This document shows, piece after piece, positions 1-64,000 of a stretch of 64,000 nt of DNA (within the stretch, counting starts at the first letter, position 1; each line of letters opens with the position of its first letter). Location: NCBI GenBank assembly GCA_029560415.1, contig JAKQKY010000057.1:1-64000 (forward strand), given 5' to 3'. The translations under genes and the position numbers were made by a program. The DNA is from Bacteroidota bacterium. Lineage in GTDB: Bacteria > Bacteroidota > Bacteroidia > Chitinophagales > Chitinophagaceae. Below the pieces are notes generated by a model. The model saw only the letters and a program-made list of their open reading frames with translations. It did no database searches and was not told the origin of the DNA.

Positions 1-1
1 G

Positions 2-1228
2 GTGGAGACCGACGAAGACAACCAGATCAACGACACCAGTCCTGCCTGGACACGTAAGCCTGCCGACCTGACCGATGAAGATTACTTGTCGTTTTACCGC
101 CGGCTATACCCCCTAGCCGATGAGCCGCTTTTTAACATTCACCTCAATGTCGACTATCCGTTCAATCTAACCGGAATTCTCTATTTCCCGAAAATCAAGA
201 ACAATCTGGAAGTCCAGAAGAACAAGATCCAGTTGTACAGCAACCAGGTTTTTGTTACCGATGAAGTAAAGGATATTGTTCCCGAATTCCTCATGTTATT
301 GCATGGTGTGATCGACAGCCCTGATATACCGTTGAACGTTAGCCGCAGTTACCTGCAGGGCGATCCCAATGTAAAAAAGATCAATGCGCATATCAGCAAA
401 AAAGTTGCGGATAAGCTGGAAGAAATATTTAATACCGACCGTAAATCCTTTGAAGAAAAATGGGAAAGCCTTGGACTGTTTGTGAAATACGGTATGATGA
501 CCGATGACAAGTTCCTCGACAAGGCCAATAAGTTCTTTGTGATGGAAGACACGAGCGGAAAATTCCTCACACTGGATGAATATCGTGCTGCAACTGAGGC
601 CATACAGAAGAACAAGGAAGGCAAACAGGTGATCCTGTATACAACCAATCCAGTACAACAGGATGTATTCATCCAACAAGCCACCGCCAAGGGTTACAGC
701 GTAATTAAAATGGAAACCCTGGTAGATGCTGCCTTTATCAACAGCGTGGAAATGAAATGGAATGAAGTGCAGTTTACAAGGGTAGATGCAGATATTGCAG
801 ATAATCTTATTGATAAATCAGAAACAAATGACAGTGTATTGACCGCTGAAGAATCTGAAAAACTTAAAACATTGTTTACCCGCCAGCATGAAGGATTGAA
901 CCTGAATGTTGACATTAAGGGATTGAGCACGGAAGCAGCACCGGTAACGGCTACCCGCCCCGAACTGATGCGCAGGATGAAAGACATGGCTTCTATGGGA
1001 GGTGGTATGTCTTCATGGTATGCAAACATGCCCGATGAAGTTAACCTCACCGTAAACGGCAATCACCCGATATTTAAACAGATACTATCGGCAACCGATA
1101 GTGGCAAACAGGATAAGCTGGTGAAAAACCTGGCCGACCTGGCCCTTTTGTCGCAGGGATTGCTTACAGGAAATCACCTGACCAGTTTCATTAACCGGAG
1201 TGTAGAACTCATGGATGAGAAAATTTAA
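2..1228 (+). CDS. htpG: Molecular chaperone HtpG (Hsp90), C-terminal part, truncated by window start
   Basis: Protein reads as Hsp90 middle/C-terminal domains (LYFPKI..., DIVPEFLMLLHGVIDSPDIPLNVSRSYLQ). Confidence 0.95.
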   Translation: METDEDNQINDTSPAWTRKPADLTDEDYLSFYRRLYPLADEPLFNIHLNVDYPFNLTGILYFPKIKNNLEVQKNKIQLYSNQVFVTDEVKDIVPEFLMLLHGVIDSPDIPLNVSRSYLQGDPNVKKINAHISKKVADKLEEIFNTDRKSFEEKWESLGLFVKYGMMTDDKFLDKANKFFVMEDTSGKFLTLDEYRAATEAIQKNKEGKQVILYTTNPVQQDVFIQQATAKGYSVIKMETLVDAAFINSVEMKWNEVQFTRVDADIADNLIDKSETNDSVLTAEESEKLKTLFTRQHEGLNLNVDIKGLSTEAAPVTATRPELMRRMKDMASMGGGMSSWYANMPDEVNLTVNGNHPIFKQILSATDSGKQDKLVKNLADLALLSQGLLTGNHLTSFINRSVELMDEKI

Positions 1229-1275
1229 GGTTTGGAAATCTCTTAAGGACATTTAACTCAAACATACCATTACAT

Positions 1276-1302
1276 TGCCCGGTTCTTACCGGGCATTTTT
1301 TT
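1276..1302 (+). terminator. Rho-independent terminator after htpG
   Basis: TGCCCGGT-TCTT-ACCGGGCA followed by T-run. Confidence 0.85.
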
Positions 1303-1966
1303 GCAGGATACTTGCTTCCAGGTAATGCATTTTATTGGTATAGAAAATTTCTTTGAAACCTTTGCCAGTAAAAAGATCTTTATAGAGCGGATTCAGGTAA
1401 ACGATGTGTAACAGGCGTGGAGAGCGTTTCAGGCTTTTGTTGATGTTTTCCAACACACCCTTCATGATGATCTCATCAAATGGATTGAACAGAAAAATGC
1501 AATCCACATCATCCGGGATATCAAAATAAAAAGCATCATTGTTAATGATCTTATATTGAAGGGCGGGAAAGTTTTTACTTATTTTTTCGAGGTTGATGAT
1601 AGCCTGTTGACATAATTCTTTTGAAAAATCAATTCCCGTAACCTGGGGAACTTGATGACCTGCGGCTACGCAAAGTGCCCGGCCTTTTCCACATCCGATA
1701 TCCAGAAAGTGTTTGATTTTTAAGGGCTCCAGTTGTGTAAAAAGGACCTCCAGCAGGTCGTAACTTGCCGGCATGTAAATGGTGGCATGGCTGATGTCGA
1801 TCCCTTTTTTTTCCATGGATGCAAGTTCATCTGCACCCGTAGTTTGTATCCCGTATTTTTTTTCTCCCCTGATCTCGCGGATGATGATGTGAAGGGCTAT
1901 GCGGATATTCCAGTTTATGGAAAGGAAAAAAAAGTACCTGAGATACCTGGCAGCCTGCATGATCAT
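1286..1966 (-). CDS. Class I SAM-dependent methyltransferase
   Basis: FLDIGCGKGRALCVAA motif I. Confidence 0.75.
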   Translation of the reverse strand: MIMQAARYLRYFFFLSINWNIRIALHIIIREIRGEKKYGIQTTGADELASMEKKGIDISHATIYMPASYDLLEVLFTQLEPLKIKHFLDIGCGKGRALCVAAGHQVPQVTGIDFSKELCQQAIINLEKISKNFPALQYKIINNDAFYFDIPDDVDCIFLFNPFDEIIMKGVLENINKSLKRSPRLLHIVYLNPLYKDLFTGKGFKEIFYTNKMHYLEASILQKNAR

Positions 1967-2001
1967 GATTGTTTTTTTATTTCGTTTAGCCTTTACCGGT
2001 A

Positions 2002-3705
2002 TTATTCACTTATTCTCAGGTCGATCATCTTCAACTGAAGGTTTCTTTCGCCATTCCATTCGTTGATATCGATGTTGAAAACGATATCCACAGGGCTTTT
2101 CAGCTGCAGCAGGTGAAATTTATCTGCCATATTGAATCCAATACCAGTGAGGGTAATGTCTCCCTGTTTCAATACAAATCTTACATGCAGTTCTTTCAGG
2201 ATCTTTGAATAACCGGTATCGGTTACTTTCCTGGCAATGAAAACCGGCCGCATATTTTCGGGACCAAACGGCTCCATCTGTTGAATGATCTGGAAAGCAG
2301 ATTCTTTTATATCTGCAAAGCCGATCTCTGCATCAATAATGATCTCAGGTATGAGCAGCCTTTCATCGATCGTAGCGGAAACTACTTCATTGAACTGTCT
2401 ACTGAATGCGTCAACATTTTCAGGTAGCATCGACAGGCCGGCGGCTGCAAAATGACCACCATAGGCTACCAGGTGTTCCCGGCACGCGTAGATCGCTTCA
2501 TACAGGTTAAAACCCGTTACACTGCGGGCACTGCCGGCGACCATGTTCCCGTTTCGGGTAAGCACTACCGTTGGCCGGTAAAAATGTTCTATAAGGCGGG
2601 AAGCCACGATACCTACCACGCCTTTGTGCCAGTCTTCCTTGTATACTACAGATGATTTGCTGTTAATGAGATCATCGTTTGCACGAATGATGGCGAGTGC
2701 TTCTTCGGTAATGCTGCTGTCGGCCAGCTTGCGGTCGCTGTTGTCGGAGTGAAGCATTTCTGCAAATTCCATGGCCCTGGTTTCATCCGTTTCTATAAAG
2801 AGCTGAACGGCTTTGCGAGCGTCGTCCATGCGGCCTGCGGCATTCACCCTGGGCGCAATTACAAAAACCACATTGCTGATGTTGAGTTTATGTTTGATAC
2901 CACCAAGTTCGATCAGGGCTTTTATTCCAGGAGCAGGATCCTCATTGATCTTTTTAAGTCCGTACCAGGCCAGTATCCTGTTTTCGCCGGTCATTGGTAC
3001 AATGTCGGCAGCAATGGCAATGGCCACCAGGTCGAGATAGCGATAATATAGTGTTTCGTCTAAGGAAAAATGTTCTGCCAGTGCGCTCATTAGTTTGAAC
3101 CCAACCCCACATCCACAAAGTTCTTTGTATGGGTATTCGCAATCTGCCTGTTTTGGATTCAAGATGGCTGCGGCGTTGGGCAGTTCATTTCCAGGAAGAT
3201 GATGATCGCAAACGATAAAATCGATGCCTAACGTTCTCGCATATGCGATGAGTTCAACAGATTTGATGCCACAATCCAGGCAGATGATCAGCGTGAATCC
3301 ATTTTCAGCTGCAAAGTCAATACCCGCCTTGCTTACGCCATAACCTTCCCTATAACGATGAGGTATATAAAAATCAACAAGGGTAGGGTTGCCGATGCTG
3401 CAGACGAACCGGTACATCGATGCAACGGCAGTTGTACCATCTACATCATAATCGCCAAAAATGAGTATTTTTTCTTCTTGTGTAATGGCCTGTTCCACCC
3501 TGTCAACTGCTTTGCGCATGTCCTTCATCAGCCATGGGCTGTGTAAGTTGCTGAGTTGCGGCCTGAAATAATCGCGGGCCTTTTCAAAATCATCGATGCC
3601 ACGTTGTACCAATATAGAACAAATGGTTCGGCTGATACCCAAAGCTTTTTGTAAGGCAGTTGTTTTATCTGTTGATTCCGGTAATATATTCCAACGTTTC
3701 TTCAA
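2002..3705 (-). CDS. recJ: Single-stranded-DNA-specific exonuclease RecJ
   Basis: DHH phosphoesterase motifs FGDYDVDGTTA, VCDHHLPG, GGHFAAAG. Confidence 0.95.
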   Translation of the reverse strand: MKKRWNILPESTDKTTALQKALGISRTICSILVQRGIDDFEKARDYFRPQLSNLHSPWLMKDMRKAVDRVEQAITQEEKILIFGDYDVDGTTAVASMYRFVCSIGNPTLVDFYIPHRYREGYGVSKAGIDFAAENGFTLIICLDCGIKSVELIAYARTLGIDFIVCDHHLPGNELPNAAAILNPKQADCEYPYKELCGCGVGFKLMSALAEHFSLDETLYYRYLDLVAIAIAADIVPMTGENRILAWYGLKKINEDPAPGIKALIELGGIKHKLNISNVVFVIAPRVNAAGRMDDARKAVQLFIETDETRAMEFAEMLHSDNSDRKLADSSITEEALAIIRANDDLINSKSSVVYKEDWHKGVVGIVASRLIEHFYRPTVVLTRNGNMVAGSARSVTGFNLYEAIYACREHLVAYGGHFAAAGLSMLPENVDAFSRQFNEVVSATIDERLLIPEIIIDAEIGFADIKESAFQIIQQMEPFGPENMRPVFIARKVTDTGYSKILKELHVRFVLKQGDITLTGIGFNMADKFHLLQLKSPVDIVFNIDINEWNGERNLQLKMIDLRISE

Positions 3706-3707
3706 GA

Positions 3708-4670
3708 TCAGTATTTTCTGTCGGTTGTATAACGTACCAGTTCTTCCAGTGCATTTCTTACCGGCGATTCATCATATTCGTATAAGATGGCGAGTGCTTC
3801 GTCCCTATAAGCGTTCATCTTTTCAACTGCATAGCGGATACCACCTGCTTCTTCTACCGAATTGATCACAAACTTAATACTGTCGGCCTTCTTATTTTCA
3901 TTTTTGAGGATGTAAATAATGCGCCTGCGCAGGGTTTTATCCACCTTATTCAGAGTGTAAATCAACGGGAGGGTGATCTTTTTTTCTTTGATATCGTTGC
4001 CGGTTGGTTTGCCGATATTTTCGTTTCCATAATCAAACAGGTCATCTTTTATCTGGAATGCGATGCCCACTTTTTCGCCGAATAACTTCATTTTATCGCA
4101 CTTATTTTCATCTTTACTTGTACTGTAAGCTCCAACTGCACAAGCGGAAGATAATAAGGATGCTGTTTTACTTTTGATGATCTCGAAGTAAATGTCTTCA
4201 TCCAGATTGAGCTTGCGGGATTTTTCCATTTGCAGGAGTTCACCCTCACTCATTTGTTTCACTGCTTCTGAAAGAAGATGAAGATGTTTAAAATCGTCAT
4301 GTTCGGTTGAGAGCAACAAACCTTTCGACAAAAGATAATCACCCACCAACACAGCGATTTTATTTTTCCAGATGGCATTTATCGAAAAGAAACCTCTTCG
4401 TTCCATGGATTCATCAACTACATCATCATGAACAAGGGTTGCGGTATGAAGGAGTTCAACCAGGGCGGCAGCACGATAGGTGCTCTCATTAATTTCGCCA
4501 TTTAGTTTGGCGCTCAGGAATACAAACATGGGGCGCAACTGCTTTCCTTTCCGCTTAATGATAAACTTCATAATGCGGTCGAGAAGCGGCGTTTTGCTGC
4601 GTACAGCATCGGAAAACTTCTTTTCAAAAGTATCTAGCTCTTTCCCGATGATATTTTTTACGAAGTCCAT
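3708..4670 (-). CDS. Polyprenyl synthetase family protein (octaprenyl-diphosphate synthase-like)
   Basis: HDDVVDESMERRG and FQIKDDLFDY aspartate-rich motifs. Confidence 0.9.
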   Translation of the reverse strand: MDFVKNIIGKELDTFEKKFSDAVRSKTPLLDRIMKFIIKRKGKQLRPMFVFLSAKLNGEINESTYRAAALVELLHTATLVHDDVVDESMERRGFFSINAIWKNKIAVLVGDYLLSKGLLLSTEHDDFKHLHLLSEAVKQMSEGELLQMEKSRKLNLDEDIYFEIIKSKTASLLSSACAVGAYSTSKDENKCDKMKLFGEKVGIAFQIKDDLFDYGNENIGKPTGNDIKEKKITLPLIYTLNKVDKTLRRRIIYILKNENKKADSIKFVINSVEEAGGIRYAVEKMNAYRDEALAILYEYDESPVRNALEELVRYTTDRKY

Positions 4671-4860
4671 TTAAAAAAACGGCAATATAGTGCAGTACAA
4701 ACCCCTGTCAAAGAATTTTATTAGTGCCTTAGCGTTTTTTAAGGGTTAATTTTTAAAACATCATGATTACAAGCAGCTTTTTATTCTATATAGCGCTCTT
4801 GGATATACGCAAAATTGTTGACAGGTAAAAGCCTTGCTGTATAAATAAATGCTAAAAAGT

Positions 4861-4891
4861 TTTGGTTTTTACCATGCATTCGATAAATTTG
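4861..4891 (+). promoter_or_regulatory. Bacteroidota sigma-A-type promoter for OmpA-like gene
   Basis: TTTG (4861-4864), 19-nt spacer, TAAATTTG (4884-4891); matches TTTG-N19-TAnnTTTG. Confidence 0.7.
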
Positions 4892-4936
4892 CGCTTAATC
4901 AACTCGTATATTTAGAAATCTATCAATCATTAAGTT

Positions 4937-6556
4937 ATGTCTAGCAAAAAGTACAAATTATTATTACCGGTGTTTTTACTCCTCGTTACAGGGGTATTCG
5001 CCCAAAAAAAATCGGGTAGCGGTTATGATGTCTACGACACTTCCGTTATAACCAACAAGCGAATGCCACAGCAGAACGAATTCTGGAACAACTCATATAA
5101 TTTCCCTGCCAAACCACGTAATATGTGGGAAATCGGTATCTCTGGCGGTCTGTTCAATGTATCAGGCGACGTGCCAACTGTGATCCCAACCATTGGTTTT
5201 GCAGCACATGTAAGGAAAGCTTTTGGCTACCTGTTCTCTTTAAGGTTACAATACCTCAATGGAACAGCTAAGGGTCTTGCATGGAACCCTTCCTACAACT
5301 TTTCCCGTAACCCGGCATTAAGCCAGGTGTACAGCGCTCCAATCCAGGGATCAACAACCATTCCTGGAAGACCAGCTGAAAATGTGTACTACAATTACAA
5401 AAACAAAACTCAGGATTTAAGTATCCAGGGTATTTTCACATTGAATAACATCCGTTTCCACAAACAAAAAACAGGATGGGTTCTTTACGCTGGTGCCGGC
5501 TTTGGTGCTTCAGCTTACGAAACCAAAATAAATGCTTTGGATGAAGCTGCTGGAACAAACTACAGCGCCCTTTACACTACTTTATCTTCTCAGCCACTTG
5601 TTTACAAAAACAGGAAAGACGTTCGTAAAGCGTTAAAAGATGGTATGGATGATACTTACGAAACTCCGGCCGAAAACAATGGCGAACGCAGGCCTAAACT
5701 GGGTGATAACCAAACACTCCGTTTTTCTACTTCAGTGTTAGCTGGTATTGCTGTGAAATTGAGCAAGCGTATCAATGTAGCCCTTGAAAATCGTCATACG
5801 TTCATTCATGATGATCTGTTAGATGGTCAGCAATGGCAGGAACAAGCTACTGGTGATCCAGCATTAACCGGTAACTGGGATTCTTATAACTACCTTTCTC
5901 TTGGTTTGAATTTCAACCTGGGTGCTAAATCTGTAGAACCTTTGTGGTGGATCAATCCATTGGATTATGCTTACGGCGAGTTGAACAATCCTAAGCACAT
6001 GAAACTGCCAAAGCCAGTATTTGATGATGCAGATGGCGATGGTGTTATCGATCAGCTTGATCGCGAACCAAACACTCCTGCTGGTTGCCCGGTTGATACT
6101 CATGGTGTAACCAAAGATACTGATGGCGATGGTGTACCAGATTGCAAAGACAAACAATTGATCACTCCTACAGAATGTCAGCCTGTTGATGCAGATGGTA
6201 TCGGCAAATGCCCGGATCCAGAATGTTGCAAAAACATCGTGGCTCAGCCAACAACGCCTCCATGCCCAACTGACTATCCTAGCCTGTCTTTCAAAGGAAA
6301 CAGCAACACCCTTACCAACGACGTGAAAGCTATGTTGGCTACTGTAGCTGCTAAAATGAAAGCAAATCCTACTTGTAACATTAACATCAACGGATATCCT
6401 GAAGCTTCTAAAGCTTCACAGGCAGTTTGCCAGAAAAGGGTTGAAGCAGTTAAAAAGCACCTGGTAGAAAAAGAAGGCATCAGTGCCGACAGGATCACAA
6501 CCAATTGCGAAGTTGGCGGTGGTGATAAGAATACAATCGACATCAAGTCAAACTAA
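4937..6556 (+). CDS. OmpA-family outer membrane protein with thrombospondin type-3-like Ca-binding repeats
   Basis: Signal peptide; DADGDGVIDQLDREPNTP and DTDGDGVPDCKDK repeats; C-terminal OmpA-like domain. Confidence 0.85.
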   Translation: MSSKKYKLLLPVFLLLVTGVFAQKKSGSGYDVYDTSVITNKRMPQQNEFWNNSYNFPAKPRNMWEIGISGGLFNVSGDVPTVIPTIGFAAHVRKAFGYLFSLRLQYLNGTAKGLAWNPSYNFSRNPALSQVYSAPIQGSTTIPGRPAENVYYNYKNKTQDLSIQGIFTLNNIRFHKQKTGWVLYAGAGFGASAYETKINALDEAAGTNYSALYTTLSSQPLVYKNRKDVRKALKDGMDDTYETPAENNGERRPKLGDNQTLRFSTSVLAGIAVKLSKRINVALENRHTFIHDDLLDGQQWQEQATGDPALTGNWDSYNYLSLGLNFNLGAKSVEPLWWINPLDYAYGELNNPKHMKLPKPVFDDADGDGVIDQLDREPNTPAGCPVDTHGVTKDTDGDGVPDCKDKQLITPTECQPVDADGIGKCPDPECCKNIVAQPTTPPCPTDYPSLSFKGNSNTLTNDVKAMLATVAAKMKANPTCNININGYPEASKASQAVCQKRVEAVKKHLVEKEGISADRITTNCEVGGGDKNTIDIKSN

Positions 6557-6589
6557 AATAAGTTTTATTCCACTTTTTGCTCAATGATG

Positions 6590-6618
6590 AAAGCCCTCCC
6601 TTTTTTGGGAGGGCTTTT
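6590..6618 (+). terminator. Rho-independent terminator
   Basis: AAAGCCCTCCC-TTTTTT-GGGAGGGCTTTTT. Confidence 0.9.
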
Positions 6619-6692
6619 TCGTCTTTATATAATACTTAACAACTGTTTTTTGGAGAATTCTACATTTACCGGCATTTTTGACTAAAATCTAT

Positions 6693-6700
6693 TAATTTTG
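6693..6700 (+). promoter_or_regulatory. -7 box TAATTTTG upstream of bamD
   Basis: TAnnTTTG match ending 9 nt before the bamD ATG (6710). Confidence 0.5.
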
Positions 6701-6709
6701 CACTTCTTT

Positions 6710-7540
6710 ATGAGATCACTTAAAATAATCGTTCCGGTCCTGTTTATCCTGCTTGGTTTCTCTTCCTGTAATAAATTCAGCAAGATCCAGAAGAGCAAGG
6801 ATTATGAATACAGGCTGGTAAAGGCGGATGAGTTTTATGCCAAGAAGAAGTACAGGTTCGCCCAGCAATTATATGAAGAGCTTTTCCCGGTATATAAAGG
6901 CTCACAGAAATTTGAAGATCTTTATTATAAATACGCCTATTGCTTTTACCATTTAGGTTTGTATATGGATGCCGAAAACCTGTTCAAAGGTTATTTAGAG
7001 GTATTCCCATCCAGTACAAGGGCAGAAGAAGTAGATTACATGCGGGCATACTGCTTTTACAAGCAATCGCCGAAAATTGAATTGGAACAGGTAAATACGA
7101 TCAAGGCGATGGGCATGATGCAGACCTTCATCAATACACATCCGGGATCACCCAGGGTAAAAGATGCCACCGAGATCATAGATAAATCGAGGGTAAAACT
7201 GGAAACAAAGGATAACCGTACCGCACAGTTGTATTATAATCTAGGACAGTTCAGGGCTTCGGCCATTGCCTTTGCAGGTTTGCTCAACAGCTATCCTGAA
7301 TCAATAAAGGGAGATGAATATAAACTGATGGTGGTGAAATCTTATTATCGCTTCGCCAAATTGAGCATCGCTGAAAAGAAGATGGAACGCTTTGAAAAGG
7401 TAGTGGAAGAATACCAGGATTTTATAGATCGCTATCCCGATAGTAAATTACTGAAGGATGCAGAAACGTATAGCATTTCAAGTCAAAACCAAATTAAAGA
7501 AATAAAAAATGAGCAAACTCCGTCGTCAGCTAAGCGCTAA
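6710..7540 (+). CDS. bamD: Outer membrane assembly lipoprotein BamD
   Basis: Lipobox GFSSC then BamD/YfiO TPR-like repeats; followed by rpoZ and coaBC. ORF track start 6698 is TTG; ATG at 6710 fits the lipoprotein signal. Confidence 0.88.
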   Translation: MRSLKIIVPVLFILLGFSSCNKFSKIQKSKDYEYRLVKADEFYAKKKYRFAQQLYEELFPVYKGSQKFEDLYYKYAYCFYHLGLYMDAENLFKGYLEVFPSSTRAEEVDYMRAYCFYKQSPKIELEQVNTIKAMGMMQTFINTHPGSPRVKDATEIIDKSRVKLETKDNRTAQLYYNLGQFRASAIAFAGLLNSYPESIKGDEYKLMVVKSYYRFAKLSIAEKKMERFEKVVEEYQDFIDRYPDSKLLKDAETYSISSQNQIKEIKNEQTPSSAKR

Positions 7541-7850
7541 TACCAGTAGTTCTGTTGAACCGAAAAAACTGTCGGACCTGAAAGATAAAACGGGTAACCT
7601 GTATGAATCTATTGCAATCATTGCAAAAAGAGCCAACCAGATCAACATTACCATCAAGGAAGAGCTGCACAATAAACTGGAAGAGTTCGCCAGCCATACC
7701 GATAGCCTTGAAGAAATTCACGAAAACAAAGAGCAGATCGAAATTTCAAGAGCTTATGAGCGCATGCCGAATCCATCGCTGTTGGCTACAACCGAATTTT
7801 TGGAAGATAAAGTGTATTTCAGGAGAAATGATGAGAACCTGTTCAGTTAA
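7509..7850 (+). CDS. rpoZ: DNA-directed RNA polymerase omega subunit (RpoZ/Rpb6-like)
   Basis: YESIAIIAKRANQI motif; position between bamD and coaBC. Confidence 0.85.
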   Translation: MSKLRRQLSANTSSSVEPKKLSDLKDKTGNLYESIAIIAKRANQINITIKEELHNKLEEFASHTDSLEEIHENKEQIEISRAYERMPNPSLLATTEFLEDKVYFRRNDENLFS

Positions 7851-7899
7851 TTCCTTCGGTTAATTTTACCACTTCATTTAATTTAGAAATCATAATTTT

Positions 7900-7928
7900 A
7901 GTCCTGCATTTTGCGGGACTTTTATTTT
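7900..7928 (+). terminator. Rho-independent terminator after rpoZ
   Basis: AGTCCTGCA-TTT-TGCGGGACT plus T-rich tail. Confidence 0.7.
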
Positions 7929-7934
7929 ACTTAC

Positions 7935-9128
7935 ATGTTACAGGGAAAAAAAATTCTGTTAGGCATTTCCGGTAGTATCGCAGCCTATAAATCTGCTATA
8001 CTGGTGAGACTATTGATAAAGGCCGGCGCTGAGGTTAAAGTGGTGATGAGCCCTGCAGCCGAACACTTCATAGCGCCACTCACGTTGTCTACGCTATCAA
8101 AGAACGATGTACTTACAGCACTTTCCGAAAATGATTCCTGGGCAAACCATGTGATGCTGGGTCGTTGGGCCGATGTGATGCTCATTGCACCATTAAGTTG
8201 TAATACCCTGGCCAAGATGGCACACGGATTATGTGATAACCTGTTGATGGCTGTTTACCTTTCAGCTACCAGCCCGGTGATCGCAGCGCCTGCAATGGAT
8301 GAGGATATGTGGAAACACCCGGCTACCCGGTCTAATATTACCCGGATCGAACAATTTGGCAACCTGGTGATCCCGGTAGAAAAAGGGGAACTCGCCAGCG
8401 GGCTTAATGGAGAAGGAAGGATGGCAGAACCCGAACATATTGTAACTTACCTTGAACATTATTTTTCTAAAATATCAGATCTGGCGGGTAAAAAAGTGTT
8501 GGTCACAGCGGGTCCAACCTTTGAAGCCATAGATCCTGTTCGTTTTATAGGGAATCATTCTACAGGCAAAATGGGTATCGCCATAGCCCGGGAATGTGTG
8601 GCCAGGGGAGCATATGTAACACTTGTTTGCGGCCCATCCGGCGAAACATTACCCGCAGGGGTAAACGCAGTGAGGGTAACTTCTGCAGCAGAAATGTATG
8701 ATGCCTGTATAAAAGTATTTCCCGACGTAGATATTGCGGTCATGAGTGCTGCCGTTGCAGATTATACCATTACCAATCCCGCTACTCAAAAAATAAAAAA
8801 AGATCATTCATCCCTCGTATTGGAACTGGAGAAGACCCGTGATATACTCAAAGCATTGGGTGAACAGAAAAAAAGCAGCCAGGTATTGGTGGGTTTTGCA
8901 CTTGAGACCAATAATGAAAAAGAGAATGCTTTAAAAAAATTGTCTTCCAAAAAGGCCGATATGATCGTACTGAATTCACTCAATGACCCGGGTGCGGGAT
9001 TTGGATATGACAGCAACAAAATCGTTATTTTTGACAGGAAAGGCCAGGAATATTCATTTGAGAGTAAATCGAAGACAGCCGTGGCTACCGATATCATTAA
9101 CAGCATCATTAAATTTTCGCATGCGTAA
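7935..9128 (+). CDS. coaBC: Bifunctional phosphopantothenoylcysteine decarboxylase/phosphopantothenate-cysteine ligase
   Basis: KILLGISGSIAAYKS, GPTFEAIDPVRFIGNHSTGKMG; start corrected to ATG 7935 (upstream start lies in terminator). Confidence 0.95.
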   Translation: MLQGKKILLGISGSIAAYKSAILVRLLIKAGAEVKVVMSPAAEHFIAPLTLSTLSKNDVLTALSENDSWANHVMLGRWADVMLIAPLSCNTLAKMAHGLCDNLLMAVYLSATSPVIAAPAMDEDMWKHPATRSNITRIEQFGNLVIPVEKGELASGLNGEGRMAEPEHIVTYLEHYFSKISDLAGKKVLVTAGPTFEAIDPVRFIGNHSTGKMGIAIARECVARGAYVTLVCGPSGETLPAGVNAVRVTSAAEMYDACIKVFPDVDIAVMSAAVADYTITNPATQKIKKDHSSLVLELEKTRDILKALGEQKKSSQVLVGFALETNNEKENALKKLSSKKADMIVLNSLNDPGAGFGYDSNKIVIFDRKGQEYSFESKSKTAVATDIINSIIKFSHA

Positions 9129-10038
9129 ACTTCCCATTATTATAATATGTATGTTCATGCTACTGCAGGCAGAAGCACAGGAACTCAATGCAAGGGTAAC
9201 GGTAGTGAGCACCCGCGTAGGAAACAACGTGAATAGAAATACATTTACCTCCCTTCAGACAGCACTTACCAATTTTCTGAATAACCGTAAATGGACAGGC
9301 GATAAGTTTGGTGCCAACGAAAAAGTAGATTGTAATTTCCTGCTTAATCTCGAAGCCACGAATGACGCCAACGTATATACCGCTTCTCTTACGATACAGT
9401 CTGCACGGCCTGCATTTAATTCAACCTATCTTTCTCCGATCATCAACTTTAAAGATGACAATGTCATTTTTAAATACATCGAATTTCAGCAACTTGAATT
9501 CAATGAGAACAGGGTATCCGGTTCCGACCCGCTCGTGTCGAATCTTACAGCCGTATTTGGTTATTATGCATTTGTAGTGCTGGGATTTGATTATGCTTCT
9601 TTTTCACCGCATGGCGGGGATGCGTTTTTCCAGAAGGCGCAGAACATTGTAAACAATGCTCCCGATGGAAGGAATATTTCGGGCTGGAAGGCATTTGACG
9701 GTATTCGTAACCGTTATTGGCTGGTTGAAAACATGCTTAACACCCGCTATTCGATCATGCACGATATATATTATAATTATTACCGGCTTGGTATGGATAA
9801 ATTGTATGAGGATGACAATGCTGCCCGCACAGAACTGCTGAACGTACTTAACCTCATGAATAATTTCAATACAGAGAATCCAAACACGATGATAAACCAG
9901 TTCTTTTTCCAGGGAAAATCTACTGAACTCATCAAGATTTTTTCAAAGGCGTTGCCACAGGATAAAGTAAGGGCCAAGGAACTATTGGCGAAAATGGATC
10001 TGACGAATGCTACCAAATACCAAGACGAACTTAAATGA
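9121..10038 (+). CDS. DUF4835 family protein
   Basis: Signal peptide at 9121; RVTVVSTRVGNNVNRNTFTSLQTALTNFLNNRKWTGDKF; follows coaBC. Confidence 0.8.
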   Translation: MRKLPIIIICMFMLLQAEAQELNARVTVVSTRVGNNVNRNTFTSLQTALTNFLNNRKWTGDKFGANEKVDCNFLLNLEATNDANVYTASLTIQSARPAFNSTYLSPIINFKDDNVIFKYIEFQQLEFNENRVSGSDPLVSNLTAVFGYYAFVVLGFDYASFSPHGGDAFFQKAQNIVNNAPDGRNISGWKAFDGIRNRYWLVENMLNTRYSIMHDIYYNYYRLGMDKLYEDDNAARTELLNVLNLMNNFNTENPNTMINQFFFQGKSTELIKIFSKALPQDKVRAKELLAKMDLTNATKYQDELK

Positions 10039-10391
10039 AGAACCTGCTGCTCCTGGTCATGATAACCAGCATTATTTCCTGCGGGTCAGAAAATGATATT
10101 CCTGATGGCATCCTCCCTCCACAAAAAATGGAACCTGTATTGTGGGATTACCTCCGTGCAGATGCATATACTACCGATTACCTGAAACGCGACAGTACCG
10201 TTAACGATACGCTGGAGAACCTGAAGTTGCAGCAAAAACTGTTTGCTTATTATAAAGTGAGCCGGGAAGATTTTTACAGAAGTTATGACTATTATATCAG
10301 CCATTCTGGTATGCTCACCAAGATCATCGACAGCATGCTGGCAAAGCAAAACCGGAAAAAGCCCGGGTATAAATTAATGGAAATTCAATAA
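10035..10391 (+). CDS. DUF4296-like lipoprotein
   Basis: Lipobox SIISC; about 118 aa; DUF4296-like helical body. Confidence 0.65.
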   Translation: MKNLLLLVMITSIISCGSENDIPDGILPPQKMEPVLWDYLRADAYTTDYLKRDSTVNDTLENLKLQQKLFAYYKVSREDFYRSYDYYISHSGMLTKIIDSMLAKQNRKKPGYKLMEIQ

Positions 10392-10397
10392 TTCAAT

Positions 10398-11096
10398 ATG
10401 CAGAAAGTATATGATAACGCCGATAAGGCAATTGCAGATATTCAACATGGCAGTGTGATCATGCTGGGTGGTTTTGGGTTATGCGGTATCCCGGAAAATT
10501 GCATCACAGCCCTGGTAAAAAAGGGAGTACAACAACTCACCTGTATTTCAAATAATGCAGGCGTTGACGATTTCGGGATCGGCCTGATGCTGAAACAAAA
10601 GCAGGTTAAAAAAATGATCTCTTCGTATGTAGGGGAGAACGCCGAGTTTGAACGCCAGTTGCTGAGTGGTGAACTGGAAGTGGAACTTATACCGCAGGGA
10701 ACCCTGGCTACGCGTTGTATGGCGGCTGGTTACGGTATGCCGGCTGTATTCACTCCTGCCGGGGTTGGAACGGAAGTAGCCGAAGGAAAAGAGACCCGTA
10801 ATTTTAACGGTAAGGATTACCTGCTGGAGTACGCTTTTGAAGCTGATTACGCCATTGTAAAAGCCTGGAAAGGAGATACCATGGGAAACCTCGTTTATAA
10901 AGAAACGGCCCGTAATTTTAACCCGTTGATGGCCATGGCTGGAAAGATCACCATCGCCGAGGTGGAAGAACTGGTACCTGCCGGCGAACTCGATCCTAAC
11001 CTGGTGCATACACCGGGCATCTATGTACACCGGATATTCCAGGGAGAAAATTATGAAAAAAGGATAGAGCAACGAACCGTCAGGAAAAAGGGATAG
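10398..11096 (+). CDS. scoA: 3-oxoacid CoA-transferase subunit A
   Basis: MLGGFGLCGIPENCI, ISNNAGVDDFGIGLML. Confidence 0.92.
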   Translation: MQKVYDNADKAIADIQHGSVIMLGGFGLCGIPENCITALVKKGVQQLTCISNNAGVDDFGIGLMLKQKQVKKMISSYVGENAEFERQLLSGELEVELIPQGTLATRCMAAGYGMPAVFTPAGVGTEVAEGKETRNFNGKDYLLEYAFEADYAIVKAWKGDTMGNLVYKETARNFNPLMAMAGKITIAEVEELVPAGELDPNLVHTPGIYVHRIFQGENYEKRIEQRTVRKKG

Positions 11097-11174
11097 TGGT
11101 TTAATAGTTACTAACGGTATAGGATAACCTGTGTATAATGCAGGAAAAATTTAAAACACTTCATTATCAAAGCA

Positions 11175-11831
11175 ATGGCATTAGATAAATACCAGATCGC
11201 ACAACAGATCGCGAAAGAGTTAAAGGATGGTTACTATGTTAACCTGGGGATCGGCATACCTACCCTGGTAGCCAACTATATCCCCGAAGGCATCAGTGTG
11301 GTGCTGCAAAGTGAAAACGGCCTTTTGGGCATGGGCCCATTCCCGGAAGAGGGGCAGGAAGATGCCGACCTGATCAATGCAGGCAAACAGACCATCACTA
11401 CCGTTGCCGGATCTTCTTTCTTTGATAGCGCATTGAGCTTTGGTATGATCCGTTCCGGGAAGGTGGATCTTACTGTTTTAGGCGCAATGGAAGTAAGCGA
11501 GAACGGCGATATTGCCAACTGGAAAATTCCGGGGAAGATGGTAAAAGGAATGGGCGGGGCAATGGATCTTGTTGCCAGCGCTAAAAATATCATCGTTGCC
11601 ATGATGCATACGAACCCAAAAGGTGAAAGCAAATTACTGCCCCAATGCTCGCTACCGTTAACGGGTATACGTTGTGTGAAAAAGATCGTGACCGATCTTG
11701 CCATGCTGGAAGTTACACCCGGCGGGTTTAAACTCCTCGAAAGGGCACCCGGTGTAACCGTGGAAGAAATTAAGCAAAAGACATCTGGTAAACTGATCGT
11801 AGAAGGAGATATCGCAGAAATGACATTTTAA
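11175..11831 (+). CDS. scoB: 3-oxoacid CoA-transferase subunit B
   Basis: VNLGIGIPTLVANYIP, LQSENGLLGMGPFP. Confidence 0.93.
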   Translation: MALDKYQIAQQIAKELKDGYYVNLGIGIPTLVANYIPEGISVVLQSENGLLGMGPFPEEGQEDADLINAGKQTITTVAGSSFFDSALSFGMIRSGKVDLTVLGAMEVSENGDIANWKIPGKMVKGMGGAMDLVASAKNIIVAMMHTNPKGESKLLPQCSLPLTGIRCVKKIVTDLAMLEVTPGGFKLLERAPGVTVEEIKQKTSGKLIVEGDIAEMTF

Positions 11832-11851
11832 CAATAGGTTTAATTCATAAA

Positions 11852-11898
11852 AAAAGGTTGATGAAGTACCAGGGTTTTGCCTGCTTCATCAACCTTTT
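11852..11898. terminator. Bidirectional terminator between convergent scoB and pckA
   Basis: AAAAGGTTGATGAAG ... CTTCATCAACCTTTT. Confidence 0.85.
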
Positions 11899-11916
11899 AT
11901 GTAGTAATTGATTTCC

Positions 11917-13521
11917 TTAAACTTTTGGTGCAGCAGCTAATGTTTCTTCGTTCACACCGCTCGCATATTTTTCAAAGTTCTTGATGAATTGAAGTGCAAG
12001 GTCTTTGGCCTTTGCATCATATTCTTCTTTATTGGCCCACGTATTCCTGGGATTCAAAACTTCTGTAGGAACACCCGGGCATTCCATCGGCATCATCATG
12101 CCAAACACGGGATGTGCTTCGTACGCAACGTTGTCGAGTTTTCCTTCCAGTGCTGCTGTGATCATTGCACGGGTATACCCAAGCTTCATCCGTTGTCCAA
12201 CCCCATAAGGGCCGCCACTCCAACCGGTATTGATCATCCACACATTTACATTGTGTTGGGTCATTTTCTTACCCAGCATTTCGGCGTATTTACCAGGATG
12301 TAATGGCAGGAAAGGTGCGCCGAAACAGGCACTGAAAGTAGATTTAGGTTCTGTAACTCCCGCTTCTGTACCGGCAACTTTTGCGGTATATCCACTGATA
12401 AATTGGTACATGGCTTGCCCGGCAGTAAGCTTACTGATCGGGGGTAGGATGCCATAAGCATCTGCGGTGAGGAAGAAAATATTTTTTGGCGTTTTACCGA
12501 TCGATGGTTCAAGTGCATTGCTGATAAAAGACAATGGATAGCTAACCCTGGTATTTTCGGTGATAGCCTTGCTGCTGAAATCGATCTTGTTAGTGCCTTC
12601 AATAAAAGTTACGTTTTCTACTAATGCACCTGGTTTGATGGCTCGAAAAATTTCCGGTTCTTTATCTTCACTCAGATCAATGGTTTTAGCATAGCAACCA
12701 CCTTCAAAATTGAATACTGAATCTTCCGTCCAGCCATGTTCATCATCCCCGATGAGTTTACGGTTTGGATCAGCGCTCAAGGTTGTTTTACCAGTTCCGC
12801 TTAATCCAAAGAAAATAGCCGTATCACCCTCATGACCCATGTTGGCCGAACAATGCATGCTCAAAACATTTTTCTGATGAGGAAGGATGAAGTTGAGAAT
12901 GGTGAAAATGCCTTTTTTCATTTCACCTGTATAACCGGTGCCTCCAATGAGGATCATTTTTTTAGAAAAGCTCACCATAGCAAAGTTGTGTTGACGGGTT
13001 CCGTCAGTTGCAGGATTGGCATGCAGGCTCGGAGCCTGGATGATATGCCATTCCGGGGTGAAATTTTCCAGTTCATCTTCTGTAGGCCTCAAAAACATGT
13101 TATAGGCAAATAGACTGTTGGCAGGAAGTTCGTTGATAACGCGGATGTTTAAACGATATTTGGGATCAGCACAGGCATAACAATCTCTCACCCAGATCTC
13201 TCTTCCACTCATGTGTTTGGTGATCTTTTCATACATCTGGTCGAAATACTTCGGTTCCAGTGGTATATTAAAATCATTCCAATGAACCGTATTTTCTGTC
13301 AGTTCATCTTTTACGGTGAATTTATCTTTTGGGCTACGACCGGTAAATTCGCCGGTGTTGATCAGCAACGCCCCGGTATCGTTCAAAACGCCGGCACCCC
13401 TTTCAATGGTTTGTGCTGTTAATTCTTCTGGTGTTTGTTGGTAATGTACTGGGTGCGAAATTTGCAAACCCATTTCCGTCAAAGCTTTTATCGGAGCTTC
13501 GATCATTGTTGATACTGACAT
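11917..13521 (-). CDS. pckA: Phosphoenolpyruvate carboxykinase (ATP)
   Basis: GLSGTGKTTLSADPNRKLIGDDEHGW, NTGWSGGPYG; ATG 13521 preferred because a -7 box lies at 13547-13554. Confidence 0.95.
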   Translation of the reverse strand: MSVSTMIEAPIKALTEMGLQISHPVHYQQTPEELTAQTIERGAGVLNDTGALLINTGEFTGRSPKDKFTVKDELTENTVHWNDFNIPLEPKYFDQMYEKITKHMSGREIWVRDCYACADPKYRLNIRVINELPANSLFAYNMFLRPTEDELENFTPEWHIIQAPSLHANPATDGTRQHNFAMVSFSKKMILIGGTGYTGEMKKGIFTILNFILPHQKNVLSMHCSANMGHEGDTAIFFGLSGTGKTTLSADPNRKLIGDDEHGWTEDSVFNFEGGCYAKTIDLSEDKEPEIFRAIKPGALVENVTFIEGTNKIDFSSKAITENTRVSYPLSFISNALEPSIGKTPKNIFFLTADAYGILPPISKLTAGQAMYQFISGYTAKVAGTEAGVTEPKSTFSACFGAPFLPLHPGKYAEMLGKKMTQHNVNVWMINTGWSGGPYGVGQRMKLGYTRAMITAALEGKLDNVAYEAHPVFGMMMPMECPGVPTEVLNPRNTWANKEEYDAKAKDLALQFIKNFEKYASGVNEETLAAAPKV

Positions 13522-13546
13522 AGCAAGCAATATTTGGTTATGAGTA

Positions 13547-13554
13547 CAAAGGTA
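13547..13554 (-). promoter_or_regulatory. -7 box TACCTTTG for pckA
   Basis: TAnnTTTG on minus strand, upstream of start at 13521. Confidence 0.5.
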
Positions 13555-13819
13555 ACATTTCATTATTTTAAAAAGAAACCCTTAAACGGGTATCGATTCT
13601 GATGTAATATTTAATATTAGCCCGTTATTTTAGTAATTCATTAATAACTTACCGTTTTTTTATAAATAAAGTTTATCAATTGGGTATAATATTAAACAGT
13701 GTATATTTTTAATTTTATTTTACGAATTCCGGGCGTCATTCACGGTAATTTTTGGTAAAACGGTATCTTGTGTTTATATCAGGTTGAATTCAATTTTCAA
13801 AACAGAATAACTACCAGTA

Positions 13820-15109
13820 ATGAAATATCTTCCCTTAAATCCTTCCATTTTTGTTCAGAACCGTCAGCGTTTTACCGAAAGAATGGAAAAAAATGCCATT
13901 GCCATCTTTAACAGCAATGATGAATTGCCCACCAATGGCGATCAATTGTATCGATTCAAACAAAACTCCGATCTTTTCTGGCTTACCGGGATTGAGCAGG
14001 AAGACAGTATGTTGATCTTATTTCCCGGAAATCCGGATCCGAAATTCAGGGAAGTATTGGTGCTGGTAAGGCCCAATGAATTAAAGGAAAAATGGGATGG
14101 ACACCGGTTACGGGTAGATGAAGCCCGCACTATCTCTGGTATTCAAACAATAGTGTGGCTGGATGTAATAGACGGTTTATTGCAGCCATGGATCCATATA
14201 GCAGATACGATTTACCTCAACAGCAATGAAAATGACCGCAAGTCTAACCTGGTAGCGGTAAGGGATTACCGGTATGCTGCCATGATGAAAGAAAGATATC
14301 CACTACACCAGTACAGGAGAAGTGCTAAAATACTAAGAGACCTCAGGGCCATAAAAACTGCACTTGAAATTGAGGTGATGCAGAAGGCGATCGATATTAC
14401 GGATAATACCTTTCGCAGGCTGTTGCAATTTATCAGGCCGGGTGTGATGGAATATGAAATTGAGGCCGAAATATTTCATTCCTTTTTATCGAAAAGGGCT
14501 ACAGGTACGGCGTATGGCTCTATCATTGCCAGTGGCGACCGGGCCAGGGTGCTGCATTATGTGGAAAATAACCAGGAATGTAAGGATGGTGAATTAATCC
14601 TGATGGATTTTGGCGCCGAGTATGGAAATTATTGTGCCGACCTTACCCGAACGGTACCGGTTAGTGGCAAATTTGGCAGAAGGCAGAAAACGGTTTACAA
14701 TGCCTGCCTGCACCTGCATCATTATGCCGCCAGCATCCTTAAACCAGGTATCAGCATAGTAGATTATACCGAAAAAGTCGGCGATGAAGCAACCGTTGTT
14801 TTTCAAAAGATAGGGCTGCTCCGTAAATCAGATGTAAAAAATGAAGACCCTGAAAACAGGGCCTATCGTAAATATTTATACCATGGCATTTCTCATCACC
14901 TGGGAATTGATGTTCATGACCTGGGCACCCGGATAGAACCTATCAAAGCGGGTATGGTGTTTACCATTGAACCAGGAATTTATATTGAAGAAGAAAAAAT
15001 GGGTATCCGCATTGAAAATAATTACTGGATCACGAAGAATGGAAATAAAGACCTGATGAAAAATATTCCCATGACCGTAGAAGATATAGAAGCATTGATG
15101 AAGCGGTAA
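13820..15109 (+). CDS. pepP: Aminopeptidase P family protein (Xaa-Pro aminopeptidase)
   Basis: AMP_N domain; LMDFGAEYGNYCADLTRT; HHLGIDVHD; FTIEPGIYI. Confidence 0.92.
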   Translation: MKYLPLNPSIFVQNRQRFTERMEKNAIAIFNSNDELPTNGDQLYRFKQNSDLFWLTGIEQEDSMLILFPGNPDPKFREVLVLVRPNELKEKWDGHRLRVDEARTISGIQTIVWLDVIDGLLQPWIHIADTIYLNSNENDRKSNLVAVRDYRYAAMMKERYPLHQYRRSAKILRDLRAIKTALEIEVMQKAIDITDNTFRRLLQFIRPGVMEYEIEAEIFHSFLSKRATGTAYGSIIASGDRARVLHYVENNQECKDGELILMDFGAEYGNYCADLTRTVPVSGKFGRRQKTVYNACLHLHHYAASILKPGISIVDYTEKVGDEATVVFQKIGLLRKSDVKNEDPENRAYRKYLYHGISHHLGIDVHDLGTRIEPIKAGMVFTIEPGIYIEEEKMGIRIENNYWITKNGNKDLMKNIPMTVEDIEALMKR

Positions 15110-15194
15110 TACATTTGATACGAATATCTAATTGAATGGATGAATGCATTGATTTGAATCAATCATTAAAATATCCACTTTAGTACAACAAAAC

Positions 15195-15953
15195 ATGAAA
15201 CAGATCCCCAACCTCTTTACCCTGCTTAATCTTGTATTCGGTTGCCTGGCCATTACGGCAACATTGCAAAATGGCATTGCGATTCAAAGCACAGCCGAAG
15301 GTGCCCAGTTCATTGATATTCCCGAACAGATCTGGATGGCATCTTTATTCATTGGATTGGCCGCAGTAGTTGATTTCCTGGATGGTTTTGTGGCCCGGTT
15401 ATTCAATGCCAGTTCTGATATGGGCAAACAACTCGATTCCCTGGCAGATGTAGTTAGTTTTGGGGTAGCCCCATCGATGATCATTTACCAGTTTCTGCGC
15501 ATGAGTTTTGCCCGGGAAGAATCGGGAATTGAAACATCGGTTTGGTATTTACTACCGGCATTTATCGTGGCTGCAGCCTCGGCATACCGCTTGGCAAAGT
15601 TTAACCTGGATACCAGGCAACAATATGGTTTCCGGGGAGTACCCACACCAGCGGCGGGTTTACTGGTAGCATCTTTTCCAATGATTTACTGGCATGCAGA
15701 ATCTGCGGCAGTAGCAGGACTTTTGCTGAATAAATGGGTATTGTATGCAGTGATCGTTTTAGTTTCCTGGTTGATGGTGAGCAATATTCCCATGATGGCC
15801 ATGAAATTCAGGAACAGTTCGGTAAAAGATAACATGCCAAAACTGATCCTGCTCGCCTTGTCTGTAGCAGCCATTGTATTGTTTCAATGGCTATCGGTGC
15901 CGGTTATTTTTATCACATACATTATTTTATCTTTGGTTTTTAAAAATAAATAA
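15195..15953 (+). CDS. pssA: CDP-diacylglycerol-serine O-phosphatidyltransferase
   Basis: CDP-alcohol phosphotransferase motif DFLDGFVARLFNASSDMGKQLDSLAD. Confidence 0.92.
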   Translation: MKQIPNLFTLLNLVFGCLAITATLQNGIAIQSTAEGAQFIDIPEQIWMASLFIGLAAVVDFLDGFVARLFNASSDMGKQLDSLADVVSFGVAPSMIIYQFLRMSFAREESGIETSVWYLLPAFIVAAASAYRLAKFNLDTRQQYGFRGVPTPAAGLLVASFPMIYWHAESAAVAGLLLNKWVLYAVIVLVSWLMVSNIPMMAMKFRNSSVKDNMPKLILLALSVAAIVLFQWLSVPVIFITYIILSLVFKNK

Positions 15954-15955
15954 TC

Positions 15956-16201
15956 ATGACTTACACAGCGCAAGTAAAAGTAATGCCATTAAGAGACCTG
16001 CTGGATCCACAGGGGAAAGCCGTGTTGGGAGGATTACAAAACCTGGGTGTTGTAGCAGTGTCGGATGTCAGGATCGGTAAGCATATCGATCTGCAGATAG
16101 ACGCCCCATCAAAAGAAGAAGCGTTGAATATTGCTTCTGAAGCCGCTAAAAAATTATTGTCGAACCCGGTGATGGAAATGTTTGAGATCACAGTGAATTG
16201 A
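15956..16201 (+). CDS. purS: Phosphoribosylformylglycinamidine synthase subunit PurS
   Basis: 81 aa; VKVMPLRDLLDPQGKAVLGGLQNLGV...VRIGKHIDLQID. Confidence 0.88.
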   Translation: MTYTAQVKVMPLRDLLDPQGKAVLGGLQNLGVVAVSDVRIGKHIDLQIDAPSKEEALNIASEAAKKLLSNPVMEMFEITVN

Positions 16202-16321
16202 CAGTGATCAAATTTCCTGTTAGCAATTAATTTTTCCTGTTTTCAAAAAGGGAATGCATTTATTCATCAGTTTGAAAATATCTCACTTCGGATTTCAAAT
16301 TGATAAATTCTATAATTATTC

Positions 16322-16987
16322 ATGCTTTATATCATCCCTTCTCCCATCGGTAATCTTGCCGACTTCACCTACCGTGCTGTGGAGATCCTGCGGTCTGTAG
16401 ATTTGATCCTGGCAGAAGACACCCGAACATCCTCTGTGTTATTGAATCATTACCAGGTAAACAAACCCATCTCTCCGTATCATCAGCACAATGAACATAA
16501 AATTGTTTCCCATCTTTCTGATCAATTGCTTGCCGGTAAAACCATTGCATTAATAACCGATGCAGGTACACCTGGTATTAGCGATCCCGCTTTCTTACTG
16601 GTGCGGGAATGCATCCGTCACAACATAGAAGTGCAGTGCCTTCCCGGAGCTACCGCATTTGTACCTGCGCTTATCAATAGCGGTTTGCCGATCAATCGTT
16701 TTTGTTTTGAAGGATTTCTTCCTTTAAAAAAAGGAAGGCAAACGATGTTGAAAATGCTGGCTACTGAAGAGCGTACGATGGTATTTTATGAAAGCCCGAT
16801 GCGGCTTGTTAAAACCTTGTCACATTTTATTGAATACTTCGGCGCTGAGAGACCCTGTTGTGTAAGTCGCGAGCTCAGTAAAAAATTTGAAGAAAACAAA
16901 CGCGGAAGTTTGCAGGAAGTGCATGACCATTTCAATGCTAAAACAGTTAAGGGAGAGATCGTGATCGTAGTAGAAGGGAAAAATTAA
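16322..16987 (+). CDS. rsmI: 16S rRNA (cytidine(1402)-2'-O)-methyltransferase
   Basis: IPSPIGNLADFTYRAVEIL, AEDTRTSSVLL, TDAGTPGISDPA, SREL. Confidence 0.93.
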   Translation: MLYIIPSPIGNLADFTYRAVEILRSVDLILAEDTRTSSVLLNHYQVNKPISPYHQHNEHKIVSHLSDQLLAGKTIALITDAGTPGISDPAFLLVRECIRHNIEVQCLPGATAFVPALINSGLPINRFCFEGFLPLKKGRQTMLKMLATEERTMVFYESPMRLVKTLSHFIEYFGAERPCCVSRELSKKFEENKRGSLQEVHDHFNAKTVKGEIVIVVEGKN

Positions 16988-17082
16988 TTGCCAGCCAATC
17001 AAACCTAAACATCGTTTCTTTAACACATTAGAGTTTTTTTCCTGCCCGATTTTACCGAATTTAGCCCTTCTAAACTTTCAGG

Positions 17083-19023
17083 ATGAAAACTCGTATCAGC
17101 TTCTTATTTCTTATTTCTTATTTCTCATTTCTTGTTCCGCTACAAGCGCAGCCTGATCGCTGGCAGCAATCGGTAAAGTATACTATGCTGATTGATGTGG
17201 ATACGGTTAGCAACCGGTTTACAGGTAAACAAAAACTTGTGTATACCAATAACTCTCCCGATAAACTGGATAAAATTTTTTACCATTTATACTGGAATGC
17301 TTTTCAGCCAAACAGCAGCATGGATGTACGCAGTCGTGAACTGGGAAAGATACAAACCAACGGCCGGCCCGATTGGGATGGCAGGGTTCGTGACAGGATC
17401 AGCAAATTAAAGGAAAATGAGATCGGTTATCAAAAGATCATTTCCCTGAAACTAAATGGTGTACCTCAACCGTTCAGCTATCATGAAACCATCCTGGAAG
17501 TGAATCTCACTAAACCGATTTTACCCAAGACCACCGTGCAACTTGATATGGAATTCGAAGCACAGGTGCCGCTGCAGGTTCGCAGGAGTGGGAGAGATAA
17601 TCCACAAACGGGTGTAAAATATAGTATGAGCCAATGGTATCCCAAGCTTTGTGAATACGATTATGAAGGCTGGCACCCAACACCATATGTGGCCCGGGAA
17701 TTCTATGGAGTATGGGGTGATTTTGATGTGACCATCCAGATCGACAAAACATATAAACTCGGCGGAACAGGTGTGTTGGTGAATGCCAATGAAATAGGAT
17801 GGGGGTACGATAAACCCGGAACAGAACTGAAACCAACGTCGGCCAATAAACGCAGCTGGCATTTTAAAGCAGGTAATGTGCACGATTTTGTTTGGGCTGC
17901 CGATCCCGATTACCGTCATATTGTTCGTAAAATGCCTGTTACCGGCACTATGCTGCATGTTTTATACAACTATAAACCAAATGATGCAAAGAATGATTCG
18001 GCCTGGGAGAAAGTGGCCAATGCTGCTGTAACAGTTTTGCCGTTCATTGAAAAGAATTTTGGTAAATATCCTTACCCTCAATATTCGTTTATACATGGGG
18101 GTGATGGTGGTATGGAATACCCAATGGCCACCCTCATCAGCGGGCCCTCCCTTGGAACCGTTATTCATGAATGGATGCATAGCTGGTACCAGATGATGCT
18201 GGGCACCAATGAAAGCATGTATGCGTGGATGGATGAAGGATTTACCAGCTTTGCTGAAGACCTGGTGTCTAAATTTTACAATAAACGGTCGGGCCTGGAA
18301 GATTACCGTGACGCCCTGGCCAAAACACCCGACAATGAAAACCTGAAACAACTGATCGCATCTTTGCCTGAAGATCACGCTGGTGCCTATGCCAGTTATT
18401 TTGCATTGGCTAAGAGTGGACTGGAAGAGCCCATGACCACGCATGCCGATCATTACAACAACAATTTTGCTTATAGCATCGATGCTTATTCAAAAGGTGA
18501 AGTGTTCATGGAACAGCTGGGATATATTGCGGGAGCTTCTGTAAGAGACAAGATACTATTAGAATATTACAGGCTCTGGCGTTTTAAACACCCAAATGCC
18601 AATGATTTTATTCGGGTAGCCGAAAACGTGAGTGGTATCAAACTAGACTGGTACAAAGAGTATTGGATCAATACCACCAAAACCATCAACTATTCAATCG
18701 ATAGTTTATGGGAAGAAAATGGAGTTTCAAAGATCAGGCTAAAACGTATCGGGCAGATGCCAATGCCCATAGACCTGCAACTTACCTTCAAAGATGGTAC
18801 CACGGAGATGCATTACATCCCATTGAACCTGATGTTTGGCAATAAAGCAAATGAAAATCCTGCTGCTAAATTCATCACGCATGAAGAATGGCGCTGGACA
18901 CATCCAACTTATATTGTAGAATCTACGCGGAAACTGGGGGAGCTTAAAATGGCAGAGATCGATCCATCGAAGCGAATGGCTGACACAGAAAGAAAGAATA
19001 ATTTATTGGAACTGAACTGGTAG
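17083..19023 (+). CDS. M1 family metallopeptidase
   Basis: Signal peptide; zinc motif as HEWMHSWYQMMLG...DEGFTSFAED; N-terminal M1-like beta domain. Confidence 0.88.
   Translation: MKTRISFLFLISYFSFLVPLQAQPDRWQQSVKYTMLIDVDTVSNRFTGKQKLVYTNNSPDKLDKIFYHLYWNAFQPNSSMDVRSRELGKIQTNGRPDWDGRVRDRISKLKENEIGYQKIISLKLNGVPQPFSYHETILEVNLTKPILPKTTVQLDMEFEAQVPLQVRRSGRDNPQTGVKYSMSQWYPKLCEYDYEGWHPTPYVAREFYGVWGDFDVTIQIDKTYKLGGTGVLVNANEIGWGYDKPGTELKPTSANKRSWHFKAGNVHDFVWAADPDYRHIVRKMPVTGTMLHVLYNYKPNDAKNDSAWEKVANAAVTVLPFIEKNFGKYPYPQYSFIHGGDGGMEYPMATLISGPSLGTVIHEWMHSWYQMMLGTNESMYAWMDEGFTSFAEDLVSKFYNKRSGLEDYRDALAKTPDNENLKQLIASLPEDHAGAYASYFALAKSGLEEPMTTHADHYNNNFAYSIDAYSKGEVFMEQLGYIAGASVRDKILLEYYRLWRFKHPNANDFIRVAENVSGIKLDWYKEYWINTTKTINYSIDSLWEENGVSKIRLKRIGQMPMPIDLQLTFKDGTTEMHYIPLNLMFGNKANENPAAKFITHEEWRWTHPTYIVESTRKLGELKMAEIDPSKRMADTERKNNLLELNW
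17100..17134 (+). repeat. Heptamer array TTTCTTA inside the M1 peptidase signal-peptide coding region
   Basis: CTTCTTA TTTCTTA TTTCTTA TTTCTCA TTTCTTG, register 7 nt. Confidence 0.85.
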
Positions 19024-19038
19024 TTTTAACGGTAACGG

Positions 19039-19674
19039 TTACCTGCCAAAAAATTTATTAACAGCTTCTACCCGGTTCGATACGTGCAGTTTGTTGTAAA
19101 TATTATAAACATGTTTTCTTACGGTTTCGGAACTGATGAAGAGATCTTCTGCGATCTCTTTATACACGAGACCTTTCGAAAGCATCTCCAGTATTTCAAA
19201 TTCCCGTTTCGATAAAACATCCAGGGCTTCATCGGCAGCAGGTGTGGTAGGTTTGTTTACAAAAGCAGAAACCACTTTGCGGGCGATCTGGCTGCTCATC
19301 GGCGCCCCGCCTTCATATAGTTCCTTGATGGATTCGAGCAGTTTTGCCGGCGCTGTTTTTTTGGTGATATATCCACTGGCTCCGGCACTCAGTGCTTCGA
19401 AGATCTTTTCATCTTCCTCGTAGATCGTACACATCATGAACAGCATTTCGGGGCAGGTAGGTTTGAGGTCTTTTACTACTTCAATGCCATTGATGCCACC
19501 GAGGTGAATGTCCACCAATACTACCATCGGTTTAAATATGGGCAGTTTAACGAGGGCATCTTCTCCATTTACACAGGAACAACATAGGCTGTAGCCTTCC
19601 GACATTTCAATGATCTGTTCCAGCGCCTGCCGGATATCATTGTTATCTTCTACAATGGCTACAGTAATGTTCAT
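19039..19674 (-). CDS. NarL/LuxR-family response regulator
   Basis: Receiver domain VAIVEDNNDIR...VLVDIHLGG; C-terminal LuxR HTH LSKREFEILEMLSKGLVYKEIAEDLFISSETVRKHVYNIYNKL. Confidence 0.93.
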   Translation of the reverse strand: MNITVAIVEDNNDIRQALEQIIEMSEGYSLCCSCVNGEDALVKLPIFKPMVVLVDIHLGGINGIEVVKDLKPTCPEMLFMMCTIYEEDEKIFEALSAGASGYITKKTAPAKLLESIKELYEGGAPMSSQIARKVVSAFVNKPTTPAADEALDVLSKREFEILEMLSKGLVYKEIAEDLFISSETVRKHVYNIYNKLHVSNRVEAVNKFFGR

Positions 19675-19731
19675 GTATGCAAAGCTTGTTTAATTATTTT
19701 ATTAATGCAATACCCTAAACTGGTATATCGA

Positions 19732-20367
19732 TCATTTCTTTATCGGTTGATACAATAAGTATTTATCCTTAAAATGAGGTTCAGGAAAAAAGTGTTCCAC
19801 CTCCCAGATAAATGGCTTACAGCCACTTTCCGAGATCTCATTACCCAGGTCACCTCCTTTTAAACAAACCAATCCACGTGGAACGCCTTCAGTATGTGCA
19901 ATTGGTTTCTTTAATAGGGGCTTGCTCCAATGCCAGAGATCCTTCATTGGCGCAACAGCACGTGAAACCACGGTATCGAATTGCCTGTTTTTTATTTCCT
20001 CGGCCCTGCAGTGTTGGGTTGTAACATTGGTAAGTCCGATCTCGGCTGCTATTTCCTTTACAACAGTTAATTTTTTATTGATACTATCCACCAGGTGAAA
20101 GGATGTTTCGGGAAAAAAGATGGCCAGTGGAATGCCGGGAAAGCCTCCACCACTGCCAAGGTCCATCACCTGCATATTTTTTTCAAAGTTGAATTGGGCG
20201 GCAATGACCAGTGAATGCAAAACATGGTGTGTATAAAAATTATCCATGTCTTTTCGGCTGATCACATTGATCTTCTCATTCCAGGAAGTATACAGTGGTT
20301 TAAGCGCTTCAAATTGCTTCAATTGCTGTTCGGTGAATTCGCTGAAATATTTTAATAGTATATCCAT
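19732..20367 (-). CDS. rsmG: 16S rRNA (guanine(527)-N(7))-methyltransferase RsmG
   Basis: VMDLGSGGGFPGIPLAIFFPE, VVSRAVAPM. Confidence 0.93.
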   Translation of the reverse strand: MDILLKYFSEFTEQQLKQFEALKPLYTSWNEKINVISRKDMDNFYTHHVLHSLVIAAQFNFEKNMQVMDLGSGGGFPGIPLAIFFPETSFHLVDSINKKLTVVKEIAAEIGLTNVTTQHCRAEEIKNRQFDTVVSRAVAPMKDLWHWSKPLLKKPIAHTEGVPRGLVCLKGGDLGNEISESGCKPFIWEVEHFFPEPHFKDKYLLYQPIKK

Positions 20368-20373
20368 GTGAAA

Positions 20374-21507
20374 TTATTTCCAGGTTGGTTTAGGTTTTCT
20401 TACCAGGGATCCGGCAAAAAGGATATAATAAAAGAACATCCAGATGTCAAAAAACAGGAACCAGGGGAGCAGATCTTTTTCGCCCAGTTTAGTCAGCGTC
20501 TTGCCGTACACGATAGCCTGTATGATCAGTCGGCCTCCGAAGATCATGAGGCTGTATTGCCAGTTATAAAAAAGGCAACTGGCTATCAATAACGGGTAAA
20601 ATAAAAAATGAGAGAAGGCATACAGGCCTAAGAAAAATTTGTGTAACGGTTTGTAATAACGCCCCGTACTGTAATGTCTTTTTTTCTGCGACATCCATTG
20701 AGCAAAACTGGTGGCCGGCTCGCTCAGTGTAAAACTTTCTTTATCTATGTTGATCTTTGTATTTCTTTTATTAGCGGCCATGTTAATGAAGAGATCGTCA
20801 TCACCACCCGGTATATTATTGTGTGCCGAAAATCCTTTGTGCCGGAAGAACACCACTTTCTTGTAGCTTAGGTTTCGGCCAACGCCCATGTAGGGTAAAC
20901 CGGCCAGGGCATAACTTAGGTATTGTAATGCTGCATGAAAAGTTTCCCAGCGGATCATCTTATTCAGGAAACTTTTTTTCTTATGATAGGCGCCATATCC
21001 CAACACGATCTCGGTATCATCGGTATAAGCACTTTGCATACTGTCTATCCAATGTTCTGTTGCAGGAACACAATCCGCATCGGTTAACAAGACGATCTCA
21101 TGTTTGGCCGTTTTTATGCCAATGCTCAGGGGGAATTTTTTGCCCGGGATCATCTTGGCTTCCTGCGTAAGTTCAACCACCTGCAATTGCTTGTATTGTT
21201 TCCTGAATTCTTCCAGGATGTATTTGCTTTCGTCGTAGGAGTTATCATTAACCACGATCACTTCATGCGTGGTTTTATATTCCTGTACCAATGCACCGGG
21301 TAAATATTGAGCCAGGTTGCGGGCTTCATCGCGGGCGCAAATGATCACGCTTACAGGATGTGTTTGGGATGTTGATCTTTGTTTTTTCCTGTAAAAGCTC
21401 AGCCTGCTGAAAAAAAACAGGTAATAGAACAGCTGAATGAATGCGATAGAACAAAAAACAATAAACAGGATCAGCTGCCAGTGCTGCAGGATTTTTGGTA
21501 AATTCAT
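20374..21507 (-). CDS. Glycosyltransferase family 2 protein
   Basis: VSVIICARDEARNL, EVIVVNDNSYDES, DADC. Confidence 0.88.
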   Translation of the reverse strand: MNLPKILQHWQLILFIVFCSIAFIQLFYYLFFFSRLSFYRKKQRSTSQTHPVSVIICARDEARNLAQYLPGALVQEYKTTHEVIVVNDNSYDESKYILEEFRKQYKQLQVVELTQEAKMIPGKKFPLSIGIKTAKHEIVLLTDADCVPATEHWIDSMQSAYTDDTEIVLGYGAYHKKKSFLNKMIRWETFHAALQYLSYALAGLPYMGVGRNLSYKKVVFFRHKGFSAHNNIPGGDDDLFINMAANKRNTKINIDKESFTLSEPATSFAQWMSQKKRHYSTGRYYKPLHKFFLGLYAFSHFLFYPLLIASCLFYNWQYSLMIFGGRLIIQAIVYGKTLTKLGEKDLLPWFLFFDIWMFFYYILFAGSLVRKPKPTWK

Positions 21508-21512
21508 CGGCG

Positions 21513-21520
21513 CAAAAATA
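21513..21520 (-). promoter_or_regulatory. -7 box TATTTTTG for glycosyltransferase gene
   Basis: TAnnTTTG on minus strand, only 5 nt from the ATG. Confidence 0.5.
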
Positions 21521-21568
21521 AGCTATACCGCTTTCAAAGAGGCTTTCTGAAAAAGCATTTTTAAAATT

Positions 21569-21576
21569 TATCTTTG
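21569..21576 (+). promoter_or_regulatory. -7 box TATCTTTG for tgt
   Basis: TATCTTTGCG motif 27 nt before ATG 21604. Confidence 0.6.
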
Positions 21577-21603
21577 CGCCCTTTGTAATTCTATATTTCC
21601 AAC

Positions 21604-22743
21604 ATGGCATCTCTTCAATTTAAGATAAATCATACCGATAGCGGCAGTTCTGCCCGGGCAGGGACCATTACAACCGATCATGGCGTCATCAGTACGCCCA
21701 TATTCATGCCGGTAGGTACAGTAGGCAGTGTAAAAGCGGTAACCCAGCAACAATTGGTTGACGAAGTACAGGCACAGATCATCCTGGGCAATACCTATCA
21801 TTTATACCTGCGGCCCGGCCTGGATGTTTTGCAACAGGCTGGTGGCCTTCACAAATTCAATGGCTGGAACCGGCCGATTCTCACCGATAGTGGTGGCTAC
21901 CAGGTTTTTTCCCTGGCCAATAACCGCAAAATCAACGAGGAAGGAGTTGTTTTTCAATCGCATATCGATGGAAGCAAGCACCTCTTCACCCCCGAAAATG
22001 TAATGGATACCCAGCGCATCATTGGCGGAGATATCATCATGGCCTTTGATGAATGCCCGCCCGGTGGCAGTGAATACGCTTATGCCAAAACATCCATGGA
22101 GCTTACTCATCGCTGGCTGGATAGATGTGTAAAACGTTTTGCCGATACGCCTGACAGGTACGGGTACACGCAAAACCTGTTTCCTATAGTACAAGGCGGC
22201 ATCCACCACGATCTGCGGATAGCATCCTGCGATTTTATTGCTTCTAAAAATGCTACGGGCAATGCCATCGGTGGGTTAAGTGTTGGTGAACCGATCGAGA
22301 AAATGTACGAGATCTGTGCGCTTTGTTGTGAGCATCTTCCAAAGGATAAACCCCGTTACCTGATGGGCGTAGGTACTCCATGGAATATCCTCGAAGCCAT
22401 TGGTATGGGAGTAGATATGTTTGATTGCGTAATGCCTACCCGCAACGGGCGCAATGCCATGCTGTTTACTTCAAATGGCATCATCAACATCGATAACAAA
22501 AAATGGGAGACCGACTTTTCCCCGATCGACGATGGCATTGATTGTGCCATGAGCGGGTTTTATAGTAAAGCTTATGTTCGGCACCTGATGAAAGCGAAGG
22601 AATATCTTGGGCTCACCATTGCCAGTGTACACAACCTTGCATTTTATTTATGGCTGGTTAAACAGGCGAGAGAACATATTATTGCTGGCGATTTCCCTGG
22701 CTGGAAAAATGAGATGGTTATTCGCCTCCAGCAGCGACTATAA
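21604..22743 (+). CDS. tgt: tRNA-guanine transglycosylase (queuine tRNA-ribosyltransferase)
   Basis: TPIFMPVGTVGSVKAVT, LTDSGGYQVFSLA, MAFDECPPG, YLMGVGTPWNILEAI. Confidence 0.96.
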   Translation: MASLQFKINHTDSGSSARAGTITTDHGVISTPIFMPVGTVGSVKAVTQQQLVDEVQAQIILGNTYHLYLRPGLDVLQQAGGLHKFNGWNRPILTDSGGYQVFSLANNRKINEEGVVFQSHIDGSKHLFTPENVMDTQRIIGGDIIMAFDECPPGGSEYAYAKTSMELTHRWLDRCVKRFADTPDRYGYTQNLFPIVQGGIHHDLRIASCDFIASKNATGNAIGGLSVGEPIEKMYEICALCCEHLPKDKPRYLMGVGTPWNILEAIGMGVDMFDCVMPTRNGRNAMLFTSNGIINIDNKKWETDFSPIDDGIDCAMSGFYSKAYVRHLMKAKEYLGLTIASVHNLAFYLWLVKQAREHIIAGDFPGWKNEMVIRLQQRL

Positions 22744-22819
22744 GGAATGCTATTTTTAAGCATTAAGGGCATAATGTTTGCAATTGTTTTTATCTTTATC
22801 GGGCTTATAAAAAAATCAT

Positions 22820-23527
22820 ATGAAGAAATTATTAGTATTGTTCGTCCTTTTATCGATGGGACCTGTATGGGTATATAGCCAGAACGGCAATGTACAGAAT
22901 GCGGCCATACCAAAAGATGCTGCTGTTGATGTAACGGTGTCGGATTTCAAGAACAATTTGCTTAACAACGAGATCATTGTATTCAAGAGCAAGATCAATA
23001 ATAAAGAGTTCCAGGGAATTACCAATGAAACAGGGAAATTTACTGTAAGGCTCCCTGCTGGCGATGAATACGAGATTTTTATACTCGGATTTAAAGATTC
23101 TACCAGTTACAATGTATTAAAAATTCCGGCTACTACCGGTAACGCATACTATAAGAAACCTTTTGTGGTAAATATCCAGTTTCAGCCATCAAAAACTTTT
23201 GTGTTGGAAGACTGTAATTTCGATTTTGGAAAAGCCACATTACAGGAAACATCCTTTACTGTATTGGATGAACTCGTGGCATATCTCAACAGGAAGGATG
23301 AGGAACGAATAGAAATAGGTGGTCATACCGATAATGTTGGTAAACCCGCCAGTAACCTTAAATTATCGTTGGACCGGGCCAATGCTGTAAGAGATTACCT
23401 GATCGGGAAGGGGATCAATCCTGAAAGGCTTACTGCTAAAGGTTATGGAATGACAGAGCCTGTGGCGGAAAATAATACGGAAGATGGCAGGGCGCAAAAC
23501 AGGCGGACAGAGGTTAAAATTCTTTAA
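22820..23527 (+). CDS. OmpA-family protein with N-terminal Cna-B/CarbopepD_reg-like domain
   Basis: Signal peptide; IEIGGHTDNVG...LSLDRANAVRDYL...AKGYG. Confidence 0.85.
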   Translation: MKKLLVLFVLLSMGPVWVYSQNGNVQNAAIPKDAAVDVTVSDFKNNLLNNEIIVFKSKINNKEFQGITNETGKFTVRLPAGDEYEIFILGFKDSTSYNVLKIPATTGNAYYKKPFVVNIQFQPSKTFVLEDCNFDFGKATLQETSFTVLDELVAYLNRKDEERIEIGGHTDNVGKPASNLKLSLDRANAVRDYLIGKGINPERLTAKGYGMTEPVAENNTEDGRAQNRRTEVKIL

Positions 23528-23544
23528 ATTATTTCATTTATATA

Positions 23545-23582
23545 AAAAGGCTGAAGATCGGATAGTCCGGCTTCAGCCTTTT
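23545..23582. terminator. Bidirectional terminator
   Basis: AAAGGCTGAAG ... CTTCAGCCTTT. Confidence 0.85.
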
Positions 23583-23598
23583 ATTTTAAAAGTTTATT

Positions 23599-24282
23599 TT
23601 ACTGGATAACTGCTGTTTTAAGCAGGGTTTGGGTGTTAATATCAACGCCAATGGTTGAAATGGCGATTTTGTAATCAGCCTGGATCAACCCTACTTTACG
23701 GGCATAATAGCTTTTAATATCGGTTACGATGGTGTTGGCCGGAAGTCCGCCACCGGCAACAATATCCGTTTTTATACCGATCACATCGGTATAAGATGTT
23801 CCATTCACGGTTTTAGAACTACCTTTTTCGATAACACTATTGGTCACCGTAATGGGGATGGCTACCGGGAATCCGGGAACCGTTAAATTAATGGTTTGTG
23901 ACCAGGAGGCGCCGGTTGACTGGTTATCTTTCAGGTAAAGGTCTTCAATTGACAGGGGTGTGCCATTCAGGTCCTGTTTCTGGTAACGGTAGTATTCGTT
24001 GCCGGTAATATTATAATAATCTGAGGCATTGGCGTTTGAATGCTTGAAAATGCGGTATGTACGGGAACCGATGCTGGTATCCTGGCTGGTGACGGTAACA
24101 GTGTCTACAAGGGAAGTTTGGCCGGGGGTTCCGGGGTTGTTGATCACGTCGTAGGTCCATTTGCTGTTGGTGGTAATGGACATGTATTTTTCTTCGGGCA
24201 CTACCGGGTTACTGTCGCCGTCTTTTTTACAGGAAATGACCAGTAAGGCAAGGGGTAAACAGGCAAAAATGAGTTTTTTCAT
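23599..24282 (-). CDS. Hypothetical lipoprotein
   Basis: Lipobox LLVISC at N-terminus. Confidence 0.65.
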   Translation of the reverse strand: MKKLIFACLPLALLVISCKKDGDSNPVVPEEKYMSITTNSKWTYDVINNPGTPGQTSLVDTVTVTSQDTSIGSRTYRIFKHSNANASDYYNITGNEYYRYQKQDLNGTPLSIEDLYLKDNQSTGASWSQTINLTVPGFPVAIPITVTNSVIEKGSSKTVNGTSYTDVIGIKTDIVAGGGLPANTIVTDIKSYYARKVGLIQADYKIAISTIGVDINTQTLLKTAVIQ

Positions 24283-24318
24283 ATATTTCTTTAGTTTAAT
24301 TGTGTAATATCTGTATTT

Positions 24319-24352
24319 TTTGGTAATAATTAAATTTTTCCTCTTATCTTTG
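24319..24352 (+). promoter_or_regulatory. Promoter for infA/ribosomal cluster
   Basis: TTTG (24319-24322), 22-nt spacer, TATCTTTG (24345-24352). Confidence 0.6.
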
Positions 24353-24365
24353 CGCTCCCAAATTT

Positions 24366-24584
24366 ATGGCTAAACAGGCACTTATTAAGCAGGACGGAAC
24401 AATAGTTGAAGCACTCAGTAATGCTATGTTCAAGGTGAAGTTAGAGAATGGTCATGAAATATTGGCCACGATTTCGGGTAAAATGAGGATGCATTACATC
24501 CGTATTTTGCCAGGCGATAAAGTGGGGGTGGAAATGAGCCCTTATGACCTTACGAGGGGCAGGATCATTTTCCGTTATAAGTAA
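24366..24584 (+). CDS. infA: Translation initiation factor IF-1
   Basis: 72 aa; [61 protein letters not shown]. Confidence 0.97.
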
Positions 24585-24644
24585 AATAATACAAGCTATG
24601 GCTGTAAAGTTGTAGCCATTGGCAAACAGATAAAAACAAGCAAC

Positions 24645-24761
24645 ATGAAGGTTAGAGCTTCCATTAAAAAACGCAGTGCAGATTGCAAGATCGTAAGAAG
24701 AAAAGGCCGCCTGTACGTGATCAACAAAAAAAATCCACGCTTTAAGCAAAAGCAGGGGTAA
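24645..24761 (+). CDS. rpmJ: 50S ribosomal protein L36 (below ORF-track length cutoff)
   Basis: Translated by eye: [38 protein letters not shown]. Confidence 0.95.
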
Positions 24762-24766
24762 TCAGG

Positions 24767-24797
24767 ATTAACCATTAATAATTAAAAATTAATAATT
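24767..24797 (+). repeat. Heptamer array ATTAATA upstream of rpsM
   Basis: ATTAACC ATTAATA ATTAAAA ATTAATA ATT. Confidence 0.7.
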
Positions 24798-24800
24798 TCT

Positions 24801-25181
24801 ATGGCTCGTATTGCCGGTATAGATTTACCAAAGAATAAAAGAGGCGAAATTGGTCTTACCTACATTTATGGTATTGGCCGTTCCACTGCCCAGTATATTT
24901 TAACGAAAGCAGGTATCGACCTGAATAAGAAAGTTAACCAGTGGAATGATGATGAGCAGACTGCCATCCGTAATATCATCAATGGCGAGTTTAAAACGGA
25001 AGGTGCACTTCGCAGTGAAACTCAGATGAACATCAAGCGTTTGCTTGATATCGCCTGTTACCGTGGATTGCGTCATCGTAAAGGTTTGCCGGTTCGTGGT
25101 CAGCGTACCCGTACCAACAGCCGTACCCGCAAAGGGAAACGTAAAACGGTTGCCGGTAAGAAAAAAGTGGCTAAGAAATAA
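24801..25181 (+). CDS. rpsM: 30S ribosomal protein S13
   Basis: [30 protein letters not shown]. Confidence 0.98.
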
Positions 25182-25337
25182 TGATAATAAAGATGCCGGT
25201 TACCTAGTACCCGGTATCTCTATATATAATGGCTTGTATTTTCTGAACCAACGCCGGATCGCATAAGCCAGCAGGAGGGTGGGTTCAGTTCCGGGAAACC
25301 GGGATCATTTTTTCAGATTACCTATTTTAAGAACATT

Positions 25338-25754
25338 ATGGCAAAAGCACAAGGTGCTAACAAAGCACAAAGCGCAAAAGCAGCAGCAAAGAAGCGTGTG
25401 GTAAAAGTAGACAGCCACGGCGATGCACACATCACTGCAAGTTTCAACAACATCATCATCAGTTTAACCAACAAGAACGGCCAGGTTATTTCATGGTCTT
25501 CTGCCGGTAAAATGGGATTCAAAGGAAGTAAGAAAAATACTCCTTATGCAGCCCAGATGGCAGGCGCCGATGCAGCGAAAGTTGCCCTGGATGCTGGTCT
25601 TAAAAGGGTAGATGTATATGTAAAAGGTCCGGGAAGTGGTCGTGAAGGCGCTATCCGCTCCCTGTCACAAAATGGCCTTGAAGTTGCCATGATCAAAGAC
25701 GTTACCCCTTTGCCGCACAATGGTTGCAGGCCTCCTAAAAAGAGAAGGGTTTAA
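25338..25754 (+). CDS. rpsK: 30S ribosomal protein S11
   Basis: [43 protein letters not shown]. Confidence 0.98.
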
Positions 25755-25770
25755 TCATTCAATCAACGTT

Positions 25771-25790
25771 CAACCGGCCTTTGCCGGTTG
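25771..25790 (+). other. Hairpin in rpsK-rpsD spacer, no U-tract
   Basis: CAACCGGC-CTTT-GCCGGTTG, 8-bp perfect stem followed by GGCGCTA. Confidence 0.7.
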
Positions 25791-25874
25791 GCGCTATTTA
25801 ATAACCGGGTGTATCATTCATTTTAAAAGGTCTTTATAATGATCCACCGTCACTAAAAGACCAACATACATTTT

Positions 25875-26480
25875 ATGGCACGTTATACAGGCCCCAAAAC
25901 AAAAATCTCCCGCAGGTTCGGCGAACCGATCACTGGCAACGGAAAGTGGTTAACCAAAAACAGCAACCCTCCAGGTCAGCACGGTGCTAACAAAAAACGT
26001 AAAACACTTAGTGAATACGGTGTTCAGTTAAAAGAAAAGCAAAAAGCAAAATATACCTATGGTTTGCTTGAAAAGCAATTCCGTAAAACTTTTGATGAAG
26101 CTGCCCGTAGAAAAGGCGTTACAGGTGAAAACCTGATCAAATTACTGGAAGCCCGTTTAGACAATACAGTTTTCCGCATGGGTATTTCTCCAAGCCGCCA
26201 GGGTGCACGCCAGTTGGTAAGTCACAAGCACATCACTGTTAACGGTGAAGTGGTGAACATTCCTTCATACAGCTGTCAGCCAGGTGATGTGATCAGCCTG
26301 AAAAATAAAAGCGCAGTTAACACGTCTATCACCGGCAACCTTCGTGGTAAGAATGCAAAATTCAACTGGATCGAATGGAGTGAAGGTGATATGAAAGGTA
26401 CTTTCATCGCGTATCCTGAAAGGGAAAGCGTTCCTGAGAATATCAAAGAGCAGCTGATCGTGGAATTGTACAGTAAGTAA
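25875..26480 (+). CDS. rpsD: 30S ribosomal protein S4
   Basis: [20 protein letters not shown]4 domain [31 protein letters not shown]. Confidence 0.98.
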
Positions 26481-26481
26481 G

Positions 26482-26509
26482 AAGTTAAAAGTCTAAACCT
26501 AAAAGTTAA
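26482..26509 (+). repeat. Heptamer array AAGTTAA in rpsD-rpoA spacer
   Basis: AAGTTAA AAGTCTA AACCTAA AAGTTAA. Confidence 0.65.
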
Positions 26510-26584
26510 GGTTGATGACTTTTTCCTGTTGAATTTGCTCAGCGTTGGCAACAAACATTTAAAAATTAAAACAACAAAATACAA

Positions 26585-27580
26585 ATGGCCATTTTCAATT
26601 TTGTTAAACCCGATAAGATTGTTCTTCAGAAAGCAAACGATTTTGAAGCACAGTTTGAATTCCGTCCGCTTGAACCCGGATATGGTGTAACCATTGGTAA
26701 TGCTTTGCGCAGGGTATTGCTTAACTCTTTAGAGGGTTATGCTATTATCGGTATCAACATTGCCGGAGCCGATCACGAGTTTGCAACATTAAAAGGTGTT
26801 ACAGAAGACGTAACCGAAATCATCCTTAACCTGAAGCAGGTAAGGTTTAAAATGAAAGTAGACCATGAGGTAAACACAGAAAAGGTTACCCTTTCTATCA
26901 AAAATAAAACAGAATTCACTGCGGGCATGATTGGCGAAGCTTCTCCTGCTTTTGAAGTGATGAATCCTGAATTGTTGATCTGCACCATGGATAGCAGTGC
27001 TAAACTGGACATTGAGATCAGCATTGGTAAAGGACGTGGCTACGTACCAGCTGAAGAGCATAAAGAAAAAAGTTCTCATTTCGGATATATCGCGGTGGAT
27101 GCAATTTATACACCCATCAAGAATGTAAAATACCTGATTGAAAATACCAGGGTTGAACAACGCACTGATTTTGAAAAACTGATCATGGATGTGGTTACCG
27201 ATGGTACCATTCACCCGGAAGAAGCCGTTAAACAGGCCAGCCGTATTCTGATCCAGCACCTGATGATCATCACTGATGAAAACATCACGTTCGATACCAA
27301 AGAAGATAAGAAAGAAGACCTGGTTGACGAACAAACTTTACAGCTTCGCAAAATGCTGAAAACGCCATTGGAAGATCTCGATCTTTCTGTACGTGCCTTC
27401 AACTGCCTGAAAGCTGCCAAGATCAATTCTTTAAGCGAACTGGTACAATACGAACAGGAAGACCTGATGAAATTCAGGAACTTCGGTCAGAAATCATTAA
27501 GCGAGATCGACCAGGTATTGCACGAGAGAGGTTTGAGCTTTGGAATGGATTTGAGCAAATTGAAACTGGACGACGAGTAA
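26585..27580 (+). CDS. rpoA: DNA-directed RNA polymerase subunit alpha
   Basis: PLEPGYGVTIGNALRRVLLNSLEGYA; C-terminal alpha-CTD. Confidence 0.98.
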   Translation: MAIFNFVKPDKIVLQKANDFEAQFEFRPLEPGYGVTIGNALRRVLLNSLEGYAIIGINIAGADHEFATLKGVTEDVTEIILNLKQVRFKMKVDHEVNTEKVTLSIKNKTEFTAGMIGEASPAFEVMNPELLICTMDSSAKLDIEISIGKGRGYVPAEEHKEKSSHFGYIAVDAIYTPIKNVKYLIENTRVEQRTDFEKLIMDVVTDGTIHPEEAVKQASRILIQHLMIITDENITFDTKEDKKEDLVDEQTLQLRKMLKTPLEDLDLSVRAFNCLKAAKINSLSELVQYEQEDLMKFRNFGQKSLSEIDQVLHERGLSFGMDLSKLKLDDE

Positions 27581-27748
27581 TTTGAAGATTGACCAATTTG
27601 AAGATTTGGTAATTGATCAATTTGAAAATTAGGCGATTTGAAGATTAACAAGTTTGGAAGTGCTACACATTTTCAAATTTTCAAATCAAATCATCATCAA
27701 ATCAAATCATCTTCAAATTTTCAAATCGACTCATCATCAAATCAATTT
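27581..27748. repeat. Octamer array with inverted arms (TTTGAAGA left, ATCTTCAA right) in rpoA-rplQ spacer
   Basis: TTTGR words start at 27581, 27597, 27605, 27621, 27637, 27653 (all on one 8-nt lattice); right-arm units beginning AT at 27669 and every 8 nt to 27741 on the same lattice. Confidence 0.9.
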
Positions 27749-27806
27749 TATTATACATCAATCCTGTAATTCCTGACACGGTACAGGGTTTTAAAAACAA
27801 GTCAAC

Positions 27807-28310
27807 ATGAATCACGGTAACAAAAAGAACAATTTAAGCAGAACCGCATCGCACCGCAAGGCATTGCTGATGAACCTCGGCTGCCAGTTGATCACGTACA
27901 AGCGTATCACTACTACATTGGCTAAGGCTAAAGCATTGCGCACTTACATCGAGCCACTGATCACCAAAACCAAGCATACCGATACCAAAGAGGTTATCAT
28001 GCACAATCACCGTATCGTATTCAGCTACCTGAACGATAAGGCTGCCGTTAAAGAATTGTTTACGGTTGTTGCACCAAAAGTTGCCGGAAGGCCTGGTGGA
28101 TATACCCGTATCATTAAACTGGGTGCCAGGGTTGGTGATAATGCAGAAATAGCAATGATCGAACTGGTTGATTTCAACGAAATTTATGGCAAATCAGTTG
28201 CTACTGCTGCTGAACCAGCTAAGAAAACACGTCGTGCCGGTGGTAAGAAGAAAGCTACTGATACAGCTGCTGAAACAGACACTGTTACAGAAGAAACACC
28301 AGAAGCATAA
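27807..28310 (+). CDS. rplQ: 50S ribosomal protein L17 with low-complexity C-terminal extension
   Basis: [41 protein letters not shown]. Confidence 0.97.
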
Positions 28311-28334
28311 TTTGAAAAAGTGAAACGTATATAT

Positions 28335-28364
28335 AGCCCCGGTATTTTACCGGGGCTTTTTTTG
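28335..28364 (+). terminator. Rho-independent terminator after rplQ
   Basis: AGCCCCGGTA-TTT-TACCGGGGCT-TTTTTT. Confidence 0.92.
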
Positions 28365-28421
28365 AATTAATTTTTTGAAAACCTGCATCATTTCTTTTCT
28401 TTGCAAAACAGAAATCATACC

Positions 28422-29522
28422 ATGGGAAACAGTGAATCAAATACAGCAGTCTTAATCCTCGCAGATGGCACCATCGTTTACGGTCGGGCTTTTGGAAAAA
28501 AGGGTATTGCAACCGGCGAAATATGTTTTAACACAGGGATGACGGGGTACCAGGAAGTGTTTACCGATCCGAGTTATTATGGCCAGGTGCTGATCATGAA
28601 CAATGTGCACATTGGCAATTACGGGGTAAACCTGGCAGATGTGGAAAGTGATGGAGTAAAAGTGAAGGCTGTTATCGGTAGAAACCTCGAAGAAAAATTC
28701 AGCCGCTTTGCTGCCACAGGTTCTTTACAGGAATATTTTGAAGCACAGTCGGTAGTAGCAATTGATGGCGTTGATACACGTGCGTTGGTTGCTCATGTTC
28801 GAACCAAAGGAGCCATGAACTGTATTGTTTCTTCTACCGAAATGGACCTTGCAGTGCTCAAACAGCAATTGGCCGATGTGCCATCCATGGATGGATTGGA
28901 GTTAGCCTCTACCGTTAGTACCCGGGAAACCTATGAACTGGGCGATCCGGTGAGCAGCTTACGGGTAGCTGTACTCGATTTTGGAGTGAAGAAGCATATT
29001 CTTCAATGCCTGGTTGAAAGGGGGGCTTATGTAAAAGTGCATCCGGCTAAAACATCTTTCGAAGAACTGCAGAAATTCAGTCCCCTGGGATATTTCATCA
29101 GCAACGGTCCGGGTGATCCTGCACCCATGGGATATGCGATCGATACCGTGAAAAAGATACTTGCTTCCAACAAACCATTGTTCGGAATTTGTTTGGGCCA
29201 CCAGCTACTGGCGCTTGCAAATGATATACCTACCTTTAAAATGCACCATGGTCACCGCGGACTTAATCACCCCGTTAAAAACCTTGTTACCGGCCGTTCG
29301 GAGATCACAACACAGAACCATGGATTTGGTGTAGACCCGGCAGCAGTAAGGGCAAATGATAATATTGAGATCACACACATAAACCTGAACGACGACAGCA
29401 TTGAAGGCATCAGGGTAAAAAACAAGAAAGCTTTTTCGGTACAGTATCACCCGGAAGCCACGCCAGGACCACACGACAGCAGGTACCTGTTTGATGAGTT
29501 TGTAGCCTTAATGAATAACTAA
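28422..29522 (+). CDS. carA: Carbamoyl-phosphate synthase small subunit
   Basis: FNTGMTGYQEVFTDPSYYGQ; GICLGHQLLALA; HPEATPGPHD. Confidence 0.96.
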   Translation: MGNSESNTAVLILADGTIVYGRAFGKKGIATGEICFNTGMTGYQEVFTDPSYYGQVLIMNNVHIGNYGVNLADVESDGVKVKAVIGRNLEEKFSRFAATGSLQEYFEAQSVVAIDGVDTRALVAHVRTKGAMNCIVSSTEMDLAVLKQQLADVPSMDGLELASTVSTRETYELGDPVSSLRVAVLDFGVKKHILQCLVERGAYVKVHPAKTSFEELQKFSPLGYFISNGPGDPAPMGYAIDTVKKILASNKPLFGICLGHQLLALANDIPTFKMHHGHRGLNHPVKNLVTGRSEITTQNHGFGVDPAAVRANDNIEITHINLNDDSIEGIRVKNKKAFSVQYHPEATPGPHDSRYLFDEFVALMNN

Positions 29523-29530
29523 TCTACGCT

Positions 29531-29607
29531 CATTGAAAATTTTGTATTGAACATTGTGCATTGAATATTCAAGAATAATTTTCAATAATCAACAATCAAT
29601 TTTCAAT
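29531..29607. repeat. Heptamer array with inverted arms (YATTGAA / TTCAATR) in carA-aroQ spacer
   Basis: CATTGAA AATTTTG TATTGAA CATTGTG CATTGAA TATTCAA GAATAAT TTTCAAT AATCAAC AATCAAT TTTCAAT; outer 11-nt perfect inverted repeat 29531-29541/29598-29608. Confidence 0.9.
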
Positions 29608-29629
29608 GTTAATCTTATAATTTACTTCC

Positions 29630-30043
29630 ATGAACATTGCCATCATTAACGGTCCTAACCTGAACCTGCTTGGAAAAAGAGAAGTGGATATTTATGGTAC
29701 TGAATCATTCGATGTGTTCCTGGAAAAGTTGAAAGAAAAATTTCCGGCAGTTAACTTTTCCTTTTTTCAAAGCAATGTGGAAGGTGAATTGATCAACGAA
29801 CTCCAAAGAGTCGGGTTCAGTTACGAAGGCATCATCTTTAACCCCGGCGGGTACACGCATACGTCAGTAGCCATTGGAGATGCTGTGGCAGCCATCACAA
29901 CCCCGGTTGTAGAAGTACATATTTCCAACATCATGGGCAGGGAGGAGTTTCGCAAACTCTCGCATGTTTCCGGCAAAGCGGTTGGTGTGATCAGCGGATT
30001 GGGTTTAAAGGGGTATGAGCTGGCGGTCACCTATTTTTTATAA
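29630..30043 (+). CDS. aroQ: Type II 3-dehydroquinate dehydratase
   Basis: NGPNLNLLGKREVDIYG; FNPGGYTHTSVAI; EVHISN. Confidence 0.96.
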   Translation: MNIAIINGPNLNLLGKREVDIYGTESFDVFLEKLKEKFPAVNFSFFQSNVEGELINELQRVGFSYEGIIFNPGGYTHTSVAIGDAVAAITTPVVEVHISNIMGREEFRKLSHVSGKAVGVISGLGLKGYELAVTYFL

Positions 30044-30073
30044 TCAATATCACAAATAGTCTTCTCTTAAAGT

Positions 30074-32395
30074 TTAATGGGTGACCGTAAGGTTAAAGCC
30101 TCCTGTAACAGTCAACGTTGCTCCGGGTGAAATAGTCAATGTTCGAATGGTCGTATTTGAATTAAGTTGAACCGTGCCGGAATTGATGAGTACATCTGTA
30201 TTAGGATCGGGTACCTGGTTACAACTCCAGTTAGCTGGATTTTCCCAAAGATTGTTTATTGCGCCAGTCCATTTATTTACTATGCGGATCATGTGTGCTG
30301 ATCCTGTGAGCACATTGGTATTATTCTGAATGATACAGCGATACTTATAATTTGCGTACGATGATGGAATAGCCTGGATGGATAGCGTGTAAGAAGTAGC
30401 GCCCGAATAGATGCTGTTGTTTGACAAATTGGTATATCCTGCGCCTGTATTCAATTGCCACTGGTATGTATTTCCTGCGTTATTATTATCAGCATTAAAC
30501 GAAATGTTGGCATTGGCACAGATGGAATCGTTTGCTGTTGGGTTTCGCCTGAACGCCATCACACTGATTTTTGAGCCATTATTATTATCCGGAAAAGCGA
30601 TCATCGGGATATTGTTTTTATCTATCGCCAAAGAATTTATCTGGAAGACTTGTGTTGGCACAAATCCTCTTTTTCCTTTGTATTTCCAGTTCCCGTTCTC
30701 AAAATTCATTACAGTTCCGGATCGCTTGTATGAGTCATCCCTAAATGCCAGCACGGGTATATTCGCTGTATCAAAGGCAAGTGAAGTTGCAAATGAATGA
30801 CTATTGGTAAATCTTGGACTGCCAACATTAACCCAGGATCCAGCTACAAATTTAAAAACACTTATTCGCTCAAACCCATTATCATCCTGCATGCCTATAT
30901 AAGGTACGCCGGTTTTATCAATTGCAATGTCCGGGTAAAAGATTCCATTAAATCCTGTACTGATAAATTCCTGTCCAACTATTACCCAATTGCTGCCATC
31001 AAATTTTACAACGCTGGACATGTCAGATGAGCTGCCATTGTCATTTAAATTTGAATAATGAACATAAGGCGTATTGGTTAATTTATCAACTGCTATACTG
31101 ACTCCTCCATAATTTGTTTGACCAAAATTAGGGCTGCCCAACAAAGACCAGGCAGTGCCGTTAAATTTATAAACTGATATGAATTCACCAAAATTCGTAC
31201 TGGTTTCAAATGTATCCCTGGATGCGACGTAAATATTATTTGCTGCATCTTTGTCAATAGGAATACTTTCATATACGGATGTGCTTCCCAACCACGCAGC
31301 AAAGCCGGCTGTGCCCAACGTAACCCAACTGCTTCCATTAAATCTACGCACAGTTATGCGACCACCATTTGCTGAATCAACATAGGCAATAACGGGGTTA
31401 TTGGCATTGTCCATGATGATATTGGATTTACTGCATGAGCCTTCGGATGCAGCGTTACCAACGTCCTGCCAGGTATCCAGGTCGAGATCGTATTTTTTTA
31501 CTTTTGCTGCCCGGGTTATTCTATCTACATACACTACATAGGGAATATTATTTGAGCCACAGGCCAAATTCGTATAGTCTGCCTGGTTGGCTGAAAAACC
31601 TGCTCCGCCCAGGTAGTTCCATTGTGTATCGATCACAGGAGGGACAGGGATATAGGTAAAACCATCCAGTGAATCTGAGACAGCATCGGAAGCAGTCATT
31701 TTTAATTTTCCACTTGCTCCATAACTCACCCAGGCTTTCATAACGGTGTCGGATAATCGTGTTATAGAATCTGCAGGAACATTTCCAAATTTTACCGGCG
31801 AATAATTATATGTATTGACTATGTTGAAATTCCATCCTTTTATCGTGATCTCCGTTAATCCGGTTCCGGTTGTTGGGGTAAAAGAAGTTATCCTGGGTCC
31901 TTTTAAGGTCCATTTTTCATAGATCTGCCTGTCATAACCTGCCTGGCTTGTGGATCCGACAGCATATCCATAGTGCATGTAAAAGGTATGGGTAAGCGGA
32001 TCATACTTATTTGCGAAATTACTATGTGAGTATAGGCCCAGACCGGGCGGCGAGCTTTCAGGAAGAAATGTGAAGTTCCCTGGATTATCCAGTGTCATAA
32101 AACCACTGGCAGGTGTTTGGGGGGTATTTAATACAGGCGTCCAGTTAATTAAATCATTTGAGCTGTTAATTTCAAACTGAACTGTATAAATCGTCGTGGT
32201 CATAAAGTCCCCTACATTAATTTCATACCGGTTGGGCCCAACCTGGGTGAGGGTTTTAGTTAAATCAAGGTCTCTGGAAACGGTAGGATGAAAAAAATGG
32301 CCGTTTACATAATAGGTCCCCGAATAATTTGCCTGTGCATTGGAAAATAATGTAATTGATAAGAATAATACTAATGGAAATATACACTTTTTCAT
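30074..32395 (-). CDS. Secreted protein with IPT/TIG-like and beta-propeller-like regions
   Basis: Signal peptide; RITSFTPTTGTGLTEITIKGWNF (IPT/TIG-like); repeated Asp/Trp-rich propeller-like segments. Confidence 0.65.
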   Translation of the reverse strand: MKKCIFPLVLFLSITLFSNAQANYSGTYYVNGHFFHPTVSRDLDLTKTLTQVGPNRYEINVGDFMTTTIYTVQFEINSSNDLINWTPVLNTPQTPASGFMTLDNPGNFTFLPESSPPGLGLYSHSNFANKYDPLTHTFYMHYGYAVGSTSQAGYDRQIYEKWTLKGPRITSFTPTTGTGLTEITIKGWNFNIVNTYNYSPVKFGNVPADSITRLSDTVMKAWVSYGASGKLKMTASDAVSDSLDGFTYIPVPPVIDTQWNYLGGAGFSANQADYTNLACGSNNIPYVVYVDRITRAAKVKKYDLDLDTWQDVGNAASEGSCSKSNIIMDNANNPVIAYVDSANGGRITVRRFNGSSWVTLGTAGFAAWLGSTSVYESIPIDKDAANNIYVASRDTFETSTNFGEFISVYKFNGTAWSLLGSPNFGQTNYGGVSIAVDKLTNTPYVHYSNLNDNGSSSDMSSVVKFDGSNWVIVGQEFISTGFNGIFYPDIAIDKTGVPYIGMQDDNGFERISVFKFVAGSWVNVGSPRFTNSHSFATSLAFDTANIPVLAFRDDSYKRSGTVMNFENGNWKYKGKRGFVPTQVFQINSLAIDKNNIPMIAFPDNNNGSKISVMAFRRNPTANDSICANANISFNADNNNAGNTYQWQLNTGAGYTNLSNNSIYSGATSYTLSIQAIPSSYANYKYRCIIQNNTNVLTGSAHMIRIVNKWTGAINNLWENPANWSCNQVPDPNTDVLINSGTVQLNSNTTIRTLTISPGATLTVTGGFNLTVTH

Positions 32396-32522
32396 GAACG
32401 TAGGGATTAATAAACGTATATATTAAAAATAGTGTTATTAACCCGGACTACAAGGTTATTCTGAAAAAGTTACAATCTTTTTCTTGATTTCTATATGCAA
32501 AACATTCCTGCGAGCTGCTGCC

Positions 32523-34640
32523 TTATAACTTCCATTTTTTAATAAGCGACCGAACTTCTTTTTTGAACAGATCTGATTTTTTCATCTGCTCCTGGATAAA
32601 GCTATTGTCTTCCAGCCTGCCGATTACTTTGATCATTTCTTCGTTGTTTTCATACACCATTTTCCGGTAGGGATTGCTGTAATCTTTTTCGCGGGCCTCA
32701 TAAATGCCGTTTGTCATCCAGTCGTTCGTACTCATGGTTTTGAGCAGGATATCTTTGAAAAGTGTTGCCGTGAATTGTTTGGAGGTAATGTTCAATACTT
32801 CCAGCAGGCTGGTATAAGCATGGTTTAATTTATCATTCTCATACTGGTTGCCCATTGATTCGTAAAAATGATGAATGTCGTCCCAGCTTTTTATTTTTCC
32901 CGATTTCACCGAGCGTTTCATTTGCTGCATTTTTTCTTCAGCAATGAGCTGGCCACCAATGTTTAGCCACTTGCTCCTGCTGATCTTTGCAGAAAGTGTT
33001 TTTTTGAAAGTATCGAAATCAGCAGGTTTGATTGATGCAATATGATTGAGCAGGTTCCTGCATCCATACAATTGGATCATCTCCCTGAATACAGCTGTTG
33101 ATTGCGGTAATTTCGTAAGCACGGTTGGCCTGCCGGTATTTTCCCAGCCTGTAACAGTTGCTTCTCCTTTTTCGTTGGGCACTAATTTTTTAAAAAGGTC
33201 CAGCGCATCAAAGATCTCATTGACGGTATCTGGCGCCAGGTAATCGTATTCGATGTGTTGTGTCTTCTGTGTTCTCTTATCACGATCCTTGTACTTCGAT
33301 GCGTTGCGGGCGAGGGCATACATGTTATACATGAACCAATAGGCCGGCATGATCAACAAACGATTGTTGGTAACGTCGTTGCTTACCAGCGAAAAAGGAA
33401 TGGGAATGTTCAGCTCCGATGGAAAGTCGCCCTTGGCTATGATGGTAAACGAGGCAAATTTGGAATTATGTTTTAGGCTCACGCATAAGCCGGGCCAAAA
33501 GCCTCTGCCGGCAACGATCTCGCCATCTGCACTGCGGCTATTGTGGTTGCTGCCGATGGTTGCCCCAGCAGCAATATTGCTTTGTCCCATCACCAATGAT
33601 GCACACAGGAATGAGTTGTTATGATGTTGTTCGTGTGCAGGAAAGATCAGTGAATTCAATACTTCGCAACAGGAAATAGTAGAGTTGTTGCCGAGGTATG
33701 AATTGATGAGCCTAGCACCGTATTTTAATTGAGAATGAGAAGCGGTGATAAAACGAACGGCTTTTACGCCATAAAAAATCCGGCATCCAAACCCAACAAT
33801 GCCATTCACCAGTTCGCAACCTTCACCGATCTGTGAGGTACGGTCGGCATCACTATTAATGGTAATATTCTTGAGTTTGTTGGCACCCTTGATGTAGGCA
33901 TCGGAACCGATCCAGGTGTCTTTGATGATGCGGCAGTTTTTTATAACCGTGCGTTCACCAATCTTGCCATAATAACCACGTTGCCGATCGAATTTTAGCT
34001 CCGTGAATTCTTTAAATTTTTCCAGGAGGGCTTCATCATCCCGGTATTTGCTCCACATATACACATCGCCGGCCAGCATGCCATTGAATGGTACGATTGG
34101 GCGGCCGCCGTTTTCATTACATACTTCTATCTTCATGCGAAGTTTTTCATCTTCACCTTCTTTCAAAATTCCATTCCCGAATTTGGAATGATCTGTAGTG
34201 GCCAGTTCGTTCACATTGGCGATCATCACATCGTTTCCGATGATGTAATGACTCATGTAATTCACATTATCGATGCATACATCATTTCCAAGATCGCAAC
34301 TGATGATGGTGCTGTTGTATATGCCAACAGCCATTCGGAAATTATGAAATTCGTGGTAAAGGGGCTGCAGGCTACCGATGCGAACAAGGCCGAAGAATTT
34401 ACAGTTTTTCACCAGGTTTGCATTGAAGCCTTTGGTAACCTGTACCATTTTCCAGTTATCGGAACTGTTCCTGTTGGCGATGAGTGTGTCTATTTCGGCG
34501 GAGGTGAGTGCCCGGTATTTTACATTGTTCCGGTTTTGTTTAAACCGGAGATGGTATTCGTCCTTACCTTTTGGAATGTATTTTTTGTCGATGAAATTAT
34601 AGCCTATTTCCCCTACCGGATGGGTTTGAATGATGTTCAT
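32523..34640 (-). CDS. DUF4954-like protein with left-handed beta-helix-type repeats
   Basis: 705 aa; hexapeptide-like I.N..IG.D..I repeats across the N-terminal part. Confidence 0.7.
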   Translation of the reverse strand: MNIIQTHPVGEIGYNFIDKKYIPKGKDEYHLRFKQNRNNVKYRALTSAEIDTLIANRNSSDNWKMVQVTKGFNANLVKNCKFFGLVRIGSLQPLYHEFHNFRMAVGIYNSTIISCDLGNDVCIDNVNYMSHYIIGNDVMIANVNELATTDHSKFGNGILKEGEDEKLRMKIEVCNENGGRPIVPFNGMLAGDVYMWSKYRDDEALLEKFKEFTELKFDRQRGYYGKIGERTVIKNCRIIKDTWIGSDAYIKGANKLKNITINSDADRTSQIGEGCELVNGIVGFGCRIFYGVKAVRFITASHSQLKYGARLINSYLGNNSTISCCEVLNSLIFPAHEQHHNNSFLCASLVMGQSNIAAGATIGSNHNSRSADGEIVAGRGFWPGLCVSLKHNSKFASFTIIAKGDFPSELNIPIPFSLVSNDVTNNRLLIMPAYWFMYNMYALARNASKYKDRDKRTQKTQHIEYDYLAPDTVNEIFDALDLFKKLVPNEKGEATVTGWENTGRPTVLTKLPQSTAVFREMIQLYGCRNLLNHIASIKPADFDTFKKTLSAKISRSKWLNIGGQLIAEEKMQQMKRSVKSGKIKSWDDIHHFYESMGNQYENDKLNHAYTSLLEVLNITSKQFTATLFKDILLKTMSTNDWMTNGIYEAREKDYSNPYRKMVYENNEEMIKVIGRLEDNSFIQEQMKKSDLFKKEVRSLIKKWKL

Positions 34641-34790
34641 GCAGTTTATGAATAATTAATGATTGGATGGCGAACGAATAAAAATATTCACCCGCTTTTC
34701 ATGTGCTGATCATCCTTCAAGTTAATAAGGAAAATTGACATACAAACAATATCCAGGATAACATTATTCAGGATATTTTGGTTGTTGAAC

Positions 34791-36632
34791 TTATTCTACT
34801 GTTACACTTTTCGCAAGGTTACGCGGCTTATCCACGTCGATGCCTTTTGCCGTGCCTACATAATAAGAAAGCAATTGCAGCGGTATTACGGTGAGTATTG
34901 GTGCAATGAGTTCATCTGCCGGGGGTATTTCAAAATAATGATCACTGAGGCCTGGCGTAACATCATCTCCTTCTGTTATGATAGAAATGATCTTTCCTTT
35001 CCTGGCTTTGATTTCCTGCATATTGCTTACGATCTTTTCATGATAAAGATCTTTGGTTGCAATAAAAACCACGGGGAGGGTTTCGTCTACTAAAGCGATC
35101 GGGCCATGCTTCATTTCAGCTGCAGGGTAACCTTCAGCATGTATATAGGAAATTTCTTTCAGCTTCAGGGCGCCTTCGAGTGCAACCGGGAAATTATAAC
35201 CTCTTCCGAGGAACAGGAAGTCGGAGGCATCTTTATAATGCTCTGCGATCTTACGTATGTCTTCAGCATTCTTTAAAATGGATTCAACTTTTTCCGGAAT
35301 ATCCTGTAGTTCGTTCAACAGGCCCAGGTAACGTTCGTTGCTGATGCTGCCTTTTTCTTTGGCAATCTTCAGTGCCATCATGCTTAAAACGGTCAACTGC
35401 CCTGTAAATGCTTTTGTAGAAGCAACACCGATTTCCGGGCCCGCATGCGTATAAGCGCCAGCGTGAGAAATACGGGCGATGGAAGAACCTACTGCGTTCA
35501 CGATACCGAATATGAATGCACCGTTTTCCTTGGCTTTTTCCAAAGCCACCAGGGTATCGGCGGTTTCCCCGCTCTGCGATATGGCGATGATCACATCACC
35601 CTTGTTAACAATCGGGTTGCGATACCTGAATTCTGATGCATATTCCACTTCTACGGGTATACGGCACAGTTCTTCAATGATATATTCGGCAACAAGCCCG
35701 GCATGCCAGCTGGTTCCGCAGGCGATGATCATAATGCGGCTTGCATTCTTAAGTTGTTCTATATTTTCTTCAACACCGCTCATCGTGATGGTGCCGGCAG
35801 CAGCGTCTAAACGTCCGCGTAAGCAATCGTAAATGGTACTGGGTTGTTCAAAAATTTCTTTGATCATAAAATGATCATATCCGCCTTTTTCAATGGCGGC
35901 CAGTTCCATATCAAGCTTGGTGATATAAGGCGTAATGGTTTCGTTCCCGATATTTTTCAGGATCAGTTCATCTGGTTTAACGATGGCCAGTTCATAATCG
36001 TTTACATAAACCACTTCCTTGGTGTATTCTATGATGGGTGATGCATCGCTGGCCAGGAAATGTTCTCCTTTGCCAATGCCGATCACCAACGGGCTGCCTT
36101 TACGGGCGGCTATGATGGTATGAGGATCGTTCTGATCTACCAGCAAAATGCAATAAGCACCGCTTACCCTTTTCAGGGCAATGCGTAGGGCTTCTTCCAG
36201 GCTACCGTTGTTGTTGTTTTTCTGGATGTCTTCAATGAAATTCAGCAATACTTCTGTATCGGTATCGCTGGTGAAAGTATAGCCTTTGTTCAAAAGTTCT
36301 TTTTTGATTTGGGCATAGTTTTCAATGATGCCATTGTGAATGATGGCGAGCCTGCCACTGGCTGAGGAGTGTGGATGAGCATTGCGGTCGCTTGGTTCGC
36401 CATGGGTAGCCCAACGTGTATGCCCGATGCCAATATTGGCTTCAACATCTTTCCCTATCAGGAGTTCTTCCAATTCGGCCACTTTACCTTTTTTCTTAAA
36501 TACTTTCAGTTTGCCACCGTTCATCAGGGCAACGCCACTGCTGTCGTAACCCCTGTATTCGAGCCTTTTTAAGCCTTTCAAAATAACCGGGTAAGCCTGT
36601 CGTGGGCCGGTGTAACCTACAATTCCGCACAT
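34791..36632 (-). CDS. glmS: Glutamine-fructose-6-phosphate aminotransferase (isomerizing)
   Basis: MCGIVGYTG; SIS domains ISQSGETADTL; C-terminal KSVTVE. Confidence 0.97.
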   Translation of the reverse strand: MCGIVGYTGPRQAYPVILKGLKRLEYRGYDSSGVALMNGGKLKVFKKKGKVAELEELLIGKDVEANIGIGHTRWATHGEPSDRNAHPHSSASGRLAIIHNGIIENYAQIKKELLNKGYTFTSDTDTEVLLNFIEDIQKNNNNGSLEEALRIALKRVSGAYCILLVDQNDPHTIIAARKGSPLVIGIGKGEHFLASDASPIIEYTKEVVYVNDYELAIVKPDELILKNIGNETITPYITKLDMELAAIEKGGYDHFMIKEIFEQPSTIYDCLRGRLDAAAGTITMSGVEENIEQLKNASRIMIIACGTSWHAGLVAEYIIEELCRIPVEVEYASEFRYRNPIVNKGDVIIAISQSGETADTLVALEKAKENGAFIFGIVNAVGSSIARISHAGAYTHAGPEIGVASTKAFTGQLTVLSMMALKIAKEKGSISNERYLGLLNELQDIPEKVESILKNAEDIRKIAEHYKDASDFLFLGRGYNFPVALEGALKLKEISYIHAEGYPAAEMKHGPIALVDETLPVVFIATKDLYHEKIVSNMQEIKARKGKIISIITEGDDVTPGLSDHYFEIPPADELIAPILTVIPLQLLSYYVGTAKGIDVDKPRNLAKSVTVE

Positions 36633-36900
36633 ATGGTAATGATTTAATTATTTAAATGATCCGGCTGAAGTGCGCTCTTTAGCTTCATGTTATCATCCTA
36701 CTGGCATGTACAGGATGAAAGCTTGTACTTCAGGTCATTATAGAGCCATTAAACGAAGCAGCCGTTGAGATATTGCTGGCGCAAATTAATGAATTTGTTC
36801 TCAATATGAAATGTTAAGTTAGAAGAGGTCAGATTTTGGAGATTTTTGCCTGAGATCCGGGGAAAACCACAGATTTTGATGTTGAATGTTGGTCTGACCA

Positions 36901-38292
36901 CTATAACAAAATACCCTTCAAAAACATGTAGGCAACCGAAAAATAAATGACAATTCCTGTAACATCCACCAGCGTAGCCACAAAAGGCGCAGAAGACGCT
37001 GCCGGATCGAGTTTCAGCCGTTTTAAGATGATCGGCAGCATGGACCCCATCAGGCTTCCCCACAATACAATACCGATCAGGGAAAAGAAGATCGTTGCCG
37101 CCACCAGGTTCCAGTAAATGCCATAATCGAAAATGTGCAGATTCTGCCATAAAAAGATCCGTAGAAAGCCGATGCTGCCCAGGATAACCCCCAGCAAAAG
37201 GCCCGAGATCAGTTCCCGTCGCATAACTTTCCACCAGTCTTCAATGGTTAGCTCTCCCAGTGCCATGGCCTGGATGATGAGGGTGGAAGCCTGCGATCCG
37301 CTGTTACCGCCGCTACTCATGATGAGTGGGATGAACAATGCCAATACGGTAGCAGCTTCAATTTCGTGCTGGAAATATTGCATGGCCGTTGCGGTAAGCA
37401 TTTCTCCCAAAAACAGCAATACCAGCCATCCGGCCCTTTTTTTAACCAGTTTGATGATGCTGATATCGAGGTAAGGTTCGTCAAGCGCTTCGGTACCCCC
37501 GATCTTTTGTATATCCTCACTGAATTCTTCCTGGGCAACCCACAGCACGTCATCAATGGTCACGATCCCCAACAGGATATTATTATCATCTATAACGGGT
37601 AAGGCTACCCGGTTATTCATTTTAAAGGCTTCGTTGGCCAGCTCCTGGTCGTCGTTCACTCTTAAGGAAATGAAGCGGTCATCCATCAGTTCATTTACTT
37701 TTACTTCGGGAGAAGCCAGGATAAAATCGCGGATCCTGATATCATCGAGCAATTCACCTTTTTGGTTAATTACATAGATCACATCAATGGTTTCGGTATT
37801 GGTTCCGAACCTGCGGATGGTTTCCAATACTTCCTTTACTGTGTTGTACTCATACACATACACATAATCGGGTGTCATCAGCCTGCCCACGCTGTTTTCG
37901 GGATAACCCAGGAGTTCCAGGGTTACTTTTCTTTCTTCGGGGTCAAGTGTTTTGATAAGTTCTCTAACGGTGCCGGTTGGTAGTTCTTCTAAAAAGTCTA
38001 CGCGGTCATCAGCCGGTAACTCATTCAATAACTCGGCCGATTTAAAAGCCGGTAGATTTTTTATGATGCGTTTCTGTTCACCCAGGTCCAGGATTTTGAA
38101 AACACTGGCAGCCCTGTGAATGGAAAGATGTGAAATGATCTGGGTCTCAAAATCCTGATTTTCATAGATGAGGTTGGCCACGTCACTTATATTCTGGTTA
38201 TTCAGGAATTCCTGGATAGCCAGTTTGTCTTCGGAAGCGATCACCTCTTCGAACTGATTTTGCAGCGATATGTCTTCCATTTCCAACGACAT
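36901..38292 (-). CDS. mgtE: Magnesium transporter MgtE
   Basis: MgtE_N, CBS pair, GGNSGSQASTLIIQAMALGE. Confidence 0.95.
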   Translation of the reverse strand: MSLEMEDISLQNQFEEVIASEDKLAIQEFLNNQNISDVANLIYENQDFETQIISHLSIHRAASVFKILDLGEQKRIIKNLPAFKSAELLNELPADDRVDFLEELPTGTVRELIKTLDPEERKVTLELLGYPENSVGRLMTPDYVYVYEYNTVKEVLETIRRFGTNTETIDVIYVINQKGELLDDIRIRDFILASPEVKVNELMDDRFISLRVNDDQELANEAFKMNNRVALPVIDDNNILLGIVTIDDVLWVAQEEFSEDIQKIGGTEALDEPYLDISIIKLVKKRAGWLVLLFLGEMLTATAMQYFQHEIEAATVLALFIPLIMSSGGNSGSQASTLIIQAMALGELTIEDWWKVMRRELISGLLLGVILGSIGFLRIFLWQNLHIFDYGIYWNLVAATIFFSLIGIVLWGSLMGSMLPIILKRLKLDPAASSAPFVATLVDVTGIVIYFSVAYMFLKGILL

Positions 38293-38356
38293 CAGCAGAT
38301 TCTTATTATTTTCGTTTGCGTTCGCAATTTACCTCATTTAATTTTAATGAATTGTT

Positions 38357-38746
38357 ATGATAAATCCCTGTTTACAAGTGGCTCAAACGGAAAAAAAAGG
38401 CAGGGCCGTTTTCACCGACAAAAGAATAGCGGCGGGCACCGTAGTAGAAATTTCTCCTGTTATTGTAATGCCGGCTTCAGATCGTAAACTTCTTGATCAA
38501 ACCCTGCTGCATGACTATATTTTTGAATGGGGTAACACGAAGAAACAATGTTGCATGGCACTGGGTTTAATTCCGATCTACAACCATAGCTATACCAGCA
38601 ATTGCGAATATTTTATGGATTTTGATGAACAAACCATCTTTGTAAAAACGGTGAGGGATATCCGAAAAGGAGAGGAGCTAACCATTAATTACAATGGCGA
38701 CTGGAATGATGTTAAAAAAGTTTGGTTTGATGTACTGGGAGATTAG
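38357..38746 (+). CDS. SET domain-containing protein (putative protein-lysine methyltransferase)
   Basis: GRAVFTDKRIAAGTVVEISPVIV; YNHSYTSNCEY; RDIRKGEELTINYNGDW. Confidence 0.85.
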   Translation: MINPCLQVAQTEKKGRAVFTDKRIAAGTVVEISPVIVMPASDRKLLDQTLLHDYIFEWGNTKKQCCMALGLIPIYNHSYTSNCEYFMDFDEQTIFVKTVRDIRKGEELTINYNGDWNDVKKVWFDVLGD

Positions 38747-38986
38747 TTTAGAAATGCAGCATTCATTCATACGTTATTCTACCAGCATCACTACAACCAA
38801 GTGACACCGGGAAGGATGAAATTTAAATTTCCCTATATTATACAATATGATTATTTTCATTTTCCCAAACTAATTTTAAACGATCCGTTTAAGGCCCATA
38901 TGAGAAATAAAAGCATTACAGGCGCTAACAGCCTGTATTCCAATCCAGGCAAAAACCTGTACTCCATTTCATCTTATTTATCAATT

Positions 38987-40915
38987 ATGCCAATGCGGTT
39001 GTTCATGCTATGCATATTGGTAGCAGGCAATAGCTTAACGTTATCTGCACAGTTGGATGATGATGTGAATACAGCTGTAACTTATGGTAAAAAATTCAAG
39101 GAAGATGACATCCTGTGCACATCAGGTTACCAGTACTTCACCTTTGATAAGGGGAAAAATGCCCTCGGCGATAAGGTCGTGGTTGTTCAGGAAGATGCGG
39201 AGTATGAATTTTTATCGTTGAAACAATTTTCCAGCATGACCTATGCCGAGTATTACAATAAATTCATCGAGATAAAAACATTTAAGCGGGCTGTCAAATA
39301 CGGAAGTAAATATGTGGTTTCCGAAAGATCTGGCATTGATCGGTCGGTTACAGATGATGGGATTTTCTTTGATGACAGCCGGGTTCAGTTTTACCCGATA
39401 CGCTTCAACCAGAAAGGGGCCATGTCACGGATCACCGTTAAAAAAGTATACGCTGATGGCAAGTATCTTACCCGGTTATTTTTTCATTCTTCTTACCCGA
39501 TCAAAGAACAGGTCATCGAATTTAAAGTGCCCGATTGGTTATCCGTTGATTTTAAACGAATGAATTTTGATGGGGCCAAAGTGGAAGTGCAGGAAACTAA
39601 AAAAGGTGGCTATACCAATTATGTGTTCATCATGAAGGATATCCCTGCATATAAGTCTGAATACAGGCGCATTGGCCGGGCCTATACGGATCCGCATATC
39701 ATCATCCAGATCAAATCATTTATGAGTAAAGGAGATGAATTGAAAGGTTTTGATAAAACAGATGATGTATATGCCTGGAATAACCGTTTATATGAAATGG
39801 CAGGCAATGAAAATGAAACTTTGAAAACCCAGTTAGCTAAGATCACGCAGGGGAAAACGGCAGACCTGGATAAGATCAAAGCGATTTATTACTGGGTACA
39901 GGACAATATCCGGTACATTGCTTATGAGAATGGATATTCGGGTTATATTCCCGCTTCGGCCCAGGATGTACTTTCCAAAAAATATGGTGATTGCAAAGGC
40001 ATGGCCAACCTGCTTACTGAATTTTTAAAGATGGCCGGATATGATGCACGTTTTACCTGGATCGGCACCAGGATGCTGCCTTATTCACAATCATTACCGG
40101 CACTATGTGTAAATAACCACGCGATCTGTGCGTTGTACTTTGGTGGAAAAACTTATTACCTCGATGGTACGGAAAACTATGGACCTTTTGGGGAAGATGC
40201 ATACCGCATTCAAGGCAAAGAAGTAATGATTGCTAACGGCAATAAGTTTGAGATCAAGACTGTGCCAATGCTTACCCCGGCTGATAATAAAATACTCACC
40301 AAAGCCGATTTTGTACTCGCCGGAGAAACATTGAACGGTACAGTGAAAGTAACACTTACCGGTAACCAGCGTACCGAATTTCATCAGTCTTACCAGATAC
40401 TTCCCAGCACTAACAAAGAAAAATACCTGAATAATTATATCGAATTCGGAAACGATAATATGGTAGCTACCAATATTAAAACTTCGGATCTGGGTAACCG
40501 TGAGTTGCCGGTATCCATTGAAGGAAATGTTGATCTTTCCAATACGGTAAACACCATCAGTGGAGACAAGTATGTTGGGGTAGATTTTTTCCCTAAATCG
40601 CTCGACCGATATGTTCCCGATGAAAAGCGAATAGAAGGTTACGACCTGGATGAAGTGATCAAATTCGAAGATGAAATATCCCTTTCAGTTCCTGCTGATA
40701 AAAAATTCATTGACAAGCCTGAAAATCTTGAGCTTGTATATGATGGGTACGAATTCAAGGGTGAGTATATTCTTAACGGAAATAAAATGACCTTAAAGAA
40801 AGAGCTTTCTATAAAAAATGGCATCATCAAAAAAACGGATTTCCCGAATTGGACGAAATTCATCAATGCCATTAAAGAATTCAATCAATACCTGTTAAGT
40901 ATTACGAATAAATAA
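38987..40915 (+). CDS. DUF3857/transglutaminase-like secreted protein
   Basis: ATG 38987 begins a signal peptide (MPMRLFMLCILVAGNSLTLSAQ); YYWVQDNIRYIAYE...KYGDCKGMANLL...NNHAICAL...YYLDGTE. Confidence 0.8.
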   Translation: MPMRLFMLCILVAGNSLTLSAQLDDDVNTAVTYGKKFKEDDILCTSGYQYFTFDKGKNALGDKVVVVQEDAEYEFLSLKQFSSMTYAEYYNKFIEIKTFKRAVKYGSKYVVSERSGIDRSVTDDGIFFDDSRVQFYPIRFNQKGAMSRITVKKVYADGKYLTRLFFHSSYPIKEQVIEFKVPDWLSVDFKRMNFDGAKVEVQETKKGGYTNYVFIMKDIPAYKSEYRRIGRAYTDPHIIIQIKSFMSKGDELKGFDKTDDVYAWNNRLYEMAGNENETLKTQLAKITQGKTADLDKIKAIYYWVQDNIRYIAYENGYSGYIPASAQDVLSKKYGDCKGMANLLTEFLKMAGYDARFTWIGTRMLPYSQSLPALCVNNHAICALYFGGKTYYLDGTENYGPFGEDAYRIQGKEVMIANGNKFEIKTVPMLTPADNKILTKADFVLAGETLNGTVKVTLTGNQRTEFHQSYQILPSTNKEKYLNNYIEFGNDNMVATNIKTSDLGNRELPVSIEGNVDLSNTVNTISGDKYVGVDFFPKSLDRYVPDEKRIEGYDLDEVIKFEDEISLSVPADKKFIDKPENLELVYDGYEFKGEYILNGNKMTLKKELSIKNGIIKKTDFPNWTKFINAIKEFNQYLLSITNK

Positions 40916-40924
40916 TCACTTACA

Positions 40925-43132
40925 ATGAAAATGAGACCAGCCGGAAAAATCCTGTTGCCAATTCTTTTTGTGTTGATGGCATTCACTGCACAGTCGCAGG
41001 ATTTTATCAATGAAGATTTCCTGGATAATATAGAGAATAACGCCAAGCCAATGTGGAGTGAAAATACCCCTGCATTTGACCTTACAGCTGTTCCGGATAA
41101 ATATAAAAATGAGTCGGCTACGGTGATCGGTTTTCGCCGCAGTGTTACCATCGATAAGAAATCGAGGATGGGTTTTCTGTCGAGGGGTGAACGCAGCCTC
41201 ATTTTCCAGGAGAATGTTCGCTTTCGCATCAAACTGAATGATAAAAATGCAGTAAAGAATTTCACCACGATCTTCTTCAGGTATAGTGATAAAACAGATG
41301 GATTCAGCGCAAGGATCGTTAAGCAGGGAGGCACGGTTTCCAATGTTTCGTTGAATGATGCAGTAGCCGTAGAGCAATCAGCCAATATCCCGGAATTTTT
41401 TAAAAGTTTTTTTGACCAGCAAAGTGGTAGCCAGCGCCTTTATTTTAAAGTGGCCATCCCAGACCTGGAGGCAGGTGATATTCTTGAATATGTAACCGTA
41501 ACCAAGAGTAAACTGGATGTTGCAGGATCAGGCTATATTGAATTTACGCCGCAGTATGAACTATGTGCCAAGAATTATCCCATCCTGTTCAACCAGATCG
41601 TAATTGAAACTGACAATAAATCTTTTTTCAAATCATTATCTTTTAACGGAGCACCTGACTTTAAAAAGGAAGTTGCACCAGAAAGTGATTTTAATCGGTT
41701 CGTATTTACTGATAAAGACCGCCCCATTGAAAAGGATGTAAATTTTATCAATGTCTATAAAGTGAGTCCGCTGGTGAAATTCCAGGTGATCTACGCTAAC
41801 AATGACAAAATAAAGGGAGCCTTGATCGGGCAAAAAGGAGAGATCAAATCAGGGTTTACCAAAGAAGAACTGGCGAAAAAGGCCTGGGAGGATTATGTGC
41901 AGGTTGCAGATACCCGTTACGGTTATGGTACTGTACAATATTTTGTGGATCAAACCTGGGCCGAACTGAAGAAACTTGGCGCCAAAGACTGGCCGGAAAA
42001 AGAATACATCAAGAATGTTTATTACAAACTACGCAATATTGTGGTGAACAGGGATACTTACCTGAATGATAAGACTGCGGCGTTCATTTTTGGGTCGTTG
42101 CTGTTTCAAAGGGATATCAAGTCTGAACTGATCATCACCATTTCGAATTCGGTCGTCGGCCTCAAAGATGTTTTATTTGACCAGGAGATCAGGTATGTAT
42201 GCAAAGTAAACAATGATCTTTATTTCAACATAACAGATCACAGCATCCCGGGAGAATTGGTGGAAAGCCTTGTTGGGAGCGAAGCCTATATCATTTCGGA
42301 GCCAACCAAAAAAGGGGAACAGGAGATCAAAACTTTTACATTGCCCAATACTACGGTAAATGATAATTCATCGTCATTTACAATGAATGCCTCGTTAACA
42401 AAAGACATGAATTCAATTGCTGTATCACGCACATCTACCTATAAAGGCATTACTAAAACCCGCCAGATCAGTGATGCATTGAAGTATACAACATATATGC
42501 TTGATGATTATAAGAATTACGGCGGCACTTCACCTACAGATAAAATGAGGTCTGTGGAGGAGGAACAGTATAACAAAGCAGTTAAAGCGTTGAAAGATAA
42601 TTTCAAGGAAGAAAAGCCTGAGTTTGTCAAGAGCCAGTTGCAGAACGAGTTTTCGCAAAAAGTAAAGTGCAGTGGTTTTACGATCGGAAGCGATGGACGT
42701 ACACTCAAAACCAAGGATCTTGTATTCACCGAAGACTTTGAACTTCCATCTATGATCAGGAAAGCCGGCAAGAAATACCTGGTGAATCTTTCAGGGCTGG
42801 TGGGTGGACAATTACAAATCAAAAAAGATGAACGCGTAAGACAGCATGATATTAATATCGGCTACCCGAGATCGTTATCATGGATCATTCGTTTTAAAAT
42901 TCCGGATGGTTATTCAGCTGATGGTCTGCGTGAACTGAATGTTTCCGTAGATAACGAAGCTGGTGCATATAGCAGTACAGCGGAAGAAAAAGACGGGGAG
43001 GTTATTTTAAAGGTCAGCAAGATGTATAAACAAGCCAACTTGCCAAAGGAAAAATGGAGCGAGGTGCTTGCGTTTGTAGATGCTGCCTATAAAAATTCAT
43101 TCAAATATATTTTACTAAAACCAAAACAATAA
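40925..43132 (+). CDS. DUF3857-like protein with degenerate transglutaminase region
   Basis: Signal peptide; same overall layout as preceding gene but no GDCKG segment. Confidence 0.65.
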   Translation: MKMRPAGKILLPILFVLMAFTAQSQDFINEDFLDNIENNAKPMWSENTPAFDLTAVPDKYKNESATVIGFRRSVTIDKKSRMGFLSRGERSLIFQENVRFRIKLNDKNAVKNFTTIFFRYSDKTDGFSARIVKQGGTVSNVSLNDAVAVEQSANIPEFFKSFFDQQSGSQRLYFKVAIPDLEAGDILEYVTVTKSKLDVAGSGYIEFTPQYELCAKNYPILFNQIVIETDNKSFFKSLSFNGAPDFKKEVAPESDFNRFVFTDKDRPIEKDVNFINVYKVSPLVKFQVIYANNDKIKGALIGQKGEIKSGFTKEELAKKAWEDYVQVADTRYGYGTVQYFVDQTWAELKKLGAKDWPEKEYIKNVYYKLRNIVVNRDTYLNDKTAAFIFGSLLFQRDIKSELIITISNSVVGLKDVLFDQEIRYVCKVNNDLYFNITDHSIPGELVESLVGSEAYIISEPTKKGEQEIKTFTLPNTTVNDNSSSFTMNASLTKDMNSIAVSRTSTYKGITKTRQISDALKYTTYMLDDYKNYGGTSPTDKMRSVEEEQYNKAVKALKDNFKEEKPEFVKSQLQNEFSQKVKCSGFTIGSDGRTLKTKDLVFTEDFELPSMIRKAGKKYLVNLSGLVGGQLQIKKDERVRQHDINIGYPRSLSWIIRFKIPDGYSADGLRELNVSVDNEAGAYSSTAEEKDGEVILKVSKMYKQANLPKEKWSEVLAFVDAAYKNSFKYILLKPKQ

Positions 43133-43134
43133 AG

Positions 43135-43818
43135 ATGAGAAAATTTTATTTCCTATTAGTGATGACTGCCTGTTCATTGTCGGTTGAAGCGCAGTATAAA
43201 AAAGCCAGCTTTTTAACGAGGGGTGGCAGAACGTACGACCTGGGTTTCTCTGGTCATTTCATCAGCGATGGCAAAAGCAATGTGCCAGGTATTTATTACA
43301 GTTATGGAAGTGATAAGGGCAAGCGGTTTTTTCAATGGAACGACCTGGAACTTTTATTGCCAACCAAGTTTGAGTATCAAACCCGCGATGTTAATCTTTT
43401 GACACCAGTAACCGTTACCGGTAAGTCGAAACTGGGACTAGCCTTTCGATACAATGTAGGGTTTTACCTCCTTAACCCAAAGAATGAGAAGAATAAACTA
43501 AAACCTTTTCTGACGATTGGGCTGAATGTATTGGCGCTTGGCGGTTCTGCAAAGCCTGTTTCAGTGGAGTATAATCCTGATTTAACAAATGGGGTAGAAA
43601 AGTATCCTGGAGAAACCACCTTTAGTTTTGGTGGCAATGTTGGTGCAGGTGCTATATTTACGTTATCAGACAAATTTGGAATTAAGTTAGCCGGCGGTTA
43701 TAACCTGCAATCGCAGGTAGAGCCATCAAAATACGATGACTCATACGATTCATTCAATGTATATGGCAGTCATCCATATGTAAACCTTGGTGTAAGGTTT
43801 ACCATGATGGGCAACTAA
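43135..43818 (+). CDS. Putative outer membrane beta-barrel protein
   Basis: Signal peptide; alternating beta pattern, ends YVNLGVRFTMMGN. Confidence 0.6.
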   Translation: MRKFYFLLVMTACSLSVEAQYKKASFLTRGGRTYDLGFSGHFISDGKSNVPGIYYSYGSDKGKRFFQWNDLELLLPTKFEYQTRDVNLLTPVTVTGKSKLGLAFRYNVGFYLLNPKNEKNKLKPFLTIGLNVLALGGSAKPVSVEYNPDLTNGVEKYPGETTFSFGGNVGAGAIFTLSDKFGIKLAGGYNLQSQVEPSKYDDSYDSFNVYGSHPYVNLGVRFTMMGN

Positions 43819-43841
43819 TAATTATTGTTTGCTATTATATA

Positions 43842-43869
43842 AAAAGGTCCCTGTTAACAGGGACCTTTT
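43842..43869. terminator. Bidirectional terminator
   Basis: AAAAGGTCCCTGTTAACAGGGACCTTTT perfect palindrome. Confidence 0.9.
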
Positions 43870-43898
43870 ATTTTGCGTTTACTCGTTTATGTGAGCGG

Positions 43899-46172
43899 TT
43901 ATTTTCTATTGGCAAATTCCTTCCTGATGATATTCAACGCAGCTCCCGCTTTAAACCATTCGATCTGTTGCAGGTTGTAGGTATGATTCACCTGGATATG
44001 GTCTGAAGTTCCATCTGCATGATGCAGTACCAGGGCCAGTTTTTTATTTGGTTTAAAATCGGTGAGTCCTACAATATCGATCACATCATCTTCCAAAAAC
44101 TTATCATAATCTGCTTTGTCATCAAAGGTCAACGCCAGCATCCCTTGTTTCTTAAGGTTGGTTTCGTGAATGCGTGCAAATGATTTTACCAAAACGGCTC
44201 TAACACCAAGGTGACGTGGTTCCATAGCCGCATGTTCACGTGAAGAGCCTTCTCCGTAATTTTCATCTCCAACTACCAACGAGCCAATGCCTGCAGCTTT
44301 GTAGGAGCGTTGGGTGGCGGGTACGGGTCCGTACTGGCCAGTGAGTTGATTCTTTACAAAATCTGTTTTTTCATTGAAATAATTCACCGCACCAATCAGC
44401 ATGTTGTTGCTGATGTTATCGAGGTGACCACGGAATTTCAACCATGGACCGGCCATTGAAATATGATCGGTGGTACATTTCCCTTTGGCTTTGATTAAAA
44501 GTCTTAACCCTTTCAAGTCGATGCCTTCCCAGGCCGGGAATGGTTCGAGTATCTGTAGACGTTTGCTTTCCGGTGAAACCAATACCTGCACCTGGCTTCC
44601 ATCTTCTGCCGGGGCCTGGTATCCGGGATCATCTACTGCAAAACCCCGTGGAGGCAATTCGAAGCCTGTTGGAGGATCTAGTTTTACTTTTTCACCTTTA
44701 TCATTCGTAAGCGTATCAGTCAGCGGATTAAAGTTCAACGTTCCGGCAATGGCCATCGCGGTTACGATCTCGGGTGAACCCACAAACGCAAAAGTGTTGG
44801 GGTTGCCATCAGCCCGTTTTGCGAAGTTTCGGTTGAAGCTATGTACGATGGTATTTCTTTCGGCTTTTTCAGCGCCAACTCTTGCCCACATACCAATACA
44901 AGGTCCGCATGCATTGGCGAAAACAGTTGCTCCTATCTTATCAAAAGTATCCAGGAAGCCATCTCTTTCGATGGTAAAACGAACCTGTTCAGATCCTGGC
45001 GTGATGGTAAATTCTGCATTTAATTTCAATCCTTTTTCCCTTACCTGTTCTGCCAGGCTAACTGCACGGCTGATATCTTCATAAGAAGAATTGGTGCAGC
45101 TTCCGATCAATCCTACTTCAATTTTGGTCGGCCAGTTATTTGCTGCAGCAGCTTCTTTCATTTTCGAGATCGGCGTAGCAAGATCTGGCGTGAAAGGTCC
45201 ATTCAGGTGTGGTTCCAGTTCGCTTAAATTGATCTCGATCACCTGGTCGAAATAAGCAGAAGGATTTGCATATACTTCATCATCACCGGTCAGGTGTTCT
45301 TTAATGCTATCTGCGAGTTCAGCAATTTCTTCCCTGCCGGTGGCTTTGAGGTAACGGCTCATGCTGTCGTCGTACCCGAAGGTTGAAGTGGTAGCACCGA
45401 TCTCGGCACCCATATTACAAATAGTGCCTTTACCGGTACAACTCATGTTGATAGCGCCTTCGCCAAAATATTCAACAACTGCACCTGTTCCACCTTTTAC
45501 GGTAAGAATGCCGGCAACTTTTAAGATCACATCTTTTGGGGCTGCCCAGCCACTAAGCTTTCCTGTTAGTTTCACCCCGATGAGTTTGGGCATTTTCAAT
45601 TCCCATGGCAATCCTGCCATAACATCACAGGCATCAGCACCGCCAACACCAATGGCGATCATGCCGAGTCCGCCTGCATTTACCGTATGGCTATCCGTTC
45701 CGATCATCATACCGCCGGGGAATGCATAATTTTCCAATACTACCTGGTGAATGATACCGGCACCCGGCTTCCAGAAGCCGATGCCATATTTATTGGATAC
45801 TGATGCCAGGAAATCGTACACTTCGCTGCTTTCATTTACGGCCCGGCTAAGATCAGTTTTGCTGTTTACTTTGGCTTCGATCAGGTGATCACAATGTACG
45901 GTACTGGGTACGGCAACTGCTGTACGGCCAGACTGCATGAATTGTAATAGGGCCATCTGGGCCGTGGCATCCTGCATGGCTACACGGTCTGGCGCAAAAT
46001 CTACATAAGAATTACCTCTTTCAAAGGTTTCGGTAGCATTGCCCTGCCATAAATGGGCGTATAATATTTTTTCAGTGAGGGTAAGGGCTTTGCCGGTTGC
46101 TTTACGGGCTGCAGTCACTCTTTCGGGGAAATTTGCATAAACCTTTTTGATCATTTCGATGTCGAATGCCAT
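43899..46172 (-). CDS. Aconitate hydratase (mitochondrial-like)
   Basis: [55 protein letters not shown]. Confidence 0.95.
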
Positions 46173-46282
46173 AGTACTGATTTGGAGATTTGGAAAAAAG
46201 ATAATTTAAACTGTATATGAACCGATTTGTTTTACAGGATACTGCATAACAGCCTGATTTCTTATACAGATAAATGGTTTTG

Positions 46283-46290
46283 CAAAATTA
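46283..46290 (-). promoter_or_regulatory. -7 box TAATTTTG candidate for aconitase
   Basis: TAnnTTTG on minus strand about 110 nt upstream of ATG. Confidence 0.35.
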
Positions 46291-46370
46291 CTGAAATGAA
46301 GGAAGGATTTGTAGAAAAAAAAGGACTAATTTTAATATTAGATTCCATTAACGCTTAATATTTTTACATC

Positions 46371-46592
46371 ATGAATCGATTCAAGCACTTTGTGGAATGG
46401 CATGTTTTCGGCGTTTGTTCTGCCATTGGGGAGAAAGTTGGCATCGCTTCGGCCACGATCCGCAAATACTTCATTTATATTTCCTTTCTCACCATGGGTT
46501 CGCCCCTGATCATTTACCTGTTCGTTGCTTTTTGGATGAATGTAAAAAAATACATCGTCAATGCCCGGAGAAATCCGTTGAGGTATTGGTGA
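46371..46592 (+). CDS. Small PspC-domain-like membrane protein
   Basis: FGVCSAIGEKVGIASATIRKYFIYISFLTMGSPLIIYLFVAFWM resembles PspC motif. Confidence 0.65.
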   Translation: MNRFKHFVEWHVFGVCSAIGEKVGIASATIRKYFIYISFLTMGSPLIIYLFVAFWMNVKKYIVNARRNPLRYW

Positions 46593-46594
46593 GG

Positions 46595-46664
46595 CTGGAT
46601 GCTGGATACTGGATGCTGGATACGAGATACAGGATGCTAGATACTGGATACTAGATACTGGATA
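46595..46664 (+). repeat. Tandem heptamer array, consensus CTGGATR, 10 units
   Basis: CTGGATG CTGGATA CTGGATG CTGGATA CGAGATA CAGGATG CTAGATA CTGGATA CTAGATA CTGGATA. Confidence 0.95.
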
Positions 46665-46705
46665 ATTTAAATTTGTTAGTTTATTCTTTCATTGCGGCAT
46701 CTACC

Positions 46706-46740
46706 TTTCTTATTGCTTATTTCTCATTTCTTATTCCTTA
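46706..46740. repeat. Heptamer array TTTCTTA abutting and including the kdsA stop codon
   Basis: TTTCTTA TTGCTTA TTTCTCA TTTCTTA TTCCTTA; the last TTA is the complement of the kdsA TAA stop. Confidence 0.85.
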
Positions 46741-47559
46741 TTTCACTGCGCTTCTGAGTTTCACTAATTTTTCCAGCAAAGGTTCGAGTAATTCAAGTTT
46801 AAGCATATTGGCACCATCGCTTTTGGCAACAGCAGGGTTGGGGTGGGTTTCTATGAATAAGCCATCGGCGCCGGTTGCAATGGCCGCTTTGGCAATCGTC
46901 TCGATTAATTGGGGATTTCCGCCGGTTACGCCCGATGTTTGATTGGGCTGTTGCAGGGAGTGTGTACAATCCATGATCACCGGCACATTGATCTCTTTCA
47001 TCCAGGTGATGTTGCGGTAATCTACTACCAGGTCCTGGTAACCAAAAGTATTTCCTCTTTCTATCAGTCCCACTTTCGGGTTGCCGGCCTGTTGTATTTT
47101 TTCTACGGCAAATTTCATCGATGGACCACTTAAAAACTGCCCTTTTTTTACATTCACGATCTTACCGGTTACGGCAGCAGCGTGCAATAGGTCTGTTTGG
47201 CGGCAAAGAAAGGCAGGTATCTGCAGGATGTCTACATAACCCGCAGCGATAGCCGCTTCCAGGGCGGTATGAATATCGGTGGTAACCGGGAGTCCGTATT
47301 GTTCGCCGGTTTTTTTCAGCAATTGCAGCGCTTTTTCATCCCCGATGCCCGTGAATGAACCGGCACTGGTGCGATTAGCCTTGCGGTACGAAGATTTGAA
47401 AATATAGGGTATGCCTAACCGTTTGCAAATAGAGGATACTTTATCGGCTACTTCAAGCACCACTTCTTCGCTTTCTACTACACATGGGCCGGCAATTAAA
47501 AAGAAGTTGCCGGCATCATAGCTTTGTTTGCTGAATAAGTCGGTTAAATATTTTTCCAT
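46738..47559 (-). CDS. kdsA: 3-deoxy-8-phosphooctulonate synthase
   Basis: LIAGPCVVESEE; FKSSYRKANRTS; TDIH; DCTHSLQQPNQ. Confidence 0.96.
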   Translation of the reverse strand: MEKYLTDLFSKQSYDAGNFFLIAGPCVVESEEVVLEVADKVSSICKRLGIPYIFKSSYRKANRTSAGSFTGIGDEKALQLLKKTGEQYGLPVTTDIHTALEAAIAAGYVDILQIPAFLCRQTDLLHAAAVTGKIVNVKKGQFLSGPSMKFAVEKIQQAGNPKVGLIERGNTFGYQDLVVDYRNITWMKEINVPVIMDCTHSLQQPNQTSGVTGGNPQLIETIAKAAIATGADGLFIETHPNPAVAKSDGANMLKLELLEPLLEKLVKLRSAVK

Positions 47560-47563
47560 GCGG

Positions 47564-47571
47564 CAAAATTA
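47564..47571 (-). promoter_or_regulatory. -7 box TAATTTTG for kdsA
   Basis: TAnnTTTG on minus strand, 4 nt from ATG. Confidence 0.5.
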
Positions 47572-47620
47572 CAGATATCCTCCAGTTTACTGAAATGCTA
47601 ATTATTATAATGCCGTTAAA

Positions 47621-49978
47621 TTAACGGTTGCTGATAAAAAACACTTTTTTGATCTTGTTATTTTCTATTTGATAAATGGCCGTCGCTTCCAGTGGCTTAT
47701 TCCCAAAGCCTGTCACACTTTCCTTATCGATGATTGTATTGCCCTGTATGATGCGTTCTTTAATTTCGCAATGCAGTTCGGGCACATTGTTGAGGAAAGT
47801 GTATTGTTTGCGCATTTCAGCCTTTCCTTTTGTAACAAGTGTATTCGGGAAATCATATAATTCCACATCATCCGCATAAGGCTCCAGGAAAGCATCAAGG
47901 TTATGTGCATTGTAGGCGTTTAGTTGCCTTTGTACGAGGGCCAGGGGCGTTTCTCTTATCAGTGTATCGGGTTTGATCAAATGGCCTTTGTTGATCACCA
48001 GGCTGATCTGTTCGAGGTTATCCAATGCATCAATGGGATTGGCATTGAGTAATACCATGTCGGCTTTTTTGCCCAAGGCAATGCTGCCTGTTTCTTTTTC
48101 TTTTCCCAGTATGTACGTTGGATTAATGGTAGCTGATTGAATTATCTGCCAGTTACTGATACCCGCTCTTTTCATCAGATTTAATTCAGCCAGCAAAGAA
48201 GTGCCATGTAATGTACCAATATTGCCCGCATCTGTACCCGCAGCAATACGGATACCCGCATCCATCATTTTTTTGAGATTTACCAGGCATATGGAATCCA
48301 GTTTTGAGGCAGATGCTTTATTGGTTTTGATGGAATTTTTATATGCACCGATCAAGGCTGGTTCAGGCAGGTGTTTGAGATCGTACAAAGAACCCAGCTG
48401 TACCTGGTTTGCAAGTCTTAATTCTCTGGATGTAAAATCAAGCTCCTGCCCAAATGTTTTACGATATCCATCATGCACCACTAATGTAGGGCAAAGAATC
48501 ACATTCCTGCTTTTTAATAATTTGATAAAATCATCTGAAACGACCTCATCATCCACGCTATGTACGAGGTAATCACATCCAGCTTCCACCGCCAGTTGTG
48601 CGGTTATTCTTTCTGTTGCATGAACGGCTACTTTGAGATGGTTTTTATGAGCTTCTTCAATGATGGCCCTGGCAACCGGTAAAAATTTCTGTGCAGCCTC
48701 TGCTTTATCGTTTCCATTTGCGATATACCATATTTTAATAAAATCAGGATGATAGGGAAGTTGTTGCTGTACCATTTTTCTGCCTTCTTCTTCGGTTTTC
48801 ACCAGGTTGAATGGCTCATCATTGCCCAGTTTTTTAAAAGCTTCTGGTTCAAAAGAAGTAATCAAAGGCCCCGTCATGTATACAGCAGGTGCATATGTTT
48901 TATTAACGAACTTATCCCTCAATTGTAAAAAATTAGGAGTGGAGCCCACATCAATTACTGAAGTGATGCCTGATTGAACATAGCGTTTCAATACATCCGG
49001 CATGTTTACATGCGTCCATTCAATTTCTTTTTCGAATGGCATGTATTTACGCAGGTTGATGCCATCTGGCCTTGTGTACAATCCACCTGATTGGCTAAAA
49101 TGCACATGTGCATCTGTCATTCCGGGCATCAGGAATTTACCGGCACCATCAATGATAGTTGCATCTGGCGGCAAATTTGCATTGGAAGATTTTGTGCTGA
49201 TGGCACTGATCATATTCCCTGTGATACTAACGGTTACATTGGGAATGAGTTTTTGTTTTTCAACATCAACCAGCGTTACATTCCTGATGATCGTTTTTGC
49301 ATTGGGAGAAATAGTAGCACCTTCTTCAATTTTAATGCCTTCATTTTGTTTTTTTACAGATGCTAGATTTTCTGTAACAGCCATTTGTTTTTTTGCCAAC
49401 GAAACCGTTTTATCAAAAACCTGCCAGAAATTCCATTGTTTAATAAAATCAATGGCATTGTTGAGTGAAATACTGTCGCTGCCTGATACCTCATAGTTTT
49501 TGGCCATTTCTAAATACGTTACTTTTTCTTTTTCTGTATCAGCTTCTTCATAAACACTGCTAGCCTGTTCTCTTCCGGCCTCTGGTAAGGAGTTGAAAAG
49601 GCCGTTGAATTGTAATACAAATTCTTTTGCGTATTCTTTTGCGGGGTCTTTTTGAATGGCCAGCATGGTCATTGAGTGTACACGGTAATGAAAACCCGGA
49701 ACTTTGAAATAGAGCTTATCAAGCTTAGAATGAATATCAAAACTATCCAGTGATTGAATCACCTTTTCAAATTCCTGTTTTGCAAAATAAAAACGGAAAA
49801 GATCGTTATAGTACGCGGCTTTATCATCGTTTCTATAGATAGGAATCACTGCTGCCGCCAATTTGCTCATAGACTGCGGATAGTTGTTGGCTGTTAGATC
49901 TCTTGCCGGAAAATAGATTTTTTGAGTATAGCCAATCCTTGATGATAACAGCAGAAAAAAAACTAGCATTCGTTTCAT
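47621..49978 (-). CDS. Secreted amidohydrolase with C-terminal SnoaL/NTF2-like domain
   Basis: Signal peptide; GMTDAHVHFSQSGG, AAGTDAGNIGTLHG, LGKKADMVLLNANP; C-term NAYNAHNLDAFLEPYADDVELYDFPN. Confidence 0.82.
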   Translation of the reverse strand: MKRMLVFFLLLSSRIGYTQKIYFPARDLTANNYPQSMSKLAAAVIPIYRNDDKAAYYNDLFRFYFAKQEFEKVIQSLDSFDIHSKLDKLYFKVPGFHYRVHSMTMLAIQKDPAKEYAKEFVLQFNGLFNSLPEAGREQASSVYEEADTEKEKVTYLEMAKNYEVSGSDSISLNNAIDFIKQWNFWQVFDKTVSLAKKQMAVTENLASVKKQNEGIKIEEGATISPNAKTIIRNVTLVDVEKQKLIPNVTVSITGNMISAISTKSSNANLPPDATIIDGAGKFLMPGMTDAHVHFSQSGGLYTRPDGINLRKYMPFEKEIEWTHVNMPDVLKRYVQSGITSVIDVGSTPNFLQLRDKFVNKTYAPAVYMTGPLITSFEPEAFKKLGNDEPFNLVKTEEEGRKMVQQQLPYHPDFIKIWYIANGNDKAEAAQKFLPVARAIIEEAHKNHLKVAVHATERITAQLAVEAGCDYLVHSVDDEVVSDDFIKLLKSRNVILCPTLVVHDGYRKTFGQELDFTSRELRLANQVQLGSLYDLKHLPEPALIGAYKNSIKTNKASASKLDSICLVNLKKMMDAGIRIAAGTDAGNIGTLHGTSLLAELNLMKRAGISNWQIIQSATINPTYILGKEKETGSIALGKKADMVLLNANPIDALDNLEQISLVINKGHLIKPDTLIRETPLALVQRQLNAYNAHNLDAFLEPYADDVELYDFPNTLVTKGKAEMRKQYTFLNNVPELHCEIKERIIQGNTIIDKESVTGFGNKPLEATAIYQIENNKIKKVFFISNR

Positions 49979-50153
49979 ATAGTATCTATTTATGATCTAA
50001 TATAGGATTTATTTCATGCAGCATTAAAAATTAACCCATTATTTTAAAACTATGAAGGAATGGGATGTTGAATGAATGCCTGATTCATCATTGAAAAGTT
50101 CTCATAGTGATTGAAAGGTCGTATCTGCCAGGACTCTTACAAGGGTTCATTAA

Positions 50154-50894
50154 TTATTGCCCGATCAGTTTCAGGAATTCTTCTTTTTTCCTGCGGGAAA
50201 CATCCGCAAAGCGACCATTCTTCATTTCAATTTTACCGCCATCTCCTTTAATATATCGTTTGATGTATTTAAGGTTTATGATGTGTGAGTGATGAGTGCG
50301 AAAAAATTGATCATCGGGTAAAAGCTCTTCAAAATCCTTAAGTGTTTTGCTGGCAAGGAGCTTTGGCTGGCTGTTGAAATAAATGGTAGTATAGTTGCTG
50401 CTTGCTTCAAGTTGAATGATATCCTGCATATCAAAAAACAACAGGCCTTCCAGCGTATGAATGGCCAGTTTTTTTAAACTGGATTTGCTTTGAAGATTTT
50501 GTTCAAGAGCAGATATTTTTTTTTCTGTATCGTTGATATTTTCTTTTTTTATTTTGGATACAGCTTCTTTCAATTCTTCAATGTCGATGGGTTTGAGCAG
50601 GTAATCAAATGCCGCATACCGGATGGCCTTGATGGCATATTGATCGTATGCAGTAGTAAAGATTAAGTGAAATGTTTTTTTAGGGATCCTGTTCAACATG
50701 TCGAAACCGCCCATGCGGGGCATTTCAATATCGAGGAAAACAATGTCCGGATGCAGGCTTTCAATCAGTTGAATGCCTTCCTCCCCATTCCTGGCTTCAC
50801 CCAGCAGGTTCACATCCTTGCAATAATCTTTTAATTTCTGTTTTAGCGCAATACGCCCCATTTGTTCGTCGTCTATGATAATGGCTGTAAGCAT
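50154..50894 (-). CDS. LytTR-family response regulator
   Basis: Receiver LTAIIIDDEQMGR...DIVFLDIEMP; LytTR DNA-binding domain FFRTHHSHIINLKYIKRY. Confidence 0.95.
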   Translation of the reverse strand: MLTAIIIDDEQMGRIALKQKLKDYCKDVNLLGEARNGEEGIQLIESLHPDIVFLDIEMPRMGGFDMLNRIPKKTFHLIFTTAYDQYAIKAIRYAAFDYLLKPIDIEELKEAVSKIKKENINDTEKKISALEQNLQSKSSLKKLAIHTLEGLLFFDMQDIIQLEASSNYTTIYFNSQPKLLASKTLKDFEELLPDDQFFRTHHSHIINLKYIKRYIKGDGGKIEMKNGRFADVSRRKKEEFLKLIGQ

Positions 50895-53800
50895 TAAACT
50901 ATTTTTAAAAAGATGGTTACCCTCGTTCCTGCAGGTTTGCCATCAATAAACAAATCGGTTATTTCTACCGAAGGTTCTTTTTCGTTATTATAAAGTTTTA
51001 CCCTGTTGCTGCTCATATCAATTCCGTATGATGTTTTTTCACCTGCATTTGTTTCGCCGTTTTTTGGTCTGCCAACACCATTGTCTTCAATGATGTACTT
51101 AATATGGTTATTTTCCAGGCTCACCGATATCATCAGTTTACCCAGGTCATCTGCCCGGTGCCGGATGCCATGAAGGATAGCATTTTCCACGAAAGGTTGA
51201 ATGATCAATGGAGGAACTTTATAATCTTCCTGTAACAGATCTTCGGCAATCCTGATCTCCGCCTTAAATTTATTTTCGTGGCGTAGTTTTTCCAATTCAA
51301 TGTACAGTTTTAAGGTATCCATATCTTTCGACAGGTTTACCGTATTATGTTTGGTGCTATCCAGGATATTGCGAAGGAGTTTGGCAAATGTATTGAGGTA
51401 AACAGTGGCATGATATTTATCATTGCTCTGTATCAGTGCATCGATGCTATTGATGCAATTAAAAATGAAGTGCGGGTTCATTTGACTGCGCAATGCTTTC
51501 ATCTCCATATCTGCCATCTGCCGCTGAAATGCTGTTTTTATTTTCTCTTCTTTCCTGATAGATTTGAATCTAGAACGAATGATCCAATACAAAAATAAAC
51601 CGGTCAATAAAAGGCAAATCAAAACAAACCAGGTAGTTTCCCAAAAGGGAGGATTGATCCTGATGGCAAAGCTTGTAATATTACCTGCACGATCGCCCTG
51701 TTCTGCTTTAACCTGGAAAAGATACTCTCCCGGCGCAATATTGGTGTATTGAGCATATCTTTTGTTTGCGGCATCTACCCAGCCTTTATCCACGCCCGTT
51801 AGTTGATAATAATAATGAGTTTGTGCAAGGTTGCTGTAATTCAATGCTGAAAATTCGATGCTGAAAAAATTCTCTTTGTAAGAAAGTTCCAGTGTTTTGT
51901 GCTGATCCAGTAGTGAATCAATTGGGATAGGTCTGTCAAAAAGTTTAAAGCCTGTTATTTCCGTTTTGGGTAGGGTTTTATTGACTCCTGCAATATTTGT
52001 GGGATTGAAACTTATTGCTTCCGATGTTGTAAAACTAAGCCATTGGCCATTTTGTAATGGATAAAACCTGTTGGCGCTGAAAGATGAATTAATGATACCA
52101 GGTTCAATTCCAAAAGGGATCACTTTTTTTTCTGCAGGTTTGTATTGATAAATGCCGTAATCATTCGTAATCCAGATATTGCCGGCTATATCTTTTTTTA
52201 TAGCATAAATACTGTTCGACGGAAATCCATCAGATGCATCCAGGTGTGTAAATGACTTTGTTCTTTTATTGAAAAAATTCAACCCGCCATATAGTGTGCT
52301 AATCAGCATTATGCTGTCGTTATACGCTTCAATTCCATTGCATACAGAACCGGAAATGGCAGCCGGGTTGTTTTTCCCGGGTAACCAGGTTTGAACATAG
52401 ATTCTTTTCTGGAGGTCGAATTCATGAAATCCATCCATACTGGTCACCCAACAAGATCTATTGTTATCAATGTATATATCGGTTACGGGTGCCTGCTTTT
52501 TTAATACTTTATTCCATTCTTTTCCGGGAGATAAAAATGCCCCGGTTTTTTTATCCCATTTGATGATCATCCCATTTTGCAAACCCAGCCATATATTTCC
52601 GTATGGATCTTTCGTCATACTACGAATGGTTCGTCCCATCATTTCAGGCGGATGCAGGGTTGTTTCTTTACCTGTTTTCTGATCATATATGAGCAGGTAA
52701 CCATGCTGGCATCCCATCCATATTGAATTTGAATCGGCCTGCAGCATACTCCATACAAAGTTCTTTTCCTTCGGGCCATTAAATATTAACGAATGATGGT
52801 ACCTGAATGAATCATCATATACTGCTATACCGGCGCCCCAGGTTCCGAGGAACAGATCTCCCCGGGGCGTTTGAATAAAACTGAGTATTTCATTTTTTGA
52901 AATGGACGCGGGATTGTTTTCCTCATGTTTAATGACACTGAATGTTTGTTGGTAAGGATTGAAAATACTAATGCCCTTATCGGTTCCGATCCAGATATTT
53001 TCTTCCCTGTCCTGGAAGAGATTGAAAATTTTATAATTATAGTCGATGCCTTCTTTTTTCTTTTCTGTTGCCACGCAGTAATCAAATACATCTTTCTCTT
53101 TATTGTATCGAAGCAACCCGGCATTCTCTGTTCCTATCCAGATGGTTTGATGATCATCTTCCAACATACAGTTGATCAGCAGTCCGGCATCAGCAGGGTT
53201 CCAGCTTCCTTGTTTATTTTTAATGGCTGCCAGTGAGTAGCGGTGTAATTTTTGAGTAGCCTGTTCGTATTGGTAAAACTCATCATCCCACGTGGTGACC
53301 CATATATTCTGCCGGCTATCGATCATTACATGCCTTAAGATATTTTTATTGAACCCATTTTTTTGGAACAATGGATGTTGAGCTGGATTCAAGGTATTGC
53401 CGAAAATGCTCCCGCTGCTCTTTTCAAACATGCATAGTTGTGTGCCCATGGGAGCCCAGTAATTACCGGCACTATCCGTGGCAATGAAATTTTGTTGGCG
53501 GGATTGATCGGGGGTAATGCTAATAATAAAAATGTCTTTATTGTGCGAAAGCCTTTTTACCTGGTCATTGACTTCGAATAACCATGTTTGGTCATTGATA
53601 TCCCTGAATATGGTTGTTTGATAAGGATCGGACTTTATATTTTTACCGCTGTCAAACAGGCTGAATTGCAGTTTGCTTCGATCGAGTTTTTCTACATCTG
53701 TATTTTTCAGGATCCAAAGGGAATTGTTCTTTTTGTCAAAATGTATATCTGCACCACTGGTTAGTCCATGGTATGGACTACTCAGGATATCCGGATAATA

Positions 53801-54016
53801 CTGAAATCGGGTTCCATCATAGCGTTGCAGGCCATTCATGGTGGCGATCCACATATAGCCTTTGGAGTCTTGTGCAAAAGCAACCACCTGGTTGTGGAGT
53901 AAACCATCCGACTGGTTAATGTGCCGGAAGAAATAAGGAAGATTTTCCTGTGCGTTGGTTGGTTGTGCAAGGCATAATACGATCCACGTAAAAATGATAA
54001 AGCAGCGATTGCACAT
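50894..54016 (-). CDS. Sensor histidine kinase with beta-propeller (Reg_prop), Y_Y_Y and His_kinase domains
   Basis: DSKGYMWIATMNGLQRYDG repeats; Y_Y_Y; ALRSQMNPHFIFNCINSID; overlaps RR start. Confidence 0.93.
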   Translation of the reverse strand: MCNRCFIIFTWIVLCLAQPTNAQENLPYFFRHINQSDGLLHNQVVAFAQDSKGYMWIATMNGLQRYDGTRFQYYPDILSSPYHGLTSGADIHFDKKNNSLWILKNTDVEKLDRSKLQFSLFDSGKNIKSDPYQTTIFRDINDQTWLFEVNDQVKRLSHNKDIFIISITPDQSRQQNFIATDSAGNYWAPMGTQLCMFEKSSGSIFGNTLNPAQHPLFQKNGFNKNILRHVMIDSRQNIWVTTWDDEFYQYEQATQKLHRYSLAAIKNKQGSWNPADAGLLINCMLEDDHQTIWIGTENAGLLRYNKEKDVFDYCVATEKKKEGIDYNYKIFNLFQDREENIWIGTDKGISIFNPYQQTFSVIKHEENNPASISKNEILSFIQTPRGDLFLGTWGAGIAVYDDSFRYHHSLIFNGPKEKNFVWSMLQADSNSIWMGCQHGYLLIYDQKTGKETTLHPPEMMGRTIRSMTKDPYGNIWLGLQNGMIIKWDKKTGAFLSPGKEWNKVLKKQAPVTDIYIDNNRSCWVTSMDGFHEFDLQKRIYVQTWLPGKNNPAAISGSVCNGIEAYNDSIMLISTLYGGLNFFNKRTKSFTHLDASDGFPSNSIYAIKKDIAGNIWITNDYGIYQYKPAEKKVIPFGIEPGIINSSFSANRFYPLQNGQWLSFTTSEAISFNPTNIAGVNKTLPKTEITGFKLFDRPIPIDSLLDQHKTLELSYKENFFSIEFSALNYSNLAQTHYYYQLTGVDKGWVDAANKRYAQYTNIAPGEYLFQVKAEQGDRAGNITSFAIRINPPFWETTWFVLICLLLTGLFLYWIIRSRFKSIRKEEKIKTAFQRQMADMEMKALRSQMNPHFIFNCINSIDALIQSNDKYHATVYLNTFAKLLRNILDSTKHNTVNLSKDMDTLKLYIELEKLRHENKFKAEIRIAEDLLQEDYKVPPLIIQPFVENAILHGIRHRADDLGKLMISVSLENNHIKYIIEDNGVGRPKNGETNAGEKTSYGIDMSSNRVKLYNNEKEPSVEITDLFIDGKPAGTRVTIFLKIV

Positions 54017-54082
54017 GACTAAAGTTAATCACAGTTTATGAATGCAACAATTGAAATAAACGAGGCTTTTATCATTCAATCA

Positions 54083-56047
54083 TTAAGGTTTTGATTCCAA
54101 TGCCAACAATCTTTTTTCCAGGTCCAGGATCTGCTTTTGTTGTGTGTTGATGATGATTTGCTGTTCCTGTACAGCTTTTACCAGCGGTACTACAAACTGT
54201 TCATAGCTCAGGCTGTACAATGATTGAGCATTTTGTGGAACGGTATATCCGCTGAAATCATATCCGGCCGACTTGGCCGCCTGTTCTACTTCCTGGGCAA
54301 TAAAGCCGGAGCGTTTTGTTTTTTCATTGTCGTTCTTTCCTGGAAAATCAGGAGTTTCCTTATTGCCTGTAAGTGAAATGATGGCCCTGTTACTGATGTA
54401 ATATGTTACAGGTCTTAACCTGGTAATAAACTCCAGGCCTTTTACATCTTCATGAATATTATTTTTAATGCGGGCATCAGAATAAGTGCTCCAGGTAGTT
54501 TGTCCACCGATCCATTGTGTGCTTGTATTTCCAATGAATGCCTGGTTTTGAAAAGCATTTAGAATATCACTATTGCCTATGCTTATTGTATTGTAGATGG
54601 ATGGGGTATTGGGATGTGTACCAGCCCAATAACCTATGGCAATATTTTCATTTCCATTGTTGTTGTTTTGAAGTGCATACTGCCCAATCGCCACATTGCC
54701 ATGCCCGGCACTATTTCTAAATAAACTATAACCTCCCAATGCTGTATTATTGTTTCCGGATAAATTTCCTGCTAAAGAACCGCGGCCTATTGAAACGTTG
54801 CTCGATCCATATTCATTTAATTTTAGTGCATCGATTCCCAATGCTGTATTTTGCGAGCCGGTTGTATTTGCATTGAGTACATTGTAGCCGATGCCGGTGT
54901 TATCAGTGCCGTTTGTATTATTTCTAAGAGAAAGACTTCCTATAGCAGTATTATTGATACCGCTATTAATGGATGTGGGTTGGTTTCGATAGAGGGCCTG
55001 GTATCCTACCGCTGTATTTCCACTGTTCCAGGAAATGCCATTGTTGTTGAACGATTGATAGAACATGGCATAGCTGCCAATGGCAGTATTTTGAAGTCCG
55101 GTAGTATTTTCGTGCAAAGCATAAGCTCCAATGGCAGTATTCTCTTGACCGGTAGAATTGGAGTAAAGTGCATCAAAGCCCATTGCAGTGTTATAGGATC
55201 CATAAGTATTTGAGTATAGTGCCTGGTAACCGTTTGCCACATTGCTGGTACCACCTAAACTAAACCGAAGTGATGATGCACCTGTGGAAGTATTGAAGCT
55301 GCCGCCATTAAATTGCAAAGCCCTGCTGCCAATGGCTACATTCTCATCTCCGTTAATGTTATTGGATAAAGAGTTTACCCCTATAGCTGTATTGTAACCG
55401 CCATAATCGTTTCGATAAAGCGCATAAGGGCCAACGGCAGTATTTGCAATGCCGATCGTGTTTTTATAAAGAGCATGTGTTCCAACCGCTACGTTGGTTC
55501 CTGGATTGTTGTGATTATATAATGCCGAATCACCAATGGCTACGTTATTGCTTCCGGTTACATTGTTGGCCAGGGATGCAATACCCAATGCTGTGTTGTT
55601 GATACCGGTTGTTTGTAATGGCCCGGCATTTAATCCCAATCCAATATTTCCATTGGATGGATTGATCTCACCGGCCCAGGTATTATTCACCCGTAAACGA
55701 ATGGGTTGATTGTCGGTGGTGCCAATGAACTGCGTTGAACTATTTACAGCCGCATTACCATTTAACTTCCAGGAAGCATTATTATCTGTCATCGAATTCC
55801 AACTGCTGCCATTGTAAAACCAAAAGTTATTGGTGGTACTGTCATATAGGATCAACCCTTTGGCCGGGTTGATGATGGCCAGCCGGGATACGGTAGAAGT
55901 GCGGGGGATGAGTAATCCTTTTGTGTTACTCTTAATATCGAGCATAGCGCTAGCATCGGGTGTGGTTGTACCAAGTCCGATATTCTGAGCTTCTATTAAG
56001 CCATTCAGTAAACATTGGCTGAATAATAAAAGGAGTATTTTTTTCAT
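54083..56047 (-). CDS. Tail-fibre-like protein with YadA-head-type repeats and C-terminal S74 intramolecular chaperone
   Basis: Signal peptide; repeated NTAIGxxALxxNxxG units; SDARIKNNI...GFIAQEVEQ...SLSYEQFVVPLVKAVQE. Confidence 0.88.
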   Translation of the reverse strand: MKKILLLLFSQCLLNGLIEAQNIGLGTTTPDASAMLDIKSNTKGLLIPRTSTVSRLAIINPAKGLILYDSTTNNFWFYNGSSWNSMTDNNASWKLNGNAAVNSSTQFIGTTDNQPIRLRVNNTWAGEINPSNGNIGLGLNAGPLQTTGINNTALGIASLANNVTGSNNVAIGDSALYNHNNPGTNVAVGTHALYKNTIGIANTAVGPYALYRNDYGGYNTAIGVNSLSNNINGDENVAIGSRALQFNGGSFNTSTGASSLRFSLGGTSNVANGYQALYSNTYGSYNTAMGFDALYSNSTGQENTAIGAYALHENTTGLQNTAIGSYAMFYQSFNNNGISWNSGNTAVGYQALYRNQPTSINSGINNTAIGSLSLRNNTNGTDNTGIGYNVLNANTTGSQNTALGIDALKLNEYGSSNVSIGRGSLAGNLSGNNNTALGGYSLFRNSAGHGNVAIGQYALQNNNNGNENIAIGYWAGTHPNTPSIYNTISIGNSDILNAFQNQAFIGNTSTQWIGGQTTWSTYSDARIKNNIHEDVKGLEFITRLRPVTYYISNRAIISLTGNKETPDFPGKNDNEKTKRSGFIAQEVEQAAKSAGYDFSGYTVPQNAQSLYSLSYEQFVVPLVKAVQEQQIIINTQQKQILDLEKRLLALESKP

Positions 56048-56161
56048 GATTGCTGAATTAGAGAATGAATTTGAACTTCTGCTTTTTCAATATCCTTTAA
56101 TTTCTATCCATTTTATGTGGCATTTAGCCGTTAACAGTTTTAAATGAGCCTGCAACGGTTA

Positions 56162-56189
56162 TTGAAAAGATATTTTCTCATTACTTTTG
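56162..56189 (+). promoter_or_regulatory. Promoter-like TTG-N17-TACTTTTG
   Basis: TAnnTTTG at 56182-56189, upstream of 56210 gene. Confidence 0.45.
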
Positions 56190-56209
56190 ACCATTGATAA
56201 AAACCAAAC

Positions 56210-57154
56210 ATGATTAAAGAAAAAATACTGGTCATTGGTGCCAGCGGACAAATAGGAGTGGAACTTACTCTAGCTTTAAGAAAGATCTATGGCAATAGCA
56301 ATGTCATCGCTTCTGATCTTAGGGAAGAAAACGAGCTTTTAAAAGGAACCGGCCCTTATGTAAGCCTGGATGTGATGAACAAGGAAATGTTGCATGTGCA
56401 GGTAATTCGCCAGGGCATCACGCAGATCTACCTGCTGGCCGCCATCCTTTCGGCAACCGGTGAAAAGAATCCCAACCTGGCCTGGAGCTTAAACATGCAA
56501 AGCCTGTTGAATGTGCTGGATATTGCCCGGGAAGAAAAGTTGCATAAAGTGTATTGGCCCAGTAGTATTGCGGTATTTGGCCCTACATCCCCCAGGCAAA
56601 ACTGTCCGCAACAAACCGTAATCGAGCCCATCACTGTGTATGGTATCAGCAAATATGCCGGTGAATTCTGGTGTAACTATTACAACCACCGGTATGGGGT
56701 AGACGTAAGAAGTCTTCGTTATCCCGGGTTGATCAGTTATAAAAGCGCCCCGGGTGGCGGCACAACCGATTATGCCGTGGAGATCTTTCATGAAGCACTG
56801 GAAGAAAAAAAATATGAATGTTTTTTACGGGAAGATACATACCTGCCCATGATGTATATGCCAGATGCCATCAGGGCAACCATAGAATTAATGGAAGCTG
56901 ATAGTTCAAAAATTTCCATCCGTACATCTTATAATGTGTCGGGCATGAGTTTTTCACCAAAGGAAATTGCTGCAGAAATAAAGAAACAAATCCCATCTTT
57001 TGAAATCACCTATAAACCGGATTATCGCCAGGCTATTGCCGATAGCTGGCCGCAAAGCATCGATGATGCAGTTGCCAGGAAAGACTGGGGTTGGAAAGAA
57101 CAATTTGCCCTGCCAGGTATGGTGGCAGATATGTTGCAGAATTTGTCAAAATAG
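56210..57154 (+). CDS. NAD-dependent epimerase/dehydratase, SDR-type L-threonine 3-dehydrogenase-like
   Basis: ILVIGASGQIGVELT; YWPSSIAVFG; YGISKYAGE; RYPGLISYKSAPGGGTTDYAVEIF. Confidence 0.85.
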   Translation: MIKEKILVIGASGQIGVELTLALRKIYGNSNVIASDLREENELLKGTGPYVSLDVMNKEMLHVQVIRQGITQIYLLAAILSATGEKNPNLAWSLNMQSLLNVLDIAREEKLHKVYWPSSIAVFGPTSPRQNCPQQTVIEPITVYGISKYAGEFWCNYYNHRYGVDVRSLRYPGLISYKSAPGGGTTDYAVEIFHEALEEKKYECFLREDTYLPMMYMPDAIRATIELMEADSSKISIRTSYNVSGMSFSPKEIAAEIKKQIPSFEITYKPDYRQAIADSWPQSIDDAVARKDWGWKEQFALPGMVADMLQNLSK

Positions 57155-57194
57155 TATATATTAATTTAATATATTATTTACCAAATTCATCATC

Positions 57195-57680
57195 ATGAAA
57201 AAATTAATGTTCGTCATTACTGTTTTTCTGGTAAGTGTTGCATCCATGGCATCCAACCCATTTTATGCAACGGTGAAGCCTAATCGATTGCATGCATCAG
57301 CTGTAATGATACCGATTGGGTCGGAAGGTAAAAAGATATCCTTACTCGAACTATCTGCCATTAGCAGATCTGGCCTTGAAAATTTAACCGGGTGGAAGAT
57401 GACCCTTACACAACGCCTGGCTTTCAAGGGTGCTCAGAAAAAGATACGGAATGGAGTCAACCAGGATGGATATATAGTGGATAAAAAACTGAACAAGGTT
57501 TTTACAGGCGAAGGTGAAACAGGCTTCCACATCGGCGGATTTGCACTCGGGTTCTTCCTGGGATTGATTGGTGTATTGATCGCATACCTTATTAAAGATG
57601 AGAAAAAAAGGAACCGGGTAAAATGGTCCTGGATCGGTTTGGCTGCTTGGCTGGTTATCTACCTGATTTTTTTTGTTTAA
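57195..57680 (+). CDS. Hypothetical membrane protein
   Basis: Signal peptide; two C-terminal hydrophobic helices (FALGFFLGLIGVLIAYL; WIGLAAWLVIYLIFF). Confidence 0.6.
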   Translation: MKKLMFVITVFLVSVASMASNPFYATVKPNRLHASAVMIPIGSEGKKISLLELSAISRSGLENLTGWKMTLTQRLAFKGAQKKIRNGVNQDGYIVDKKLNKVFTGEGETGFHIGGFALGFFLGLIGVLIAYLIKDEKKRNRVKWSWIGLAAWLVIYLIFFV

Positions 57681-57711
57681 GTATTTTAAAAATTGAAAAA
57701 TCATAACATAT

Positions 57712-57732
57712 AACCACTCCATCGGGGTGTTT
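57712..57732 (+). terminator. Rho-independent terminator
   Basis: AACCACTCC-ATC-GGGGTGTTT-TTTT. Confidence 0.7.
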
Positions 57733-57843
57733 TTTTATATGCTTACATACGTTCTTGTATCATCCTGATTATTCATTATTTTCATGGAAAGATACCTGTC
57801 AAACATACGTGATCTGTGTTCTATTAAAGAGTAAATAACTGAC

Positions 57844-58428
57844 ATGAAGCCATTCATCTACCTGTTTTTTTTATCGGTACTGTTATTTTGTAACCAGGCC
57901 AATTCACAATCGAAAAATTTTACTGTATATGAAAAGGGAACGTCATCACTTGTCATAGGCCAGGGAATCGGCAATATCTGGAAAACCTTTATGAAACAGG
58001 CGATCAATTACCCTGGCATCAGTTATAAGGTTTCTTCCCTGGGCCCATTAACGCTTATATATGAATATGGTTTCGGGAAGCGCATCAGCGGCGGACTGGC
58101 ATTGGGATATTCGAGGATCACGGGTAAGTATAGCGGCTTTGGTGATGAGTTTACCGACAGGCTTACGATCTTTTCTGCGCTGGCCCGGGCCAATTATCAT
58201 TTTGGGCATTCAAGCAGGTTTGATCCTTATATAGGTATCGGAGTAGGCTATGTGCGGTCGAAGTATGATAATAGTGGAAGCAATTCAAATCGTAGTGTTC
58301 CGGGTGAATTCGGGTACTCGGGACAGTTGGGTGCAAAGTATCTTTTTACACCTCATTTTGGCGTTTATGCGGAAGCGGGATATGTGGGAGGGTCATTTGT
58401 ACAGGCCGGGCTTGCAGTTATTTTTTAA
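57844..58428 (+). CDS. Outer membrane beta-barrel protein
   Basis: Signal peptide; YGFGKRISGGLALGYSRI...YIGIGVGYV...GVYAEAGYVGG. Confidence 0.7.
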   Translation: MKPFIYLFFLSVLLFCNQANSQSKNFTVYEKGTSSLVIGQGIGNIWKTFMKQAINYPGISYKVSSLGPLTLIYEYGFGKRISGGLALGYSRITGKYSGFGDEFTDRLTIFSALARANYHFGHSSRFDPYIGIGVGYVRSKYDNSGSNSNRSVPGEFGYSGQLGAKYLFTPHFGVYAEAGYVGGSFVQAGLAVIF

Positions 58429-58609
58429 GATAACAGAATTATCTTCACGTCATATAAATTCCTTATTTCCAATTAGATAAGAATTAAGAATACCCACTAC
58501 CGGGTATAGGAGGAATCGTTAAAATCCAGTTATTTTGCCAATTATAGTTGCAGTTATAGAATTATTCCATAACTTGCGCCTCGATTTATAAACCAAAAAT
58601 TACGTAAAC

Positions 58610-59164
58610 ATGAAAAAAGTATTTTTTATCGTAGCTCTAACTGCAGCTTCGTTTGCAGGTTTTGCTCAAAGCGAAAAAGAAGCAAGTAAACCATTATCAT
58701 TCAGTGTAGGTGTTGAAGCCGCTTTACCAATTGGTGACTTTGGCGATGCTTACAAATTCGGTATTGGTGGTTCTGTACAAGCTGATTATAAAGTAGCTCC
58801 TGAATTGGCGATTACTTTAAATGCAGGTTACATAAGTTTCAGTGGAAAATCTGTTACCACTACTTACGTTATCCCTACAACACCACCACAAACCATTTCA
58901 CAAACTTTCAAGAATGCTACCATTGGTTACGTTCCTGTATTGGCTGGTGTTAAATATTGGTTCTCTGATCTGTACGCTTCAGGTCAGTTAGGTCTTACCT
59001 TTGCAACTGGAAATGGTGCAAGCGGTAGTACTTTCACTTATGCTCCAGGTATCGGTTACAAATTTGCACCAATCGATGTATTGGTTAAATATGTAGGATA
59101 TGCAGCACAGAACGGAGGAAGCGCTAGCTCAAACATTGGTATCAGGGTTGCTTACAATTTCTAA
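58610..59164 (+). CDS. Outer membrane beta-barrel protein
   Basis: MKKVFFIVALTAASFAGFAQ signal; FSVGVEAALPIGDFGDAYKFGIGGSVQADY; terminal NIGIRVAYNF. Confidence 0.78.
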   Translation: MKKVFFIVALTAASFAGFAQSEKEASKPLSFSVGVEAALPIGDFGDAYKFGIGGSVQADYKVAPELAITLNAGYISFSGKSVTTTYVIPTTPPQTISQTFKNATIGYVPVLAGVKYWFSDLYASGQLGLTFATGNGASGSTFTYAPGIGYKFAPIDVLVKYVGYAAQNGGSASSNIGIRVAYNF

Positions 59165-59186
59165 GCAAAACTCATAAACTAAATTT

Positions 59187-59220
59187 AACAGGGCCTCAAC
59201 ATTGTTGAGGCCCTGTTTTT
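59187..59220. terminator. Bidirectional terminator
   Basis: AACAGGGCCTCAAC-ATT-GTTGAGGCCCTGTT-TTT. Confidence 0.93.
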
Positions 59221-59231
59221 ATACATCAAGA

Positions 59232-59873
59232 TCAAATCAGTTTTCGTTCATACGCATATTTGATCAACCCTATAAGGCTTGAGGTTTTAGTTTTCCTGAA
59301 AATATTCTTCCGGTGTGTTTCTACCGTACGTTCACTCAGAAATAAAGTATCTGCAATTTTTTTATTGCTGTATTCTTTTTCAATCAGGCGTATGATCTCA
59401 ATCTCCCGGTTGGTAAGGTGCACTTCTTCAACAGTTGTTTTCTTTTCACTGGCTTTCAACATCTCTTCCAAAACTTCATCGCTGAAATAAATCCCTCCTG
59501 ATGAAATTTTTTCCAATGCCTTTATCAGTTCCTGTTTGCCAATATTTTTCAAAACATAGCCAGCAATGTCGCTGTCTTCGATCATTTGGTTTACCAGTTC
59601 GCCCTGCCCGCTCATCGATAAGGCCAGGATCTTTATTTCAGGGAAATGCTGGCGCACTTGTTTGGCCAGTTCGGCACCGTTCATTCCGGGCATCATGATA
59701 TCCGTGATAAGGATATCGATCTGGGTATTTTCCAACAGGGCTTTCAGCTCTTCCGGCCGCGTGAGTTCTATCGCAACCTGGAATGTGTCATGCCCTAACA
59801 AAAGCGATTTCAATCCATCAATCACGATCTGGTGATCATCAACTATGGCCAGGTTTATCTTTCCTTGCTTCAT
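59232..59873 (-). CDS. NarL/LuxR-family response regulator
   Basis: LAIVDDHQIVIDGLKSLL; LTNREIEIIRLIEKEYSNKKIADTLFLSERTVETHRKNIFRK. Confidence 0.95.
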   Translation of the reverse strand: MKQGKINLAIVDDHQIVIDGLKSLLLGHDTFQVAIELTRPEELKALLENTQIDILITDIMMPGMNGAELAKQVRQHFPEIKILALSMSGQGELVNQMIEDSDIAGYVLKNIGKQELIKALEKISSGGIYFSDEVLEEMLKASEKKTTVEEVHLTNREIEIIRLIEKEYSNKKIADTLFLSERTVETHRKNIFRKTKTSSLIGLIKYAYERKLI

Positions 59874-59925
59874 AGCAGGAAGTTAAGTGATAATTCATTT
59901 ACGCAATATTTATTTGTTTAAAAAT

Positions 59926-61860
59926 TTACTCACTAACGGGAACATGTATGGCCACAAGGGTTCCTTTTCCCGGCGAACTGTCGAACTCAACAGTTCCGCG
60001 GAGATAATTGATCCTGGAGAGAATGTTTTTTATGCCAATTCCTTCGAAGTGTTGTCGGCTGCTTGTATCAAAGCCTTTCCCATTGTCTTCGATGCTGGCT
60101 GATATTCCATCCTTGTCTTTCATAATGGAAATATCGAGTTGTGAAGCTTGTGCATGCTTCATTACATTATTCACACATTCCTGTATCACGCGGTATAACA
60201 CAGTTTCAGTATTCTTATCGATGCGTTCATCAAGTCCTTCTGTGTGCAATGATACGCGGATCACACGGGCATCAATTTTATCAATGAATTCCTTAACAGC
60301 ACTTGACAGGCCTCTTTTTAGCAAAGCATTCGGCATCATCTGGTGACTCACACTGCGAATCTCACGGCAACTTTCATCAACCAGGCTTATCACATTTTCA
60401 AAAGAGGTGCGTTGCTGATCGGTTGAAAACTCAAGTTCATTTTCGAATACGGAAAGATTCATTTTAGCAGCGCTCATCATCTGTCCAACGCCATCATGCA
60501 GATCTGCAGCTATGCGTTTACGTTCGTTCTCTTCTGCTTCAATCACATCCCGGGTTGCCTGGTCCTGTTGTTTCATCATAGCCAACTGGAAGTTCTTTTC
60601 CTGTTTCAGTTTATATCGCTTATAAAAGGAAATGCCGAGAAGGCCCATCAATACCAACGCTACACTGATACCTGCGAGCAGCAAATTTTTCCTGGTCAGT
60701 TGAAGATCCTGCTGTTTAAGCCTGAGTTCTTTTTTTCCTGTTTCATATTTTGTGTTCAGCTCGGTGATCTGGCGATTACTCGTTTCATTGAAAACAGTGT
60801 CTTTTACCTGGTTGTATTTCTTGTAATATTCAAAAGAGAGGGGTACATTGGAAGGTTCATAAAAAACAGATAATTTCTCGTAAATAGTAATGAGCTCTTT
60901 TTTGAAATTATTCTTTTCTGCAATGTCCTTAGCCTTTAACAGGGTTTGAATTTCTAATGCGTTGTTCTTTTTCCGGCGAAATATTTCTGCCATATTGATG
61001 AATGCAGTTGTCTGCCCTAAAGATTCATTCAAGGCTTCTTTTAACTGCAGGCTTTTTTGGTAGTACTGTAGAGATTCATCCAGTTTATTTTTCGATAGCA
61101 GGATAGATGCATAACCATTGTAGGCAATGCTCAGCCCGTAATCATCTTTCGCTTCTACATGCATGTTGATGGCATCCAGGTAATATACTTCTGCGGAATC
61201 TAACTGGTTTATGCTGAGAAAAGTGTTGCCCAGGTTATTGTATACAGCGCCTTTAAGATAAGGGTCATTGATTTTTTCATACACCACCCTTGCCTTTTGA
61301 TGATAAGCCAGGGCTTGTTGAAAGTGTTGGGTTTCATCATACACCAGCCCGATATTATTCAACGCATTGGCCTGGTACCTGTCGTTTCCAATGCTTTCAA
61401 AATCTTTGAGTGCATCAAAAAAATATTGCAGGGCACGTTCATAGTCTGCCAGGTTCCAATAAATCAGTCCAAGGTTATTCAATGCACTGCCCCTGCCTTT
61501 GAGGTTATTCAGTTCATTGTAAATGGGCAAGGCTTTTTCGTAATAGTAGATAGAACTGTCGTATTTGCCACTTATATCATAGGCGATACCTATTCGGGTA
61601 TAAGCATCACCCAGGCCCGGATCATAGGAAATTTTTTCGGCGAGTGCAATAGATCTGAATGCATAGGCTTTTGCCTCTTCGGGTTTATCGTACACAACAA
61701 TATTCACCAATGCATTTAATGCTTCTATTTTCTGTTTGTCGCTGCCATTTTTAGTGATGGCCAGTAAGCTGTCTGTTTTTTTGTTCTGCGCATAGATATC
61801 TTGCGGGTGAAGCAAGAGCGCAAGAGCAAAGGATATAATAATGGTTAGCGTTCTATTCAT
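59926..61860 (-). CDS. TPR-containing sensor histidine kinase (NarX/HisKA_3 type)
   Basis: Multiple TPR units; RKRIAADLHDGVGQMMSAAKMNL; C-terminal HATPase. Confidence 0.93.
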   Translation of the reverse strand: MNRTLTIIISFALALLLHPQDIYAQNKKTDSLLAITKNGSDKQKIEALNALVNIVVYDKPEEAKAYAFRSIALAEKISYDPGLGDAYTRIGIAYDISGKYDSSIYYYEKALPIYNELNNLKGRGSALNNLGLIYWNLADYERALQYFFDALKDFESIGNDRYQANALNNIGLVYDETQHFQQALAYHQKARVVYEKINDPYLKGAVYNNLGNTFLSINQLDSAEVYYLDAINMHVEAKDDYGLSIAYNGYASILLSKNKLDESLQYYQKSLQLKEALNESLGQTTAFINMAEIFRRKKNNALEIQTLLKAKDIAEKNNFKKELITIYEKLSVFYEPSNVPLSFEYYKKYNQVKDTVFNETSNRQITELNTKYETGKKELRLKQQDLQLTRKNLLLAGISVALVLMGLLGISFYKRYKLKQEKNFQLAMMKQQDQATRDVIEAEENERKRIAADLHDGVGQMMSAAKMNLSVFENELEFSTDQQRTSFENVISLVDESCREIRSVSHQMMPNALLKRGLSSAVKEFIDKIDARVIRVSLHTEGLDERIDKNTETVLYRVIQECVNNVMKHAQASQLDISIMKDKDGISASIEDNGKGFDTSSRQHFEGIGIKNILSRINYLRGTVEFDSSPGKGTLVAIHVPVSE

Positions 61861-61912
61861 AAGCGTAGAGCGGGCTGGTAATGGTTAATGATATTTGAAG
61901 TTAGCGTTTAAG

Positions 61913-62650
61913 TCAGATGCCCAATACATCTTTCATGGTAAATAAACCCTTTTTTCCTTTCATGAATGCAGCAGCTAAAACAGCTCCTGCCGCAAATCCA
62001 TCGCGGTTATGGGCTGTATGAGTGATCTCGATATCGTCTACAGCTGATCGATAGCTTACCGAATGAGTGCCGGGAGCCGGGTCGATTCGTTTACTGATGA
62101 TCGGTAGTTCTTTGGCATCTTCCGTTGAATGATTCACCCAATTGACGAGGTTCTTGTTGTTTTCGAGTATCCCTTCCGCAATACTGATGGCTGTGCCGCT
62201 GGGAGCATCCTTTTTGCCGGTGTGATGAATTTCTTCAATGGATAGCTTGTATTCGGTTTGAGAAGCCATGAGTGCAGCGAGCTTTCGGTTAAGTTCAAAG
62301 AAAATATTCACCCCGATGCTGAAATTACTTGCATACAAAAATCCTCCTTTATGTTCCTGGCAATATTGCCTGATTTCATCCAATTGTGCCAGCCAGCCTG
62401 TACTACCACAAATAACGGGGATGCCTGCCCGAATACAGGTTTTAATGTTATCGGGAGCACTGTGGGGATTGCTGCACTCAATGGCTACATCGCATTGCTG
62501 CAGGTTTTCTACTGTTAATTCAGCCAGGTTTTGACTGCTGATGCGCAATAAAATCTGGTGACCTTTCTGCATGGCAAATGCTTCGATGGCCTTTCCCATT
62601 TTACCATAGCCTACCAGGGCTATTTTCATGCCTTCGCCGGTTGATGCCAT
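61913..62650 (-). CDS. dapB: 4-hydroxy-tetrahydrodipicolinate reductase (alternative start 62629)
   Basis: IALVGYGKMGKAIE; SNFSIGVNIFFELN; EIHHTGKKDAPSGTAI. Confidence 0.93.
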   Translation of the reverse strand: MASTGEGMKIALVGYGKMGKAIEAFAMQKGHQILLRISSQNLAELTVENLQQCDVAIECSNPHSAPDNIKTCIRAGIPVICGSTGWLAQLDEIRQYCQEHKGGFLYASNFSIGVNIFFELNRKLAALMASQTEYKLSIEEIHHTGKKDAPSGTAISIAEGILENNKNLVNWVNHSTEDAKELPIISKRIDPAPGTHSVSYRSAVDDIEITHTAHNRDGFAAGAVLAAAFMKGKKGLFTMKDVLGI

Positions 62651-62672
62651 ATTTTGTTTTTTAAGACTGCAA

Positions 62673-62680
62673 CAAATATA
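62673..62680 (-). promoter_or_regulatory. -7 box TATATTTG for dapB
   Basis: TAnnTTTG on minus strand. Confidence 0.45.
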
Positions 62681-62709
62681 AATGAAATATAAGCTGGGAA
62701 AGTGTTGGC

Positions 62710-63309
62710 TTATTTGCCAATCTGTACAACGAGGCTGATGCCGTTTGTATGGGCCATAGGGCTGTACCCGGGTTTAATGTGCAGGCTGATGTCTTCACTT
62801 ACATCAAAAGTTTTCAAATGTGCGTCTACTGCAGCATCAGCAACATTCAAACCCCAGAAGATGAGAAAAAACAAAACGGAATAATCTACATTCTGCCTAA
62901 CCTGGTTCCTGAACGTTCTGATTCTTTCCGGTTGGTCTTTTACACTGTAATAAGGCTGGGGAATTAAAATATCATTGGTTACATCTCCATCTGTTGCCAG
63001 GATGTACGCATTTTTTGCAGTGCGGTATTGATTCAGGTTCCTGAAAAAAAGATAAGTGGTGGTTCCAAGAGCACCATATACCAGCGGAAGTTTCCAGTAT
63101 TTTTTGTTGTAGATCTGTCCCCATCCAGGAATGATGGCCGACCGAATGATGGCTTTGCGTGGGCTGTATTTAGCCGTGCTATCTGTTTTTTTTACGACAG
63201 TTTTTCCACTGATGATTCCCCCGCTTGCCGGGATGACCAGGGTATCGGATTGAGCCATGATATCCTGGGTGAAACAAAAAAATGATATAAAGAATAGAAT
63301 GAATTTCAT
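62710..63309 (-). CDS. DUF5683-like protein
   Basis: AIIPGWGQIYNKKYWKLPLVYGALG; located between parB and dapB. Confidence 0.75.
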   Translation of the reverse strand: MKFILFFISFFCFTQDIMAQSDTLVIPASGGIISGKTVVKKTDSTAKYSPRKAIIRSAIIPGWGQIYNKKYWKLPLVYGALGTTTYLFFRNLNQYRTAKNAYILATDGDVTNDILIPQPYYSVKDQPERIRTFRNQVRQNVDYSVLFFLIFWGLNVADAAVDAHLKTFDVSEDISLHIKPGYSPMAHTNGISLVVQIGK

Positions 63310-63320
63310 ACCAACTTACG

Positions 63321-64000
63321 TCAGCTTACATTTATTTTCAGCTTTTCCAGCAATCCATTCAACTCTTCCAGTGAATAATATTCAAACAGGATACTGCCAT
63401 AACCTTTTTTGTTGTGGTTGAGCTTCACCTTTGTGCTGAATTGCGATGCTAAGTTATCTTCGATCTTTTTAAAAGCATCGGGCATAGAAGGTTTTACCGA
63501 TGTTTTAACAGCGCCGGGCGTGTACATTTTCCTTACCAGGTCCTCTGTTTGTCTAACCGAAAGACCTTTGTTCTTGATCTCCGAAAAAATGTAAAGTTGT
63601 TTATCAACAGCGTCCACATTAATGAGTGCCCGGGCATGACCCATACTGATGGCTCCATTGCGAACGGCTACCTGGATATCGGGCGGTAATTTCAGCAGGC
63701 GGATATAATTGGTAACCGTACTGCGGTCTTTACCCATGCGTTCTGAAACCTGTTCCTGGGTATAATCAAGGTCATCCATGAGTCGTTTGTAGCTTAAAGC
63801 GATCTCAATGGCATTTAGGTTTTCTCTTTGTAAATTTTCGAGCAGGGCCAGTTCAAGCAAACTGCTGTCGTTCATCTGCCTGATATATACCGGTACTTCT
63901 TTCAGTCCGGCGATCTTAGATGCCCTGAACCTTCTTTCACCCGCGATAAGCCGGTATTTGCCGTTGGGCATAGCCGACACCGTGAGTGGCTGTATGATAT
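63321..64000 (-). CDS. parB: Chromosome partitioning protein ParB, N-terminus beyond window end
   Basis: Frame open to window end (IIQPLTVSAMPNGKYRLIAGERRFRASKIAGL); ALLENLQRENLNAIE. Confidence 0.95.
   Translation of the reverse strand, partial: IIQPLTVSAMPNGKYRLIAGERRFRASKIAGLKEVPVYIRQMNDSSLLELALLENLQRENLNAIEIALSYKRLMDDLDYTQEQVSERMGKDRSTVTNYIRLLKLPPDIQVAVRNGAISMGHARALINVDAVDKQLYIFSEIKNKGLSVRQTEDLVRKMYTPGAVKTSVKPSMPDAFKKIEDNLASQFSTKVKLNHNKKGYGSILFEYYSLEELNGLLEKLKINVS

Follow-up and report, generated by a model that had tools for sequence, protein, structure and literature searches.

Heptanucleotide tandem arrays in the intergenic spacers of a Ferruginibacter-like Chitinophagaceae genome: a known kind of repeat with new words

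The short tandem arrays found within a 64,000-nt window of a Chitinophagaceae genome (assembly GCA_029560415.1, contig JAKQKY010000057.1, positions 1 to 64,000) are of a known kind, with new words. With a probability of roughly two thirds, they represent the intergenic simple-sequence repeats of prokaryotes, mostly heptanucleotide, shaped by slippage or unequal recombination together with spread between spacers. According to this reading, short words located past stop codons, in little-constrained sequence, would be gained and lost in whole units via replication slippage or unequal recombination, and selection would mostly exclude arrays from genes, save where any hydrophobic sequence suffices, e.g., in a signal peptide. 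Ectopic recombination or another copying step would also spread words and composite blocks among spacers. Joint expansion of a word and its inverse around a small hairpin would yield a long A-U palindrome.

Materials and Methods

The host is a Ferruginibacter-like Chitinophagaceae organism represented by a metagenome-assembled genome (4.485 Mb in 515 contigs, contamination 7.3%), the RpoA relatives of which are Ferruginibacter and other Chitinophagaceae with identities of at most 98%. The parent contig of the window comprises 109,676 bases. Genes were called by a simple ORF rule, and arrays were detected using Tandem Repeats Finder (TRF) with a minimum score of 30. The null model for each locus consisted of 500 dinucleotide shuffles of the respective stretch, the lowest attainable P value being 0.002. 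The sample of the own genome amounted to 293 kb and was partly picked for CTGGATR, several counts were drawn from contigs picked for carrying this word, and genome-wide counts were derived from pattern and BLAST searches plus samples. Spacer counts for the relatives refer to related species, which are not phylogenetically independent.

Results and Discussion

Tandem arrays within the window

A previous sequence-only reading had claimed seven arrays with 7- or 8-nt units between positions 17100 and 46740. Six of them exceeded their shuffles and were found by TRF, and the remaining one, AAGTTAA at 26482..26512 (plus strand), had no TRF entry and was at chance level (P=0.21 at lags 7/8 and 0.50 at any lag, 500 dinucleotide shuffles). 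The recovery of six arrays by TRF contradicts the accompanying statement that consensus-based repeat finders would miss the class. The strict register of 7 or 8 nt proposed for all loci was 7 nt in most arrays, the array next to rpoA following 8/16 nt.

The list mixes two types, namely unstructured heptamer arrays (46595, 46706, 17101, and 24774) and palindromic A-U hairpin arrays. Among the former, the CTGGATR array (46595..46664, plus strand) consists of ten degenerate units (TRF period 7, score 84; shuffle P=0.002) and begins 2 nt past the TGA stop (46590-46592) of a plus-strand gene. In the same spacer, a TTTCTTA array (46706..46744, minus strand; TRF period 7, score 57; shuffle P=0.002-0.008) reads TAAGAAA on the strand of the convergent gene, a DAHP synthase according to its Pfam hit, and starts at the TAA stop of this gene (46738-46740). 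The short ATTAATA array of the TTAATTA type (24774..24797, plus strand; TRF period 7, score 41; shuffle P=0.002) is located directly upstream of rpsM. A second TTTCTTA array (17101..17133, plus strand; TRF score 59; shuffle P=0.002) lies within a coding sequence, the M1-peptidase-like ORF 17083-19023 (Pfam Peptidase_M1), where it codes for the hydrophobic core of the signal peptide (MKTRISFLFLISYFSFLVPLQAQ). Pyrimidine repeats of 7 nt were also observed in the signal-peptide region of the M1-peptidase-like homologues L173, L175, L179, and L181.

The palindromic array of the rpoA-rplQ spacer (27581..27745, within a TRF complex at 27575-27745, plus strand; TRF periods 8/16/24/40; shuffle P=0.002, best lag 16) carries the 8-nt word ATTTGAAG/TTTGAWRA in forward orientation, followed by its reverse complement. 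The YATTGAA/TTCAATR array (29531..29607, plus strand; TRF periods 14/20/7) reached P=0.008 at its best lag of 14 and P=0.024 with lag 7/8 alone. It is flanked by genes for the carbamoyl-phosphate synthase small subunit and a type II dehydroquinase (carA-aroQ spacer; Pfam hits).

Preference for a 7-nt unit

In the 293-kb sample of the own genome, 32 arrays were detected at period 7 and 12 at period 14, with none at periods 4-6 or 8-13 and approximately none in shuffled sequence. The excess of period 7 over other periods genome-wide and the loss of periodicity in dinucleotide-shuffled spacers, both named beforehand as decisive checks, were thus observed. Contigs picked without regard to arrays yielded four arrays at period 7 and one each at periods 9, 14, 21, and 24. 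Repeated 6-mers at lag 7 were enriched over shuffles 6.3-fold in the spacers of the own genome (less biased set), 8.9-fold in those of genome G128, and 6.8-fold in those of the 80 relatives, compared to 0.6-1.5-fold at lags 4-6 in the same three sets. Lags 14 and 21 followed next after lag 7, and lags 8 and 9 reached 1.6-3.1-fold. The signal was weaker in the congeneric genome G185 (2.1-fold at lag 7 and 5.0-fold at lag 14), and small samples from other Bacteroidota families and classes showed 2-3-fold enrichment at lag 7. Counts of exact doublets, taken from a CTGGATR-enriched sample, were 777 for 7-nt units, 256 for 6-nt units, 29 for 8-nt units, and 6 for 9-nt units. Tandem repeats longer than expected by chance, except at 26482, and over-representation of the 7-nt unit against neighboring unit lengths are both features of heptanucleotide simple sequence repeats (LSSRs).

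Chance occurrence in low-complexity, AT-rich spacers without any special periodicity would agree with the base composition of these spacers and with the result for 26482. However, the arrays are not reproduced by dinucleotide shuffles, lag 7 is enriched 6-9-fold while lags 4-6 are not, and the AT-richness of the spacers does not extend to the dominant word, CTGGATR. The shuffles refute this explanation for the class as a whole, and it is hardly credible.

Relationship to known heptamer repeats

Many bacteria carry more heptamer repeats than expected (PMC4692102). Mrazek, Guo and Shah (2007), in the account given in PMC4679880, placed heptamers at the top of the longer simple repeats in most genomes and proposed slippage. 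In the SPADE survey of 7006 prokaryotic genomes published in 2018, heptamers were the most abundant intergenic tandem repeat, with no clue to their function (PMC6344855). The novelty considered possible for the present arrays can therefore not be upheld, since no other unexplained intergenic tandem repeat of prokaryotes is as well known as the heptamers (PMC6344855, PMC4692102); why bacteria prefer a 7-nt intergenic unit is an admitted open question (PMC6344855). The arrays resemble the prokaryotic heptanucleotide LSSRs in the favoured 7-nt unit, the intergenic location, and the scattering over the genome, but differ in the presence of several words side by side in one genome and in the degeneracy of many arrays, which exceeds what definitions based on exact repeats allow.

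Arrays of GGGAATC in Xanthomonas lie near the 3' end of the preceding gene, are not conserved between species, and include inverted pairs in 70 cases among 186 arrays (PMC4692102). The arrays studied here share with them a mostly intergenic position by the 3' terminus of the preceding gene, inverted pairs (in relatives), and turnover at orthologous sites. Unlike GGGAATC, however, the words are not of the G-tract type able to form a quadruplex, CTGGATR having only GG, and inversion is mainly a property of 8-nt AT-rich arrays and not of the dominant heptamer family. Direct repeats of TAACTGA have been described for Beggiatoaceae, Cyanobacteria, and five Bacteroidetes, mostly directly upstream of start codons, and around such arrays in Bacteroidetes, more extensive groupings of heptamer repeats have been noticed before (PMC4679880). 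By contrast, the present arrays often lie directly past stop codons, and only the array at 24774 is placed directly upstream of a start codon within the window. Doublets of GGGAATC or the Nostoc-like GGGGATT, as well as doublets of TAACTGA, were absent from 466 kb searched. The cyanobacterial STRRs of Calothrix and Nostoc are tandem heptamers with several words per genome, and differ from the present arrays in words and phylum. What is added here are new words, several word families in one genome, and a spacer slot in which word palindromes alternate with ordinary hairpins.

Shared words and composite blocks

The assumption that each locus possesses its own word did not hold, as CTGGATR is present in about 40 other spacers and TTTGAWRA, TTGAATA, TTAATTA, and TTTCTTA also recur. 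The CTGGATR array of the window matched 50 other places in about 40 spacers with unrelated flanks, and these matches were confined to the array, ending at its boundaries. Pattern searches with CTGGATRCTGGATR gave 174 matches in the genome (reversed control: 0), and the 16-mer TTTGAWRATTTGAWRA, belonging to the word family of the rpoA array, gave 78 (reversed control: 2). Of 149 family genomes, 42 contained doubled CTGGATR, compared to one hit for the reversed control; within the genus, three genomes had 174, 38, and 11 hits.

Furthermore, one composite, in which the fixed core TTCGAAGACTC connects several heptamer words, has been copied into a number of spacers, exclusively in this genome. Ten copies of GATWTCGAAGACTC are present here and none in 58 other genomes of the genus that were searched. 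Each copy is flanked by a CTGGATR-type array and an AT-rich heptamer block, and several of the composites share the order CTGGATR, core, TTAATTA, TTGAATA, and TTCCTTG/TTTCTTA; one spacer contains three tandem copies spaced about 293 nt apart. Given the similar block order around the GATWTCGAAGACTC copies, the blocks appear to have been copied between spacers. Since the words form genome-wide families and the TTCGAAGACTC composite was copied, dispersal must be added to the local amplification proposed initially. Ectopic recombination or another mode of spread would account for arrays of the same word occupying dozens of spacers. Slippage alone, starting from random seeds, would predict many unrelated words, yet CTGGATR dominates; its dominance and its doubled occurrence in 42/149 genomes of the family suggest that the word either has been dispersed or is under some constraint.

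Alternatively, the CTGGATR arrays and the TTCGAAGACTC composite could represent a non-autonomous mobile element that inserted into 3' spacers, the arrays varying afterwards. The ten GATWTCGAAGACTC copies restricted to this genome, their shared block order, and the spacer with three tandem copies are in favor of this possibility. However, most CTGGATR loci, including 46595, are devoid of the core, and the word occurs across the family without it. Several composites span the distance from stop codon to stop codon and do not interrupt a spacer, and inspection by eye of copies of the TTCGAAGACTC composite revealed neither terminal inverted repeats nor target duplications. An origin as a mobile element is considered unlikely, and array change accompanied by spread between spacers is preferred.

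Copy-number change in whole units

Two contigs of this genome, C45 and C208, are about 97% identical across a 547-nt alignment when the gap is excluded; the gap is a single 21-nt indel inside a CTGGATR array and corresponds to three heptamers. This difference supports whole-unit slippage or unequal exchange, although it concerns one pair in a metagenome assembly, where repeats can be misassembled. Searches with the flanks of 16 additional array loci did not reveal a second haplotype. Another pair, C66 and C280, shares the array and the right flank and not the left flank, which could reflect array-mediated recombination or an assembly chimera, and was set aside. With word families at tens of loci, the whole-unit pair, and the differing relatives, the contributions of slippage, ectopic spread, and selection are separable using long reads from one genus.

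Palindromic arrays and the orthologous spacers of relatives

The rpoA-rplQ spacer is predicted to fold into one long A-U hairpin (z=-4.9; 0/200 shuffles as good), and the carA-aroQ spacer with the 29531 array reached z=-3.0 (2/200 shuffles as good). Both outfold their shuffles owing to the reverse complement that comes after the word. Predicted RNA structure was not significant for the CTGGATR array at 46595 (z=-0.2), the 46706 array on the minus strand (z=+1.3), and the rpsM spacer with the 24774 array (z=+0.8). Consequently, the notion that amplification is sometimes accompanied by inversion holds for the palindromic arrays, most of which have 8-nt units, but not for the CTGGATR and TTTCTTA arrays. 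Among the relatives, an exact inverted unit was present in the same spacer for 48 of 109 arrays, compared to 11 for word-swapped and 18 for letter-shuffled controls.

An intrinsic terminator, i.e., a G+C-rich stem followed by a T run, was not found in the spacers of 27581 or 29531; a clear terminator-like site is located past rplQ (28335-28357). No known Rfam RNA was detected in the region 24000-30200 at E<=0.1. A strongly covarying hairpin absent from Rfam was observed in the rplQ leader.

Across the 80 relatives, the rpoA-rplQ slot is occupied by other words or by ordinary hairpins, or lacks an array. Palindromic 8-nt arrays with other words were found in L070, L105, L107, L043, L065, and L092, a 7-nt ATACATC array in L059, and terminator-like hairpins in L077, L082, and L091, while the slot is nearly empty in 13 species. 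Predicted folding was stronger than in shuffles at z<=-2 in 32 of 65 spacers and at z<=-3 in 20, and z>=2 occurred in none. The spacer past the DAHP synthase gene varies likewise, with a palindrome on a 9-nt word present in one copy in L168 and in three copies in L169. This comparison of orthologous spacers, where relatives carry other words or none, is consistent with a class defined by process. The shuffles, the preference for period 7, and the turnover agree with such a definition, whereas private words and novelty did not hold, and inversion is a property of the palindromic arrays. Since the palindrome at the 3' end of rpoA takes the place of the ordinary hairpins of other species, it may have a role as a 3'-end or attenuation hairpin.

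Position relative to stop codons

In the genus sample, 19 of 42 CTGGATR arrays started between -15 and +40 nt from a sense stop codon, and 9 of 42 ended at an antisense stop. The stop codon was frequently in phase with the array. Summed over all sets, 16 gene ends showed a recurrence of the five-base string from the stop codon at +7 and nine showed it at +8, compared to one to five gene ends each at +5, +6, and +9 to +12. First units of arrays containing the stop codon of the gene itself in register include TAATTAA, TGAATAT, and GAAATAA. It is conceivable, but rather improbable, that array growth is seeded by the stop codon, laying stops in three frames, with words and composites then copied between spacers and palindromes replacing ordinary 3' hairpins. 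A general function as triple-frame backup stops was rejected, CTGGATR being without a stop and the effect elsewhere being small or confined to one frame. In the relatives' set, which is non-independent, a stop was reached sooner in some frames when an array was present, the difference being about 2-4 shuffle SDs.

The arrays could also be functional 3' elements, either hairpins or Rho-loading sites with pyrimidine-C every 7 nt, retained by selection at gene ends. Their position next to stop codons, the folding bias and the terminator-like hairpins of the rpoA-rplQ slot, and the convergent spacer 46593-46737, in which each converging transcript would meet an array with UC every 7 nt and without significant structure, point in this direction. 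Selection of this kind is nevertheless doubtful to a high degree in view of the missing terminator-like site at 27581 and 29531 next to the clear one past rplQ, and of the thirteen species with almost no sequence in the rpoA-rplQ slot. Moreover, CTGGATR occurs in both orientations in same-direction spacers, which leaves no strand rule for Rho, and Rho-loading arrays were rejected on these grounds. Slippage or unequal recombination with spread between spacers remains the favored explanation.

An enrichment between convergent genes is not claimed. Contigs chosen for CTGGATR showed arrays in 13/43 convergent and 7/178 tandem spacers; in the less biased sample, the values were 2/20 and 4/103, respectively, and the enrichment was absent in other genomes. 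For the annotation of related genomes, it should be considered that CTGGATR arrays are open in all frames and that spurious ORFs run through them.

A conserved hairpin upstream of rplQ

Between rpoA and rplQ, upstream of the rplQ start at 27807, a hairpin was located at window positions 27759-27790 (ATCCTGTAATTCCTGACACGGTACAGGGT), consisting of a 7-bp stem with A-W-TCCTGACACGGT as bulge and loop. It occurs once in the window's genome and once in G035, another genome searched. Across 78 rpoA-rplQ spacers, representing the window and its relatives, the bulge/loop was nearly invariant while the stem covaried. In 28 sequences, 99.6% of the stem cells were paired, and changes on both sides of the stem were detected in 53 cells versus 14 in shuffles, with none of the 500 shuffles reaching the observed value. 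The Rfam search of window positions 24000-30200 yielded no match at E ≤ 0.1. The hairpin is proposed as a candidate ribosomal protein L17 leader, perhaps featuring an autoregulatory role.

Furthermore, a textbook intrinsic terminator, AGCCCCGGT-ATTTT-ACCGGGGCT followed by six T, was identified after rplQ (28335-28357), indicating that the palindromic array of the rpoA-rplQ spacer (27581-27745, forward strand) is probably internal to the operon rather than terminal.

Repeat arrays in other spacers

In the relatives' loci L168 and L169, the spacer after the DAHP synthase gene contains a palindrome whose unit is a 9-nt word, with GGTTCAAAA in the forward and TTTTGAACN in the inverted orientation; L168 has one copy of this palindrome and L169 has three in tandem. 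One convergent spacer of the window's own genome (L123, 12050-13100) harbors three tandem copies, spaced approximately 293 nt, of a composite in which four or more heptamer blocks are joined; repeats of the 9-nt type (ACACGGATGACACGGAT) and the phrase AACCACAAGGGGCACAA were also detected there.

Two contigs, C66 and C280, have a CTGGATR array and its right flank in common with 97% identity (L119 12690-12999 and L146 17344-17595, respectively). Their left flanks are unrelated, the junction lying exactly at the array. This arrangement reflects either a chimeric assembly or a rearrangement between strains that was mediated by the array.
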